In this document: positions 1 to 46,447 of the stretch, one piece after another | Position numbering within the stretch: position 1 is the stretch's first letter | Layout of the letters: each line of letters begins with the position of its first letter | Assembly (NCBI GenBank): GCA_017557535.1 | Contig: JAFYYM010000093.1 | Span: 1 to 46,447, forward strand | DNA from: Bacteroidales bacterium | GTDB taxonomy: Bacteria > Bacteroidota > Bacteroidia > Bacteroidales > UBA932 | Length of the DNA: 46,447 nt | Direction: 5' to 3' | Notes under the pieces: generated by a model | The model's input: the letters and a program-made list of their open reading frames with translations, nothing else | The model's database searches: none | Told to the model about the DNA's origin: nothing | Made by a program: the position numbers and the translations under genes

Positions 1-154
1 CCTTCCTCATCGCAGAGTTAGGCTTCTTGGGAGTCGTCGTGTAAACACGCAGACATACGCCCCTCTTCTGAGGGCAAGCGTCCAGAGCACGAGACTTGCT
101 CTGAGAAGCAATGCTCTCGCGTCCTTTGCGAACTAACTGTTGAATTGTTGGCAT
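1..154 (-). CDS. rpsL: 30S ribosomal protein S12 (N-terminal part, cut by window edge)
   Basis: Ribosomal protein S12 of the decoding centre of the small subunit. The reverse strand from an ATG at 154 reads [13 protein letters not shown] and continues through [10 protein letters not shown] and [15 protein letters not shown], the classic S12 N-terminus; 51 codons are visible before the window ends. Lys43 in the TPKKPNSA loop, the residue usually changed in streptomycin-resistant mutants, is the wild-type lysine here. A well-matched Bacteroidota promoter lies about 50 bases upstream. In most bacteria rpsL is followed by rpsG and fusA, which would lie outside the window. Identification is very secure; the gene is partial only because of the window boundary. 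Confidence 0.97.
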
Positions 155-205
155 AAATGATTGTAAATCTTTTATTTATGTTTTTTCCCAAATATTTTGG
201 GGCTG

Positions 206-237
206 CAAATTTACAGAATAATCTTCAATTCACCAAA
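206..237 (-). promoter_or_regulatory. rpsL promoter (Bacteroidota -33/-7 type)
   Basis: On the minus strand the -33 TTTG (complement of CAAA at 234-237) is followed by a 20-bp spacer and TAAATTTG (complement of 206-213), matching the TTTG-N19-21-TAnnTTTG consensus of the primary sigma factor of Bacteroides. It lies about 50 bases before the S12 start codon, leaving a leader of roughly 45 bases. Both boxes and the spacing agree, so this is one of the best promoters in the window. Confidence 0.7.
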
Positions 238-268
238 GTTTTATTCCGTTTTGAACACCCTTTAGGAA

Positions 269-298
269 TTTGCAATTGACGGATTTTCACTATCTTTG
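269..298 (+). promoter_or_regulatory. Putative promoter of the GH2 gene
   Basis: TTTG at 269-272, an 18-bp spacer and TATCTTTG at 291-298 fit the Bacteroidota promoter consensus. The -7 box ends only three bases before the ATG at 302, so transcription would begin at or just inside the start codon and the mRNA would be practically leaderless. A second TTGAC at 276-280 lies 12 bases before the -7 box. Confidence 0.45.
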
Positions 299-301
299 AA
301 T

Positions 302-2809
302 ATGTTTAAACTCGGATCAAAGATCATTTTGGCGGCAACCTTTCTCGCCGCGGCCTACCTCCCCACAACCGCCCAACCCTCCGCGAGGGTATTCTTCGGC
401 GATGGTTGGACATTCACGAAAGACGGGAACTCCAGGATAGTTGATATTCCCCACGACTGGGGTGTTGACGGCCCTTTCAATATCAATTATCCCGGCGAGA
501 CGGGTAAACTGGAATGGTGGGGAAAGGCGGAGTACACGAAAACCCTGACCGTCACGGAGTCAACCGGGGACAGCTACTTCCTCGACATCGACGGAGCCAT
601 GTCGTGGGCCAAGGTCTTTTGCAACGGGAATCTGGTAACAGAATGGCCCTACGGGTACGCCTCTTTCAGGGCGGATCTGACGCCATTCATGAAAGACGGT
701 GACAATGAGATCAAGATCACTCTCGATAATCCCGAGGAGTCCAGCCGCTGGTATCCAGGCGGAGGAGTATACCGGAATGTATGGCTCACAGTGGCGAAAC
801 CAGTCGGAGTGGCACATTGGGGCACTTTCATGACCACAAAGGGCGACAAGGCCACCCTAAGAATCAGCCTTCGCAATAGCGGGGAGCCGGTGAAAGGAAT
901 TGTCAGGACGGAAATATTTGAATATGACGGAAATACGGCCATAGCTTCTGCCGAGGCCCCCGTGGAGGCAATCACCGACTCCACCATAGTCACCCAGGAA
1001 TTCGACCTCCATGGCGCCGCCCGCTGGAGTCCCGACCATCCGAATCTCTACCGCGCCGTCACGACAGTGATTGCCGGCTCTGCCGGACAGCCGCTCGAGC
1101 CCGGTCGCGTCCATTCTCGCTTCGCTGCGGCTGAGTACGACCGTGGCTCGACGGCTGCTCCGGCAGACGAAGCTTACATCACCGTATTCGGACTTCGAGA
1201 CATCGAGTACCGGGAAGATGGAATATTCATCGACGGAGAGAAGACGTTCCTTAAGGGAGTCTGCCTCCACCACGACGCCGGCGCCTTGGGCGCTGTTTGG
1301 AACAATACCGCATGGGAACGTCGACTCAAGATGCTCAAGGAAATGGGTTGCAACGCCATCAGGACCTCCCACAATCCACCAGCCCCGGAGCTTCTAGACC
1401 TCTGCGACAAGATGGGCTTCGTCGTGATGGACGAACTAACGGACACCTGGACAATCCCGAAGAAGCCTAACGGTTATGCGTTGCTGTTCAACGAGTGGGC
1501 GGATAAAGACCTGAAGGCCATGATCCACCGTGACCGCAACCACCCCTCAGTAATTCTTTGGAGCATAGGCAACGAGACGGGAGAGCAAGGCTATCCCGAT
1601 CTATACCACATTCCCGCTCACCTTACGGAAATATGTCACAATGAGGATCCCACCAGGCTAACAACCTTCGGGTCTGACAATCCATGGGCCTCGGAGCAGG
1701 AATTCCGCAACACCATGGACGTATATGGGTTCAATTACAAGCCTCACCTATACGCCCAGTTCCACGAAGCTAACCCCGGTAAGCTGTATCTCGGCAGCGA
1801 GACCGCCTCTACCATAAGCACCAGAGGCGTGTATTTCTTCCCCATAGAGGAGGATCCCAGAGGCAAGGAGCAATGCGAGAAAGACTTCCAAGTCAGTTCC
1901 TACGACCTCCACACAGTCCCCTGGGGCCAAATTCCAGAGCAAGAATGGGAATTTGAGGACGCCAATCCATCCTGTCTGGGAGAGTTTGTCTGGACAGGCT
2001 ACGACTACCTCGGAGAACCTACGCCATACAACCGGGACATAACTATACTGACCAACTTCCACGATCCCGAGGCCAAGGCTAAGGCGGAGAAAGAGATCGC
2101 CGAGAAAGGTGTTGTCTCGACTCCCTCCAGAAGCTCATATTTCGGGATCATAGACCTCGCCGGTTTCCCTAAGGACAGGTACTGGCTGTACCAAGCCCGC
2201 TGGTCGGATAAGACTGTGCTTCATGTGCTTCCTCATTGGAACTGGGAAGGACGTGAAGGTGAGGTGACTCCCGTCCATGTCTACACAAACTGCGACAAAG
2301 TCGAGCTGTTCGTGAACGGGGTCTCCCAAGGAGTCCTGGATAGAGCCGACAAGCAATACCGGCTGCGTTGGGACGAGGTTGTTTATCAGCCGGGCAAGGT
2401 CGAGGCCGTGGGCTGGAAGAACGGGCGAAAAGTTGCTACCGGGACCGTCAAGACCGCCGGTCAGACAAAGAAGATAAAGCTTAGTCTTGAGAAAGGATTC
2501 GGAGAGGGCGACTTGTATTATGTGGACGCCGCCCTGGCTGATAAGAAGGGAGTCATCGTTCCCACCGGTTCCGATGAGCTTGTATTCAGCGTCAAAGGTC
2601 CTGGAGAGATCTTCGCTGTCGACGCCGGCGACCCGACTTGCCTTACACCATTCCACAGCGACACTATCAAGGCCTTCAACGGACTGGCTTCAGTAATAGT
2701 CAAGGCAAAGCCCGGTGCACGCGGCAGGATTGTCGTTACCGCCACATCCGAGGGGCTGAAAAAAGATAGAATAAAGATCAAGCCCAGAAGCAGCGTTTTC
2801 CATAAGTAG
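302..2809 (+). CDS. Secreted GH2 glycoside hydrolase (beta-galactosidase type)
   Basis: Probably removes terminal beta-galactosyl (or related) residues from glycans in the periplasm or at the cell surface. A signal peptide (residues 1-25, ending TTA-QPS) precedes a sugar-binding jelly roll, an Ig-like domain, a TIM barrel and C-terminal DUF4982/Ig-like domains. The barrel shows the GH2 acid/base Glu425 in WSIGNE and nucleophile Glu500 in YLGSE, 75 residues apart as in LacZ. The ATG at 302 is chosen over a TTG at 296 because it gives a clean signal peptide. Length 835 aa is normal for the family. Residues 260-288 (PGRVHSRFAAAEY region) are encoded by an 85-bp palindromic element that also occurs in the U32 gene. 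Substrate specificity cannot be read from the sequence; beta-glucuronidase or mannosidase activity is possible. Confidence 0.9.
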   Translation: MFKLGSKIILAATFLAAAYLPTTAQPSARVFFGDGWTFTKDGNSRIVDIPHDWGVDGPFNINYPGETGKLEWWGKAEYTKTLTVTESTGDSYFLDIDGAMSWAKVFCNGNLVTEWPYGYASFRADLTPFMKDGDNEIKITLDNPEESSRWYPGGGVYRNVWLTVAKPVGVAHWGTFMTTKGDKATLRISLRNSGEPVKGIVRTEIFEYDGNTAIASAEAPVEAITDSTIVTQEFDLHGAARWSPDHPNLYRAVTTVIAGSAGQPLEPGRVHSRFAAAEYDRGSTAAPADEAYITVFGLRDIEYREDGIFIDGEKTFLKGVCLHHDAGALGAVWNNTAWERRLKMLKEMGCNAIRTSHNPPAPELLDLCDKMGFVVMDELTDTWTIPKKPNGYALLFNEWADKDLKAMIHRDRNHPSVILWSIGNETGEQGYPDLYHIPAHLTEICHNEDPTRLTTFGSDNPWASEQEFRNTMDVYGFNYKPHLYAQFHEANPGKLYLGSETASTISTRGVYFFPIEEDPRGKEQCEKDFQVSSYDLHTVPWGQIPEQEWEFEDANPSCLGEFVWTGYDYLGEPTPYNRDITILTNFHDPEAKAKAEKEIAEKGVVSTPSRSSYFGIIDLAGFPKDRYWLYQARWSDKTVLHVLPHWNWEGREGEVTPVHVYTNCDKVELFVNGVSQGVLDRADKQYRLRWDEVVYQPGKVEAVGWKNGRKVATGTVKTAGQTKKIKLSLEKGFGEGDLYYVDAALADKKGVIVPTGSDELVFSVKGPGEIFAVDAGDPTCLTPFHSDTIKAFNGLASVIVKAKPGARGRIVVTATSEGLKKDRIKIKPRSSVFHK
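1081..1165 (+). repeat. 85-bp in-frame palindromic element, copy A (inside GH2 gene)
   Basis: Imperfect inverted repeat: outer arms 1081-1100 and 1146-1165 pair, an inner stem CGGTCG (1102-1107) pairs with CGACCG (1138-1143), and a core lies at 1109-1137. Aligned without gaps to the copy at 21485-21569 it is identical at about 60 of 85 positions, and 28 of 29 in the core. It is read in the same frame as the other copy, giving PG-x-VH-x-RFAAAEY in both proteins. Differences in the stems are compensatory, which argues for a shared folded element rather than a shared protein motif. No target duplication is evident. Confidence 0.8.
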
Positions 2810-2903
2810 CAAACAATCAGCCAATTACAGGGAAATGCATAGGTAACCTAACCAAGGCACTTAATAGGAACTATATGATTATAAACACATTACATATTAC
2901 GGT

Positions 2904-5417
2904 ATGAAACGGACTTTATTGATTGCAGCGGCGGTTGTATTCGGCATTGCCGCTGCCGGCCAAGAGAAGGTGACCAAGGCGAACTATGCCCTGGCCGAGA
3001 GGTTCTCCGCCAAAAGAGTGAACAGCATGGTGTTCTCTACAAGGGTTCAGCCACGATGGTTCAAGGAAGGTGACCGGTTCTGGTACGAATGGCAGTCACC
3101 AAAAGGCACGAATTACTACATCGTCGATCCTGTCAAAGGAACCAAGACCGAGGTGTTCGACCTTGAGAGGCTGGCCATGGAACTAACTGAGATAGTGAAG
3201 GATCCGTTCGATGCTCAGCATATTCCCATCACGAACTTGAAGCTCAAGGACGACAAGGTCTTCACTTTCGACATCCGCAGCACCCAGGATAAACCGGCGG
3301 AGCCTGACACAGCTAAGGCCAAGAAGGAAGGCGGAAGACCCGGTGGACCGGGAGGAGCCGCGGCCGGAAGACCTGAGAAAAAAGTGTTCCATTTCGAATA
3401 CGATTTCGCGGCCAGATCCTTGAAGGACGTCACCGAACAGAAGGAGAAAGAGCAGCAGAAATATCCCATGTGGGCGTCAGTCTCCCCTGACGGCACGATG
3501 GGAGTGTACGCCAAGAACTCCAATCTGTGGATAATGGACTCCACGAACCTTCGCAAGGCGGCCAAGGACCCCAAGGACAGCACCATCGTTGAGTTCAAGC
3601 TTACGACTGACGGAATCAAGCAGTTCGGCTTTGGTTACGGCAACTACACCGGTGACACAGAGACAGACACCACCCGCCGTTCCAATCCCGGAGAGCTGTT
3701 GTGGTCGCCTGACTCAAAGCGTTTCGCAACAAGCAAATGGGACACCAGGGACCTGAAAGACCTGTGGGTTATCAACTCCGTGAGCGACAAGCGCCCGAAG
3801 CTTGAGACCTACAAGTACCAAATGCCTGGCGAGCCAGGACCTAAGGGCTATTTGTACGTGTTCACGATCAATGGGATTCCCGCTCAGGCCGGCAATGACG
3901 CGGTGGCCACCAGCAAGCAAATCAAGGTGGATGCTTTTAAGGACCAGGACTTCGACATCGAGCGGGGCCGCAGGCTTGCCGCCGACAGTTACAAGGACTA
4001 CTTCCCAAGCAAATGGCTGGGAGACGAGACAGGGTTCTACCTGCTCCGCAAGAGCCGTGACATTAAGAGGATCGATCTCTGCTGGGTAGGTGTCAACGCG
4101 GATTCCGCCAAGGTCATAATCCCGGAACGCTCAAACACATACATCGAGAGCCGCACCCCCTTCCTCATGAAAAACGGCAAGGAGCTCATTTGGTGGTCCG
4201 AGCGTAACGGCTGGGCGAACCTCTATCTCTACAAGAGCGACGGGACCCTTATCCGCAAGATCACCGATGGAGCCTTCCACGTTGAGAACGTGCTGGGAGT
4301 CAATGAGAAAGAAGGTTATGTCCTGCTCAGCGCCTGCGGGGTACAGAAAGACGAGAACCCCTACCAGATGCACACCTACAGGGTTCCTCTCACCGGCGGC
4401 GCGCTCCAAAAACTCGACATGGACGACATGGACGTCCTCTCGACCGCCAGTGACGATGCCAAGTATTTCGTGGCCAACTATTCAAGGGTAGATTACACTC
4501 CGGGGGTCGCTCTTTACGGAGCTGCCGGAAGAAAGATTCTCGACCTTGAGACCGCCGACCTCAGCCTCCTTTTCGACGCCGGCTACAAGTTCCCTGAGCG
4601 CTTCAAGGTTAAGGCGGCGGATGGCGTGACCGACCTCTACGGGGCTATGTACAAGCCTTACGACTTCGACTCCACAAAGGTATATCCGATATGTGATTAT
4701 GTCTATCCCGGCCCTCAGGTGGAGGCCAACAACATCTCCTGGAGCAAGGGTTTCACAAGGACTGACCGTCTCGCGCAGCTAGGCATCATTGTCATCACAG
4801 TGGGCAACCGCGGCGGCCACCCCAACCGCTCGAAATGGTACCACAACTTCGGCTACGGTAACCTTCGTGACTATGGCCTCGAGGATCAGAAATATGCCAT
4901 ACAGCAGATCGGAGCCCGCTTCCCCTTCGTCGATCTCGACAGGGTCGGCATCCACGGCCACTCCGGCGGCGGATTCATGAGCACGGCGGCGATTCTGAAA
5001 TATCCTGACTTCTTCAAGGCGGCTGTCTCCTGCGCCGGCAACCACGATAACAGCATCTACAACCGTTGGTGGAGCGAGCAGCACCATGGTATACTGGAGA
5101 AGATCGACAAGGGCGACACCACCTTTGTCTATCACATCGACACCAACCAGGAGCTGGCCAAAAACCTCAAGGGCCACCTGATGCTGGTCCACGGTGATGT
5201 TGACAACAACGTCCACCCGGCCAACACGATCCGTGTCGTGAACGCCCTCATCAAGGCCAACAAGCGTTTCGACATGTTGATCCTGCCAGGCCAGAGGCAC
5301 GGCTTCGGCGACATGAACGAATATTTCTTCTGGAGAATGGCTGACTACTACTCCGAGTGGCTCATCGGTGACACCCAGCGCTCTAAAGTGGACATAGTCC
5401 AACTAAATAACGATTAG
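2904..5417 (+). CDS. Dipeptidyl peptidase IV, S9 family, secreted
   Basis: Removes N-terminal dipeptides, typically after proline or alanine, from peptides in the periplasm; in asaccharolytic and mixed Bacteroidota this feeds peptide uptake. The protein (837 aa) has a signal peptide (1-19), an N-terminal beta-propeller, and a C-terminal alpha/beta hydrolase with Ser687 in GHSGGG, Asp767 in HGDVDNNVH and His799 in GQRHGF. The Asp-His distance equals that of human DPP4, and Asn769 matches the substrate-binding Asn710. A low-complexity Gly/Pro/Lys-rich loop near residues 135-155 is unusual and probably an exposed loop of the propeller. It follows the GH2 gene by 94 bases in which no clear promoter was found. 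A perfect stem-loop overlaps its stop codon. Confidence 0.92.
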   Translation: MKRTLLIAAAVVFGIAAAGQEKVTKANYALAERFSAKRVNSMVFSTRVQPRWFKEGDRFWYEWQSPKGTNYYIVDPVKGTKTEVFDLERLAMELTEIVKDPFDAQHIPITNLKLKDDKVFTFDIRSTQDKPAEPDTAKAKKEGGRPGGPGGAAAGRPEKKVFHFEYDFAARSLKDVTEQKEKEQQKYPMWASVSPDGTMGVYAKNSNLWIMDSTNLRKAAKDPKDSTIVEFKLTTDGIKQFGFGYGNYTGDTETDTTRRSNPGELLWSPDSKRFATSKWDTRDLKDLWVINSVSDKRPKLETYKYQMPGEPGPKGYLYVFTINGIPAQAGNDAVATSKQIKVDAFKDQDFDIERGRRLAADSYKDYFPSKWLGDETGFYLLRKSRDIKRIDLCWVGVNADSAKVIIPERSNTYIESRTPFLMKNGKELIWWSERNGWANLYLYKSDGTLIRKITDGAFHVENVLGVNEKEGYVLLSACGVQKDENPYQMHTYRVPLTGGALQKLDMDDMDVLSTASDDAKYFVANYSRVDYTPGVALYGAAGRKILDLETADLSLLFDAGYKFPERFKVKAADGVTDLYGAMYKPYDFDSTKVYPICDYVYPGPQVEANNISWSKGFTRTDRLAQLGIIVITVGNRGGHPNRSKWYHNFGYGNLRDYGLEDQKYAIQQIGARFPFVDLDRVGIHGHSGGGFMSTAAILKYPDFFKAAVSCAGNHDNSIYNRWWSEQHHGILEKIDKGDTTFVYHIDTNQELAKNLKGHLMLVHGDVDNNVHPANTIRVVNALIKANKRFDMLILPGQRHGFGDMNEYFFWRMADYYSEWLIGDTQRSKVDIVQLNND

Positions 5418-5447
5418 CTCTATAGCCCCGTCACCGGCTATAGAGCT
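5416..5447. terminator. Stem-loop between convergent genes, probable bidirectional terminator
   Basis: A perfect 12-bp stem, AGCTCTATAGCC (5416-5427) with GGCTATAGAGCT (5436-5447), with an 8-base loop. It begins at the last stop-codon bases of the DPP4 gene and covers the last codons and stop of the opposing alkyltransferase gene. No T-run follows on either strand, so termination is inferred from position and stem strength. Confidence 0.6.
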
Positions 5448-6012
5448 GACGCTCGATGACGCGGCGTTTCAGCTCGCTTCCATACTCGTATTCACCGACC
5501 TCTATCGAATCCAAAAGGTAGAGGTCGGTGCCTTTGAATATGGTTCCCTGGGCCACCGCCCGGATCGCGAGTATCTTATCTATGGATTCTTTCGGAACGA
5601 TAAGGTGGCAGGGGATGATGTATGCTACGGGATTGCAGGCAACCGCATGGGCGACTGCCCGGACTCCGCGGGGATTCTCGCAGAGGTCGGCGAGTTGGCT
5701 GTAGCTCAGGAGCTTTATTCCTTCTCCCGGCATGATGGGAGTCCCGTCTTCATGGTGGGTAAGAAAATACAGCTTTTGCCAGACATTGAGTTGGAAAGGG
5801 GTGCCGGCAAGCCTCATGTCTTCCCACTTCGTGGTCAGGGACAAATCGGCGAGCCCGTCCATATCCACCTTGGTGACAGTGATCTCCGAAATGCTGTCGG
5901 CAGGCAGTTTCGAGACATATTCAGAGACCTTTGCAAGTCCCCTGAAATCCGCACTCACCGACGCAATCTTTCCGTCTATCCGCGTCACGACCCATCTTTG
6001 ATCCTTTTTCAT
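5431..6012 (-). CDS. Methylated-DNA-protein cysteine methyltransferase family (Ogt-like), variant active site
   Basis: Family members transfer O6-alkyl groups from guanine to their own cysteine, repairing DNA in the cytoplasm. The 193-aa protein shows FQLNVWQKL (73-81), the Arg finger in RGVRAVAHAV and the active-site region NPVAYIIPCHL with Cys135. The normal motif is PCHR; the Arg is replaced by Leu136+1 (PCHL), and the C-terminal end departs from the usual G-Y-x-x-G-x-x-x-K-x-x-L-L pattern, keeping only FKGTDLYLLDSIE. The N-terminal 70 residues resemble the poorly conserved N-domain. It lies 63 bases after the esterase gene on the same strand and may be read from that operon. It could be an active alkyltransferase with changed substrate handling or an alkyltransferase-like DNA-damage binder. 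Confidence 0.8.
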   Translation of the reverse strand: MKKDQRWVVTRIDGKIASVSADFRGLAKVSEYVSKLPADSISEITVTKVDMDGLADLSLTTKWEDMRLAGTPFQLNVWQKLYFLTHHEDGTPIMPGEGIKLLSYSQLADLCENPRGVRAVAHAVACNPVAYIIPCHLIVPKESIDKILAIRAVAQGTIFKGTDLYLLDSIEVGEYEYGSELKRRVIERQLYSR

Positions 6013-6075
6013 GCCGTAAATCCTTAATCTCTGTAAAGTTAAGGAAAAATATTAACTTTCCGTAAAGGAAGACTC

Positions 6076-8163
6076 CTAAAAGCTTTCCGTTCGTGGAACA
6101 GCCAGGAAGGTCGAAGCTGGGAGTCCGGCGCCATTGACCAGGTTGGCCCTGGTATATGGCTTCCAAGCGTAACGGACATAGACCGGTTCCTTCACTTCCG
6201 GAGAAGTCAAGACGGCCCTGTCGCCCACAAGGCGGCAGGTCGCTTCGTGATACAGCATATCCTTCCCGGCAAGCTCAAAGCCAACGACTTCCGTACCTGC
6301 GGAAGCCTTGAGGCAGGCACTGTATTCAAAATCGACCGTTACCTCCCTGCCGGAAACGGTCGCCGATTTGAATAGCGGCCCGGAAGGCACCAGATCGAAG
6401 CCGTAGGTTCCACTCAAGGCCAACCTGGCGAGCCTTTCCCCCACGGGCTTCTTGTCTTTGTAATGCACGTCGGAAGGGTCTCCAAGGTCGCTGGAGACCG
6501 CCATCCCGAGATTCGGACGGCTTTCCAAAAGCCTTCTCTGGCTGTCACGGAACCAAGGCCAGGAAGGACGGTTCAAGCTCGAAAGCTGGACATAATAGAA
6601 CGGCAATTCCGGATCACCGAACCATTCTCTCCAACTGTCAACAAGAAGAGGGAACAGATATTCATGAGCCTCGAAATTGTGGGCGTTGGACTCACCCTGG
6701 TACCAGATGACACCTGCGATAGCCGGATGACCGAGCGGAAGTATCGCTGATTCAAAAAGATAGCAGGGCTCATAGGGGTGACGGGCAAACTTGTCGCCCT
6801 TTTTGTAAGAGATGTTCTTGGCCGCCCTTTCTCGGGCCCAACCCTGGATGAAATCGTTGTTGATCCAGTCTCTCAGGATCACCGGGAACTTCCATTCGAG
6901 GGTATTCCTGTCGATCCACGCCTCAGCGGGGGACCCACCGACAGCGTCGTGAATGATTCCTATTGGGACTTTAAGACTGTCCCTCAACTCTTTCGCGAAC
7001 CAATAGCCCACAGCGGACATTTTTGCCGAGGTCGCCGGAGAGGCTATTTCCCATTTCGCCGGGCGAAAATAAAGCAGGTTCTTTACCGAGTCCACAGCGG
7101 ACTCCGGCCATGAGACATCACTCGTCGCCCAATTGCATTCTTGATTAAAAAAACGAAGATCCGGATCGGTCGAGGCAGCGGCAGCCTCGGCTCCACCATC
7201 GGCATTCGATAGCCTGAAACGCATATTCGATTGGCCGGAGCATAGCCAAACCTCACCAACCGCGACGTTTGAGAAATTCAGTTCCTCGTCCTTAGTTGAG
7301 ATTGTGAGTTCCAGTCCTGTAGATGCTTCCATCGAAGGGAACTCCACGCTCCATTTCCCGTCCAAACCCGTGACAGCTTTCAGAGTCTTACGCCCGAACT
7401 TTACCGTCACCTTGTCTCCAGCATTCGCCGTACCGCCGATAGTTACCGGACATCGGCGCTGTATGACCATGTTGTCGGTATACAAAGGGGACACCGCCAG
7501 CCCGCCAAAGTCGCCTGTTATCCGGGAATACACCGTCTTAGCCAGGATCCCGTATCCAACCTCGTCAGGATGGATGGCATCGGGAATATGCCAGGGATAC
7601 GGATAGAGTGGCGTGTGGAAGTCAATAAGCTCACAGCCAGCCGTTTCCGCCACCACTTTAATAGCTTCTTGTATATCCTCGTGCCACTGTTTCGTCCCGG
7701 ACATAAAACGATGGTGGCGGTCGGCGAGAGGAGAAAGCAAGGCGATGATAATCCTCGCCTTGGGGTTCGCCTGTTTGCATGAGTCTATGAGGGCGAGATA
7801 ATCTCCCACGAAATCATCCCTGTAGTTCGGCCATGAGCGGGGGTCGGTGTCGTTGACTCCGAGATGGATCACGCAGATGTCACCCGCGAAGTCCATTGCC
7901 TTCCTGTATTCCTCCTGTTCGAAATACGGCCTGTAGGAGCGCTTTATCAGCGTAGCCCCGTTCTTTCCGAAATTACCCACCAGGTAACCGTCTCCGAGCA
8001 TGGCCTGGAGCTGGGAAGGATAGGAGTAGTTCTCCCTATCCTCTATCGCGGCCCCGTAGGTGATGCTGTCACCGATGCAGGCGACCTTAACTTTACGAGG
8101 AGTGGAAGAATAAACAGAACCGACTAATAAACAAGCGATTAAGGTAAGAAAGACTCTTTTCAT
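6076..8163 (-). CDS. Secreted two-domain SGNH esterase, sialate O-acetylesterase type
   Basis: Removes O-acetyl groups from sialic acids or other acetylated glycans, exposing them to glycosidases. The ATG at 8163 gives a clean signal peptide (1-20) and is preferred to a TTG at 8181. The N-terminal half is a GDSL hydrolase with Ser33 in GDSITYG, GVNDT and a HPDEVGYG Asp/His block. The C-terminal half is a sialate O-acetylesterase (SASA) domain with GQSNM and WYQGESNA. A short Ig-like linker separates them. The tandem arrangement, 695 aa, is common in gut Bacteroidota. It begins 7 bases after the TPR/HTH regulator stop, so the two are almost certainly cotranscribed and the regulator may control it. 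No sialidase or SusC/D pair lies nearby, so sialic acid specificity is inferred only from the family. Confidence 0.85.
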   Translation of the reverse strand: MKRVFLTLIACLLVGSVYSSTPRKVKVACIGDSITYGAAIEDRENYSYPSQLQAMLGDGYLVGNFGKNGATLIKRSYRPYFEQEEYRKAMDFAGDICVIHLGVNDTDPRSWPNYRDDFVGDYLALIDSCKQANPKARIIIALLSPLADRHHRFMSGTKQWHEDIQEAIKVVAETAGCELIDFHTPLYPYPWHIPDAIHPDEVGYGILAKTVYSRITGDFGGLAVSPLYTDNMVIQRRCPVTIGGTANAGDKVTVKFGRKTLKAVTGLDGKWSVEFPSMEASTGLELTISTKDEELNFSNVAVGEVWLCSGQSNMRFRLSNADGGAEAAAASTDPDLRFFNQECNWATSDVSWPESAVDSVKNLLYFRPAKWEIASPATSAKMSAVGYWFAKELRDSLKVPIGIIHDAVGGSPAEAWIDRNTLEWKFPVILRDWINNDFIQGWARERAAKNISYKKGDKFARHPYEPCYLFESAILPLGHPAIAGVIWYQGESNAHNFEAHEYLFPLLVDSWREWFGDPELPFYYVQLSSLNRPSWPWFRDSQRRLLESRPNLGMAVSSDLGDPSDVHYKDKKPVGERLARLALSGTYGFDLVPSGPLFKSATVSGREVTVDFEYSACLKASAGTEVVGFELAGKDMLYHEATCRLVGDRAVLTSPEVKEPVYVRYAWKPYTRANLVNGAGLPASTFLAVPRTESF

Positions 8164-8170
8164 TGCGATA

Positions 8171-9763
8171 TTAGTTATCAAGACAAGCCAGGAAGAATTC
8201 CTTTTCTGGAGATGCGGAATTGGAGATCCTTCCCTTGAGACGCCACACTCTGTTGTATATAACGCTTTTCTCTTTTTCCATTAGGGCTGAGATCGTGGTG
8301 GTTGAGAACCCGGCGGCAGTGAAGGCGTAAAGCTGAAAATCCTCCTCCTTCCAGGATGGGAATTCGGAGCGAAGTTTTGTCATAACCCCATTTTCACGCT
8401 TATCCAAAGTGTCCTCCAGTCTTTTGCGTACCTTCTTGTCACTCCTGAGGCCGCTCACTATCGACTTGACCTCCTTCAGGATCCTAGGCTGGAGGTTATC
8501 CGTACCCTCGTAGATGTAATACTGCTCGCAGAGCCTCTCCAGCGCCTCAAATCCGGGCCCTTCCGTCGGGTCTGGGCTCTGGGCCTGATCGGCCATCTTC
8601 TCCTTCACCGCCAACCTCTTCCTCAAATCCTCCGCTATCGTCATATACTTTTCTCTCTCAGCGACTTCCGCCTCCAGAACACGCCTCTGCGACGAACGGT
8701 AATACAGATAAGCCACCACCACGCCTCCTACAATCAGCAAAGCCGCGAGAGACAGAAGCCACATCTTAAGCCGAGCTGAGCGCAACTTCTCAGCCTGAAT
8801 GTCAGCCTGCCCTTGGATATAATCCCTCTGACTCGCTGACACCGCCCCTTCAAGAGCCTCAGATTGAGCTTTGTCACCATATTCGGAGACCCTTTCCAAA
8901 GCCCTCAGCGCCCTGGCGGTATCACCGGAACGGGAAGCGATCTGATATTCCCGGAAATCAGCATCGGCTGCATCCTCGTCACTCTCGACAGAAGCCTTCG
9001 CCTCTGAAAGCCACCTCAAGGCCTCTTTCTGGTCGCCCGCCAATGAATAAGAATATGCCAAAATACCCTTGTCGGTTGAACTCAGGGGATAATGAAGCTC
9101 ATTCGCCGCCCTTCCCAGCATGTCAATCGCCAGTGTCGGATCAGGGACGTCCTTGCTGACAGCGAGGGACGCGTACGACTCCAGACATCGAGCCTCCAGA
9201 AGGGTGTCCCTTGACTCGTGAGAGTCATAGAGTACGCTCTTGAATATCTCCTCTGCCGCCTCGAATTTTCCCGCCGCGGAATGCGCCTTCCCTATCTCCA
9301 GAAGGGTCCTCAGGCTTTCTCCCTCCTCTCCCGCAGCCTTAAAAGCTTCTGACGCCCTGGCAAGATATAATATCTCATCCGCAGAATTACCAGACACTCC
9401 GTTGGTTCTGGCCATATCACGGCAGATAAGCCCTTCCCGTAGAGTGTCTCCCGCCTTCCCGGCATATTCAAGAGCCTTGGTGTAGGAGACGATAGCCGCC
9501 GAATAACTACGCTCGTTAAACTGCGACCTTCCCAGGCAATATAGAGCCCTGGCCCTCTGACTGTCGTCCCCTCTTCTGACAAACCAGTCCGCGACCTTGG
9601 CCACATCGCTGGAGCTGACGGTGTTGACATATCCCATGTCCTCTTCCATCCTGTCCAGCAAAGCTCCCATCTGGGTGTCCAGACCAGTGGAGCACGCAGT
9701 CAAAGCAAAGAGGAGCATGATTTGAAACACGCTCTTTATTAGGCAATTACGCTTTCTTTCCAC
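8171..9763 (-). CDS. Membrane-anchored TPR sensor with cytoplasmic HTH domain
   Basis: A one-component transmembrane regulator. The protein (530 aa) starts with a basic N-region and a lipobox-like LTAC (Cys24), continues through about 300 residues of tetratricopeptide-like helices in the periplasm, then one membrane span (about 333-353, MWLLSLAALLIVGG), a coiled coil, and a C-terminal LuxR-like helix-turn-helix (about 486-515, AGFSTTTISALMEKEKSVI). This layout is a known Bacteroidota class with the sensor outside and DNA-binding domain inside. The start is a GTG at 9763; an in-frame stop lies just upstream and the next Met (residue 16) would remove the charged N-region. It sits 5 bases after the ThiL-like gene. 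Ligand and target genes are unknown; its neighbours, including the esterase, are the first candidates. Confidence 0.78.
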   Translation of the reverse strand: MERKRNCLIKSVFQIMLLFALTACSTGLDTQMGALLDRMEEDMGYVNTVSSSDVAKVADWFVRRGDDSQRARALYCLGRSQFNERSYSAAIVSYTKALEYAGKAGDTLREGLICRDMARTNGVSGNSADEILYLARASEAFKAAGEEGESLRTLLEIGKAHSAAGKFEAAEEIFKSVLYDSHESRDTLLEARCLESYASLAVSKDVPDPTLAIDMLGRAANELHYPLSSTDKGILAYSYSLAGDQKEALRWLSEAKASVESDEDAADADFREYQIASRSGDTARALRALERVSEYGDKAQSEALEGAVSASQRDYIQGQADIQAEKLRSARLKMWLLSLAALLIVGGVVVAYLYYRSSQRRVLEAEVAEREKYMTIAEDLRKRLAVKEKMADQAQSPDPTEGPGFEALERLCEQYYIYEGTDNLQPRILKEVKSIVSGLRSDKKVRKRLEDTLDKRENGVMTKLRSEFPSWKEEDFQLYAFTAAGFSTTTISALMEKEKSVIYNRVWRLKGRISNSASPEKEFFLACLDN

Positions 9764-9768
9764 GTTTT

Positions 9769-10779
9769 TTATTCATTGTTCCAACCCTGGGCCTTGACGG
9801 GCAGTTCCACTCCGTCCGGAGTCACCAGCACCGCCCCAACCTCCGGCTGGGCCATGTGGCCTATGATATCAAATGTCTGGAATTCCCGGCGGAATTTCTC
9901 GGCCGAAAGGATAGGAATCACGAACAGCAACCTGAAGTCATCGCCTCCATTCATCGCCGCTGAAACCGGATCTATGTCCATCTCTTTCCCGAAAGCGAAG
10001 CTATTACCCTCAAACGGTATCTTGTCCGCATAAACTTTCACCCCTAATCCGGAATCCCTGACAAGCTTCTTCAAAGAGTCAGATAGCCCGTGAGAGACAA
10101 GGAAACCAAGCGAGGGATAGATGCCGACCTCTTCCAGACGATCCACGGCACCAGCCGGAATCTCCGGTTTCAAATAACTTCCTATAAGCATCTTATACTT
10201 CTCGAGATCCGGCTGTGACGAATCGTCCGCAGTATTCTCGAAGCCTCGTTTTTCCCTCTCCAGGATCTGCTGCCCCAGATATGCCGCCCCTAGGCTGCCT
10301 GACACGCAGACCAAATCTTTGCTCCTGGCCTTGACTGTGCGCCCCTTGGTCAGCTTAAGTCTCTCACCATTGGCGAACACAGCGATTGTAAGCCCGTTAG
10401 GTGAAGGAACCAAGTCAAGGTCAACAGTTTTGAATCCGTGTTCCCTAACCGCCACGATCACTCCCGACCAAAGATCTTTGATGTGGCCGAAATCCAATTT
10501 GGCCGAAACACCAAGCCTTATCACTAGAGACTTGGGATGAGCCATAGCGGCGTAAATCTCCCCCGCCGCAGCTGATGCGCATTTATATCCCAAATGCTTT
10601 AGCGGGAAATAAGTGAGGTCAAAATCGATTCCTTCCACGAACAATCGACTTGCGGAGACAATCTCGCTCCCGGAAGCCGGCTCGTATGAGGGATTCGAGA
10701 TCCTGTCAATGCCAGCGCTCTCATAAAGCAATGATATCGCCTCCTCTTTTCCGTATTCTTTGAATGATTCCTCAGCCAT
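9769..10779 (-). CDS. ThiL / AIR-synthase-related protein
   Basis: 336 aa, related to thiamine-monophosphate kinase, which makes thiamine diphosphate. The recognisable parts are the N-domain segment EGIDFDLTYFPLKHLGYK, matching ThiL EGVHFDLxWxPxxxLGxK, the SGSLGAAYLG glycine segment, a GLS motif near the C-domain start, and GGDDFRLLF, matching the ThiL GGEDYELLF. The early G-D-D-A metal/phosphate motif of true ThiL is not seen, so catalysis is uncertain. No other thiamine genes are near. It heads a minus-strand operon with the TPR/HTH regulator and esterase. The function may be thiamine phosphate phosphorylation or that of an uncharacterised AIR-synthase-fold kinase. Confidence 0.65.
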   Translation of the reverse strand: MAEESFKEYGKEEAISLLYESAGIDRISNPSYEPASGSEIVSASRLFVEGIDFDLTYFPLKHLGYKCASAAAGEIYAAMAHPKSLVIRLGVSAKLDFGHIKDLWSGVIVAVREHGFKTVDLDLVPSPNGLTIAVFANGERLKLTKGRTVKARSKDLVCVSGSLGAAYLGQQILEREKRGFENTADDSSQPDLEKYKMLIGSYLKPEIPAGAVDRLEEVGIYPSLGFLVSHGLSDSLKKLVRDSGLGVKVYADKIPFEGNSFAFGKEMDIDPVSAAMNGGDDFRLLFVIPILSAEKFRREFQTFDIIGHMAQPEVGAVLVTPDGVELPVKAQGWNNE

Positions 10780-10807
10780 AGAGATCCATATTAATAGGTA
10801 GATATCA

Positions 10808-10834
10808 CAAAATTAGCACAAATTGTTAAATTTG
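10808..10834. promoter_or_regulatory. Back-to-back -7 boxes between divergent genes
   Basis: TAATTTTG on the minus strand (complement of 10808-10815) faces the ThiL-like gene and TAAATTTG (10827-10834) faces the EEP-family gene. Both match TAnnTTTG. No convincing -33 TTG lies 18-21 bases before either, so only the -7 halves are supported. Confidence 0.35.
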
Positions 10835-10856
10835 TGGTATTGAAACACTATCACTG

Positions 10857-11699
10857 ATGAAAAGAACTCTCCTCCTCTTGATGGCGACGCTCATGATCCT
10901 GCCAGGCAGCATGTCCGCCCAGAAAAAAAGTTCAGACATTAAAGTCATTTCTTACAATATCCGTCTCGGTGTGGCCAAGGATGGCACCAATTCCTGGGAA
11001 TTCCGTTATCCAGCCTCCGCAATGATGATAGTGGACCAGAAGCCGGATATTTTCGGACTACAGGAAGCCTACGACTTCCAGGTCAAGTACCTCGAGGAGT
11101 ACTGTCCAGGCTACAAGAGTGTAGGCGTGGGACGTGAGGACGGCAAACATGAGGGCGAGCACATGTCTATCTTCTACAACAAGAAGACAACCAAGCTTCT
11201 TAAATGGGGTACCTTCTGGTTATCCGAGACTCCGGATGTCCCTTCCCTTGGATGGGATGCCGCCTGCCGCCGTACCGCGACATGGGCCCTGATGAAAGAC
11301 AAGGCGAGCGGCAAGAAGTATTATTATGTGAACACCCACCTCGACCATGTAGGCTGGGAGGCACGGAAGAACGGAATGAAGCTCATTGTCGACAGGATTG
11401 ACAGCATTAATCCCAAAGGACTTCCTATGGTTGTCACAGGTGATTTCAACATGACTTATGACCGCCCTGAATTCGACGACATGAAAAAAATGATGAAAAA
11501 CGCCCGTGAGGAGGCTGCCAAGACCGACCACCACCAGACTTACAATGGTTGGGGGAAAGCCAGCCCGGATTCTATCATAGATTTCATTTGGTATAAAGGC
11601 TTCAGTTCTTGCCCGGTATACGAGACAATCACCAAGCCTTACATGGAGCGCAAATTCATCTCCGACCACTATCCAGTCACCGCGACTTTAGTCTTTTAG
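10857..11699 (+). CDS. Secreted endonuclease/exonuclease/phosphatase-fold protein
   Basis: A metal-dependent phosphodiesterase or phosphatase of the EEP (DNase I-like) superfamily, exported by a signal peptide (residues 1-21, cleaved after SAQ or before KK). All hallmark residues are present: Asn34 in SYNIR, Glu70 in LQE, His161 in NTHLDH, Asp196/Asn198 in GDFN, and Asp270-His271 in SDHYP. Length 280 aa is typical for the Bacteroidota secreted subfamily. Because it is exported, substrates are more likely extracellular nucleic acid, sphingolipid or phospho-sugars than chromosomal DNA; the sequence does not decide among them. The next gene on the same strand starts 77 bases later after a weak stem-loop. 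Confidence 0.88.
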   Translation: MKRTLLLLMATLMILPGSMSAQKKSSDIKVISYNIRLGVAKDGTNSWEFRYPASAMMIVDQKPDIFGLQEAYDFQVKYLEEYCPGYKSVGVGREDGKHEGEHMSIFYNKKTTKLLKWGTFWLSETPDVPSLGWDAACRRTATWALMKDKASGKKYYYVNTHLDHVGWEARKNGMKLIVDRIDSINPKGLPMVVTGDFNMTYDRPEFDDMKKMMKNAREEAAKTDHHQTYNGWGKASPDSIIDFIWYKGFSSCPVYETITKPYMERKFISDHYPVTATLVF

Positions 11700-11722
11700 A
11701 ACATTCATGTCCTCTTTTAACA

Positions 11723-11747
11723 TGCCGAGGGAGGCAGTGGCTCGGCA
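11723..11747 (+). terminator. Weak stem-loop after the EEP gene
   Basis: TGCCGAG (11723-11729) pairs with CTCGGCA (11741-11747) around an 11-base loop. There is no following T-run, so it may be a weak terminator, an attenuator or chance. Confidence 0.3.
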
Positions 11748-11776
11748 AGTGAACCCCTTGACTGAAAGAATAAAAA

Positions 11777-12991
11777 ATGAAAAGGTTATTTGTATTTGTT
11801 ATCAGCCTGATTATTCCGCTATGCTGCTATTCTCAAGGAGCTTTGAGGATGGCGAATCCGGAGAGATGCGGATTTGACCGAGGGAGGCTGTCACAGGTGG
11901 ACCGGGTCATTGAGGAAGCCATATCAGATAAGACAATCCCTGGTGCTGTGGTATCCGTCGTCAAGGGTGACAAGATAGCTTACCTCAAAGCCTATGGGAA
12001 CAGGGCTCTGGTCCCCGAGGTTGAGCCAATGACAGAGGAAACAATGTTCGATCTTGCTTCCGTGAGCAAATGTGTCGGGACCACACTGTCCTTCATGCAA
12101 TTGATTGAGAATGGTTTCGTCAGGCTCACAGACAGGGTGGACATGTACATTCCAGGTTTCAAGCCATGGGTGGATCCTGAGACGGGTGAGAGCGTTGATA
12201 TTACGATCAGGGATCTGATGACACACTCCTCCGGGCTGGACGCCTATGTCGTGGTGGATGACTATGTCGCTGAATATGGGGAGCTTACTCCAAACGAGTT
12301 CGAGACCTATATCGCCACAAAGGTCAATAGGAATTTCAAACCGGGAACCAAATGTCTCTACAGTTGCCTCAACTTCGTGACATTGCAAAGAATCCTTGAA
12401 AGAGTGACCGGTGAGCGTGTTTGTGATTATGCCCAAAGCCATATATTCACTCCCTTAGGCCTTAAGCACACGACTTATCTTCCTGATGATGAGCTCAAAA
12501 AGATGTGCGCCCCGACTGAGGTTCAGGCTGACGGGCTCCCGCTCCGGGGAGAAGTCCACGATCCTCTCGCACGCAGGATAATGGGCGGGAACTCCGGCAA
12601 TGCCGGGTTGTTCTCAAACGCCAGAGATCTCAGCGTCATTTGCGCGATGATCATGAACGGTGGCGAGCTGCCTAAAGGCGGAACCAGGATTCTCGGTCCG
12701 TTGACCATCGATTTGATGTGCGAGATTCCGATACAGAATGACCCTATGGTCGGCCGTGCCTTAGGTTGGGACAAAGACGGGTGGAACCCTGGTACCAGAG
12801 GGGATATTTTTGACCCGGAGACCAGTATCTGGCACACCGGATACACCGGTCCTTCCGTAGTGATTGACATGAAGACTAAAACCGCTCTCATTATCCTGAC
12901 CAACAGGGTCCATCCAGAGGATAAGGGTAGCCTGGCCAGACTCCGTGCCCAAGTCGCCAACATAGTCGCCGGTGCTGTCACGCATCCTTGA
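11777..12991 (+). CDS. Secreted serine hydrolase, class C beta-lactamase / EstB fold
   Basis: A 404-aa exported protein (signal peptide 1-19) of the beta-lactamase-related family, whose members act as esterases or D-amino peptidases and trim peptidoglycan fragments. The nucleophile motif is Ser95-Val-Ser-Lys98 (ASVSK). The second motif, normally YSN, reads Tyr195-Ser-Cys (LYSCLNF). The third is His353-Thr-Gly355 (WHTGYTG). The segment VHDPLAR followed by GGNSGNAGLFS is characteristic of the EstB-like subgroup found downstream of glycan-use genes in Bacteroidota. The Asn to Cys change affects a residue that normally assists catalysis, but several esterases of this fold tolerate substitution. 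True beta-lactam hydrolysis is not implied. Confidence 0.85.
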   Translation: MKRLFVFVISLIIPLCCYSQGALRMANPERCGFDRGRLSQVDRVIEEAISDKTIPGAVVSVVKGDKIAYLKAYGNRALVPEVEPMTEETMFDLASVSKCVGTTLSFMQLIENGFVRLTDRVDMYIPGFKPWVDPETGESVDITIRDLMTHSSGLDAYVVVDDYVAEYGELTPNEFETYIATKVNRNFKPGTKCLYSCLNFVTLQRILERVTGERVCDYAQSHIFTPLGLKHTTYLPDDELKKMCAPTEVQADGLPLRGEVHDPLARRIMGGNSGNAGLFSNARDLSVICAMIMNGGELPKGGTRILGPLTIDLMCEIPIQNDPMVGRALGWDKDGWNPGTRGDIFDPETSIWHTGYTGPSVVIDMKTKTALIILTNRVHPEDKGSLARLRAQVANIVAGAVTHP

Positions 12992-13000
12992 CAAGGAATA

Positions 13001-14236
13001 TCAGATCAGATCACGAATAATGTCATCGGAGGTGAAGAAATGATCCTCCGGGATACGGATATGCCCCTCGCTTCGCTCAGGAAGATTTGCGGGAATCCGG
13101 ACCAAAGCTCCCTCAGCCAGGAGAGAATCCACAACTTGATCACCCGCAAGTGAACGTAGCTCTGACTCAAGGAGGCCAACATCGGTTCGGAGAGGCAGCA
13201 TGATCCGCTCTACCCGGATGTCCTCCGGGGTCAATAATTCTTCTTCCCTGGAGTATCCAATGAGAGTCTCGCTATTCCAAGACCTTACGGAACTGGCTGA
13301 TAATGAATGCGCTCCCGGCCCAAGACCCACATAAGGGACCCGCCTCCAATAAGCACTGTTATGGACGGCTTCACGGCCAGGAAGAGCGAAATTGGAGATT
13401 TCGTAATGATGGTAACCGGCCTCACCAAGCCTCTGGCAAAGAATGTCATATTGACGCCGGCACTGCTCATCGGCAGCCTCTGTGAATTTACCTTGGGCTA
13501 TCAGTTTCTCAAGGGCGCTTTCCTCCTCAATTGACAACTGATATGCGGAGATATGCTCCGGTTCTAGTTCCAAAGCTCTGCCTAATGTCCCTGACCATAG
13601 CTCCTCTGACAACTGCGGAAGGCCGAATATCAAATCTATGCTGATATTCCCGACCCCGCAGCGGCGCAGAATCCGGAAAGCTTCAACCGCAGTGGCTGAG
13701 TCATGGCGTCGGTTCATCCATTTCAGGATTCCATCATCAAAGGACTGGATCCCCATGCTGATGCGGTTCACCCCCAGCGCCAAAAGTCCCCTCACATATT
13801 CCTCACCGTTCTCAACGATGTCCTCCGGATTCACCTCAACCGTGAATTCCTCCCATGAAGAGTCGCCTGCCCCGGAAGGGGTATGCCGGCCGAACCTGTG
13901 GCCGCCCGTGGCCTCATGAACGGGTGGCTCGCCGCAGGCGAGACGGGACGAAGCGCGAAGCGCGAAGGGTTCGGCGGTATAGCCCCTTCCGGGGCGGGTA
14001 ACCGCCGCTTCTAGGGTGTGGACGATTCGGGATAAAACATCAAGCGGAAGCACCGAAGGGGTGCCTCCGCCTATGTATAAAGTGTTGACATCCAGTGTCT
14101 GGGCAATCTCGTCCCGCCTCTCCTCTATCTCTTTGCACACAGCATCCGTATAAGCCGGGGAAGGTGTGCACACAACTGAGTAGAATCCGCAGTAAGTGCA
14201 GAAACTCTCACAGAAGGGGACGTGGAGATAGATCAC
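13001..14236 (-). CDS. hemW: HemW-type radical SAM protein carrying a palindromic insertion
   Basis: Heme chaperone / coproporphyrinogen III oxidase-like radical SAM protein. The 4Fe-4S motif CxxxCxxC is at Cys9, Cys13, Cys16, followed by GF; GGGTPS (57-61), EVNPED (134-139), SMGIQSFDD and GLPQ are all family motifs. Normal HemW is about 375 aa; this is 411 aa because residues about 80-124 (Arg/Gly/Pro/Ala-rich, no homology to HemW) are encoded by a 133-bp palindrome at 13866-13998, placed before EVNPED in the barrel. The C-terminal tail also carries NLPERSEG, encoded by a shorter repeat-like core. The frame remains open throughout, so a functional protein with an extra surface loop is likely. 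It begins 3 bases after the coiled-coil gene. Confidence 0.9.
   Translation of the reverse strand: MIYLHVPFCESFCTYCGFYSVVCTPSPAYTDAVCKEIEERRDEIAQTLDVNTLYIGGGTPSVLPLDVLSRIVHTLEAAVTRPGRGYTAEPFALRASSRLACGEPPVHEATGGHRFGRHTPSGAGDSSWEEFTVEVNPEDIVENGEEYVRGLLALGVNRISMGIQSFDDGILKWMNRRHDSATAVEAFRILRRCGVGNISIDLIFGLPQLSEELWSGTLGRALELEPEHISAYQLSIEEESALEKLIAQGKFTEAADEQCRRQYDILCQRLGEAGYHHYEISNFALPGREAVHNSAYWRRVPYVGLGPGAHSLSASSVRSWNSETLIGYSREEELLTPEDIRVERIMLPLRTDVGLLESELRSLAGDQVVDSLLAEGALVRIPANLPERSEGHIRIPEDHFFTSDDIIRDLI
13066..13081 (-). repeat. Possible remnant of a repeat core in the hemW 3' end
   Basis: CCTCGCTTCGCTCAGG shares the CTCGCTTCGCT core of copies A-C and the CTTCGCTCAGGA style of the short family. 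It encodes LPERSEG in the last 30 residues of HemW, where homologues usually read straight into the terminal T-x-x-G-x-x-x-S-D segment. Flanking arms are weak, so this is tentative. Confidence 0.35.
13866..13998 (-). repeat. 133-bp in-frame palindromic element inside hemW
   Basis: Outer arms 13866-13896 and 13968-13998 are inverted repeats of 31 nt with two mismatches and two single-base indels, including a CCCCGGAAGGGG block. Between them lie a smaller stem CTCGCCGCAGGCGAG (13928-13942) and repeated GCGAAGC units. It encodes about 44 residues in frame and adds that length over normal HemW. Sequence and arms are unrelated to the 85-bp family, so it appears to be a second element type. Confidence 0.8.
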
Positions 14237-14239
14237 CGC

Positions 14240-15154
14240 CTAACGGAGCAGGAGCTCGGTCTTGCCGAGGAAAGCCTGCGACGTGTAAGCCTCGATCGTG
14301 TAGATGCCAGGCTGATAGGTCGGGATATCGTTGAGATAGATGCTGAGGTCAACCTCCTTTCCTTGATAATCGACCTCGCGGGAAGCGGAGGCGACCATCG
14401 TCTGACCATTATAGTTGAAAGAAGTCTGTACACTGTTGGTGAGAAGAATGCCCTCAGGATCCTTGACACGGAGATAAACCCTCACCGGTCCCTTAGGAGC
14501 CAGATCATTCTCCACAAGGCTCAATGAGGCAAGCAACCTGACAACCCTGCTACTGCGGTCTGTGACCTTGTCAGAACTGTTGTAAGCGGCCACGCTCAAG
14601 CCCCTGGACTTGATGACCGAACCGGCTGCCACCTGGCCGGAAAGACTCTCAACCTGACCTTTGAGCTCAGCATTCTCTGCCCTGCTGGAAGCCGCCTCCT
14701 TGCGCGCGGCGGCCGCATCGGCTGTCAATTTATGGTTCAAAGTGTTAAGGGAATCAATCTGGACGATGTAGTTCCTCATGATGCTCCTGAGGGTGCCCAA
14801 CTCTTTCTCGTACTGGCGCATCTTCGCGCGGTTCGTAGCCTCGGTCTTCTGGATCCTCTCAATCAGCTGGTTGACCTCCTCCCTCGAGGAATCCAACTGG
14901 CTGTTGACAGACTCATATTCAGAGGTAAGGCTGTCATAGTCTCCCTTTAGGGCTATCATCTGCTGGGTAAGATCTTCCTTCTCAGCGTTAAGGTCTTTGA
15001 CAAGGGAAGACTTGGTTGTCCAAACATAGGCGAGACCTGCGGCCATAAGGGCGGCCACGGCGACAAGCGCCCACATCACGTTCTTCAGACTTTTGTTCTT
15101 CTGCTCCTGCTCTTCGCGCTGGCGGCGCTCCAGGATGGGATCAATTTCTGCCAT
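14240..15154 (-). CDS. Single-span membrane protein with long coiled coil, unknown function
   Basis: No named family recognised. The protein (304 aa from the ATG at 15154; a TTG at 15175 would add seven residues) has a charged N-tail rich in Glu/Gln/Arg, one membrane span at about 33-52 (VMWALVAVAALMAAGL), a long coiled coil at about 60-190 and a C-terminal domain of about 100 residues with beta-strand character (VRVYLRVKDPEGILL and IYTIEAYTSQAFLGKTELLLR). The layout suggests an inner-membrane protein with a periplasmic stalk and a small globular head, possibly a cell-envelope scaffold. It overlaps no neighbour but ends 3 bases before the hemW start, and likely shares its transcript. Confidence 0.7.
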   Translation of the reverse strand: MAEIDPILERRQREEQEQKNKSLKNVMWALVAVAALMAAGLAYVWTTKSSLVKDLNAEKEDLTQQMIALKGDYDSLTSEYESVNSQLDSSREEVNQLIERIQKTEATNRAKMRQYEKELGTLRSIMRNYIVQIDSLNTLNHKLTADAAAARKEAASSRAENAELKGQVESLSGQVAAGSVIKSRGLSVAAYNSSDKVTDRSSRVVRLLASLSLVENDLAPKGPVRVYLRVKDPEGILLTNSVQTSFNYNGQTMVASASREVDYQGKEVDLSIYLNDIPTYQPGIYTIEAYTSQAFLGKTELLLR

Positions 15155-15179
15155 AATATCGAATTCTTGGTTCAACTTG

Positions 15180-15215
15180 CAAAATTACGAAAACTATTTC
15201 TTTTTCTTATATTTG
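15180..15215. promoter_or_regulatory. Divergent -7 boxes between the coiled-coil gene and a small membrane protein
   Basis: TAATTTTG on the minus strand (complement of 15180-15187) precedes the coiled-coil gene, and TATATTTG (15208-15215) precedes the membrane protein at 15242. Both fit TAnnTTTG; a matching -33 box at the proper distance was not found for either. Confidence 0.35.
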
Positions 15216-15241
15216 TGATTACAGCAAAAAATGGGCAAAGT

Positions 15242-15724
15242 ATGAAATACATTGTAAGAGCGGTAAAATTCTTTATCTGGTTCTGCGTGGTCTTCTGCCT
15301 GATGTTGGCGATAATGGCGGTCATGGACATCGTCGACCCGGATCCGGATTTGATGTTCAGGGACGGTGTGAAATCAATGTGGCAAATAGCGATTTTGTTC
15401 GTCGCCGTCTCACTCATATACCCGCTGAGCGGTTTCATGAAAAAGGAGGCCATCATCCCTGGAGAATACAATGAGATACGAGACAGGATTATCGAATGCA
15501 TGTCCTCCAGGGGCTATATTCTTGAGACGGAGGATGGTGAGAACATGACTTTCCGTCTTCGCTCAAAAGCGGCCAGAGCTTTTAAGATGTTTGAGGACAG
15601 AATCACACTCACCCGGGAACCTGGTGGATTTGTGGTCGAGGGACTGCGAAAAATCGTCGTCCGAATCGTCAGGGCCCTCGAGTATGCTATCAGGGAAAAC
15701 GGGCAGGATGATTATTCAAAATAA
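15242..15724 (+). CDS. Small two-span inner-membrane protein, unknown function
   Basis: 160 aa from the ATG at 15242, chosen over a start at 15167 because the latter would begin inside the promoter region and lacks similarity in style. Two membrane spans (about 9-29 and 46-64) enclose a short periplasmic loop DIVDPDPDLMFRDG; the C-terminal 90 residues are cytoplasmic, mixed alpha/beta, and contain the segment EYNEIRDRIIECMSSRGYILE that resembles small cytoplasmic domains of Bacteroidota conserved membrane proteins. The DUF2007 gene starts 6 bases after the stop, so the two form a small operon. No function can be assigned. Confidence 0.7.
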   Translation: MKYIVRAVKFFIWFCVVFCLMLAIMAVMDIVDPDPDLMFRDGVKSMWQIAILFVAVSLIYPLSGFMKKEAIIPGEYNEIRDRIIECMSSRGYILETEDGENMTFRLRSKAARAFKMFEDRITLTREPGGFVVEGLRKIVVRIVRALEYAIRENGQDDYSK

Positions 15725-15730
15725 ACCATC

Positions 15731-15988
15731 ATGAAAAGAGAAGAAGATTTCAAGACCGTCATCACGGTCAATGATGCCATCAGCGCACAGATGGTGGCCG
15801 GGATGCTTATTGAGAACGGGATTCCGGCGGCGGTGTTCGGAGCTGACTCCACTGCCATGCTCAACGGAGTCGGGAACATCGACGTGAAGGTCAATGCCGC
15901 TGACTACGACGCTGCCATGGAGCTCATCAACACTCCAGCGGAAGATATTGAAGAAGAAGGTCTGGAGGAAGGAGAGGAAGAGGCCTAA
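15731..15988 (+). CDS. DUF2007-family small protein
   Basis: An 85-aa cytoplasmic protein of the DUF2007 type (putative signal-transducing, PII-like fold). The body shows the family pattern: VITVNDAISAQMVAGMLIENGIPAAVFGAD then IDVKVNAADYDAAMELI (each family segment about residues 10-68), followed by an acidic tail EEEGLEEGEEE. It is cotranscribed with the preceding membrane protein. Its TAA stop interleaves with the TAG stop of the opposing DUF3109 gene (four shared bases), leaving no space for a separate terminator. The role is unknown. Confidence 0.75.
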   Translation: MKREEDFKTVITVNDAISAQMVAGMLIENGIPAAVFGADSTAMLNGVGNIDVKVNAADYDAAMELINTPAEDIEEEGLEEGEEEA

Positions 15989-16590
15989 CCGAGGATAATC
16001 TTTGCCGCGGCTTCCAGAGCCTCGTAAAACTCTTTCCCATAGATATTGATCAATGGTTCGCGAAGGAACTCGTACACACGGGTGCCTTCGCGTTTTCCTT
16101 TGGCATAGGCGTCCTCGCAAAGATGCCAGCGATGGAGATTGAGAGCCTGGCCTCCATTACTCAACTTGGTGACACGGATCGGATATAGCCAACAGGATTT
16201 GGGCTTACGGAAGGAGCAGGTGCCGGCGAAAAAACATCTCTCAATCGAACAAAGGCAACTTCCATCTTCCAAGAAAGTCGTGAAGGCACACTCCCCGGTA
16301 CCATCTACGACAGGAGTGACAATATCCCCATCCCTGTCGATGATAAAGAAGCCGTCCTTGTCCACTTGCGAACGTCCTTGAGGTCGCATAAGTTCCGAAT
16401 ACACAGGATATTCCCTTTCAAGGTCATCCAGCTCTTCCTCTTCAAGGGGGGCACCGCTATCGCCAATGACACAACATACTCCCTTACAAAGGGGGTAGTC
16501 ACAAGCGAAAAACTCTGTCACGACCTCCTCAGAAACCAAGATATCTCCGATCTGGATTATTGTTCCGTGATCATTCCGGCTTGACGACAT
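15985..16590 (-). CDS. DUF3109 cysteine-rich protein
   Basis: A 201-aa cytoplasmic protein of the DUF3109 family, related to the YkgJ-type zinc/iron-sulfur putative oxidoreductases. Cys30, Cys35, Cys39 and Cys40 (ACDYPLCKGVCC) open the domain and further cysteines follow in ECAFTTF, SCLCSIERCFF, TCSFRKPKSC and LCEDAY, enough for more than one metal site. The ATG at 16590 lies within the 3' end of the M16 gene, overlapping it by 20 bases, which suggests translational coupling. The function has not been established for the family; the cysteine pattern suggests metal binding. Confidence 0.78.
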   Translation of the reverse strand: MSSSRNDHGTIIQIGDILVSEEVVTEFFACDYPLCKGVCCVIGDSGAPLEEEELDDLEREYPVYSELMRPQGRSQVDKDGFFIIDRDGDIVTPVVDGTGECAFTTFLEDGSCLCSIERCFFAGTCSFRKPKSCWLYPIRVTKLSNGGQALNLHRWHLCEDAYAKGKREGTRVYEFLREPLINIYGKEFYEALEAAAKIILG

Positions 16591-19102
16591 ACTCAATCCT
16601 CATTCCCTCGGATAAAACTCCTAAGACCTCTTTAACCTTGTCGGCTGATACTCCATTGATTTTCTCAGCGTAATTCGTCAGCACATCTTTCCCTGAAGAA
16701 TATCTCATCAAGATAGCGTCAGCGTATTTAGATGGATCAGATAAAGCCATCGAATACTCATTCGAAAGAAGTGACTTGCAAGACGCGAGCTCAGCCGCTG
16801 ACACGGGATTGGAGAATACGGCCTCTATGGTTTTACCGGCCACCTCGACTGCTGACTCAATATTGGCATCACCACTTTCAATGCCCTCCGGCAACCCGTG
16901 AGACGGAACCGGAGTGAAGGTGAACCTTAAATCAGCGACCTCACGGGGGTATGTATGGAACCGGTCTTCCAAATCCACATGGAAACCCAATTCCGCCATA
17001 GCACCGGAAAGTCGCCTGTAGAGTGAGAGCCCGGCGATTTTAAATGCCATGTAACTCTCTGTGGAGAAGGGATATGACGCAGCCATTCCTATGCTGAAAC
17101 CCGCAGGGGTCCCATTGTGGTTGTAAGTGGTGGTTCCGGATCGTAAAGAGAGTGTTGAAGTTGCCCGTGGAGGGACGGACTTGCTCACCCGGAACCCACC
17201 GATAGACTTCGCCAGATATTTCTGCAACACATCAGAAGAAAGATCCCCGACTATAACGATAACTCCATCGCCGCAACGAATGAACTCCCTGGAAAAGAAA
17301 GCCTCAGCATCAGAGAGCGTGGTCGGGGTGAGTCCTGAAGGGGTCTTTATCTCTGTGTAATTGTTGTCGGGATACATCAGGCTGTCCAGTGTGGCCGGTC
17401 TGAGACGGGCGCTCTCAAGGCTCCTGTATTTCTCGAAATCGGAGATGTCGGCTTTACGGTCATTGGCCACGGAGAGCAGAGCCTTCATCACGAGGGCATA
17501 ATGTCTGGACGGCGCTGAGCCGCATATCCTCAGATCCGAAGACGACACTTTCGTCTCAAAATCCACTCCATTGGCTTTCAGCACCTTCTCAAAGTCTCCC
17601 CCACGGAATCCCGCTATCTTGTGATGGCTCATCATATCGGAGAAGAACGCCCCTTCTCCTCTCGGAAGATTCTTGACTGTGGAAAAACCACCTTTAATCA
17701 TCATCGAGTAAGAGAACCTCCCTCCTGCGGCCATCTTCTTATATATCACCCTCATGCCATTGGCGAATGTCCACATCTCCCCTCCTGAGACAGGCTCTGT
17801 TGAGACCGACTTCAGCTTGGACTTGCTTCTGTCGGAAGCGAAAGCTGTAGTGTCCTTGGCGGCCACTTTCCATTTATAAGTGGGCTTGTCCAACATAGCT
17901 ACTCCATTCCATGTGGCCTTGAACATCATTTGATACACCCACTCATCATACTCCTCCGGACTCCCGGTCCAACTGACCTCCGCATTATCAGTGTCTCCCA
18001 ACAGAGCAGAGATGTAATTATTGAAAAGCCCTAACTCGACCGCCAACGACATATTCCTTGAAGAGAAATACTTTGCCTTTGTGGCCGAGAGTGAGAGGTC
18101 TGCCCCGAAGAGGTAATTGGAAATGCACTGACGTACCATGTCATCATTGGACCCGGCTTCCGAGAGAATCCTGAGAACATCCTCGCGAACCGTCTTGTAT
18201 TCATCCTCTCCAATGCCTTTCGATCCTATTTCCGCCAAAGTGGAAGAAAGGGCCATTGTGGCTGGAATAAGCTGCTCCTCAGGCATTTCCAGCTTTGTGA
18301 TGAAACGCTCATCTCCTGAAGAGTCAGCGCTGCCGGAATAATCCAATGACATATTGGAGACGGGAATCCCCCTTGAGAAAAGTGACTCAGACAGACGGTT
18401 CCTTAGCACATCGGCAAGCTCCATGGAAAAAAGTTTGGAGATGAATGGCTGGATCGTGTTCATCTGGTTCACCGGAGTTCTTGGAGAACGGAAAGCCACC
18501 TCAACAGAAGAAACCTCGGAAGGCGTGAATGACCATTGGGTCTCCGCTGTCGGCTTCCATGAATAGGCTTTACCCTCATAAGAGGTTACCCTTGAGGGAA
18601 CCATCAGGGAAAAGACTTTCATCTTCTCGATTATCTCCGCAGGTTTGATGTCCCCGGAGACAATGACCGCATGCGGACAAGGCTGGGTGGCGATGATGTC
18701 AAACAGCATGAGAAGGGTCGTGTCCGCCGCTGCGACATCGAACATCGGCACATTGTCGAAACGGAAAAGCGTGGCGTCATCCCTGAATGATATATAACCT
18801 TCCGGACGGCTGCCTATACCTTTGCGTGACAAAAACTTGTATGGTATTGTCTTATTGAAATGGGGTAGTGACACGAGTTCCGAACGAGCCGCGAGGGTGT
18901 CTGTCATGCCTTTGCGGACCAAGGCGAAATCCGCCACCCCTTTCATCGCGGAATTGGTCACTAGATAATATGAGATGCCATTTGAGAGCTCACCTTGGGT
19001 GATGGAGGCATCCTTCTGCAAAGAAGGCAAATTTTGGGCTGGCATGTTTATTGAAAAACCAACCAGCACAGAACAAAGGACATATGTGAGAAAACGTCGC
19101 AT
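16571..19102 (-). CDS. M16 (insulinase/pitrilysin) family protein lacking the zinc motif
   Basis: An exported protein (843 aa, signal peptide 1-22) with the duplicated M16 fold: an N-half with SNGISYYLVTNSAMKG and a C-half with FANGMRVIYKKM, GGDFEKVLKANGVDF and the FSREFIRCGDGVIVIVGD segment. Active M16 enzymes carry HxxEH in the first half; the corresponding stretch here, around LAARSELVSLPHF, has none, nor does the second half have a replacement. This makes it a non-catalytic homologue, as in the partner subunit of two-chain M16 peptidases, though no active partner is encoded in the window. Its 3' end overlaps the DUF3109 start. It might be a scaffold or peptide-binding subunit. Confidence 0.82.
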   Translation of the reverse strand: MRRFLTYVLCSVLVGFSINMPAQNLPSLQKDASITQGELSNGISYYLVTNSAMKGVADFALVRKGMTDTLAARSELVSLPHFNKTIPYKFLSRKGIGSRPEGYISFRDDATLFRFDNVPMFDVAAADTTLLMLFDIIATQPCPHAVIVSGDIKPAEIIEKMKVFSLMVPSRVTSYEGKAYSWKPTAETQWSFTPSEVSSVEVAFRSPRTPVNQMNTIQPFISKLFSMELADVLRNRLSESLFSRGIPVSNMSLDYSGSADSSGDERFITKLEMPEEQLIPATMALSSTLAEIGSKGIGEDEYKTVREDVLRILSEAGSNDDMVRQCISNYLFGADLSLSATKAKYFSSRNMSLAVELGLFNNYISALLGDTDNAEVSWTGSPEEYDEWVYQMMFKATWNGVAMLDKPTYKWKVAAKDTTAFASDRSKSKLKSVSTEPVSGGEMWTFANGMRVIYKKMAAGGRFSYSMMIKGGFSTVKNLPRGEGAFFSDMMSHHKIAGFRGGDFEKVLKANGVDFETKVSSSDLRICGSAPSRHYALVMKALLSVANDRKADISDFEKYRSLESARLRPATLDSLMYPDNNYTEIKTPSGLTPTTLSDAEAFFSREFIRCGDGVIVIVGDLSSDVLQKYLAKSIGGFRVSKSVPPRATSTLSLRSGTTTYNHNGTPAGFSIGMAASYPFSTESYMAFKIAGLSLYRRLSGAMAELGFHVDLEDRFHTYPREVADLRFTFTPVPSHGLPEGIESGDANIESAVEVAGKTIEAVFSNPVSAAELASCKSLLSNEYSMALSDPSKYADAILMRYSSGKDVLTNYAEKINGVSADKVKEVLGVLSEGMRIEYVVKPE

Positions 19103-19120
19103 TATGAGTGCCTCCTATCG

Positions 19121-19152
19121 CAAAATTAATCAATAATGTGCTATTGACACAA
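19121..19152 (-). promoter_or_regulatory. Promoter of the M16 gene
   Basis: On the minus strand TTG (complement of 19150-19152), a 21-bp spacer and TAATTTTG (complement of 19121-19128) fit the Bacteroidota consensus; the start codon follows about 18 bases later. Confidence 0.5.
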
Positions 19153-19160
19153 TTTTTTAT

Positions 19161-19168
19161 TACATTTG
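19161..19168 (+). promoter_or_regulatory. -7 box ahead of the TPR protein gene
   Basis: TACATTTG matches TAnnTTTG. The only TTGAC upstream (19144-19148) is 14 bases away, shorter than the usual 19-21, so the -33 half is doubtful. The ATG at 19216 lies 47 bases downstream. Confidence 0.4.
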
Positions 19169-19215
19169 TCCCCGTTCGCCGTGTATAAAAGTTGAACTTA
19201 AATACATTGAAAAAG

Positions 19216-20154
19216 ATGAAAAAAGTCATTCTAGCTATCGCCTCATTGGTCATGGCCGCCGGAATAGCTTCCGCCCAGGACATGGCTCAGGCAACTGAAC
19301 TCTACAACAATGGAGCCACAGCTATCTCTATGAAAAACTGGACCGAGGCCCTGGATTATTTCCAGAAAGCCCTTGCCATGGGAACAGAAATCGGCGAAGA
19401 AGCTGACGAGCTCGTGGCGAATTGCAAGACTGCTATCCCCGGCGTGACCCTGGCCATTGCCAAGGATCTAATCAGGGACGCCAAATACGATGAGGCCGCC
19501 GGACAACTAGACGCCGCCGCCAAAATAGCCGAGGAATATGGCAATGAGGAAGTCGTTACCGAGGCTAAAGAGCTTGTACCCCAGATGTGGATGCAAAAGG
19601 GTGTCGACGCTCTCAAGCTGAAAGACTTCGCCACCGCCGTCGATGGTTTCTCAAAATCATACGCCATTGACACAACCGCCGGTAAGACAGCGCTCTATCT
19701 TGGACAGGCTCTCAGCCAGCTTGGCAAGACCAATGAAGCCATCGACGCTTTCCATCACGCCGCTTGGAACGGTGAGGAGGAGGCAGCCAAGGGACAGATC
19801 TCCAACATCTATGTAAAAGAGGCGAATGTCGCCCTTAAGGCTCAGAAATATGCCGACGCTGTCAAAGCCGCCGACAAGGCCAACACCTATGCTGAGAACG
19901 CCAACGCCTACCTGATCGCCGGCCAGTCATCACAGAAGCTGAACAAGAACGCTGACGCTATCAAGAACTTTGAGAAGTATCTTGAGCTCAAGCCCACCGC
20001 TTCCAACGCCAACGCTATCACCTACACCGTTGCTGCCCTCTATCAGGGACAGAAGAACAACGCCAAGGCGATTGAATACTACAAGAAAGTTCAGAATGAC
20101 GCCAAGTTCGGCGCACAGGCCAAGCAGCAGATCACTGCTCTTGGTGGCAAATAA
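19216..20154 (+). CDS. Exported TPR-repeat protein
   Basis: 312 aa with a signal peptide (1-21, ending ASA-QD); the ATG at 19216 is used rather than a TTG at 19192 because it gives the clean peptide. It consists of alanine-rich tetratricopeptide repeats, for example ATELYNNGATAISMKNWTEA, GVDALKLKDFATAVDGFSKS and YLIAGQSSQKLNKNADAIKN, with about six to seven helical pairs. It is likely a periplasmic scaffold for protein-protein contacts. Its TAA stop overlaps the ATG of the U32 gene in TAATG, so the two proteins are translationally coupled although one is exported and the other is cytoplasmic. The partner is unknown. Confidence 0.8.
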   Translation: MKKVILAIASLVMAAGIASAQDMAQATELYNNGATAISMKNWTEALDYFQKALAMGTEIGEEADELVANCKTAIPGVTLAIAKDLIRDAKYDEAAGQLDAAAKIAEEYGNEEVVTEAKELVPQMWMQKGVDALKLKDFATAVDGFSKSYAIDTTAGKTALYLGQALSQLGKTNEAIDAFHHAAWNGEEEAAKGQISNIYVKEANVALKAQKYADAVKAADKANTYAENANAYLIAGQSSQKLNKNADAIKNFEKYLELKPTASNANAITYTVAALYQGQKNNAKAIEYYKKVQNDAKFGAQAKQQITALGGK

Positions 20155-22229
20155 TGACTGAACTCGAACTTCTCGCTCCAGCGAGAAACGCTGACATCGG
20201 CATCGCGGCCATTGACTGCGGTGCCGATGCGGTATATATCGCAGGGCCGGAGTTCGGGGCAAGGCAGGATGCCGGCAATTCGATGGTGGATGTCCGGCGT
20301 CTATGTGATTATGCTCATAAGTTCGGAGTTCGGATATTCCTGACTCTCAACACAATACTTTTCGATGCGGAGATTCCCGAGGCCACTAGGATTCTCAAGG
20401 AAGCCGCGGAGGTGGGAGTGGACGCTGTGATAGCACAGGATCTGGCTGTGTTTGAGATCCTTCGCTCCGCACAAGATGGCATGGAGATCCATGCGTCGAC
20501 ACAGTGCGCCATCCGCACTCCTGATCAGGCCCGGTTTTATGAAAGCCTGGGGGCTTCAAGAATTGTCCTGGAGCGTCAACTTTCCCTGGAACAGATCCGG
20601 GCTATACGGGAGGCCGTCAAATGCGAGATTGAGTTCTTCGTTCACGGTGCTCTTTGCGTCTGCTACAGCGGGCAGTGCTATATGTCAGAGGCTGTGGCGG
20701 GAAGAAGCGCTAACCGGGGCGCCTGTGTACAGGCTTGCAGGTCACTATATGACCTGGAAGACAGCCAAGGCAAGAAACTATTGAAAGACAAGGCCTTACT
20801 CTCCCTCAAGGATTACAATCTTTCCGGAAAGCTCTCTGACCTCGCCGAGGCGGGGGTATGCTCGTTCAAGATTGAGGGAAGACTTAAGAATATCTCTTAT
20901 GTCAGGAACTCTGTCCGGGCATATTCCTTGGCATTGGACAAGCTGGTAGCGGCTAACCCGGAGAAATATCGCCGTGCCTCCTTCGGACGGGTCGAGGGTG
21001 GATTCACTCCCGACCTTGGAAAGACTTTCAATCGTGGATACACCGAGTTATTCCTTGACGGCAAAAGAGGCAAATGGTCCTCGATGGACGCTCCGAAGTC
21101 CGTCGGCGAAGAGATCGGCACGGTGATCCGTATCAGCCAAGGACGCCCTGACAACAAAGGTATGGCCGCAGCGAAGCGAGGATGGACGCGGCCTGGTCCG
21201 GACATCCGGGCGGACAGAATTGTGGAAGTGATTGTCGATCTGGATAATCCGGCAACAGCGCTGCGCAACGGAGATGGGTTCACATTCGTGTCTAAAGACC
21301 ATAATGAAATACGAGGATTCCGAGGGGACATCTGCCGTGGCGAGAGAATCCTCTGCAAGGATGTTCCGGGACTTTATGTGGGTGCCAGACTCAGGAGAAA
21401 CCTTAGCTCGGCCTTCGAGAAAGAGATTGACGGCAACCTCCCGGAGCGCCGCATACCCGTATCAGTCTCTCTGAAGATTGATCACGCCGGGACGCCGTCC
21501 GAACCCGGCGAAGTCCATCCTCGCTTCGCTGCGGCTGAGTATCGCCTAAGTTCGGAGGCAGTCCCGGCGTACGTCATTAAAGTTGAGGCTAAGAGTGAGG
21601 ATGGAAGACTTGTCGAGTTCGAGGTGGAGGCCGGGAACCAGGATGCGAACAATGTTGAGAGAATGGAAGCGATGTTCAAGAGCCAGATTGAGAAATCCTC
21701 CGGGGTATATTCATTCACCCTTGCCAGGCTTGATTCCGGAGCTTCTTATGGCAAGTTGCCATTCTTGTCAGCTTCGGCGATTAACGGTATCCGGCGGGAT
21801 ATCGCCGAGAGGCTGGACAAGACACATTGCGGACGTGGCCACTTGAGGCCGAAGGCTGAAGAATCCACCCCACACATCCAGGAAATAATTGATTATAAAT
21901 CCAATATCTCCAACAATATAGCACGTGAAGTCCTAAAGCGTTTGGGCGCTGAGAAGATCGAGGATGCCTTTGAGATCTCGCACATAAAAGGAGCCGAGCT
22001 GATGCGGACTAAGTACTGCATCCGACACGAGCTCGGCATATGTCCGAAAGGAGTCCGGCAGGGGACAGATTCTTCGGCCTCCGGCCTCAGAATGACAGGG
22101 GAAGGCCCCGGAATGGCACAAGAAGGTGGCCGAATGGCTCCGGGACCGCTATTCCTTATTAACAACGGCAAGCGCTACCGCCTGGACTTCCACTGCTCCA
22201 CCTGCGAAATGATCGTCTCCGAGGCCTGA
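20154..22229 (+). CDS. Peptidase U32 family protein (RlhA-like), with three repeat insertions
   Basis: U32 proteins are (beta/alpha)8 radical/Fe-S enzymes; the RlhA group hydroxylates a cytidine in 23S rRNA. The N-part LELLAPARNADIG, GADAVYIAG, FFVHGALCVCYSGQC (Cys168, Cys170, Cys175) and GRSANRGACVQACR (Cys191, Cys195) is typical, as is the C-terminal KYCIRHELGICPK ending RYRLDFHCSTCEMIV. At 691 aa it is longer than usual (about 600-650) because of extra segments: about residues 330-354 (reverse copy C), 444-472 (copy B, PGEVHPRFAAAEY) and 636-666 (Gly/Met-rich, copy E). All keep the frame. Whether the enzyme remains active is unknown; the catalytic N-terminal region is untouched. Its ATG overlaps the TPR gene stop. 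Confidence 0.85.
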   Translation: MTELELLAPARNADIGIAAIDCGADAVYIAGPEFGARQDAGNSMVDVRRLCDYAHKFGVRIFLTLNTILFDAEIPEATRILKEAAEVGVDAVIAQDLAVFEILRSAQDGMEIHASTQCAIRTPDQARFYESLGASRIVLERQLSLEQIRAIREAVKCEIEFFVHGALCVCYSGQCYMSEAVAGRSANRGACVQACRSLYDLEDSQGKKLLKDKALLSLKDYNLSGKLSDLAEAGVCSFKIEGRLKNISYVRNSVRAYSLALDKLVAANPEKYRRASFGRVEGGFTPDLGKTFNRGYTELFLDGKRGKWSSMDAPKSVGEEIGTVIRISQGRPDNKGMAAAKRGWTRPGPDIRADRIVEVIVDLDNPATALRNGDGFTFVSKDHNEIRGFRGDICRGERILCKDVPGLYVGARLRRNLSSAFEKEIDGNLPERRIPVSVSLKIDHAGTPSEPGEVHPRFAAAEYRLSSEAVPAYVIKVEAKSEDGRLVEFEVEAGNQDANNVERMEAMFKSQIEKSSGVYSFTLARLDSGASYGKLPFLSASAINGIRRDIAERLDKTHCGRGHLRPKAEESTPHIQEIIDYKSNISNNIAREVLKRLGAEKIEDAFEISHIKGAELMRTKYCIRHELGICPKGVRQGTDSSASGLRMTGEGPGMAQEGGRMAPGPLFLINNGKRYRLDFHCSTCEMIVSEA
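21141..21215 (-). repeat. Worn reverse copy C of the 85-bp element (in U32 gene)
   Basis: The core GCCGCAGCGAAGCGAGGATG (within 21165-21187) is the reverse complement of the core of copies A and B. By proportion with copy B it should run from about 21131 to 21215; the arms are only partly complementary (GGACGCCC near 21141 with GGGCGGAC at 21208-21215), so the outer edge is uncertain. Read in the opposite direction it encodes MAAAKRGWTRPGPD in frame. Confidence 0.65.
21485..21569 (+). repeat. 85-bp in-frame palindromic element, copy B (inside U32 gene)
   Basis: Outer arms 21485-21504 and 21550-21569 are strongly complementary, with inner stem GGCGA (21507-21511) and TCGCC (21542-21546). The core 21513-21541 is nearly identical to copy A. 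Relative to copy A three adjacent stem pairs changed on both sides (positions 21509-21511 with 21542-21544), and at least two more in the outer arm. It is in the same frame and orientation as copy A, giving the same RFAAAEY peptide. Confidence 0.8.
22067..22098 (+). repeat. Short repeat E, in frame near the U32 C-terminus
   Basis: Begins AGATTCTTCGG, has a self-complementary GGCCTCCGGCC centre and ends CAGAATGACAG. The ends match the repeats at 40493-40526 and (on the other strand) 45991-46019. It falls in the extra Gly/Met-rich segment between CPKG and the C-terminal RYRLDFHC motif, so it was probably inserted without breaking the frame. Confidence 0.6.
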
Positions 22230-22246
22230 CTTCCGCTTTCAAAACG

Positions 22247-22355
22247 GGCAAGGTCGAATTTCAGGTAGGAGACCTTGCCGAGGGAATGTGGCTTTGATGG
22301 GTGTGGGAGGCCAATTGGTTGGGCAAGGTCAAAACACTTATTTTCGACCTTGCCC
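22247..22355 (+). repeat. Two tandem stem-loops with the same stem
   Basis: GGCAAGGTC (22247-22255) pairs with GACCTTGCC (22271-22279), and GGGCAAGGTC (22321-22330) pairs with GACCTTGCCC (22346-22355), the second stem extended by AAAA/TTTT. They lie just after the U32 stop in a 231-base gap and may terminate or protect that transcript; no T-run follows. Confidence 0.55.
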
Positions 22356-22408
22356 CCCCAAGAAAACCTGGCATTAGTTTTCCCCTTTCTAATGTTTATG
22401 AAAAGAGA

Positions 22409-22426
22409 CTGGCCGGGAATGGCCAG
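22409..22426 (-). terminator. Terminator of the lipoprotein gene
   Basis: On the minus strand CTGGCC-ATTCCC-GGCCAG is followed by TCTCTTTTC, a stem-loop with a T-rich tail, 35 bases after the stop of the lipoprotein gene. Confidence 0.55.
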
Positions 22427-22460
22427 CCTCAGCAGAAAACACTATAGAAACCTTTGGCTA

Positions 22461-23600
22461 TTAATTGAACACAAAGGTGATTGAAGTGTCTCCGTAGCGA
22501 TTGGCGAGACCGTTGTACTTCTCAAAATAGTTCGATGAAAGCTTGCCTCGCCAGACAATATCGTCGTTGCGATGGTAAGGGAACTCGACCGAGAAACCAT
22601 ATGCCTTGGCCTTGATCTTGACTTCCCCGCTTGCTTTCCATGTTGTCATTTTCCCTCCATCGTACTCATGTATAAGGAACACACACTCAGACAGTTGAGG
22701 CGACCACTCGGAGACAACTACAGTGTTGAGCCTCAGAGCTGTGCCGACTTGTTTGCGCTTCACCTTGATCATCAAGTCGGTGATTTCCGGAGTGTATTGG
22801 GTAAGGTCCGCCGCTACTGATGCGGTAAACGCCTTGATTGAGCCACACTTTATGAAGAACTCGCTGGCGCCGGAAAGCCATGGATCATATTGGACATGGG
22901 CCTTAAATTCCTTGATCCTCAGCGTCTTAAAATCAGAAGTGGAGCGAGTGGCCGGTTTCTCTCCTAGAGTCTTTTCCAGGATTTGCGGAGTCATGGCTCC
23001 GGCATCCTCATTCCAACCCACCACCCAGACCGGATGCTCCCTGGCATAATCCTCATCGACCGCTATCTCTTTCACAATCCATTTATTTCCAGGAAGTTCC
23101 TCTCTCAGATAACCAACATTCGTCTCAAGGGCAATCTCAGGACAAAAGGTGATAACAGGCATCGAAATCCCGTCCCAATCCTCGGAATACGGCCAATATA
23201 TCTGAAGACCAGAGGCTGAAATGTCTCCAAGATGACGGGATATCAGACCATTTAAAGGCTCGTGATACTCTTTGGCCGATCTGGTCCCGATGAGCTCGTC
23301 ACCAACGCCTTTTCCAGGAGAGACGAACATATCCTTGAAGGTATATTCCTCATCATAACCGTTAGCGGAAGAAGCGTTGACTCCATCCCAGACCTCGCGG
23401 ACTTGGTCAAGCGTGAAAGGAATACCAGACAGCGCTCGGGCGACAGAGGCAGGTGTGACCTCCTCGGACCTGACTGGTTTCTCGGGAGAAATGAGTGGTT
23501 GAGACGTCTTGTCACAGGCCTGGAAAGACAGGATCGCCGCAAACAGGATCGCCAGAGGCAGCGGCCGCCGCGATTTTCTCTTGATGATGAAATTTTTCAT
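22461..23600 (-). CDS. Predicted lipoprotein of unknown function
   Basis: No family recognised. From the ATG at 23600 (379 aa) a basic N-region and hydrophobic stretch lead to Cys29 in LSFQACDK, a relaxed Bacteroidota lipobox. The mature part has no membrane segments. It contains a region with several Trp/Tyr-rich segments (IYWPYSEDWDGISMPVITFCP, each part read separately) and a C-terminal half with alternating strand character, FKAHVQYDPWLSGASEFFIK and SITFVFN, reminiscent of a secreted beta-rich domain. A longer start at 23672 would place the signal peptide 24 residues inside and is rejected. It is followed by a terminator and is separated from prmC by 117 bases without any feature seen. 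Confidence 0.65.
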   Translation of the reverse strand: MKNFIIKRKSRRPLPLAILFAAILSFQACDKTSQPLISPEKPVRSEEVTPASVARALSGIPFTLDQVREVWDGVNASSANGYDEEYTFKDMFVSPGKGVGDELIGTRSAKEYHEPLNGLISRHLGDISASGLQIYWPYSEDWDGISMPVITFCPEIALETNVGYLREELPGNKWIVKEIAVDEDYAREHPVWVVGWNEDAGAMTPQILEKTLGEKPATRSTSDFKTLRIKEFKAHVQYDPWLSGASEFFIKCGSIKAFTASVAADLTQYTPEITDLMIKVKRKQVGTALRLNTVVVSEWSPQLSECVFLIHEYDGGKMTTWKASGEVKIKAKAYGFSVEFPYHRNDDIVWRGKLSSNYFEKYNGLANRYGDTSITFVFN

Positions 23601-23717
23601 TTTGAATAAGTTTTTAGTTGTTAATAATTCCTTGACGCGAAGTGACAAAATAATATCCGTTGGACAAAGCATTCAACGGATAATCGCGAAAAAAGGCCTC
23701 AGACACACCCGAAATGA

Positions 23718-24632
23718 CTATCGGGAAAACTTCACGAAGCGGTTTTTGCCGGAATAATCATTGATAAGCTCCGCCGCCCTGAAGCCCGAGTCAAGAAACA
23801 CATCCCTTGTCCGGGAGCCAAGCAGATCATTTATCTCCACGATTCCAACACCTTCAGGGGATAGGAGTTCTCTTGCCCAACGGGCGACCGCCCTATAGAA
23901 GACAAGGGGATCATCGTCGGGGACAAATAGAGCCAACGCCGGCTCGTGGTCCAGCACATTCGGACGCATGTCTCCCTTTTGAGACTCCAAGACATAGGGA
24001 GGATTGGAGACGACCAGATCGAACTGTCCGCCAGGGAAAATAGGTGGGTCAGACAGGATGTCGGCCTGAAGGAATACCGGGGATGGCCTATCTGGCCAAC
24101 CTTGACAAGAAGCGTCAATCTTTGGAAATAGATCTTGCCCAGAAGCGACAGAGAGGGCTTCCTCTGAGATGTCAACCCCGTAGACAATAGTCCCAGGTAC
24201 TTCCAAAAAAAGAGTCCAGGCGATACAACCGGAACCTGTGCATAGATCCAGGACCCAGACAGGAGCAGAAGCGCCTTGGGTAAGACGGGCATTGATAAGG
24301 TCCCTGCCGAACTTAACAGCCTCATCACAAAGTATTTCCGTCTCTGGCCTGGGAATAAGGACATCGGGAGTCACTTTGAATCGACGCCCTAGAAACCAGG
24401 CATATCCTAAGACATATTGCAACGGCTCACCTGCGGAAAGCCTGTCCATGTCTTTGGAAAGAGTGTCAAAGGATTCCTGATTAAGGGAATACCCCGGTTC
24501 TGTGGCATAAGTGTACCTCTCTATACCGAGGCGGCTCTCGCATAACGAAAGAACAATGTCCCTCGCCTCCGAGACCGGATAGAGGGACACTAGACGGGAG
24601 ATTCCCTCCTTTAGGAAATCCCCCAGAAGCAT
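23718..24632 (-). CDS. prmC: Release factor glutamine methyltransferase
   Basis: Methylates the Gln of the GGQ motif in peptide release factors RF1 and RF2, using S-adenosylmethionine. It has the N-terminal helical domain, then the SAM-binding motif VLDLCTGSGCIA (127-138), a GVDIS acidic loop, and the N5-glutamine methyltransferase signature Asn210-Pro-Pro-Tyr213 (SNPPY). IPRPETE (93-99) is also diagnostic. Length 304 aa is slightly above the usual 280. The ATG overlaps the ddl stop by one base (TAATG on the minus strand), so it is coupled to ddl in the PBP1A-ddl-prmC operon. Confidence 0.95.
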   Translation of the reverse strand: MLLGDFLKEGISRLVSLYPVSEARDIVLSLCESRLGIERYTYATEPGYSLNQESFDTLSKDMDRLSAGEPLQYVLGYAWFLGRRFKVTPDVLIPRPETEILCDEAVKFGRDLINARLTQGASAPVWVLDLCTGSGCIAWTLFLEVPGTIVYGVDISEEALSVASGQDLFPKIDASCQGWPDRPSPVFLQADILSDPPIFPGGQFDLVVSNPPYVLESQKGDMRPNVLDHEPALALFVPDDDPLVFYRAVARWARELLSPEGVGIVEINDLLGSRTRDVFLDSGFRAAELINDYSGKNRFVKFSR

Positions 24633-25648
24633 TAAGAATTCTCAATTACTCCCGAAAGGAAGTCGGTGATATCAATCCCGGCGGTCCTCACCATCTTGGG
24701 GACCAACGAGGCGCTGGTCATTCCCGGAATAGTGTTAACCTCGAGGAAGTACAGGCCGTCATCGCCATTGATATAGTCCATCCTGACCACACCTTTGCAA
24801 CCGAGATGGGAATATATCCGCTTCGTAACCTCCTGGACTTGAGTGCTGAAGGCTTCGTCAACCGGGGCCGGGCATATTTCCTGACTATTGCCATTGTATT
24901 TGGCGTCATAGTCGAAATAGTCATTATCGGTGACAATCTCGATGATGGGAAGGGCTTTTACGCCCTCGGCGTCTGAATATGCGGCACAGGTGAACTCGCG
25001 TCCCTTTATTCCTTGTTCCACGATCACGGTAGGCCCTTCAGAAAAAGCGAAACTGACAGCTTCCTTCAAGTCTTCCGCCCTCGCGACTTTGGTTATGCCG
25101 AAACTGGACCCGGCATCAGTGGGCTTGACAAAGACCGGGAACCTCAAAGTGGCGGCGGCCTTCTCGACAACTTTGCCCAGATCCATTCCCGAACGGACGA
25201 AAATGTCCGGGGAGCACTTGACGAAATCCACATCACGCAGATAACTCTTGCATGCGAACTTGTCGAAAGCGATAGCGGACACGAAAGCCCCGCAGCTGCT
25301 GAAAGGTATTCCGAGCATCTCGAGATAACCCTGCATAAGACCATTCTCGCCAGGGGTCCCATGCTGGACTATGTAGGCATAGTCGAAGTTGATCTTCTCA
25401 CCATAAACCTTGACGGAGAAATCAGATTTGTCGATCTCCGGCCTGGATCCTTCCGGGAAAGGCACCCTCATGGCATCACGTTTCTTCATGGCCACAAGCT
25501 GCCACTTCCCGAAACGGGCGAAAATCTCATACACATCGTATTCCGTCCCGTCAATGCGTGAGGCCACGAATTCTCCGCTACGGCACGACACCTCCCACTC
25601 GGAGGAATCGCTACCATAAATCACAGCGATTCTCTTGTACTTGCCCAT
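24632..25648 (-). CDS. ddl: D-alanine--D-alanine ligase
   Basis: Joins two D-alanines to form the end of the peptidoglycan stem peptide in the cytoplasm. ATP-grasp enzyme with an N-domain IAVIYGSDSSEWEVS, the lid/substrate region QHGTPGENGLMQGYLEMLGIP, FVKPTDAGSSFG (ATP-binding) and the C-terminal FLEVNTIPGMT metal/ligand motif. The ATG at 25648 (MGKYKRIAV) starts 4 bases after the PBP1A stop; a TTG at 25660 would overlap it. The 338-aa length is normal. The context, after a peptidoglycan synthase, fits its role. Confidence 0.95.
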   Translation of the reverse strand: MGKYKRIAVIYGSDSSEWEVSCRSGEFVASRIDGTEYDVYEIFARFGKWQLVAMKKRDAMRVPFPEGSRPEIDKSDFSVKVYGEKINFDYAYIVQHGTPGENGLMQGYLEMLGIPFSSCGAFVSAIAFDKFACKSYLRDVDFVKCSPDIFVRSGMDLGKVVEKAAATLRFPVFVKPTDAGSSFGITKVARAEDLKEAVSFAFSEGPTVIVEQGIKGREFTCAAYSDAEGVKALPIIEIVTDNDYFDYDAKYNGNSQEICPAPVDEAFSTQVQEVTKRIYSHLGCKGVVRMDYINGDDGLYFLEVNTIPGMTSASLVPKMVRTAGIDITDFLSGVIENS

Positions 25649-25652
25649 ATCG

Positions 25653-28004
25653 TCATTCAAAATAATAATCCTCTATCTTAGCCTGCTGTTCTGAGACCTC
25701 ATCGTCGCTTCCGGTGCAACCAAGTCCATCGACCACACCGGCCGGGGCTATGAACCTGTCATTAGCGGTGACGCCGAGAGTCCCGTCAGCCAGCACTTTC
25801 TTCATGAATATTCCCCAAGTGGGAAGTGACATGTTGGCTCCCTGGCCCAAAGAACCGGACTGGAAATGGACTTGCCTATCCTCAGCTCCGGTCCAGACGC
25901 CGGCTACCAGCGTGGGCGTGTAACCGATGAACCAACCGTCCGAGTTGTCATTGGTGGTGCCGGTCTTGCCCGCGATCTCTCCCATCAGGTTATAACGGTA
26001 ACGAAGCCTGCTGGCGGTACCTCCTTGCACAACACCTTGCATAAGATTAACCATAAGGAAAGCGGTGTTCTCACCGATAGCCTCACGCTTCCGGCCGTTG
26101 AACTCGCTTATGACATTCCCCTGACTATCTTCTATCCTGGTCACATACAAAGGAGAAACATATACGCCCTTTGAAGGGAATGTGTTATACGCCGCGACCA
26201 TTTCCCATAGAGAGATGTCCGCAGGGCCAACGCAAAGGGCGGGAACCTCATCAATATGGCTCTGCACACCCATCCTGCGCATCATGTCAGCCATCGCCTC
26301 AGGACCGAATTGCTTCATGAGGTAGGCCGAGATGTTATTAGAACTGTTGGTCAAACCCCATTTGAGGGTGACTGTCTTTCCTATCCACTTCTCACTGTCT
26401 GTGCTTCGGGGAGTCCACGTGGATCCTCCGGGAATCTCGAAAGTCTGAGGCAGGTCAACCACCTTGTCGCAAGGGGTCATGCCCTCCTGCATCGCCAGCG
26501 TATAAAGGAACGGTTTAATGGTCGATCCCACCTGACGTTTTCCCTGACGGACATTGTCATATTTGAAATACCTGTAATTCGGCCCGCCGACATAAGCTTT
26601 CACATGACCAGTCCCGGGCTCCATAGCCACGAAAGCGGTCCGGAGCATCGACTTGTAATAACGGATCGAGTCGTCGGGAGTCATGGTGGTATCAACGTAT
26701 CCCTTAGAATTATAGGCGAACACCCTCATCTTGACGGGCACGGAGAATGTCTTCAGGATCTGTGAGTCGGAATTGCCGCTCTTTTTCATAATGCGCCAAC
26801 GGTCACTCCAACGGCGGGCCTGGTTCATAAGGCGGTTGCGGGTGGCCTCATCAATATCGTTAGAGAACGGAGCGTTCGTCTTCCGCTTCAAGTCTTTCAT
26901 GAAGTCAGCCTGAAGGGCTTTGATACGCTCTGAGACAGCCTCCTCGGCATATTTCTGCATCTTGTAGTTGATGGTGGTGTATATCCTCAAACCATCCTTG
27001 TCCAGATCATATTTGGATCCGTCAGCCTTATGGGTCTTCTCCAGCCACCCATAGAGTTGGTCGTCAGCCCAGGCAAGCGAATCGGCGACATAGTCCTCAC
27101 GCACCTTATAGTCACTCCTACGTGGTTTCTGGGCTATCATGACACGGCGGATCATATCCCTGAAGTAGGGAGCCCTTCCGGCATTATGATCCTGGATCTC
27201 ATAGTTGAGAGTTATGGGAATCTGGCGGATGGAATCCCTGGACGCCTTGGTGATATAACCAGCTTTCTCCATCTGGCCGATGACGAAATTCCTCCTGACC
27301 AAAGCCTTGTCCGGATTGATGGCAGGATTGTATCTCGTGGGCTTATTGACCATGCCGATAAGCATGGCGCTCTCCTCGACGGTCAGCTCTGAGGGAAGCT
27401 TGCCAAAGAAAGTCTCAGCGGCGGAACGTACTCCATAGGCGCTGCTTCCGAAGAAGATCGAGTTGAGATACATTGTCATGATCTCGTCCTTGGTGTAGTC
27501 CCTCTCAAGTTTCACGGCGGTGATCCACTCCTTAAGCTTGGTCCAGACCATTCTCATATGATAGATACCGGGAATCTTCCGCCCCATTTCCTTTCTCGGG
27601 TAAAGAGTCTTGGCCAGCTGTTGGGTTATGGTACTACCACCTCCCTGGCTTGAGTCACGAAGAAGCAGCGTCTTGACGAAAACCCTGGCCAAACCCTTGA
27701 AATCAATACCGGAATGCTTGTAGAACCGGGCGTCCTCAGTAGCGACTGCCGCATGGACGATATTGGGGGAGAGATCATCGTAATTCACGAAAGTCCTGTT
27801 CTCGATATGGAAGGTGGCGAGTATCTCCCCGTCCTCCGCGAGGACTTGAGTCGCCAGTTTGCTGTCAGGATTCTCCAACTCCTTGAAAGAAGGGATGTCG
27901 GCGAATATCCAGACGAGCAGGATCATGAATATGAGGAACAGTACCGGAAACGTGATGAGGATCCAGAACCACTTGGTTATTTTCTTTTTAGTCTCTTCGG
28001 TCAT
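25653..28004 (-). CDS. Bifunctional penicillin-binding protein 1A
   Basis: Polymerises lipid II and cross-links the peptides at the outer face of the inner membrane. A cytoplasmic tail and one membrane span (about 13-34) precede a GT51 glycosyltransferase with Glu90 in ATEDARFYKH and GGSTITQQLAK, then the transpeptidase with the nucleophile Ser494 in GSTIKP, SSN in LTNSSNNISA and KTGTTND. Length 783 aa is typical. It is the first gene of an operon with ddl and prmC. A -7 box sits nine bases before the start codon, so the leader is very short. Named only as a class A PBP because mrcA/ponA naming differs among species. Confidence 0.94.
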   Translation of the reverse strand: MTEETKKKITKWFWILITFPVLFLIFMILLVWIFADIPSFKELENPDSKLATQVLAEDGEILATFHIENRTFVNYDDLSPNIVHAAVATEDARFYKHSGIDFKGLARVFVKTLLLRDSSQGGGSTITQQLAKTLYPRKEMGRKIPGIYHMRMVWTKLKEWITAVKLERDYTKDEIMTMYLNSIFFGSSAYGVRSAAETFFGKLPSELTVEESAMLIGMVNKPTRYNPAINPDKALVRRNFVIGQMEKAGYITKASRDSIRQIPITLNYEIQDHNAGRAPYFRDMIRRVMIAQKPRRSDYKVREDYVADSLAWADDQLYGWLEKTHKADGSKYDLDKDGLRIYTTINYKMQKYAEEAVSERIKALQADFMKDLKRKTNAPFSNDIDEATRNRLMNQARRWSDRWRIMKKSGNSDSQILKTFSVPVKMRVFAYNSKGYVDTTMTPDDSIRYYKSMLRTAFVAMEPGTGHVKAYVGGPNYRYFKYDNVRQGKRQVGSTIKPFLYTLAMQEGMTPCDKVVDLPQTFEIPGGSTWTPRSTDSEKWIGKTVTLKWGLTNSSNNISAYLMKQFGPEAMADMMRRMGVQSHIDEVPALCVGPADISLWEMVAAYNTFPSKGVYVSPLYVTRIEDSQGNVISEFNGRKREAIGENTAFLMVNLMQGVVQGGTASRLRYRYNLMGEIAGKTGTTNDNSDGWFIGYTPTLVAGVWTGAEDRQVHFQSGSLGQGANMSLPTWGIFMKKVLADGTLGVTANDRFIAPAGVVDGLGCTGSDDEVSEQQAKIEDYYFE

Positions 28005-28012
28005 AATAAAGA

Positions 28013-28020
28013 CAAATTTA
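28013..28020 (-). promoter_or_regulatory. -7 box ahead of the PBP1A operon
   Basis: TAAATTTG on the minus strand (complement of CAAATTTA) lies nine bases before the PBP1A start codon. No good -33 box was found at the normal distance. Confidence 0.4.
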
Positions 28021-28028
28021 TAACAAAA

Positions 28029-28061
28029 TTTGGAAAATTGCCCGGTTTGTGCTTTACTTTG
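28029..28061 (+). promoter_or_regulatory. Possible topA promoter
   Basis: TTTG at 28029-28032 and TTACTTTG at 28054-28061, 21 bases apart, resemble the -33/-7 pair with one base out of register in the -7 box. The topA ATG follows about 50 bases later. Confidence 0.3.
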
Positions 28062-28110
28062 CGGAACGAAACTTTAAACATTCTATGAACTACTTGCAAT
28101 TTAAAAGACT

Positions 28111-30426
28111 ATGGCAGAGAATCTAGTTATTGTTGAGTCTCCGGCGAAGGCCCATACAATTCAGAACTTCTTAGGGAAAGACTACTTGGTCAAATCCAGT
28201 TTCGGGCATATCAGGGACCTGCAGGACAACAAACTGAGTGTGGATGTCGAGAAGGGGTTCGCTCCGGAATATGTCATCCCGGCAGACAAAAGAAGGGTGG
28301 TGGCGGATCTGAAAAGAGCGGCTGATTCAGTCTCCACAGTCTGGCTCGCATCCGATGAGGACCGTGAGGGAGAGGCCATATCATGGCATCTGTTTGAGAC
28401 ACTCGGACTCAAGAAAGAAAGCACCCGCAGAATCGTCTTCCACGAGATCACGAAAGACGCCATCCTCAATGCCGTCAATAATCCACGTGACATAGACATG
28501 AATCTGGTCAACGCCCAGCAGGCTCGTCGAGTTCTGGACAGGCTGGTTGGTTTTGAGCTTTCTCCCGTGCTTTGGAGGAAGATACAACCTAAGCTTTCCG
28601 CTGGTCGCGTGCAATCTGTCGCCTTGAGACTGGTGGTCGAGAGGGAGAAAGAGATCATGGATTTCGAGAACGAGCCGTTTTACCGGATAGAGGGAGTGTT
28701 CCATCCTGTGGGGCAGCCCGCATCCGTGAAGGTCAAGGCTTTGCTGGACAACAAGTTCCGTGGCATCGAAGAAGCCCGTCATTTCCTTGAAGACTGCATT
28801 GGAGCCGAATTCAAAGTAGCCAGTATTGAGAAGAAAGAGGCGGTGAGATATCCCGCTCCCCCGTTCACCACTTCGACACTTCAGCAAGAGGCTGGCCGCA
28901 AACTCCGTTTCCCTGTGAGTGTCACGATGAGAGTGGCTCAGGCCCTCTATGAGAGAGGTCTGATCACTTATATGAGAACCGACTCGACTAATCTCTCGTC
29001 ACTGGCTCTCGGGACGTCCAAGAAATATATCACTGAACATTTCGGAGCCGAGTACCAGAAGACAAGGCAGTTCAGGACCCATAGCAAAGGCGCCCAGGAA
29101 GCCCATGAGGCGATTCGCCCAACCTTCATAGAGAACACTTCCATAGAAGGCACAGCCCAGGAGAAGAAACTTTACGATCTTATTTGGAAGCGCACTGTGG
29201 CTTCGCAGATGTCTGACGCCAAGGTGCTCAACACCCTCATGAAAGTTTCTTCCGACAAGAGGGAAGAGAAATTCAGCGTCCAAGCCACTCAGGTGCTTTT
29301 CGACGGTTTCCTAAAACTGTACATGGAAGGAACTGATGATCAAGAGGATCCGGAAGGCGAGACAATACTCCCGGACCTCAAGGAAGGCACTGTGATGGAA
29401 AGGCGTGAGATAAAGGCCGAGTGCAAGTTCACCGTCGCCCCTCCCCGGTATTCAGAACCCACTTTGGTTAAGAAACTGGAAGAGCTGGGCATAGGTCGTC
29501 CCTCAACTTACCAATCCACGATCAGCACCCTGACCTCAGGTAGAGGTTACATAGTAAAAGGCGACAAGGAAGGCCGCAAGATTCCGGTCACCGACCTGTC
29601 TCTTAAGGAGAGCACAATCTCCGAGGTATCCAAGACAGAGACCGTAGGGGCAGAGAGAGGCAAACTCCTCCCCCAGGAGATCGGAATGATAGTCGCTGAC
29701 TATCTGGAGAAGAATTTCACTGACATCATGGACTACGACTTCACGGCGAATGTGGAGAAGGATTTCGACCAGATAGCCGGAGGAGATCAGGAGTGGGTCA
29801 AGGTTATCAGTGAGTTCTATTCCCCTTTCCACAAGAAGGTGGAAGAGGTTCTTCATGACGGCAACTTCAGCAGGGTCTCCAGGGAGATAGGAGTGGATTC
29901 GGAGGGCAACAGAATCACCGCGAAATTCGGGAAATACGGTCCTTTCATCCAAAAGGGAGAAGGGGAATCCGCTCAATTCGCATCGTTAGCGAAGGGACAA
30001 CTTATCGAGAATATCTCTCTCGCGGACGCATTGAAACTATTTGAGCTCCCCAGGACCGTCGGCGAGTATAAGGGCGTTGATGTTATCGCCATGAAGGGAC
30101 GTTTTGGCCCTTATCTTAAATACGGAGACAAGAATGTCTCCATCCCCAAGGGGAAAGATCCGGTGAAAATAAGCCTGGAGGAATGTGTCTCCCTCATCGA
30201 GGCCACCTCAGGAAAAACCGAGACCAACACCCTGATCGCCGAGTTCAAGGATTCGGGAATCCAGGTGATCAATGGACGATATGGCCCATACATAAAATCT
30301 GGAAGTTCCAATTACAGGATCCCGAAGGGCACTGACGCCGCCTCGCTTACGGAATCGCTGTGTAAGGAGATCGTCGACAAATCAAAACCGACGGCCAAGA
30401 GTCACAGACGCATAAAAAAGACTTGA
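28111..30426 (+). CDS. topA: DNA topoisomerase I
   Basis: Relaxes negatively supercoiled DNA by passing a strand through a transient single-strand break. The TOPRIM domain opens with VIVESPAKAHTI (Glu8) and includes the acidic DEDREGEAI; the catalytic tyrosine is Tyr287 in GLITYMRTDSTN. Helical gate and core segments such as SAGRVQSVALRL and GIGRPSTYQSTI are present. Instead of zinc ribbons the C-terminus carries repeated FGPYLKYGDKN and YGPYIKSGSSNYRIPKGTD units (topo C-terminal repeats) and a basic tail. Length 771 aa is normal. It stands alone on its strand between the PBP1A operon and the Lrp-type gene. Confidence 0.97.
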   Translation: MAENLVIVESPAKAHTIQNFLGKDYLVKSSFGHIRDLQDNKLSVDVEKGFAPEYVIPADKRRVVADLKRAADSVSTVWLASDEDREGEAISWHLFETLGLKKESTRRIVFHEITKDAILNAVNNPRDIDMNLVNAQQARRVLDRLVGFELSPVLWRKIQPKLSAGRVQSVALRLVVEREKEIMDFENEPFYRIEGVFHPVGQPASVKVKALLDNKFRGIEEARHFLEDCIGAEFKVASIEKKEAVRYPAPPFTTSTLQQEAGRKLRFPVSVTMRVAQALYERGLITYMRTDSTNLSSLALGTSKKYITEHFGAEYQKTRQFRTHSKGAQEAHEAIRPTFIENTSIEGTAQEKKLYDLIWKRTVASQMSDAKVLNTLMKVSSDKREEKFSVQATQVLFDGFLKLYMEGTDDQEDPEGETILPDLKEGTVMERREIKAECKFTVAPPRYSEPTLVKKLEELGIGRPSTYQSTISTLTSGRGYIVKGDKEGRKIPVTDLSLKESTISEVSKTETVGAERGKLLPQEIGMIVADYLEKNFTDIMDYDFTANVEKDFDQIAGGDQEWVKVISEFYSPFHKKVEEVLHDGNFSRVSREIGVDSEGNRITAKFGKYGPFIQKGEGESAQFASLAKGQLIENISLADALKLFELPRTVGEYKGVDVIAMKGRFGPYLKYGDKNVSIPKGKDPVKISLEECVSLIEATSGKTETNTLIAEFKDSGIQVINGRYGPYIKSGSSNYRIPKGTDAASLTESLCKEIVDKSKPTAKSHRRIKKT

Positions 30427-30452
30427 TTTTTCTAAAATAATTATTATTTTTG
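30423..30452 (+). promoter_or_regulatory. Promoter of the Lrp-type regulator
   Basis: TTG at 30423-30425 (inside the topA stop region), a 19-bp spacer and TATTTTTG at 30445-30452 match the Bacteroidota consensus exactly. The start codon is 27 bases after the -7 box. Confidence 0.65.
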
Positions 30453-30479
30453 CCATCAATAAGTTATAATTTGAAAGCG

Positions 30480-30986
30480 ATGGCAACTTACCACATTGAT
30501 CAAATCGATCAGAAAATCCTGTCTTTCCTGGTAAAGAACGCTAGAATGCCTTTCCTGGAGATCGCCCGCGAGTGTGGCGTCTCAGGTGCAGCTATTCACC
30601 AGAGAGTCAAGCGTTTGGAGGCAAATGGGGTCATCACCGGGTCTCGTCTTCTTGTCAAACCCCAAGCTCTTGGACTGAATGTCTGCGCTTTCATCAGCGT
30701 GACGCTTTCAGAAGCCAACAAATATCCCGAGGTCGTCACAAACCTCAAGAAAATTCCGGAGATTGTGGAATGCCATTTCGTGACAGGTAGCGCCGCCCTT
30801 CTTGTCAAAGTATATTGCTTTGATAATGACCATCTTATGGAGGTGCTCCTGAACACCATGCAGAACATCCCGTTTGTCCAATCGACAGACACTATGATCT
30901 CTCTCGACCAGGCTATAGAAAGGCAGGTATGGGTAAAGGATTATAAGAGCACAAGCTATCAGACTACCGGGGAGAAGAAGAAATAA
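30480..30986 (+). CDS. Lrp/AsnC-family transcriptional regulator
   Basis: A small cytoplasmic regulator, usually an octamer that responds to amino acids. An N-terminal winged helix-turn-helix (about 6-52: DQIDQKILSFLVKN, EIARECGVSGAAIHQRVKRL) is followed by a RAM effector domain (about 66-140, with VCAFISVTL and VECHFVTGSAALLVKV). The ATG at 30480 is used because the TTG at 30450 would place the start within the promoter. 168 aa is a normal length. Its 3' end overlaps the opposing ispD by 23 bases. The effector and regulon are unknown. Confidence 0.9.
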   Translation: MATYHIDQIDQKILSFLVKNARMPFLEIARECGVSGAAIHQRVKRLEANGVITGSRLLVKPQALGLNVCAFISVTLSEANKYPEVVTNLKKIPEIVECHFVTGSAALLVKVYCFDNDHLMEVLLNTMQNIPFVQSTDTMISLDQAIERQVWVKDYKSTSYQTTGEKKK

Positions 30987-31686
30987 TCATTCTCGCCATC
31001 TCCAGATCCTCTGGAGAAGTCAATTTGAAATTATACCTCTCTCCCTCACAGAACGAGAGAGGTATTCCTTTTTTATACGCCACTGACGCGTCATCCGTGA
31101 ATGAAGTGTCGAACGCTTGGGAATATGCCTCCTTTATGTCCTCGGACTTGAACATCTGGGGAGTCTGTACACGATAAACCCTCGAACGGTCAATCACTTC
31201 CGCCGAAGCGGTGAGTGTCTCCACGCCTTTAGCGCCCTCAGCTTTATCCAAAAGCCTTAATGTGTCGGTTGAAGGGAGAACCGGGATGAGAGCGTGACAA
31301 CGTCTGTTGGCCATCATGGAGAACATATGGCTGATCAGACTTGGAGACACCAGGGGGCGTACACCGTCATGGATGGCCACAATGGCTCCGTCCGGCACCT
31401 TCTCGAGGGCGTTTCTAACTGAATGGAAACGGGTGAACCCTCCCTGCACGAGCAGTTGCGGACATGAGAAATCAGCCGCCAGGCAGTATTCTTTCCAAAA
31501 TGAGATATGCTCTTTCGGAAGAACGGTAATAATGCGGATATCTGGTTCAGCGGCAATGAAAGCCTCTATGGTCCTCCTCAGGACAGGTTTGCCACCCAGG
31601 TCCAGGAACTGCTTCGGAGTGACCGAGCCCATACGGGTGCCGCTGCCGGCAGCCATCGCTATCAATATTTTGTTTCCCTTGGCCAT
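30964..31686 (-). CDS. ispD: 2-C-methyl-D-erythritol 4-phosphate cytidylyltransferase
   Basis: Adds CMP to methylerythritol phosphate in the non-mevalonate isoprenoid pathway, which supplies quinones and undecaprenyl carriers. The nucleotide-binding start ILIAMAAGSGTRMG, PKQFLDLGGKPVL, HDGVRPLVS and QTPQMF are signature segments. 240 aa is typical. The 3' end overlaps the Lrp gene tail by 23 bases on the opposite strand. It is divergent to mreB with a 64-base spacer. Confidence 0.95.
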   Translation of the reverse strand: MAKGNKILIAMAAGSGTRMGSVTPKQFLDLGGKPVLRRTIEAFIAAEPDIRIITVLPKEHISFWKEYCLAADFSCPQLLVQGGFTRFHSVRNALEKVPDGAIVAIHDGVRPLVSPSLISHMFSMMANRRCHALIPVLPSTDTLRLLDKAEGAKGVETLTASAEVIDRSRVYRVQTPQMFKSEDIKEAYSQAFDTSFTDDASVAYKKGIPLSFCEGERYNFKLTSPEDLEMARMIISSSPR

Positions 31687-31750
31687 GATTATCCTCGCGA
31701 ATATAACTTTTTTTGTATATTTACAAGTTGTAATAAAGACTTGGATTTAT

Positions 31751-32773
31751 ATGGCATTTTCGTTTTTGACGCAAGAAATAGCAATGGACCTCGGTACCGC
31801 CAACACCGTCATTTTCCGTAATGACCAGAAGGTGCTTGACGAGCCGAGCATTGTGGCTATAGATAACAATACCCAGAAATGCATAGCTATCGGTCAGCAG
31901 GCCAAGCTCATGCATGAGCACACCAATCCCGGCATCAAGACCATCCGTCCGCTCCGCAACGGCGTTATAGCCGACTTCAACGCTGCTGAGATGATGATCA
32001 AGGGATTTATCAAGCAGGTTAACAACAAGAAGAAATCCCTCTTCTCGCCTAATCTCAAAATCGTGGTCGGAATCCCTTCCGGCAGTACCCAGGTTGAGAT
32101 CAGGGCTGTGCGCGACTCTTGCGAGCATGCCGGAGGCAGGGATGTTTACCTCATCTATGAGCCGATGGCCGCCGCTCTCGGAATCGGGCTTGACGTGGAG
32201 GCCCCGAAAGGCAATATGGTGGTTGATATAGGAGGAGGTACCGCTGAGATCGCGGTCATATCCCTCGGTGGTATAGTTGAGCAGGAGAGTATCCAGACAG
32301 CAGGAGACGTTTTCAACACGGACATCCAGTACTACATGCGCCAGCAGCACAACATCAAGATCGGTGAGACCACGGCGGAGAAAATCAAAATAGCTGTCGG
32401 AGCGGTCATTCCTGACCTTGACGAGGAACCCGAACCGTTCGTGGTGAACGGCCCGAATCTTATGACCGCCCATCCTGTGGAGGCATCTATCACTTACCAG
32501 GAGATTGCCCACTGTTTGGACAAATCGGTGGCCAAACTTGAAGCCTCAATCCTTCATGTTCTGGAACTTACCCCTCCCGAGTTGTATTCGGACATAGTGG
32601 AGAATGGAATTTTCCTGTCCGGAGGTGGCGCCTTGCTCAGGGGACTGGCCAAGAGGTTCACCGAAAAAGTCAACATCCAGTTCCATGTCGCCGAAGACCC
32701 GCTTAGGGCTGTGGCGAGAGGCACTTGCATAGCTCTCAAGAAGACATCCAACTACTCATTCCTGATGAGATAA
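31751..32773 (+). CDS. mreB: Rod shape-determining protein MreB
   Basis: Bacterial actin that guides elongation of the cell wall. It starts MAFSFLTQEIAMDLGTANT and shows the phosphate-1 loop DLGTANT, VVGIPSGST, the phosphate-2 VDIGGGTAEIAV and SGGGALLRG. An open frame extends further upstream to 31307, but that overlaps ispD and the ATG at 31751 gives the usual 340-aa protein. It is the first gene of the cluster mreB-mreC-mreD-PBP2-rodA; its stop overlaps the mreC start by one base (TAATG). Confidence 0.97.
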   Translation: MAFSFLTQEIAMDLGTANTVIFRNDQKVLDEPSIVAIDNNTQKCIAIGQQAKLMHEHTNPGIKTIRPLRNGVIADFNAAEMMIKGFIKQVNNKKKSLFSPNLKIVVGIPSGSTQVEIRAVRDSCEHAGGRDVYLIYEPMAAALGIGLDVEAPKGNMVVDIGGGTAEIAVISLGGIVEQESIQTAGDVFNTDIQYYMRQQHNIKIGETTAEKIKIAVGAVIPDLDEEPEPFVVNGPNLMTAHPVEASITYQEIAHCLDKSVAKLEASILHVLELTPPELYSDIVENGIFLSGGGALLRGLAKRFTEKVNIQFHVAEDPLRAVARGTCIALKKTSNYSFLMR

Positions 32774-33615
32774 TGCCAAAGGAGAGACCACTGGCAAGCA
32801 GAATCATCAACCTTGCGGTTTTCATCCTGCTGGAGACCGCCGCTTTGCTTATGCTCTCCAATAACAACACCCTCCAAAGGCTTTGGGTCGCCAGAATCTC
32901 CCATGGATTCATGGCCAAGACTTGGGGGACATCCCAGTCGGTGAGGAATTACTTCGCCCTGAAGAAGCAGAATGACGAGCTCGCCTTGGAAAACGAGAGC
33001 CTCAGGAAAGAGTTGAGGAATTTCCAACTGGCGGCCAAAGAGTCTGATCCATCGTCACTTCCGGTCATGAGGGACAATGGGTTCAGGTATATCCCCGCCA
33101 CAATCATCAAGTCCGGAACCAACACCCAGCACAACTACCTTATCCTGGACAAAGGAAGCGAGGATGGGGTGGTTGAGAACTCCGGAATCATTACCTCAAA
33201 GGGAGTGATCGGGATAGTGGATGCCGTGAGCAAGCACTATTCTTTCGCCATCTCATTCCTCAACAAAGAGCTCAACATCAGTGCGAGGATTGACTCCTCG
33301 GGCGCCGTGGGACCCTTGGCTTGGGACGGGATCAAGACCGACGAGGGTGTTCTCCGCGAGATTCCACTTCAATTCAAGTACAATCCTGGAGACACCATCT
33401 ACACAAGTGGCTATTCTGCCATTTTCCCTCCCGACATCCCATTGGGTGTGGCCGGAGAGGCGAAAATCATTAATGGGGCCACTAACGAGATCAAAGTCAA
33501 GTTGTTCCAGGATCACAGCGCCCTCAAATATGTCACTATCATCGAGAACACGAGGATCAGGGAGATTGAGGAAGTTGAGAGCATGGACAATAAAGTCAAG
33601 GAGGGCAAGCGATGA
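32773..33615 (+). CDS. mreC: Rod shape-determining protein MreC
   Basis: A periplasmic protein linking MreB filaments to the elongation enzymes. The ATG at 32773 is used (280 aa); it overlaps the mreB stop. One membrane span at about 12-30 is followed by a coiled coil (about 60-92) and two beta-domains, including NYLILDKGSEDGVVENSGIIT and GVIGIVDAVSKHYSFAI, where family members have LDKGSxDGVxxGMxV. The frame overlaps mreD by four bases (ATGA), indicating translational coupling. Confidence 0.93.
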   Translation: MPKERPLASRIINLAVFILLETAALLMLSNNNTLQRLWVARISHGFMAKTWGTSQSVRNYFALKKQNDELALENESLRKELRNFQLAAKESDPSSLPVMRDNGFRYIPATIIKSGTNTQHNYLILDKGSEDGVVENSGIITSKGVIGIVDAVSKHYSFAISFLNKELNISARIDSSGAVGPLAWDGIKTDEGVLREIPLQFKYNPGDTIYTSGYSAIFPPDIPLGVAGEAKIINGATNEIKVKLFQDHSALKYVTIIENTRIREIEEVESMDNKVKEGKR

Positions 33616-34121
33616 GGAACACTTTCACGGTGACATACATCCTGATGGTGGTGGCTCAGATGCTGCTGACCAATTATTTCCATTTCACCACCCTTTGCAT
33701 GGTCACCATCCTTCCGATGATGGTTCTCTGCATCCCCACCAAAGTTGAGACGGTCTGGGCCATGGTGATAGCTTTCGCTACCGGATTGGCCGTGGATTTG
33801 TTCGCCGAAGGAGTTTTTGGACTCAACGCCTTATCCCTCGTCCCTATCGCGTTTGTCAGAAAGGGCTTGATAGATATGATTTTCGGCTCGGAACCATTTG
33901 AGCATAAGGAAAATATCTCCTCAAGGAAATACGGTTTCACCAGGGTGTCCTTCGCCATAATCTTAGTGACGGCCATATTCCTGATGATTTACATAGCGGC
34001 TGACTGCGCCGGAACCAGGCCGCTTTGGTTCATGGCTTCCAAACTGGGGATCTCTCTGATGGCCAGCTATCTTGTATCCGCCATTCTTGTCAATCTGCTG
34101 AGCTATGACGACAGAAGGTAA
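33612..34121 (+). CDS. mreD: Rod shape-determining protein MreD
   Basis: A small inner-membrane protein (169 aa) with about five hydrophobic spans and the family pattern AMVIAFATGLAVDLFAEGVFGLNALSLVPIAF in shortened form (identity read in pieces). It belongs to the elongation complex. It overlaps mreC by 4 bases and the PBP2 gene by 17 bases, an unusually tight packing. Identification is by position, topology and the GLAVDLFAEGVFG segment. Confidence 0.85.
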   Translation: MRNTFTVTYILMVVAQMLLTNYFHFTTLCMVTILPMMVLCIPTKVETVWAMVIAFATGLAVDLFAEGVFGLNALSLVPIAFVRKGLIDMIFGSEPFEHKENISSRKYGFTRVSFAIILVTAIFLMIYIAADCAGTRPLWFMASKLGISLMASYLVSAILVNLLSYDDRR

Positions 34122-35952
34122 CAACAGGAGCAGGGTCCTGCTTGCCGGACTAGTTGCCGTGGCTGCCATATTGCTTGGCAAATTGTTCTACATCCAGATC
34201 ATAGACGACAAGTACAAGATCAATGCGTCGAATAATTCGATGGTGTATGACATCATCTACCCGACGAGGGGGATTATTTACGACCGAAATGGGAAGATAA
34301 TCGTCAGCAACAAAGTCACTTACGACATCCTTGTCACCCCAAGGGAAGTCACTCCGTTCGACACTTTGCTGCTCGCTTCAGTCCTGGAGACTTCACCGGA
34401 CTTCATACGGGATAAGATGGCAGAGTATTCCAGGAACAAGAAGAAGATCGGCTACCAGAGCATGGTCATGCTCAAGCAGATCAAGCCGGAGACTTACATG
34501 AAGTTCGCCGAGATCCAATACAACTTCCCGGGGTTCCGGGGACAGGTAAGAAGCATCAGGGATTATCCAGTGAACGCTGGCGGTAACCTCCTTGGATATG
34601 TCTCCGAAGTGGATCAGAAATACATCGACGCACATCCCGGAGAGTACCGTCCAGGTGACTATGCGGGCAAGACCGGCATCGAGGCGGCGAGGGAAAAAGA
34701 CCTCCGGGGGGAGAAAGGCTACCATATCTACCTCCGCAACTCGCGCAACCAGATCGAGCGCCGGTACAAGGACGGGGAAATGGACAAGGAGGCGGTCCCG
34801 GGACATGACATCGTGACTACAATCGATGCCGACCTTCAGCAATATGGCCAGGAATTGATGAGGAACAAGGTAGGTAGTCTCGTGGCGATAGAGCCTAAAA
34901 CCGGTGAGATATTGTCCCTTGTCTCAAGCCCCGGAGTCGATGTCAACATGCTCGCCGACATCAGCCAGCACTACAACGAGATCATCAAGGACCCTCACAA
35001 GCCCATGTTCAACCGGGCGGTGCAGGCTCCTTATCCTCCCGGTTCCGTTTTCAAGCTCGTCAACGGTCTGATCGGCCTGCAGGAAGGCACGCTCAACATG
35101 GATATGGCCTATCCTTGCTACCAAGGATACCATTTCGGAAGCCATAAGCTCGGATGCCACAACCACTGGTCCCCTCTTAGGCTCGAGGAAGCCATCATGA
35201 TGTCCTGCAACGGGTTCTTCTGCTATGTTCTCAGGAACATCCTGGAAAACAAGAAGTACAAGAACATCGACGAGGCCTTGGACAAATGGAACGAATATGT
35301 CCAGAGTTTCGGTTTCGGACATAAACTGGGAAGCGATTTCCCGTCAGAGCTCGGCGGCACCCTCCCCACCTCGAAGCTGTATAACAAGCGATACGGCAAG
35401 GGCGGTTGGAAATTCACAACCATCATCTCCATCTCCATCGGCCAGGGAGAAGTCGGTGTCACCCCTCTCCAGATAGCCAATCTCGCCGCCATCATGGCGA
35501 ATCGGGGCTGGTACAAGATTCCTCACATCGTCAAAGCATCCGAGGGCGTGGAGATCGACCCCAAATACAACGAGCGCCAGTACACGATGGTTGACACGAC
35601 CAACTTCAAGAAAGTGATCAACGGTATGTGGAGAGCCGTCAACAACGGCCCCGGAACAGGTTGCACGGCATGGGTAGCGGAAGTCAAAGGCCTGGATATA
35701 TGCGGAAAGACAGGAACCGCCCAGAACCCGAGAGGAGCTGACAACTCAGTGTTCATCTGTTTCGCCCCTAAAGACGACCCGAAGATCGCAGTGGCCGCAT
35801 ATGTCGAGAACGCCGGATTCGGGGCCACTTGGGCCGCGCCTATCGCCTCGCTCCTTATCGAGAAATACCTCAATGGGGATATCTCCAGACCCGATCTTGA
35901 GACCAGGGTCATGCAAGGAGACCTTATGTCCAGAGTCAAAACCTATAATTAA
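34105..35952 (+). CDS. mrdA: Penicillin-binding protein 2 (elongation transpeptidase)
   Basis: Monofunctional transpeptidase of the elongation machinery. It has a short cytoplasmic N-tail, a membrane span at about 9-28, the pedestal motif RGIIYDRNG and the transpeptidase with nucleophile Ser314 and Lys317 (PPGSVFK), SCN in MMSCNGFF and KTGTAQN. At 615 aa it is normal. It overlaps mreD by 17 bases and ends 9 bases before rodA, its partner glycosyltransferase. Confidence 0.95.
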   Translation: MTTEGNNRSRVLLAGLVAVAAILLGKLFYIQIIDDKYKINASNNSMVYDIIYPTRGIIYDRNGKIIVSNKVTYDILVTPREVTPFDTLLLASVLETSPDFIRDKMAEYSRNKKKIGYQSMVMLKQIKPETYMKFAEIQYNFPGFRGQVRSIRDYPVNAGGNLLGYVSEVDQKYIDAHPGEYRPGDYAGKTGIEAAREKDLRGEKGYHIYLRNSRNQIERRYKDGEMDKEAVPGHDIVTTIDADLQQYGQELMRNKVGSLVAIEPKTGEILSLVSSPGVDVNMLADISQHYNEIIKDPHKPMFNRAVQAPYPPGSVFKLVNGLIGLQEGTLNMDMAYPCYQGYHFGSHKLGCHNHWSPLRLEEAIMMSCNGFFCYVLRNILENKKYKNIDEALDKWNEYVQSFGFGHKLGSDFPSELGGTLPTSKLYNKRYGKGGWKFTTIISISIGQGEVGVTPLQIANLAAIMANRGWYKIPHIVKASEGVEIDPKYNERQYTMVDTTNFKKVINGMWRAVNNGPGTGCTAWVAEVKGLDICGKTGTAQNPRGADNSVFICFAPKDDPKIAVAAYVENAGFGATWAAPIASLLIEKYLNGDISRPDLETRVMQGDLMSRVKTYN

Positions 35953-35961
35953 GGCTGGGAT

Positions 35962-37410
35962 ATGGGTAACTTTTCCGACAGAGGCGTGAAGCAATCGATA
36001 GATTGGAAGCTGGTGATCTCATACCTGCTCCTGATCATTATCGGCTGGGTCAACATCTATGCCTCAATCCACTCGTCGGAACCCTCCAGCATATTTGATT
36101 TCAACTTCCGCAGCGGGAAACAGTTCGTGTGGATATTGACCGCCCTGGCTTTGGCCCTGCTGATCCTGTTCGCCATCAACCCGAGATTCTGGGAAAGCTC
36201 AGCGATACCATTGTATTTGTTTGTACTGGTCTTGCTTGTGGTGGTCATATTCGTGTCCAAAGATGTCAAGGGATCCCACTCATGGTTTGAGTTCGGTCCG
36301 GTGAAATTCCAGCCAGCGGAGATATCCAAAATCACGACCTCGCTACTTCTGGCCACCTTTATGAGCCAGACCAACTACAGGATCACACGCCTGAAGGATT
36401 TTATGATGACCGCCCTGATCATCGCCATCCCGATGCTGGTCATCCTGGCCGAGAGCGAGACTGGTTCCGCCTTGGTTTATGTGGGATTCCTGTTCGTAAT
36501 GTACAGGGAAGGATTCTCAGGATGGTGGATATTCAGCATCATAGCAGCAATTCTGCTGTTCATCCTCACTCTCACCGCATCACCTTACGTATCGCTTCTG
36601 ACACTTCTGGGATTGATAGCGATCTCAGGTGCCATAGGTTCAGGACAGATAGATCATCTGTTCTGGATCAATTTGGGTTCTCTGCTTCTGATGAGCCTCT
36701 TGCCGTTGATTCTCAGAAAGACTGTGGCTCCTGAGAGTTTCCTGGCCGGAATCAAACCCATGTACATCCTTCTTGGGGTCTGCGTGATAGCCATCGTCTC
36801 ACTTCTGATCAAAGGCTACAGGGATAGGAAAAGACACCTGTCGCTATCCGCCCTCGGGTTGATAGCCGGAATAGCGTTGGTGTTCTCTACCGACTTCATA
36901 TTCAACAATATACTCCAGGACCACCAGCGAAAGAGAATCGAAGTGCTTCTTGGCATGAAAGAAGACCCTTCTGGAGTCGGCTACAATGTCAACCAAAGCA
37001 TGATCGCGATCGGGTCTGGCGGATTTAAGGGTAAAGGTTTCCTGGGCGGCACCCAAACCACTTTCGGCTTCGTGCCAGAGCAGAGTACTGACTTCATCTT
37101 CTGCACGGTAGGAGAGGAGTGGGGCTTTATCGGATGCCTGGTCGTGATCCTGCTATATGTCTTCATGATTTGGAGAATAGTCGTTGACGCCGAGAAAAGC
37201 CGGGAAGCTTTCACCCGGATTTATGGCTACTGCGTGGCATCTTGCATATTCATGCATTTGTTCATCAACATCGGGATGACTATAGGATTGATGCCGGTGA
37301 TCGGCATACCTCTCCCGCTGCTAAGCTATGGAGGCTCCTCCCTTTGGGCTTTCACTGTGCTTATATTCATATTCATAGCCTTGTATAGGCAAGAAAAGAA
37401 ATACTACTAA
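35962..37410 (+). CDS. rodA: RodA-type SEDS glycosyltransferase
   Basis: Polymerises lipid II during cell elongation with PBP2. It is a multi-span membrane protein (482 aa, ten or more spans). SEDS motifs include [17 protein letters not shown] and [18 protein letters not shown] followed by EEWGF, and the C-terminal [12 protein letters not shown]. The length is on the high side because of extra membrane segments in the middle, as in other Bacteroidota. It follows PBP2 by 9 bases in the mre operon and is followed after 11 bases by the GH51 gene. Confidence 0.94.
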
Positions 37411-37421
37411 CAACCATAATT

Positions 37422-38951
37422 ATGAGAAGAACTCTGACCACAATACTTGCGGCTATTATCGGCGCAACCCTTTCTGGACAGGTTAAAGTGTCTGTCCATG
37501 AGACAGCCCCGGACCAACCGGTTATCCCAAAGGAAATCTACGGCCAGTTCGCCGAACATCTCGGAAGATGCATCTACGATGGCATCTGGGTCGGTGAGGA
37601 CTCTCCAATCCCGAATATAAATGGCTACAGGAAAGACCTTGTGGAAGCCATCAGGGAGCTGAAAGTGCCTGTTCTCCGATGGCCGGGCGGCTGCTTCGCC
37701 GACGAATATCACTGGATGGATGGAATAGGCCCCAAGAAGGACAGACCCAGAATCATCAACACCCACTGGGGCGGAACGCTGGAGGATAACTCTTTCGGCA
37801 CACATGAGTTCCTCAACTTCTGCGAGATGCTCGGAATCGAGCCCTATATTTCCGGCAATGTCGGGTCCGGAACAGTCGAGGAGCTTTCCAAATGGGTCGA
37901 GTACATGACAGCGAAGGAAGGCGTGATGGCGGAGAAAAGAGCGGCAAATGGAAGGAAGGAGCCCTGGAAGGTTAAATATATCGGGGTCGGAAACGAGAAC
38001 TGGGGATGCGGAGGCAACATGACTGCCGAGTACTATTCCGACGTCTACAAGAGATATGCTACCTACTGCCGTAATTACGACGGTAACATGCTGTATAAGG
38101 TCGCGTGCGGAGCCACTGATTACGACTACAACTGGACCAGGGTCCTGATGAGCAAAGTCAGAAACGGACTTTCCGGGCTTTCCCTGCATTATTACTCAGG
38201 AGGCCAAGGAAGGGCTCTCGAGTTCGATGATGATAGTTACTACAACCTGATCGCGAAGGCTGTCGAGATTGATGAGGTTCTTAAGAACCATGAGGCCATC
38301 ATGGATTTGTATGACCCTCAAAAGAAGATCGATCTGCTCTTGGACGAGTGGGGAACATGGTTCGCTCCTGAGCCCGGCACTATCCCGGGACACCTTTTCC
38401 AGCAGAACTCCATGAGGGACGCCATGGTGGCGGCGATGTCGCTCAACATATTCAACAAGCACACCGAGCGTCTTAAGATGACGAATATCGCGCAGATGGT
38501 CAACGTCCTGCAGGCGATGATCCTGACCAAGGACGCGGAGGTTGTCTTGACGCCCACCTACCATGTGTTCAGGATGTACAATGTCCATCAGGATGCTGTC
38601 TCCGTGCCTGTGGCATATTCCGCCGGATCAAGCGTCTCCCCATCCGGAAGGATCTATCCTGAGCTGAGTGTCAGCGCCTCCAAGGGAGATGCTATTCATG
38701 TATCACTCGCCAATCCATCGGTAGACAAACCGAAGACTGTCGAGATTGAGTTCGACGCCCTGAAGCCTTCCAAAGTGACTGGGGAAGTACTCGTCGGAAA
38801 GGGGAAAGGAATAGACGCGGTCAAGTCCCACAACGATTTCGGAGGACAGGTCCAAGCCGCTCCCGTCGCCTTCAAGGACTTCAAGACATCAGGAAAAACT
38901 GTGAAAGTCACCCTGCCTCCGGCATCAGTGGTTGTACTGGAAGTGAAATAG
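37422..38951 (+). CDS. Secreted GH51 alpha-L-arabinofuranosidase
   Basis: Removes arabinofuranosyl side chains from plant polysaccharides. A short signal peptide (1-20) is followed by a TIM barrel with acid/base Glu192 in [11 protein letters not shown] and nucleophile Glu309 in LLDEWGTWF, then a C-terminal beta-domain. [14 protein letters not shown] is also typical. At 509 aa the length is normal. It starts only 11 bases after rodA, which suggests read-through from the mre operon, unusual for a glycan-use enzyme. No promoter was found in the gap. It ends 7 bases before the opposing TSCPD gene. Confidence 0.9.
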
Positions 38952-38958
38952 CTTGTTA

Positions 38959-39267
38959 TCAGAGTTGTTTGAGTGCCCTGGCCAATTGGTCGGGGCAACT
39001 TGTACCCCGTCCTTTGCAGTCGATGCCATCCAACAGGGCTATGACATCCTGGACCTTACGGCCTATGCATAAGGCAGATACCCCCTGGGTGTTGCCGTTG
39101 CATCCTTTTGTGTACTGGACTTTGCGGATGATATCTCCCTCAGTTTCTATGTAGATCGCCTCGGAGCAGACGACAGGGCAAGTACTGAAAAAGGTTTTCC
39201 TGATTCCGTCTTCCGTGGTATCGTTCAAAAGCGTCACATCATAAGTGATTCTTTCCATATTGATCAT
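38959..39267 (-). CDS. TSCPD-domain protein (TIGR03905 type)
   Basis: A 102-aa cysteine-containing protein. The TSCPD family resembles the C-terminal domain of class II ribonucleotide reductases and is usually found as a stand-alone small protein of unknown function. Six cysteines are present: Cys30 and Cys34 (TCPVVC), Cys56 (KGCNGN), Cys67, Cys84 and Cys91 (GRGTSCPDQL, matching the family tag). Two starts are possible: ATG at 39267 (used) or at 39258 (MERITYDV). It opposes the GH51 gene with only 7 bases between stops. Confidence 0.8.
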   Translation of the reverse strand: MINMERITYDVTLLNDTTEDGIRKTFFSTCPVVCSEAIYIETEGDIIRKVQYTKGCNGNTQGVSALCIGRKVQDVIALLDGIDCKGRGTSCPDQLARALKQL

Positions 39268-39303
39268 CTTTCCCGCAATATACGAAAAAAAATACCGGAT
39301 TTA

Positions 39304-39334
39304 TTTGGAACGATAATTATTTATTGTATCTTTG
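39304..39334 (+). promoter_or_regulatory. Promoter of the SPFH/RHH operon
   Basis: TTTG at 39304-39307, a 19-bp spacer and TATCTTTG at 39327-39334 match the consensus perfectly. The start codon is 30 bases further, behind a pair of direct repeats. Confidence 0.7.
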
Positions 39335-39335
39335 C

Positions 39336-39355
39336 GATATCAAAATGATATCAAA
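39336..39355 (+). promoter_or_regulatory. Tandem GATATCAAA repeats, possible operator
   Basis: GATATCAAA occurs at 39336-39344 and 39347-39355, an 11-bp period, roughly one turn of DNA, directly behind the -7 box. The operon's second gene encodes a ribbon-helix-helix protein, a class that often binds such closely spaced sites. The regulatory role is inferred only. Confidence 0.45.
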
Positions 39356-39364
39356 GCAATAATC

Positions 39365-40303
39365 ATGGAAAACAAAGAATTTACTTACAAAGGCCTAACT
39401 ATCAACGGTTTCCTTGCAATTCTTCTCATTCTTGTCGTCATAGCAGCCGCTATTTATTTTTTCTCCCTCGCGGATAAGAACTCTATCATGGCGATTCCTG
39501 GAGTGATCATGATACTCTTGTTCAGTTTGGGAATGAACGGATTCATCAAGCTCGAGCCTAATGAGGCCAAGGTTCTCGTGTTCTTCGGAAAATATAGCGG
39601 GACCTTCTTCAAGAACGGATTCTACTGGGTCAACCCTCTTTTAAGTAAGAAGAGTGTCACCCTGAGGGCCAGAAACCTCAACCCCGAACCGATCAAGGTC
39701 AACGATAAGGCTGGTAACCCGGTCCTTATAGGTATGGTGCTGGTTTGGAAACTTGAGGACACTTACAAAGCCCTCTTTGAGATTGACAGCCAGTCTCTCG
39801 CCCCTATTGTGACCACCACCGCCAGAGGAGGCGTGATACGCTCTCTCTCTCAGGCTTTCGAGAATTTCGTTAGAGTGCAAAGTGACGCCGCATTGCGCCA
39901 AGTGGCAGGTTGCTACGCCTACGACAACGCCGACTCGGCCGATGAACTGACTCTCCGCTCAAATGCGGAGGAGATAAATGAACGCCTGGTGAAAACCCTC
40001 AATGACCGCCTGTCAATGGCCGGAATACACGTCGTCGAGGCAAGGATCAACTATCTGGCCTACGCCCCGGAGATCGCGGCCGTGATGCTCCGTCGCCAGC
40101 AGGCGGACGCCATCATCGCAGCCCGTGAGAAGATTGTTGACGGTGCCGTCAGCATGGTGAAGATGGCTCTTGACAAACTGAAGAGCGAGGGCGTCGTGGA
40201 TCTCGATGAGGAGCGCAAAGCCGCCATGGTCAGCAACTTGCTCGTGGTACTCTGCGGTGACGAGCCCGCCCAGCCAGTGGTCAACTCCGGTAGCTTGTAT
40301 TAA
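39365..40303 (+). CDS. SPFH / Band 7 family membrane protein
   Basis: A 312-aa inner-membrane-anchored protein of the stomatin/prohibitin/flotillin/HflK superfamily, which forms large membrane rings or microdomains. Two hydrophobic spans lie at about 15-35 and 42-60. The SPFH domain begins with [23 protein letters not shown], and includes [23 protein letters not shown]. The helical tail [28 protein letters not shown] is typical. The ATG at 39365 is preferred to one at 39332 as it follows the promoter. It is followed 1 base later by the small RHH gene, a pair repeatedly seen in Bacteroidota. Confidence 0.87.
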
Positions 40304-40304
40304 T

Positions 40305-40475
40305 ATGGCCAAAGAAAAGGAAGCTATCAAGAGCTTCGTTCTCAGGATCGATCCCGAGACAATGGAAGCCTTGGAACGTTGGGCTGCGGACGAGTTCCGC
40401 AGCACCAACGGACAGCTTCAATGGATAATCAACGAGGCTCTGAGAAAAAGCGGGCGACTGAAGAAAACCCGCTGA
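40305..40475 (+). CDS. Small ribbon-helix-helix (Arc-like) protein
   Basis: A 56-aa basic protein starting MAKEKEAIKSFVLRIDP. The ribbon SFVLRID followed by EALERWAADEFRSTNGQLQWIINEAL is the Arc/MetJ ribbon-helix-helix fold. It sits 1 base after the SPFH gene and is presumably cotranslated. It may regulate the operon, with the direct repeats at 39336-39355 as candidate sites, or it may be a non-DNA-binding partner of the SPFH protein. It is too short for many gene finders. Confidence 0.82.
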   Translation: MAKEKEAIKSFVLRIDPETMEALERWAADEFRSTNGQLQWIINEALRKSGRLKKTR

Positions 40476-40492
40476 ATAATCATTTGTTATTA

Positions 40493-40560
40493 GGTTCTTC
40501 GGTCGCTTCGCTTCTTCAGAATGACAGCACCATATCATCATGAGCGTTAGCGAAGGATCT
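40493..40560. repeat. Composite stem-loop repeat F between convergent genes
   Basis: GGTTCTTCGG...CAGAATGACA (40493-40526) and, inverted, TCATCATGAGCG...GAAGGATC (40535-40559) can fold into a long hairpin around CACCAT. The right end overlaps the TAG stop of the opposing permease. Its left half matches repeats E and G. It probably acts as a terminator for one or both genes. Confidence 0.6.
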
Positions 40561-42916
40561 ATTCATTCTTCAGTGAATCAACAGGATTCGACGTGGAAAT
40601 GCGCCAGGTGTTGAGGACGACCACGACAAGGACAATGAGGAGCACCGCTAATGTTCCGGTCAGGAAATAGGACAGGGTGAGAGGGACTTTTTCGGCGAAC
40701 ATCTCCAGCAACCTGCGGGCAACGAAGAAGGTGATAGCGCAAGCAAGGGCAGCCATCACGAGGGACAACTTAAGGATGTCGGCCGCGAATATTCTGAGAA
40801 TATCCTTGGATGTCGCTCCGTTGATCTTGCGGACAGCCATCTCTTTGCTTCGCCTCAAGCTTTCGTCCCGGATGAAGCCAATCAAACCGAGAAGGGCTAT
40901 AAGGAGTGAGAATATGGCTCCGATTGTCAACGTGTTCTTTATCTTCTTGACATCGGTATAGTCCGCCCTCATCTGCTCCTCATAGGATATGATGTTGATC
41001 TCACGGCCTTCCAGAGCCCCTTCCAGAGCTTCTTTTACCTTTTCGAGATGGCCGCCGTCATTCCCGGCAAGACCTGGAATCTTGAACAGGATATGTGGCA
41101 TCCAAGACGACATGGATCCTATCTCGCCGTAGAACAGGGCGCTGGGGCGACTGTCGGCAGCGACAAGACTGCCGATAAGATAGCTTTTATAGACGCCGGA
41201 GATGGTGAACGGCTTCGTGGCCATATCAATCGCACTTCCGTGACCGGTGATACAGACCTGCTTTCCTACCGCGCCGTCGCTCCAATCCGCGAAATCCGCC
41301 ATCTTTGCCACAAACTTCTCATCCACAACTATTTCCGAGGAATCTCTCGGAGCTCGTCCATCGACAAATTGAATATTCATCAATTCATAGAACTCCGGCG
41401 AGCACTCGTATTGGTCGGCGATGTTGAAGAGTTCTCGGTCGTCTTCTGGAAGATAGACATTGTCGCCACTGGATCCATCGAAGGGCAGGTTATATGTGGC
41501 GGCCACGCCCTTCACCTCAGGGAGGCTTCGAAGGGTTGAAACCGCCCTTGAAACCGCCTGACGGTCGCCGTCGAACATGCTGATGTAATAGAGGTTCTTA
41601 TAGTCATAGCCTGGATCGCTGTTGGACACCATATGGTACTGGCGGCCGATAATCAACATCATCACCACGAGGAACACGTTAATCAGCACTTGCACTCCCA
41701 GAAGGGCGAGCTTCCAGTTGCGGGAATGCTCGGTATAATTCTTAAGTGCCTCATACACAGGGATTCTCTGGTAGAGCTCCGTCGGGACAACGATGGAGAT
41801 GAGCAGCACGAAAAGGATTACGGCCACGATCGCGGCGACACTCTTCGGCACCAGCAGAGTAGTGAAAGGCACACCGAGAAGGTTCTCAATGATGCCTCGC
41901 GCGGCGAATATAATCACAGCGGCAAGGGCAAGGGAGAGAATAAGGTGAATAGATGCTTCCTTCGTCAGCATACCGTAAATATTCTTGCTTTCCGCTCCGT
42001 AACACTTCCTGACACCAACCTCCTTTGATCGTTTGACCATAGATGAGATAACGATCAAAATGTAGTTCAGCAAGCTGATAATGATCAGCAAGGCCGCCAC
42101 GATTGACAACAGGATGATTTGAGATTTGACTCCAGGCTGTGAGGTGTGAATCTTACTGAACGGGCTCAGGAAGTACCTGAGACTCGTGCCGTTAGCCTCA
42201 ATCTGCTCCAAAGGTTGATGGGCCTCCTGCATCTTCCTGATCGCATCCTTCAGGGTACTCGAGTCCACGCCTGGCATCAGTTTCACATAGCCTTTGTACC
42301 GGTCGTTTCCGAGCCAGTTGTCAGTGCTCTGCTTGCCGTAGGTCTCCATCGAGAGGAGGATGTCATAGTCAATGCTTCCGTTTTTCGGAAAGTCCTCGAA
42401 CACACCTTCAATCGTGAGCTTGAGGCCGGCCATGTCCTCGTTGTAAATCTGTTTGCCGATGACGGCAGAGATATCCCCGGCCATCTTATCCGCGAAGGAC
42501 CGGCTTACCATCACACAGCCCCAGTTCCCTAGAGCCTTCACCGGATCACCGGCCAGAATCGGCCTGTCAAACACTTTGAAAAAGCAGGTGTCTGCGCAAA
42601 CCAGGGTGGCTTTAAGCTTGTTGCCGTCCTCGTCAAGATAGGTGTCACCATTGAACACGTAGGTAGTTCTGGTGCCAGTCTCGACCCCCGGAACCTCGTT
42701 CATGAAGCCGACACTCACAGCGCCACTGACCTGACCGTAATCCTTCTCGTCTCCGTTTTGCGAAATCCACGTCCTGATGCTGTACACCCGGTCGATGTCC
42801 TTGTAGAAACTATCGTAACTCAACTCAAAGAACACCTTGGCGATGAGGACAATTCCCACCGCCAGGCCGATGCCTAAAGAAAGAACCTTGATAAGGATGT
42901 CACTGTGTCTATTCAT
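40559..42916 (-). CDS. FtsX/MacB-like ABC transporter permease
   Basis: A 785-aa membrane protein with two FtsX modules and periplasmic MacB-type core domains. The N-terminus LSLGIGLAVGIVLIAKVFFELSYDSFYKDIDRVY is the usual first span and periplasmic start, without a signal peptide. LKNYTEHSRNWKLALLGVQV and LRRSKEMAVRKINGAT are family segments, the latter a coupling motif. No ATPase is encoded nearby, so the partner must lie elsewhere or beyond the window edge. It likely exports a peptide, lipoprotein or drug. The stop codon overlaps repeat F. Confidence 0.83.
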   Translation of the reverse strand: MNRHSDILIKVLSLGIGLAVGIVLIAKVFFELSYDSFYKDIDRVYSIRTWISQNGDEKDYGQVSGAVSVGFMNEVPGVETGTRTTYVFNGDTYLDEDGNKLKATLVCADTCFFKVFDRPILAGDPVKALGNWGCVMVSRSFADKMAGDISAVIGKQIYNEDMAGLKLTIEGVFEDFPKNGSIDYDILLSMETYGKQSTDNWLGNDRYKGYVKLMPGVDSSTLKDAIRKMQEAHQPLEQIEANGTSLRYFLSPFSKIHTSQPGVKSQIILLSIVAALLIIISLLNYILIVISSMVKRSKEVGVRKCYGAESKNIYGMLTKEASIHLILSLALAAVIIFAARGIIENLLGVPFTTLLVPKSVAAIVAVILFVLLISIVVPTELYQRIPVYEALKNYTEHSRNWKLALLGVQVLINVFLVVMMLIIGRQYHMVSNSDPGYDYKNLYYISMFDGDRQAVSRAVSTLRSLPEVKGVAATYNLPFDGSSGDNVYLPEDDRELFNIADQYECSPEFYELMNIQFVDGRAPRDSSEIVVDEKFVAKMADFADWSDGAVGKQVCITGHGSAIDMATKPFTISGVYKSYLIGSLVAADSRPSALFYGEIGSMSSWMPHILFKIPGLAGNDGGHLEKVKEALEGALEGREINIISYEEQMRADYTDVKKIKNTLTIGAIFSLLIALLGLIGFIRDESLRRSKEMAVRKINGATSKDILRIFAADILKLSLVMAALACAITFFVARRLLEMFAEKVPLTLSYFLTGTLAVLLIVLVVVVLNTWRISTSNPVDSLKNE

Positions 42917-43004
42917 CTTCTTTTAATTATTCTGCACCACTTGTTATCACCTGCCGTGCCATATTAGTTAATTCGCTATTTCACAACAACTTCCATAATT
43001 TGCG

Positions 43005-43058
43005 AAAGTGTAAAGAAAGTGTAAAGACCTTTACACTTTTACATTATACTTTACACTT
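43005..43058. repeat. Four-copy AAGTGTAAAG array (two direct, two inverted)
   Basis: AAAGTGTAAAG occurs twice in tandem (43005-43015 and 43016-43026), and CTTTACACTT, the complement of the core, at 43029-43038 and 43049-43058. The middle two form a perfect 10-bp stem with a two-base loop. The last copy abuts the stop codon of the permease at 43059. It could be an operator for the downstream permease or a terminator. Confidence 0.65.
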
Positions 43059-43127
43059 CTATTCCTTTTTCAGTTCGGTGGCGGGGTTGGTGCGGGCGGC
43101 CTTGAGGGTCTGCCAGAGGACGGCGAG
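43059..43127 (-). repeat. 69-bp near-identical 3' end shared by two permease genes (copy 1)
   Basis: 67 of 69 positions are identical to 46018-46086, including synonymous positions and the stop codon. The rest of the two genes is only moderately similar, so recent gene conversion or strong constraint is likely. Confidence 0.75.
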
Positions 43128-45371
43128 GAAGGAGATCACAAGGGCGATCAGGGCTCCAGTGACGAACACCCAGCCATAGCCATCTATCCTGTACCAGAAC
43201 TGCCTCAGGTAGCGCTCGGCGAGGTAGATGGCGATCGGCACCCCGATCAGGATAGCCACTCCGACAAGGATCAGGTATTCAGAGACTGCCCTGCGGGTCT
43301 CAGAGGCGATCGTTCCGCCAAAGACCTTGCGCACGGCGATGTCTCTGGTCTGCATCCCGGCGTAGTAGGCGCTCATAGCCACCAGTCCGAGAAGTGAGAT
43401 CAAAGCCGCGAGCAGCATGAACAACTCTATCATGCTGATGAAGTTCCGCGTCTTCTCCAAGGTCTTTTCAATCAGTTCAGGAATATATCCGTAAACCTTT
43501 TCGCCATAATCCTCGTCTCCCGTGATCCTAAGGCTCTCCTGGCGGCCGATCTCCTTCAATTCAGCCCTGATTTCCCGATCGAACCGGTTAAGTTCAAGCA
43601 CAACAGAAGTCCCACTGCCTTCCATGTCTCCGACAGAGACCATACCGACTTGGTTACCATTGATTTCCGAGGGACCTTTAAGGGCGAAATCCTTGATTAT
43701 TCCGGCGATTTCCGTCTCGCCCCATATCGTTTTGACAAAGTTGGGCGCAGTCGGGTTCTTCTCGTCAAAAGAGAACACATTCGCAGCGGTTTCGGTAAGC
43801 CATAAGCCACTCTTTTGGGGAAGATTAAAATCCTTCAAAACCTCAAAACCGAACATTTCGAAAGCAGCCTCATCACATCGCAGTATTCTGACATCGACTT
43901 TCTTCCCCTCAACGGTTGTTCCAACACTCATATTACCGTTACCGGGGTATCCTTCGGCCCGGCCAATCCTGTTCACGTAGGGTTTGACGGCCAAGGCATC
44001 CATTCCCACAGTACCGCTGGAGAGGAAGTACATATTATCCACATTGGCTCCTATAGGCATATTCATAAGGTGGTTGTACTGCAACTCCATCACGAGAGCC
44101 ATGGAGATTAGCGCCACCGTGATGACATTCTGGATGATTATGAATATTTTCGAGAACACCGATTTTGTCTGGCGCCGCTGCTCGCCTTTTATGATGGAGA
44201 CCGGATCGTGTTTCAGAGTCATCCATGCCGGGATCAGTCCGGAGATTAGCCCGATCAGAATAGCCAGCAAGGCATAAACCGCAAGATACCAGGGCGAGAA
44301 CGCCACCTTAAGTCCGATGTCCCCTGCCAAGTACCTGTTAAATGTCGGTTCCATGGCTTTGGCCAGGATCATAGCCAGGGTGAGACATACGGCCACGAAT
44401 AGGATTGCTTCAGAAACATATCTCCACAACACCTTGCCTTTGGACTCTCCGAGAGTTGATCTGATGGCCATCTCCTTGGCTCTCTTTCCGGCAAGGGCAA
44501 CACTAAGGTTGATGTAGTTGAACAGGGCTGAGACCAGAAGCAGGATCCCAACCGCTATCAGCACATAGACAAGTGTCGGATTGCCTTTTTTCAGCGAGTT
44601 GCTCGTGAATTCCGAAAAATATAACTCCTTGAAGGGGACTGTCAAACTACGTTCTGGTTTGTTTATCTTGTAAAATGACTCAGCGAATTCCTTATTGAAC
44701 AGAGTATCGATAAGGGGTCTTACTGCCTGTAAGTCAGTCCCTTCTCTAAACTGGACAAGCACAAGGTCAACTGGAAAGATAAACGGGGATGTGCTTGGCG
44801 CGTCTTTCTCATCGAAGCCCCGGTAGATGTCATTCTCTTTTAGGATCGAGTTTCCGGAGATTCTGACAATACCTCCGATCAAGCAAGTGTCTTTCCTTAA
44901 AATGATTGTCTTACCGACCGGATCCATGTCCGGAGACAGTTTCCGCGCGAAAGTTTCCCCAAGAATGACTTGGTTCCTGTCTTTCAGCACCTCTTCCGAT
45001 CCCGAGATGAACTTCTGGGGCAGGAACTCGAAGATCTCCGGATCCACATCGCAGATGTCCAGATAGCCTGGAATCTTATTGCCATTAAAATAGGCATTGG
45101 TGCCATAGCAACTTATCCTTCCGCCCTTCTCAAACTCAGGGATCCTGTCCTGAACCATCGACAACTGTCCTGGATAAGCGGAAAGGTATTTATCTCCCGC
45201 TCCGGACAGGGCGCATATCCTCTTATAGTCAGGAGCTTCCCTCGTGATCTCGAATTGCTGCCAAGTGTAACAGGCGATAATAACCACAAAGGCGAGGCTC
45301 ACGATGAGCCCGGCTGCCTCGATGGCAGTATACATTTTGTTCCTGCTTAAGAACTTCAGGTAACTTCTCAT
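43059..45371 (-). CDS. FtsX/MacB-like ABC transporter permease
   Basis: A 770-aa permease related to the flanking ones. The N-terminus LSRNKMYTAIEAAGLIVSLAFVVIIACYTW is the first span. The periplasmic domain and two FtsX modules follow, with RAKEMAIRSTLGESKGK and MQTRDIAVRKVFGGTI coupling segments and a C-terminal LWQTLKAARTNPATELKKE. That 3' end is almost identical in DNA to the permease at 46018. Transcribed with the other permeases from right to left; the ORF6N gene lies opposite to it. Confidence 0.84.
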   Translation of the reverse strand: MRSYLKFLSRNKMYTAIEAAGLIVSLAFVVIIACYTWQQFEITREAPDYKRICALSGAGDKYLSAYPGQLSMVQDRIPEFEKGGRISCYGTNAYFNGNKIPGYLDICDVDPEIFEFLPQKFISGSEEVLKDRNQVILGETFARKLSPDMDPVGKTIILRKDTCLIGGIVRISGNSILKENDIYRGFDEKDAPSTSPFIFPVDLVLVQFREGTDLQAVRPLIDTLFNKEFAESFYKINKPERSLTVPFKELYFSEFTSNSLKKGNPTLVYVLIAVGILLLVSALFNYINLSVALAGKRAKEMAIRSTLGESKGKVLWRYVSEAILFVAVCLTLAMILAKAMEPTFNRYLAGDIGLKVAFSPWYLAVYALLAILIGLISGLIPAWMTLKHDPVSIIKGEQRRQTKSVFSKIFIIIQNVITVALISMALVMELQYNHLMNMPIGANVDNMYFLSSGTVGMDALAVKPYVNRIGRAEGYPGNGNMSVGTTVEGKKVDVRILRCDEAAFEMFGFEVLKDFNLPQKSGLWLTETAANVFSFDEKNPTAPNFVKTIWGETEIAGIIKDFALKGPSEINGNQVGMVSVGDMEGSGTSVVLELNRFDREIRAELKEIGRQESLRITGDEDYGEKVYGYIPELIEKTLEKTRNFISMIELFMLLAALISLLGLVAMSAYYAGMQTRDIAVRKVFGGTIASETRRAVSEYLILVGVAILIGVPIAIYLAERYLRQFWYRIDGYGWVFVTGALIALVISFLAVLWQTLKAARTNPATELKKE

Positions 45372-45372
45372 T

Positions 45373-45396
45373 TTTGACGGGATTACGCTATCTTTG
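45373..45396 (+). promoter_or_regulatory. Possible ORF6N promoter
   Basis: TTTGAC at 45373-45378 precedes TATCTTTG at 45389-45396 by about 12 bases. The -7 box is a perfect match; the -33 spacing is too short by the usual rule. The ATG follows 27 bases later. Confidence 0.4.
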
Positions 45397-45423
45397 TAGT
45401 GTTATTATCTAAACTGTTTGATT

Positions 45424-45990
45424 ATGAAAGACGAATTAATTCTTGTTCAAGACCTTATCCACGAAATCCGTGGAAAAAAGGTGATGCTGGACTTCGATCT
45501 GGCAAGGTTGTACCAAGTGGAAACTAAAGTACTGAACCAAGCTGTTAAGAGGAACATCAAGAGATTTCCTCCTGATTTTATGTTCCAATTGACCGTTGAA
45601 GAATACCAAGCCATCCGGTCACAAATTGTGACCGGATTGAAACGAAACACCTCCGCTCCGCCTTTCGCTTTCACCGAGCAAGGCGTGGCGATGCTTTCAG
45701 GATTGTTGAAGAGCGATGTTGCCATTGCTGCCAACATCGCCATCATGCGTGCGTTCGTCCGAGTTCGAGAGTACTTGCTTGCGGCTTCATCGGTCTCTTT
45801 GGAACTAAGGGAGCTCAGGGCTAGAGTTGACCTACTGAAACAAGAGCAGGAAGAAAATCTGGAAGCCATGAACGACCTGTCCGAAGATCTAAGACAAGAC
45901 ATTGACAACCTATACTTGGCAATAGGCGAGCTTTCCTCAAAGATTGAGGAGAAGAAGAATGAGCCAAGGCCACGTATAGGTTTCAAATAA
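45424..45990 (+). CDS. ORF6N domain protein
   Basis: A 188-aa protein of the ORF6N family, a DNA-binding domain common in phage antirepressors but also present in many Bacteroidota chromosomes. The N-domain (about 8-95) has GKKVMLDFDLARLYQVETKVLNQAVKRN and PPFAFTEQGVAMLSGLL; the C-terminal half (about 118-175) is a coiled coil. It faces the permeases and separates the 43059 gene from the 46018 gene. No phage genes are nearby, so it is a resident copy or a lone insertion. Its role is unknown. Confidence 0.85.
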   Translation: MKDELILVQDLIHEIRGKKVMLDFDLARLYQVETKVLNQAVKRNIKRFPPDFMFQLTVEEYQAIRSQIVTGLKRNTSAPPFAFTEQGVAMLSGLLKSDVAIAANIAIMRAFVRVREYLLAASSVSLELRELRARVDLLKQEQEENLEAMNDLSEDLRQDIDNLYLAIGELSSKIEEKKNEPRPRIGFK

Positions 45991-46019
45991 TATGTCATTC
46001 TGAGCGTCGCAAATAATCT
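45991..46019 (-). repeat. Short repeat G at the end of a permease gene
   Basis: Read on the minus strand it begins AGATTATTTGCG and ends CAGAATGACATA, matching repeats E and F. It fills the gap between the ORF6N stop and the permease stop, whose last two bases are in the repeat. Confidence 0.5.
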
Positions 46020-46086
46020 ATTCCTTTTTCAGTTCGGTGGCGGGGTTGGTGCGGGCGGCCTTGAGAGTCTGCCAGAGGACGGAGAG
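46018..46086 (-). repeat. 69-bp near-identical 3' end shared by two permease genes (copy 2)
   Basis: Differs from 43059-43127 at two positions only. It encodes the end LWQTLKAARTNPATELKKE of the permease. Confidence 0.75.
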
Positions 46087-46447
46087 CAGGGCGATGATGG
46101 CCGCGGCGATGACCGCGACAATGAAGACCCATCCATAGCCGGAAATCCTGTAGGAATATTGCTCCAGCAGCTTCCCGGCAAGCCAGACTGATATCGGCAC
46201 AGCGATAACAGTGGCGATCGCCATCAATATAAGATATTCAAAGACAGTCTTCTTGACCTCTCCCTCCACGGTGCTGCCGAACACCTTACGTACAGCGATG
46301 TCACGGGAGTTCTCGTCGGCATAATAGCCGCTCATCGCAATCAGGCCAAGAGCCGAAAGAAGCAGGCTCAGCAGCATGAACAGCCTGACCAGCGACAGCC
46401 TGTCCCTCACTTCTGAAAGCTGCTCTGAGATGATCGAAGGAATGTAA
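46018..46447 (-). CDS. FtsX-like permease (C-terminal part, cut by window edge)
   Basis: The reading frame stays open to the window edge, giving 142 residues beginning YIPSIISEQLSEVRDRL and ending ELKKE. A GTG at 46410 is internal and not the start. The sequence matches the C-terminal FtsX module of the 43059 permease ([47 protein letters not shown]), with three membrane spans. Its 5' part and perhaps an ATPase lie outside the window. Confidence 0.88.
   Translation of the reverse strand, partial: YIPSIISEQLSEVRDRLSLVRLFMLLSLLLSALGLIAMSGYYADENSRDIAVRKVFGSTVEGEVKKTVFEYLILMAIATVIAVPISVWLAGKLLEQYSYRISGYGWVFIVAVIAAAIIALLSVLWQTLKAARTNPATELKKE

Follow-up and report, generated by a model that had tools for sequence, protein, structure and literature searches.

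Coding palindromes that lie in frame within their host genes are best known from Rickettsia. Intragenic invertons are a known kind of DNA inversion, chloroplast genomes undergo small hairpin-loop inversions between short inverted repeats, and the attC sites of integrons have conserved terminal core sites with a variable centre. The palindromic elements of Rickettsia (RPEs) are short palindromic repeats that sit in frame inside genes with no relation to one another (PMC10969869). Dispersed, imperfect palindromes, some of them bulged, are also known as CGTC and GTAG REPs, and these have sub-families that differ by complementary changes in the stem (PMC3733652). Here, we describe a palindromic element that is dispersed through genomes of gut Bacteroidales, lies in frame in genes, has a near-fixed centre and co-varying arms, and is found in both orientations at one and the same site. 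The starting point was a 46,447-nt stretch of Bacteroidales DNA, the whole of which we refer to as the window. We favour, with a probability of roughly 0.55, the reading that these are clade-specific, small, non-autonomous palindromic mobile elements whose hairpin DNA is inverted and arm-corrected by template switching.

Among described systems, RPEs are the nearest analogue. The element is likewise a dispersed palindrome in many unrelated genes, in frame in its hosts and presumably translated with them. It differs from RPEs in occurring in Bacteroidota, in its length (about 84 nt as opposed to ~150 nt), in combining a near-fixed centre with arms that are free but pairing, and perhaps in being found in both orientations at the same site. 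The resemblance to RPEs that an earlier note on this DNA had suggested stands as an analogy (dispersed, in frame).

REPs, CGTC-tagged REPs, and REPINs resemble the element in being dispersed imperfect palindromes, and RAYT-type genes are present in this genus. However, the element lies mostly inside genes, whereas REPs lie between genes, and its conserved part is the centre, whereas that of a REP is a terminal tag. The element does not flank the RAYT genes examined, as a REP with a cognate RAYT would; its ends are variable, and the CGTC motif occurs only within the centre of many copies. MITEs are marked by target-site duplication and by terminal inverted repeats that they share with an autonomous transposon; the ends of the element vary between copies. 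Like an inverton, the element is a segment bounded by inverted repeats and found in both orientations at one locus, but its inverted repeats, which vary between sites, account for about half of its length, its host gene is usually open both ways, and its hosts are often housekeeping genes. Unlike the hairpin inversions of chloroplasts, it is a dispersed coding repeat family in which the arms are inverted too. Relative to integron attC sites the arrangement is reversed, with a conserved centre and variable ends. A literature search on intragenic invertons found no paper, and one on in-frame palindromes in Bacteroidota or on the peptide RFAAAEY, with subscription papers mostly outside its reach, found nothing pointing to this family.

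Copies of the element in two unrelated genes

The earlier note had reported an 85-bp palindrome inserted in frame in two unrelated genes of the window, and each part of this description is borne out (Table 1). The two copies align without gaps at 60 of 85 bases, the next-best ungapped 85-base match anywhere in the window, on both strands, being 43 of 85. The best 29-base centre is identical at 28 positions, and the stem bases do change in pairs between the copies, at element positions 25/60, 26/59, and 27/58. Both copies are in frame in the open reading frames of hosts that are unrelated to each other. In the GH2 protein, the Glyco_hydro_2 match runs up to residue 260 and that to the TIM barrel begins at residue 305, with copy 1 in between, and copy 2 lies inside the DUF3656 match (residues 416–557). 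The computed fold energies on the + strand have z-scores of −5.9 (copy 1) and −5.7 (copy 2), with 0 of 200 dinucleotide shuffles as low. The note had also alluded to a third copy; this is probably the degraded, antisense copy in the U32 gene, in which the left arm and most of the centre are still recognizable and the right arm is gone.

Table 1. Copies of the element in the window, their parts, and their host genes
Feature	Position	Strand	Context	Basis
Copy 1	1081..1165	+	Sense, in frame in GH2 gene; peptide AGQPLEPGRVHSRFAAAEYDRGSTAAPA	Covariance model, 98.8 bits
Copy 1, left arm	1082..1102	+	Partner 1143..1164	
Copy 1, near-invariant centre	1103..1142	+	Element positions 23–62	Column counts over 70 arm clusters; alignment
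Copy 1, right arm	1143..1164	+	Partner 1082..1102	
Copy 2	21485..21569	+	Sense, in frame in U32 gene; peptide AGTPSEPGEVHPRFAAAEYRLSSEAVPA	Covariance model, 88 bits
Copy 2, near-invariant centre	21507..21546	+		Column counts; alignment
Third copy, degraded	21132..21215	−	Antisense, in frame in same U32 gene	Covariance model, 30.2 bits, E 6.8e-4
Host gene 1, GH2 glycosidase	296..2809	+		ORF; Pfam
Host gene 2, Peptidase_U32 + DUF3656	20154..22229	+		ORF; Pfam

The inserted segment is not an ordinary conserved loop, the reading that the note had set against its own. The region around the insert spans 36 residues in the GH2 protein but only 10 in its best match of solved structure (9bey). Similarly, the first KsgA insert is absent from all 20 aligned same-genus KsgA relatives (29 rows, of which the other 9 are unaligned).

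Distribution of the family

A search with a covariance model, as the note had proposed, was run genome-wide and genus-wide and confirmed a dispersed element with many copies. The source genome has 26 places by blastn and 28 matches to covariance model R1, which was built from 68 sequences. A pattern requiring the exact centre found at least 111 stretches in uncultured Bacteroidales genomes. Among the matches listed, all 80 titles refer to uncultured members of the Bacteroidia or Bacteroidales; rumen, omasum, or abomasum is given as the source in titles of the RGIG series, and RUG names denote rumen genomes. The 18 genomes behind the fetched loci have 8 to 31 model matches in 17 cases and 6 in the smallest genome.

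In a same-genus sample, 16 of 101 genomes match at an E-value of 0.001, and 12 of these 16 do so at 1e-7 or better; G043, G047, and G096 have one match each, near 3e-4, which may be due to chance. In an order-wide search of 393 genomes, the source genome alone was positive, under stricter filters that recovered 11 of its 28 copies and in a sample poor in close relatives (besides the source genome, two of the same genus and three of the same family are listed), so that weak or single copies may exist elsewhere. The family was found only in part of one genus. It is carried by gut Bacteroidales whose genomes range from about 1.4 to 3.4 Mb. In relatives G019, G082, and G092, loci L246–L254 have mostly one arm type, an upstream flank that is partly common, and no long open frames, and may represent an intergenic form of the element.

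Anatomy of the element

The structure was examined in a study set of 149 copies (24 from the source genome and the rest from exact-centre loci) at 57 sites, forming 70 clusters at 85% arm identity. The element, of about 84 nt, has ~22-nt arms that are free in sequence and a ~40-nt centre that is nearly fixed, a constancy that is overstated and partly a sampling effect, because the loci outside the source genome were chosen by the exact-centre pattern and all copies were kept only with ≤4 substitutions in the centre and no loop insert. Distant members found with the model keep both halves of the centre, with arms that differ in sequence and often in length. The earlier note had envisaged a folded element under constraint. 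The arms do co-vary strongly, as described below, but strict constraint applies to the centre and not to the whole sequence.

One-base bulges are found at element positions 14 and 78 across the family. Since 58 of 68 alignment rows have no internal gap, the places of the bulges are mostly fixed relative to the centre. Of 157 distinct matches to both exact halves, 139 have an apical loop of 6 nt; in the remaining 18 it has 12, 15, 16, 27, or 30 nt, with 17 of the 18 additions being multiples of three. In some copies with loops of 27–30 nt, such as L016:5195, the loop contains an extra small hairpin of the CCTTCGACTTCGCTCAGGGC type, a repeat within a repeat, which is mostly frame-keeping.

Host genes and reading frames

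Ten hosts in the source genome are confirmed by Pfam: GH2, U32, RrnaAD (KsgA), ATP synthase gamma, TruB, topoisomerase subunit A, MetG, DnaG, FtsK, and PriA. KsgA and AtpG have two full copies apiece. In agreement with the earlier suggestion that the element can sit in coding sequence, 129 of the 149 copies lie in a clear, long, open host frame and the other 20 are unassigned, although the assignment of hosts used the open frame itself, so that openness is no independent test. The frames of these 129 copies are s1 (67), a1 (32), a2 (19), a0 (6), and s2 (5), with none in s0, the frame that is closed by a stop codon in the centre. When a fixed 83-nt segment is flipped in silico, the host frame stays open for 61 of 67 s1 copies, 31 of 32 a1 copies, and 4 of 5 s2 copies, as well as for none of the 6 a0 copies and 9 of 19 a2 copies, some of which are of a slightly shorter form for which the fixed segment is inexact.

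Orientation at shared sites

An all-against-all comparison of flanks, with one genome per species, placed 126 copies at 34 shared sites, which gives 199 pairs. A finding that goes beyond the earlier note is that the element occurs in both orientations at 20 of these 34 sites; the other 14 have a single orientation, and there is no conflicting assignment. At the GH2 site, for example, the window copy is sense, the copies at L040, L106, L133, and L034 are antisense, and all are open. Overall, 90 of 199 orthologous pairs are flipped. Grouped by flank identity, the flipped pairs number 20/38 (65–75%), 32/70 (75–80%), 21/41 (80–85%), 8/31 (85–90%), 2/6 (90–93%), and 7/13 (93% or more). The flip fraction shows no steady rise with divergence, which suggests either fast flipping or common re-insertion. 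On trees of the flanks, at least 25 orientation changes are needed over 17 groups of at least four members, three of which need none. No flips were seen at either of the a0-only sites (0/7 pairs) or at the three-member a2 site (0/3 pairs). Single-orientation sites also include flippable frames, namely the L056 group (0/4 pairs) and the L058 group (0/6 pairs).

Inversion, replacement, and deletion

Two pairs of loci represent clean flips in place: L049/L076 (flanks 93%, arm identity 1.00, against 0.67 for the best other site) and L042/L083 (flanks 95%, arms 0.98, against 0.65), the latter at a site where no long host frame was found. In both cases, homology extends up to the tips, the boundaries lie at the inverted repeats, the whole element is inverted, bulges included, and no other site has these arms. 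The TruB site has ten copies, of which 8 share an arm type of their own (by eye), and all ten together need at least four orientation changes. The best flipped partner is closer in its arms than any other-site copy for 27 of 85 elements; for partners in the same orientation the figure is 53 of 112. Many of the flips may thus reflect replacement or re-insertion. Mean arm similarity is 0.71 for flipped partners, 0.81 for same-orientation partners, and 0.57 for unrelated copies. In-place inversion is clear only where the arms are unique to the site.

Sites also turn over by replacement, nesting, and deletion. L035 and L099 have flanks that are 95.8% identical and an arm identity of 0.47; an unrelated element at L099 has taken the place of the type that L035, a near relative, has in common with L015, a more distant one. 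In the DnaG gene of L128, a broken, old, L011-like copy is directly followed by a new, full one. Deletion leftovers are found at L046 (left arm only), L121 (arms without the centre), L026, and L087. At L066, L024, and L040, opposite-sense scraps of the element lie beside the full copy and look like template-switch scars; these cases were identified by eye, because a k-mer scan for remnants flags 32 of 129 copies with chance 8-mers included. No clean pre-insertion site was found; most of the sites that had seemed empty carried the remains of a deleted copy or a loop that had been rewritten.

Relatives also carry in-frame, repeat-like peptides of other kinds at the same loops or similar ones, such as SVILSEAKNLK, CHSERSEES, GAERSEAS, and TPLHPQGGLRGVPL. 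These lie in the KsgA loop after LTQYLL (L139, L140, L144, and L145), in the KsgA C-terminal loop (L139, L142, and L143), and at L015 and L016. The genus seems to host several coding repeat families.

If the same tolerant loops were hit repeatedly and in random orientation, often into or beside a resident copy, most of the apparent flips would be separate insertions. The nested copies in DnaG at L128, the replacement of the L035/L015 type at L099, the deletion leftovers, and the occurrence of other repeats in the same KsgA loops of relatives are all consistent with such recurrent insertion. By contrast, the clean flips with site-unique arms at L049/L076 and L042/L083 argue against it, as do the orientation changes at the TruB site, where most copies have their own arms. 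We therefore regard recurrent insertion as a possible account, although on the unlikely side.

Search for mobilizing machinery

Y1_Tnp (RAYT-type) genes are present in 78 of 101 same-genus genomes, i.e., in 16 of 16 element-positive and 62 of 85 element-negative genomes. The centre of the element is absent from 20 loci around Y1_Tnp genes (two of them overlapping), which represent part of all the Y1_Tnp genes, and no centre motif of the GCGAAG type lies within 260 bp of 15 RAYT ORFs. RAYT was rejected as the mobilizer, since none of the genes examined has the centre nearby and many of them have palindromes of their own; its link to the element is weak and may be phylogenetic. An autonomous parent carried in the apical loop was also rejected: a half-centre search of three genomes gave 67 matches, and those outside the model list proved to be truncated copies or due to chance. 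In none of these extra matches from the three genomes did a half-centre lie beside a transposase. The exact centre had 0 matches in viral contigs.

At least 9 of the 15 RAYT genes (by eye; L214, L215, L217, L222, L223, L225, L227, L230, and L231) have their own flanking palindromes, e.g., GCATGGTAGATTCTACCATGC and CCATGTGTGCCATTCGTCTGGCACACATGG; these palindromes seem to represent several REP families of the genus. A Y1_Tnp match lies near ksgA in three genomes (G000:C95, with KsgA at 86717–87658 and Y1_Tnp at 90791; G089:C24; and G071:C41), a closeness that is possibly conserved synteny.

Flipping might instead be driven by an enzyme, with a dedicated recombinase or HuH-type nuclease recognizing the folded hairpin, cutting at its foot, and rejoining it either way, which would make every copy a coding inversion switch. 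An enzyme of this kind would suit a centre that is near-invariant while the arms merely keep the fold, as well as bulges that hold their places relative to the centre in most rows and flip together with the whole element. TnpA-REP of E. coli needs a bulged, folded, single-stranded REP (PMC8266576). However, the Y1_Tnp/RAYT genes examined, with the centre absent from 20 such loci, offer no candidate enzyme, and the bulges are also explicable by the host reading frame. We consider enzyme-driven flipping unlikely. Equally unlikely is the idea of genome-wide coding DNA switches, in which a structure-guided inversion system would recognize the conserved centre in any compatible hairpin and flip it, and the double open frame would have evolved since only flip-proof insertions survive. 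If this were true, each cell would have some 10 to 30 proteins, often essential ones, with either of two unrelated 28-residue loops.

Covariation of the arms

In a 68-row alignment with the proper bulges, double changes are found at all 18 of 18 arm pairs. Paired cells make up 89.8% of 1,965, compared with 75.0% in shuffles, and 294 cells are doubly changed, compared with 92.5 in shuffles. Five measures of covariation are all above all 500 shuffles, and slid control structures pair at only 26.6–43.2%. The upkeep of pairing can also be followed in situ, by comparing nearest orthologue pairs with arm identity ≥0.8 (59 of 85). Here, both sides had changed in 42 pair-cells, as opposed to about 10 expected, and 38 of the 42 were Watson-Crick in both states.

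Strong covariation, together with a very stable RNA fold in both strands, is what selection on an mRNA hairpin would produce; selection on the hairpin (or on the peptide) would keep the fold and the centre, and orientation would be incidental. The distribution of G-T pairs speaks against this. Among 2,682 arm cells, 2,201 are Watson-Crick and 65 are G-T. Moreover, one-sided changes between Watson-Crick and another state (n = 78) involve G-T in 11 cases and a mismatch in 67, a G-T share close to the one in six that we estimate for no preference. Selection on an RNA fold would favour G-T as an intermediate, whereas arm-to-arm copying of DNA would not. In addition, one site with both orientations gives rise to two unrelated peptides and two different mRNA loops, and no Rfam family reached its gathering score in the part of the window searched around copy 1 (positions 900–1400). 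Selection of this kind is thus a very improbable explanation. Less probable still is an assembly artefact, in which short-read assemblers would mis-join or invert a repeated palindrome: the genomes listed come from metagenome assemblies or uncultured organisms and each has numerous repeats of the centre, yet mis-joins at the centre would mix arms that are in fact predominantly Watson-Crick paired, and no orientation conflict is seen in any of the 34 groups, although single cases may be of this kind.

A possible mechanism

For the reading that we favour, template switching at a hairpin, the following steps can be envisaged. The element would be inserted, without loss of frame, at loops in ordinary proteins, often ones with housekeeping roles, and would act there as a DNA hairpin. 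When a replication fork meets the hairpin, the new strand may switch template. If this happened at the stem's foot, the opposite strand would be copied and the element inverted in place. A switch within the stem would lead to one arm being copied from the other, so that mismatches are repaired and paired changes arise with no preference for G-T. One-base bulges would presumably survive because their repair would shift the host reading frame. With ends at codon-equivalent points and with open frames, a flip would usually swap one 28-residue loop for another and leave the protein alive, and old copies would be deleted or overwritten by new insertions at the same loop. Two points limit template switching as an explanation. 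First, free switching within the arms should leave chimeras, and chimeras are seen only as remnants. Second, template switching does not explain the colonization of new sites.

Implications

Judging from the reading frames, the element appears to have spread through the coding genes of certain ruminant gut bacteria without breaking those genes. Everyday enzymes would thus carry one of two alternative extra loops, depending on the orientation of the element. Coding palindromes are numerous in housekeeping genes of gut Bacteroidales and face both ways. They provide a natural experiment in the mutation of hairpin DNA, by inversion, arm correction, and deletion, under the filter of a reading frame, and they bear on the origin of new protein loops. 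They are also a warning that what looks like an insertion in a protein from such a genome can be mobile DNA, read in either direction.
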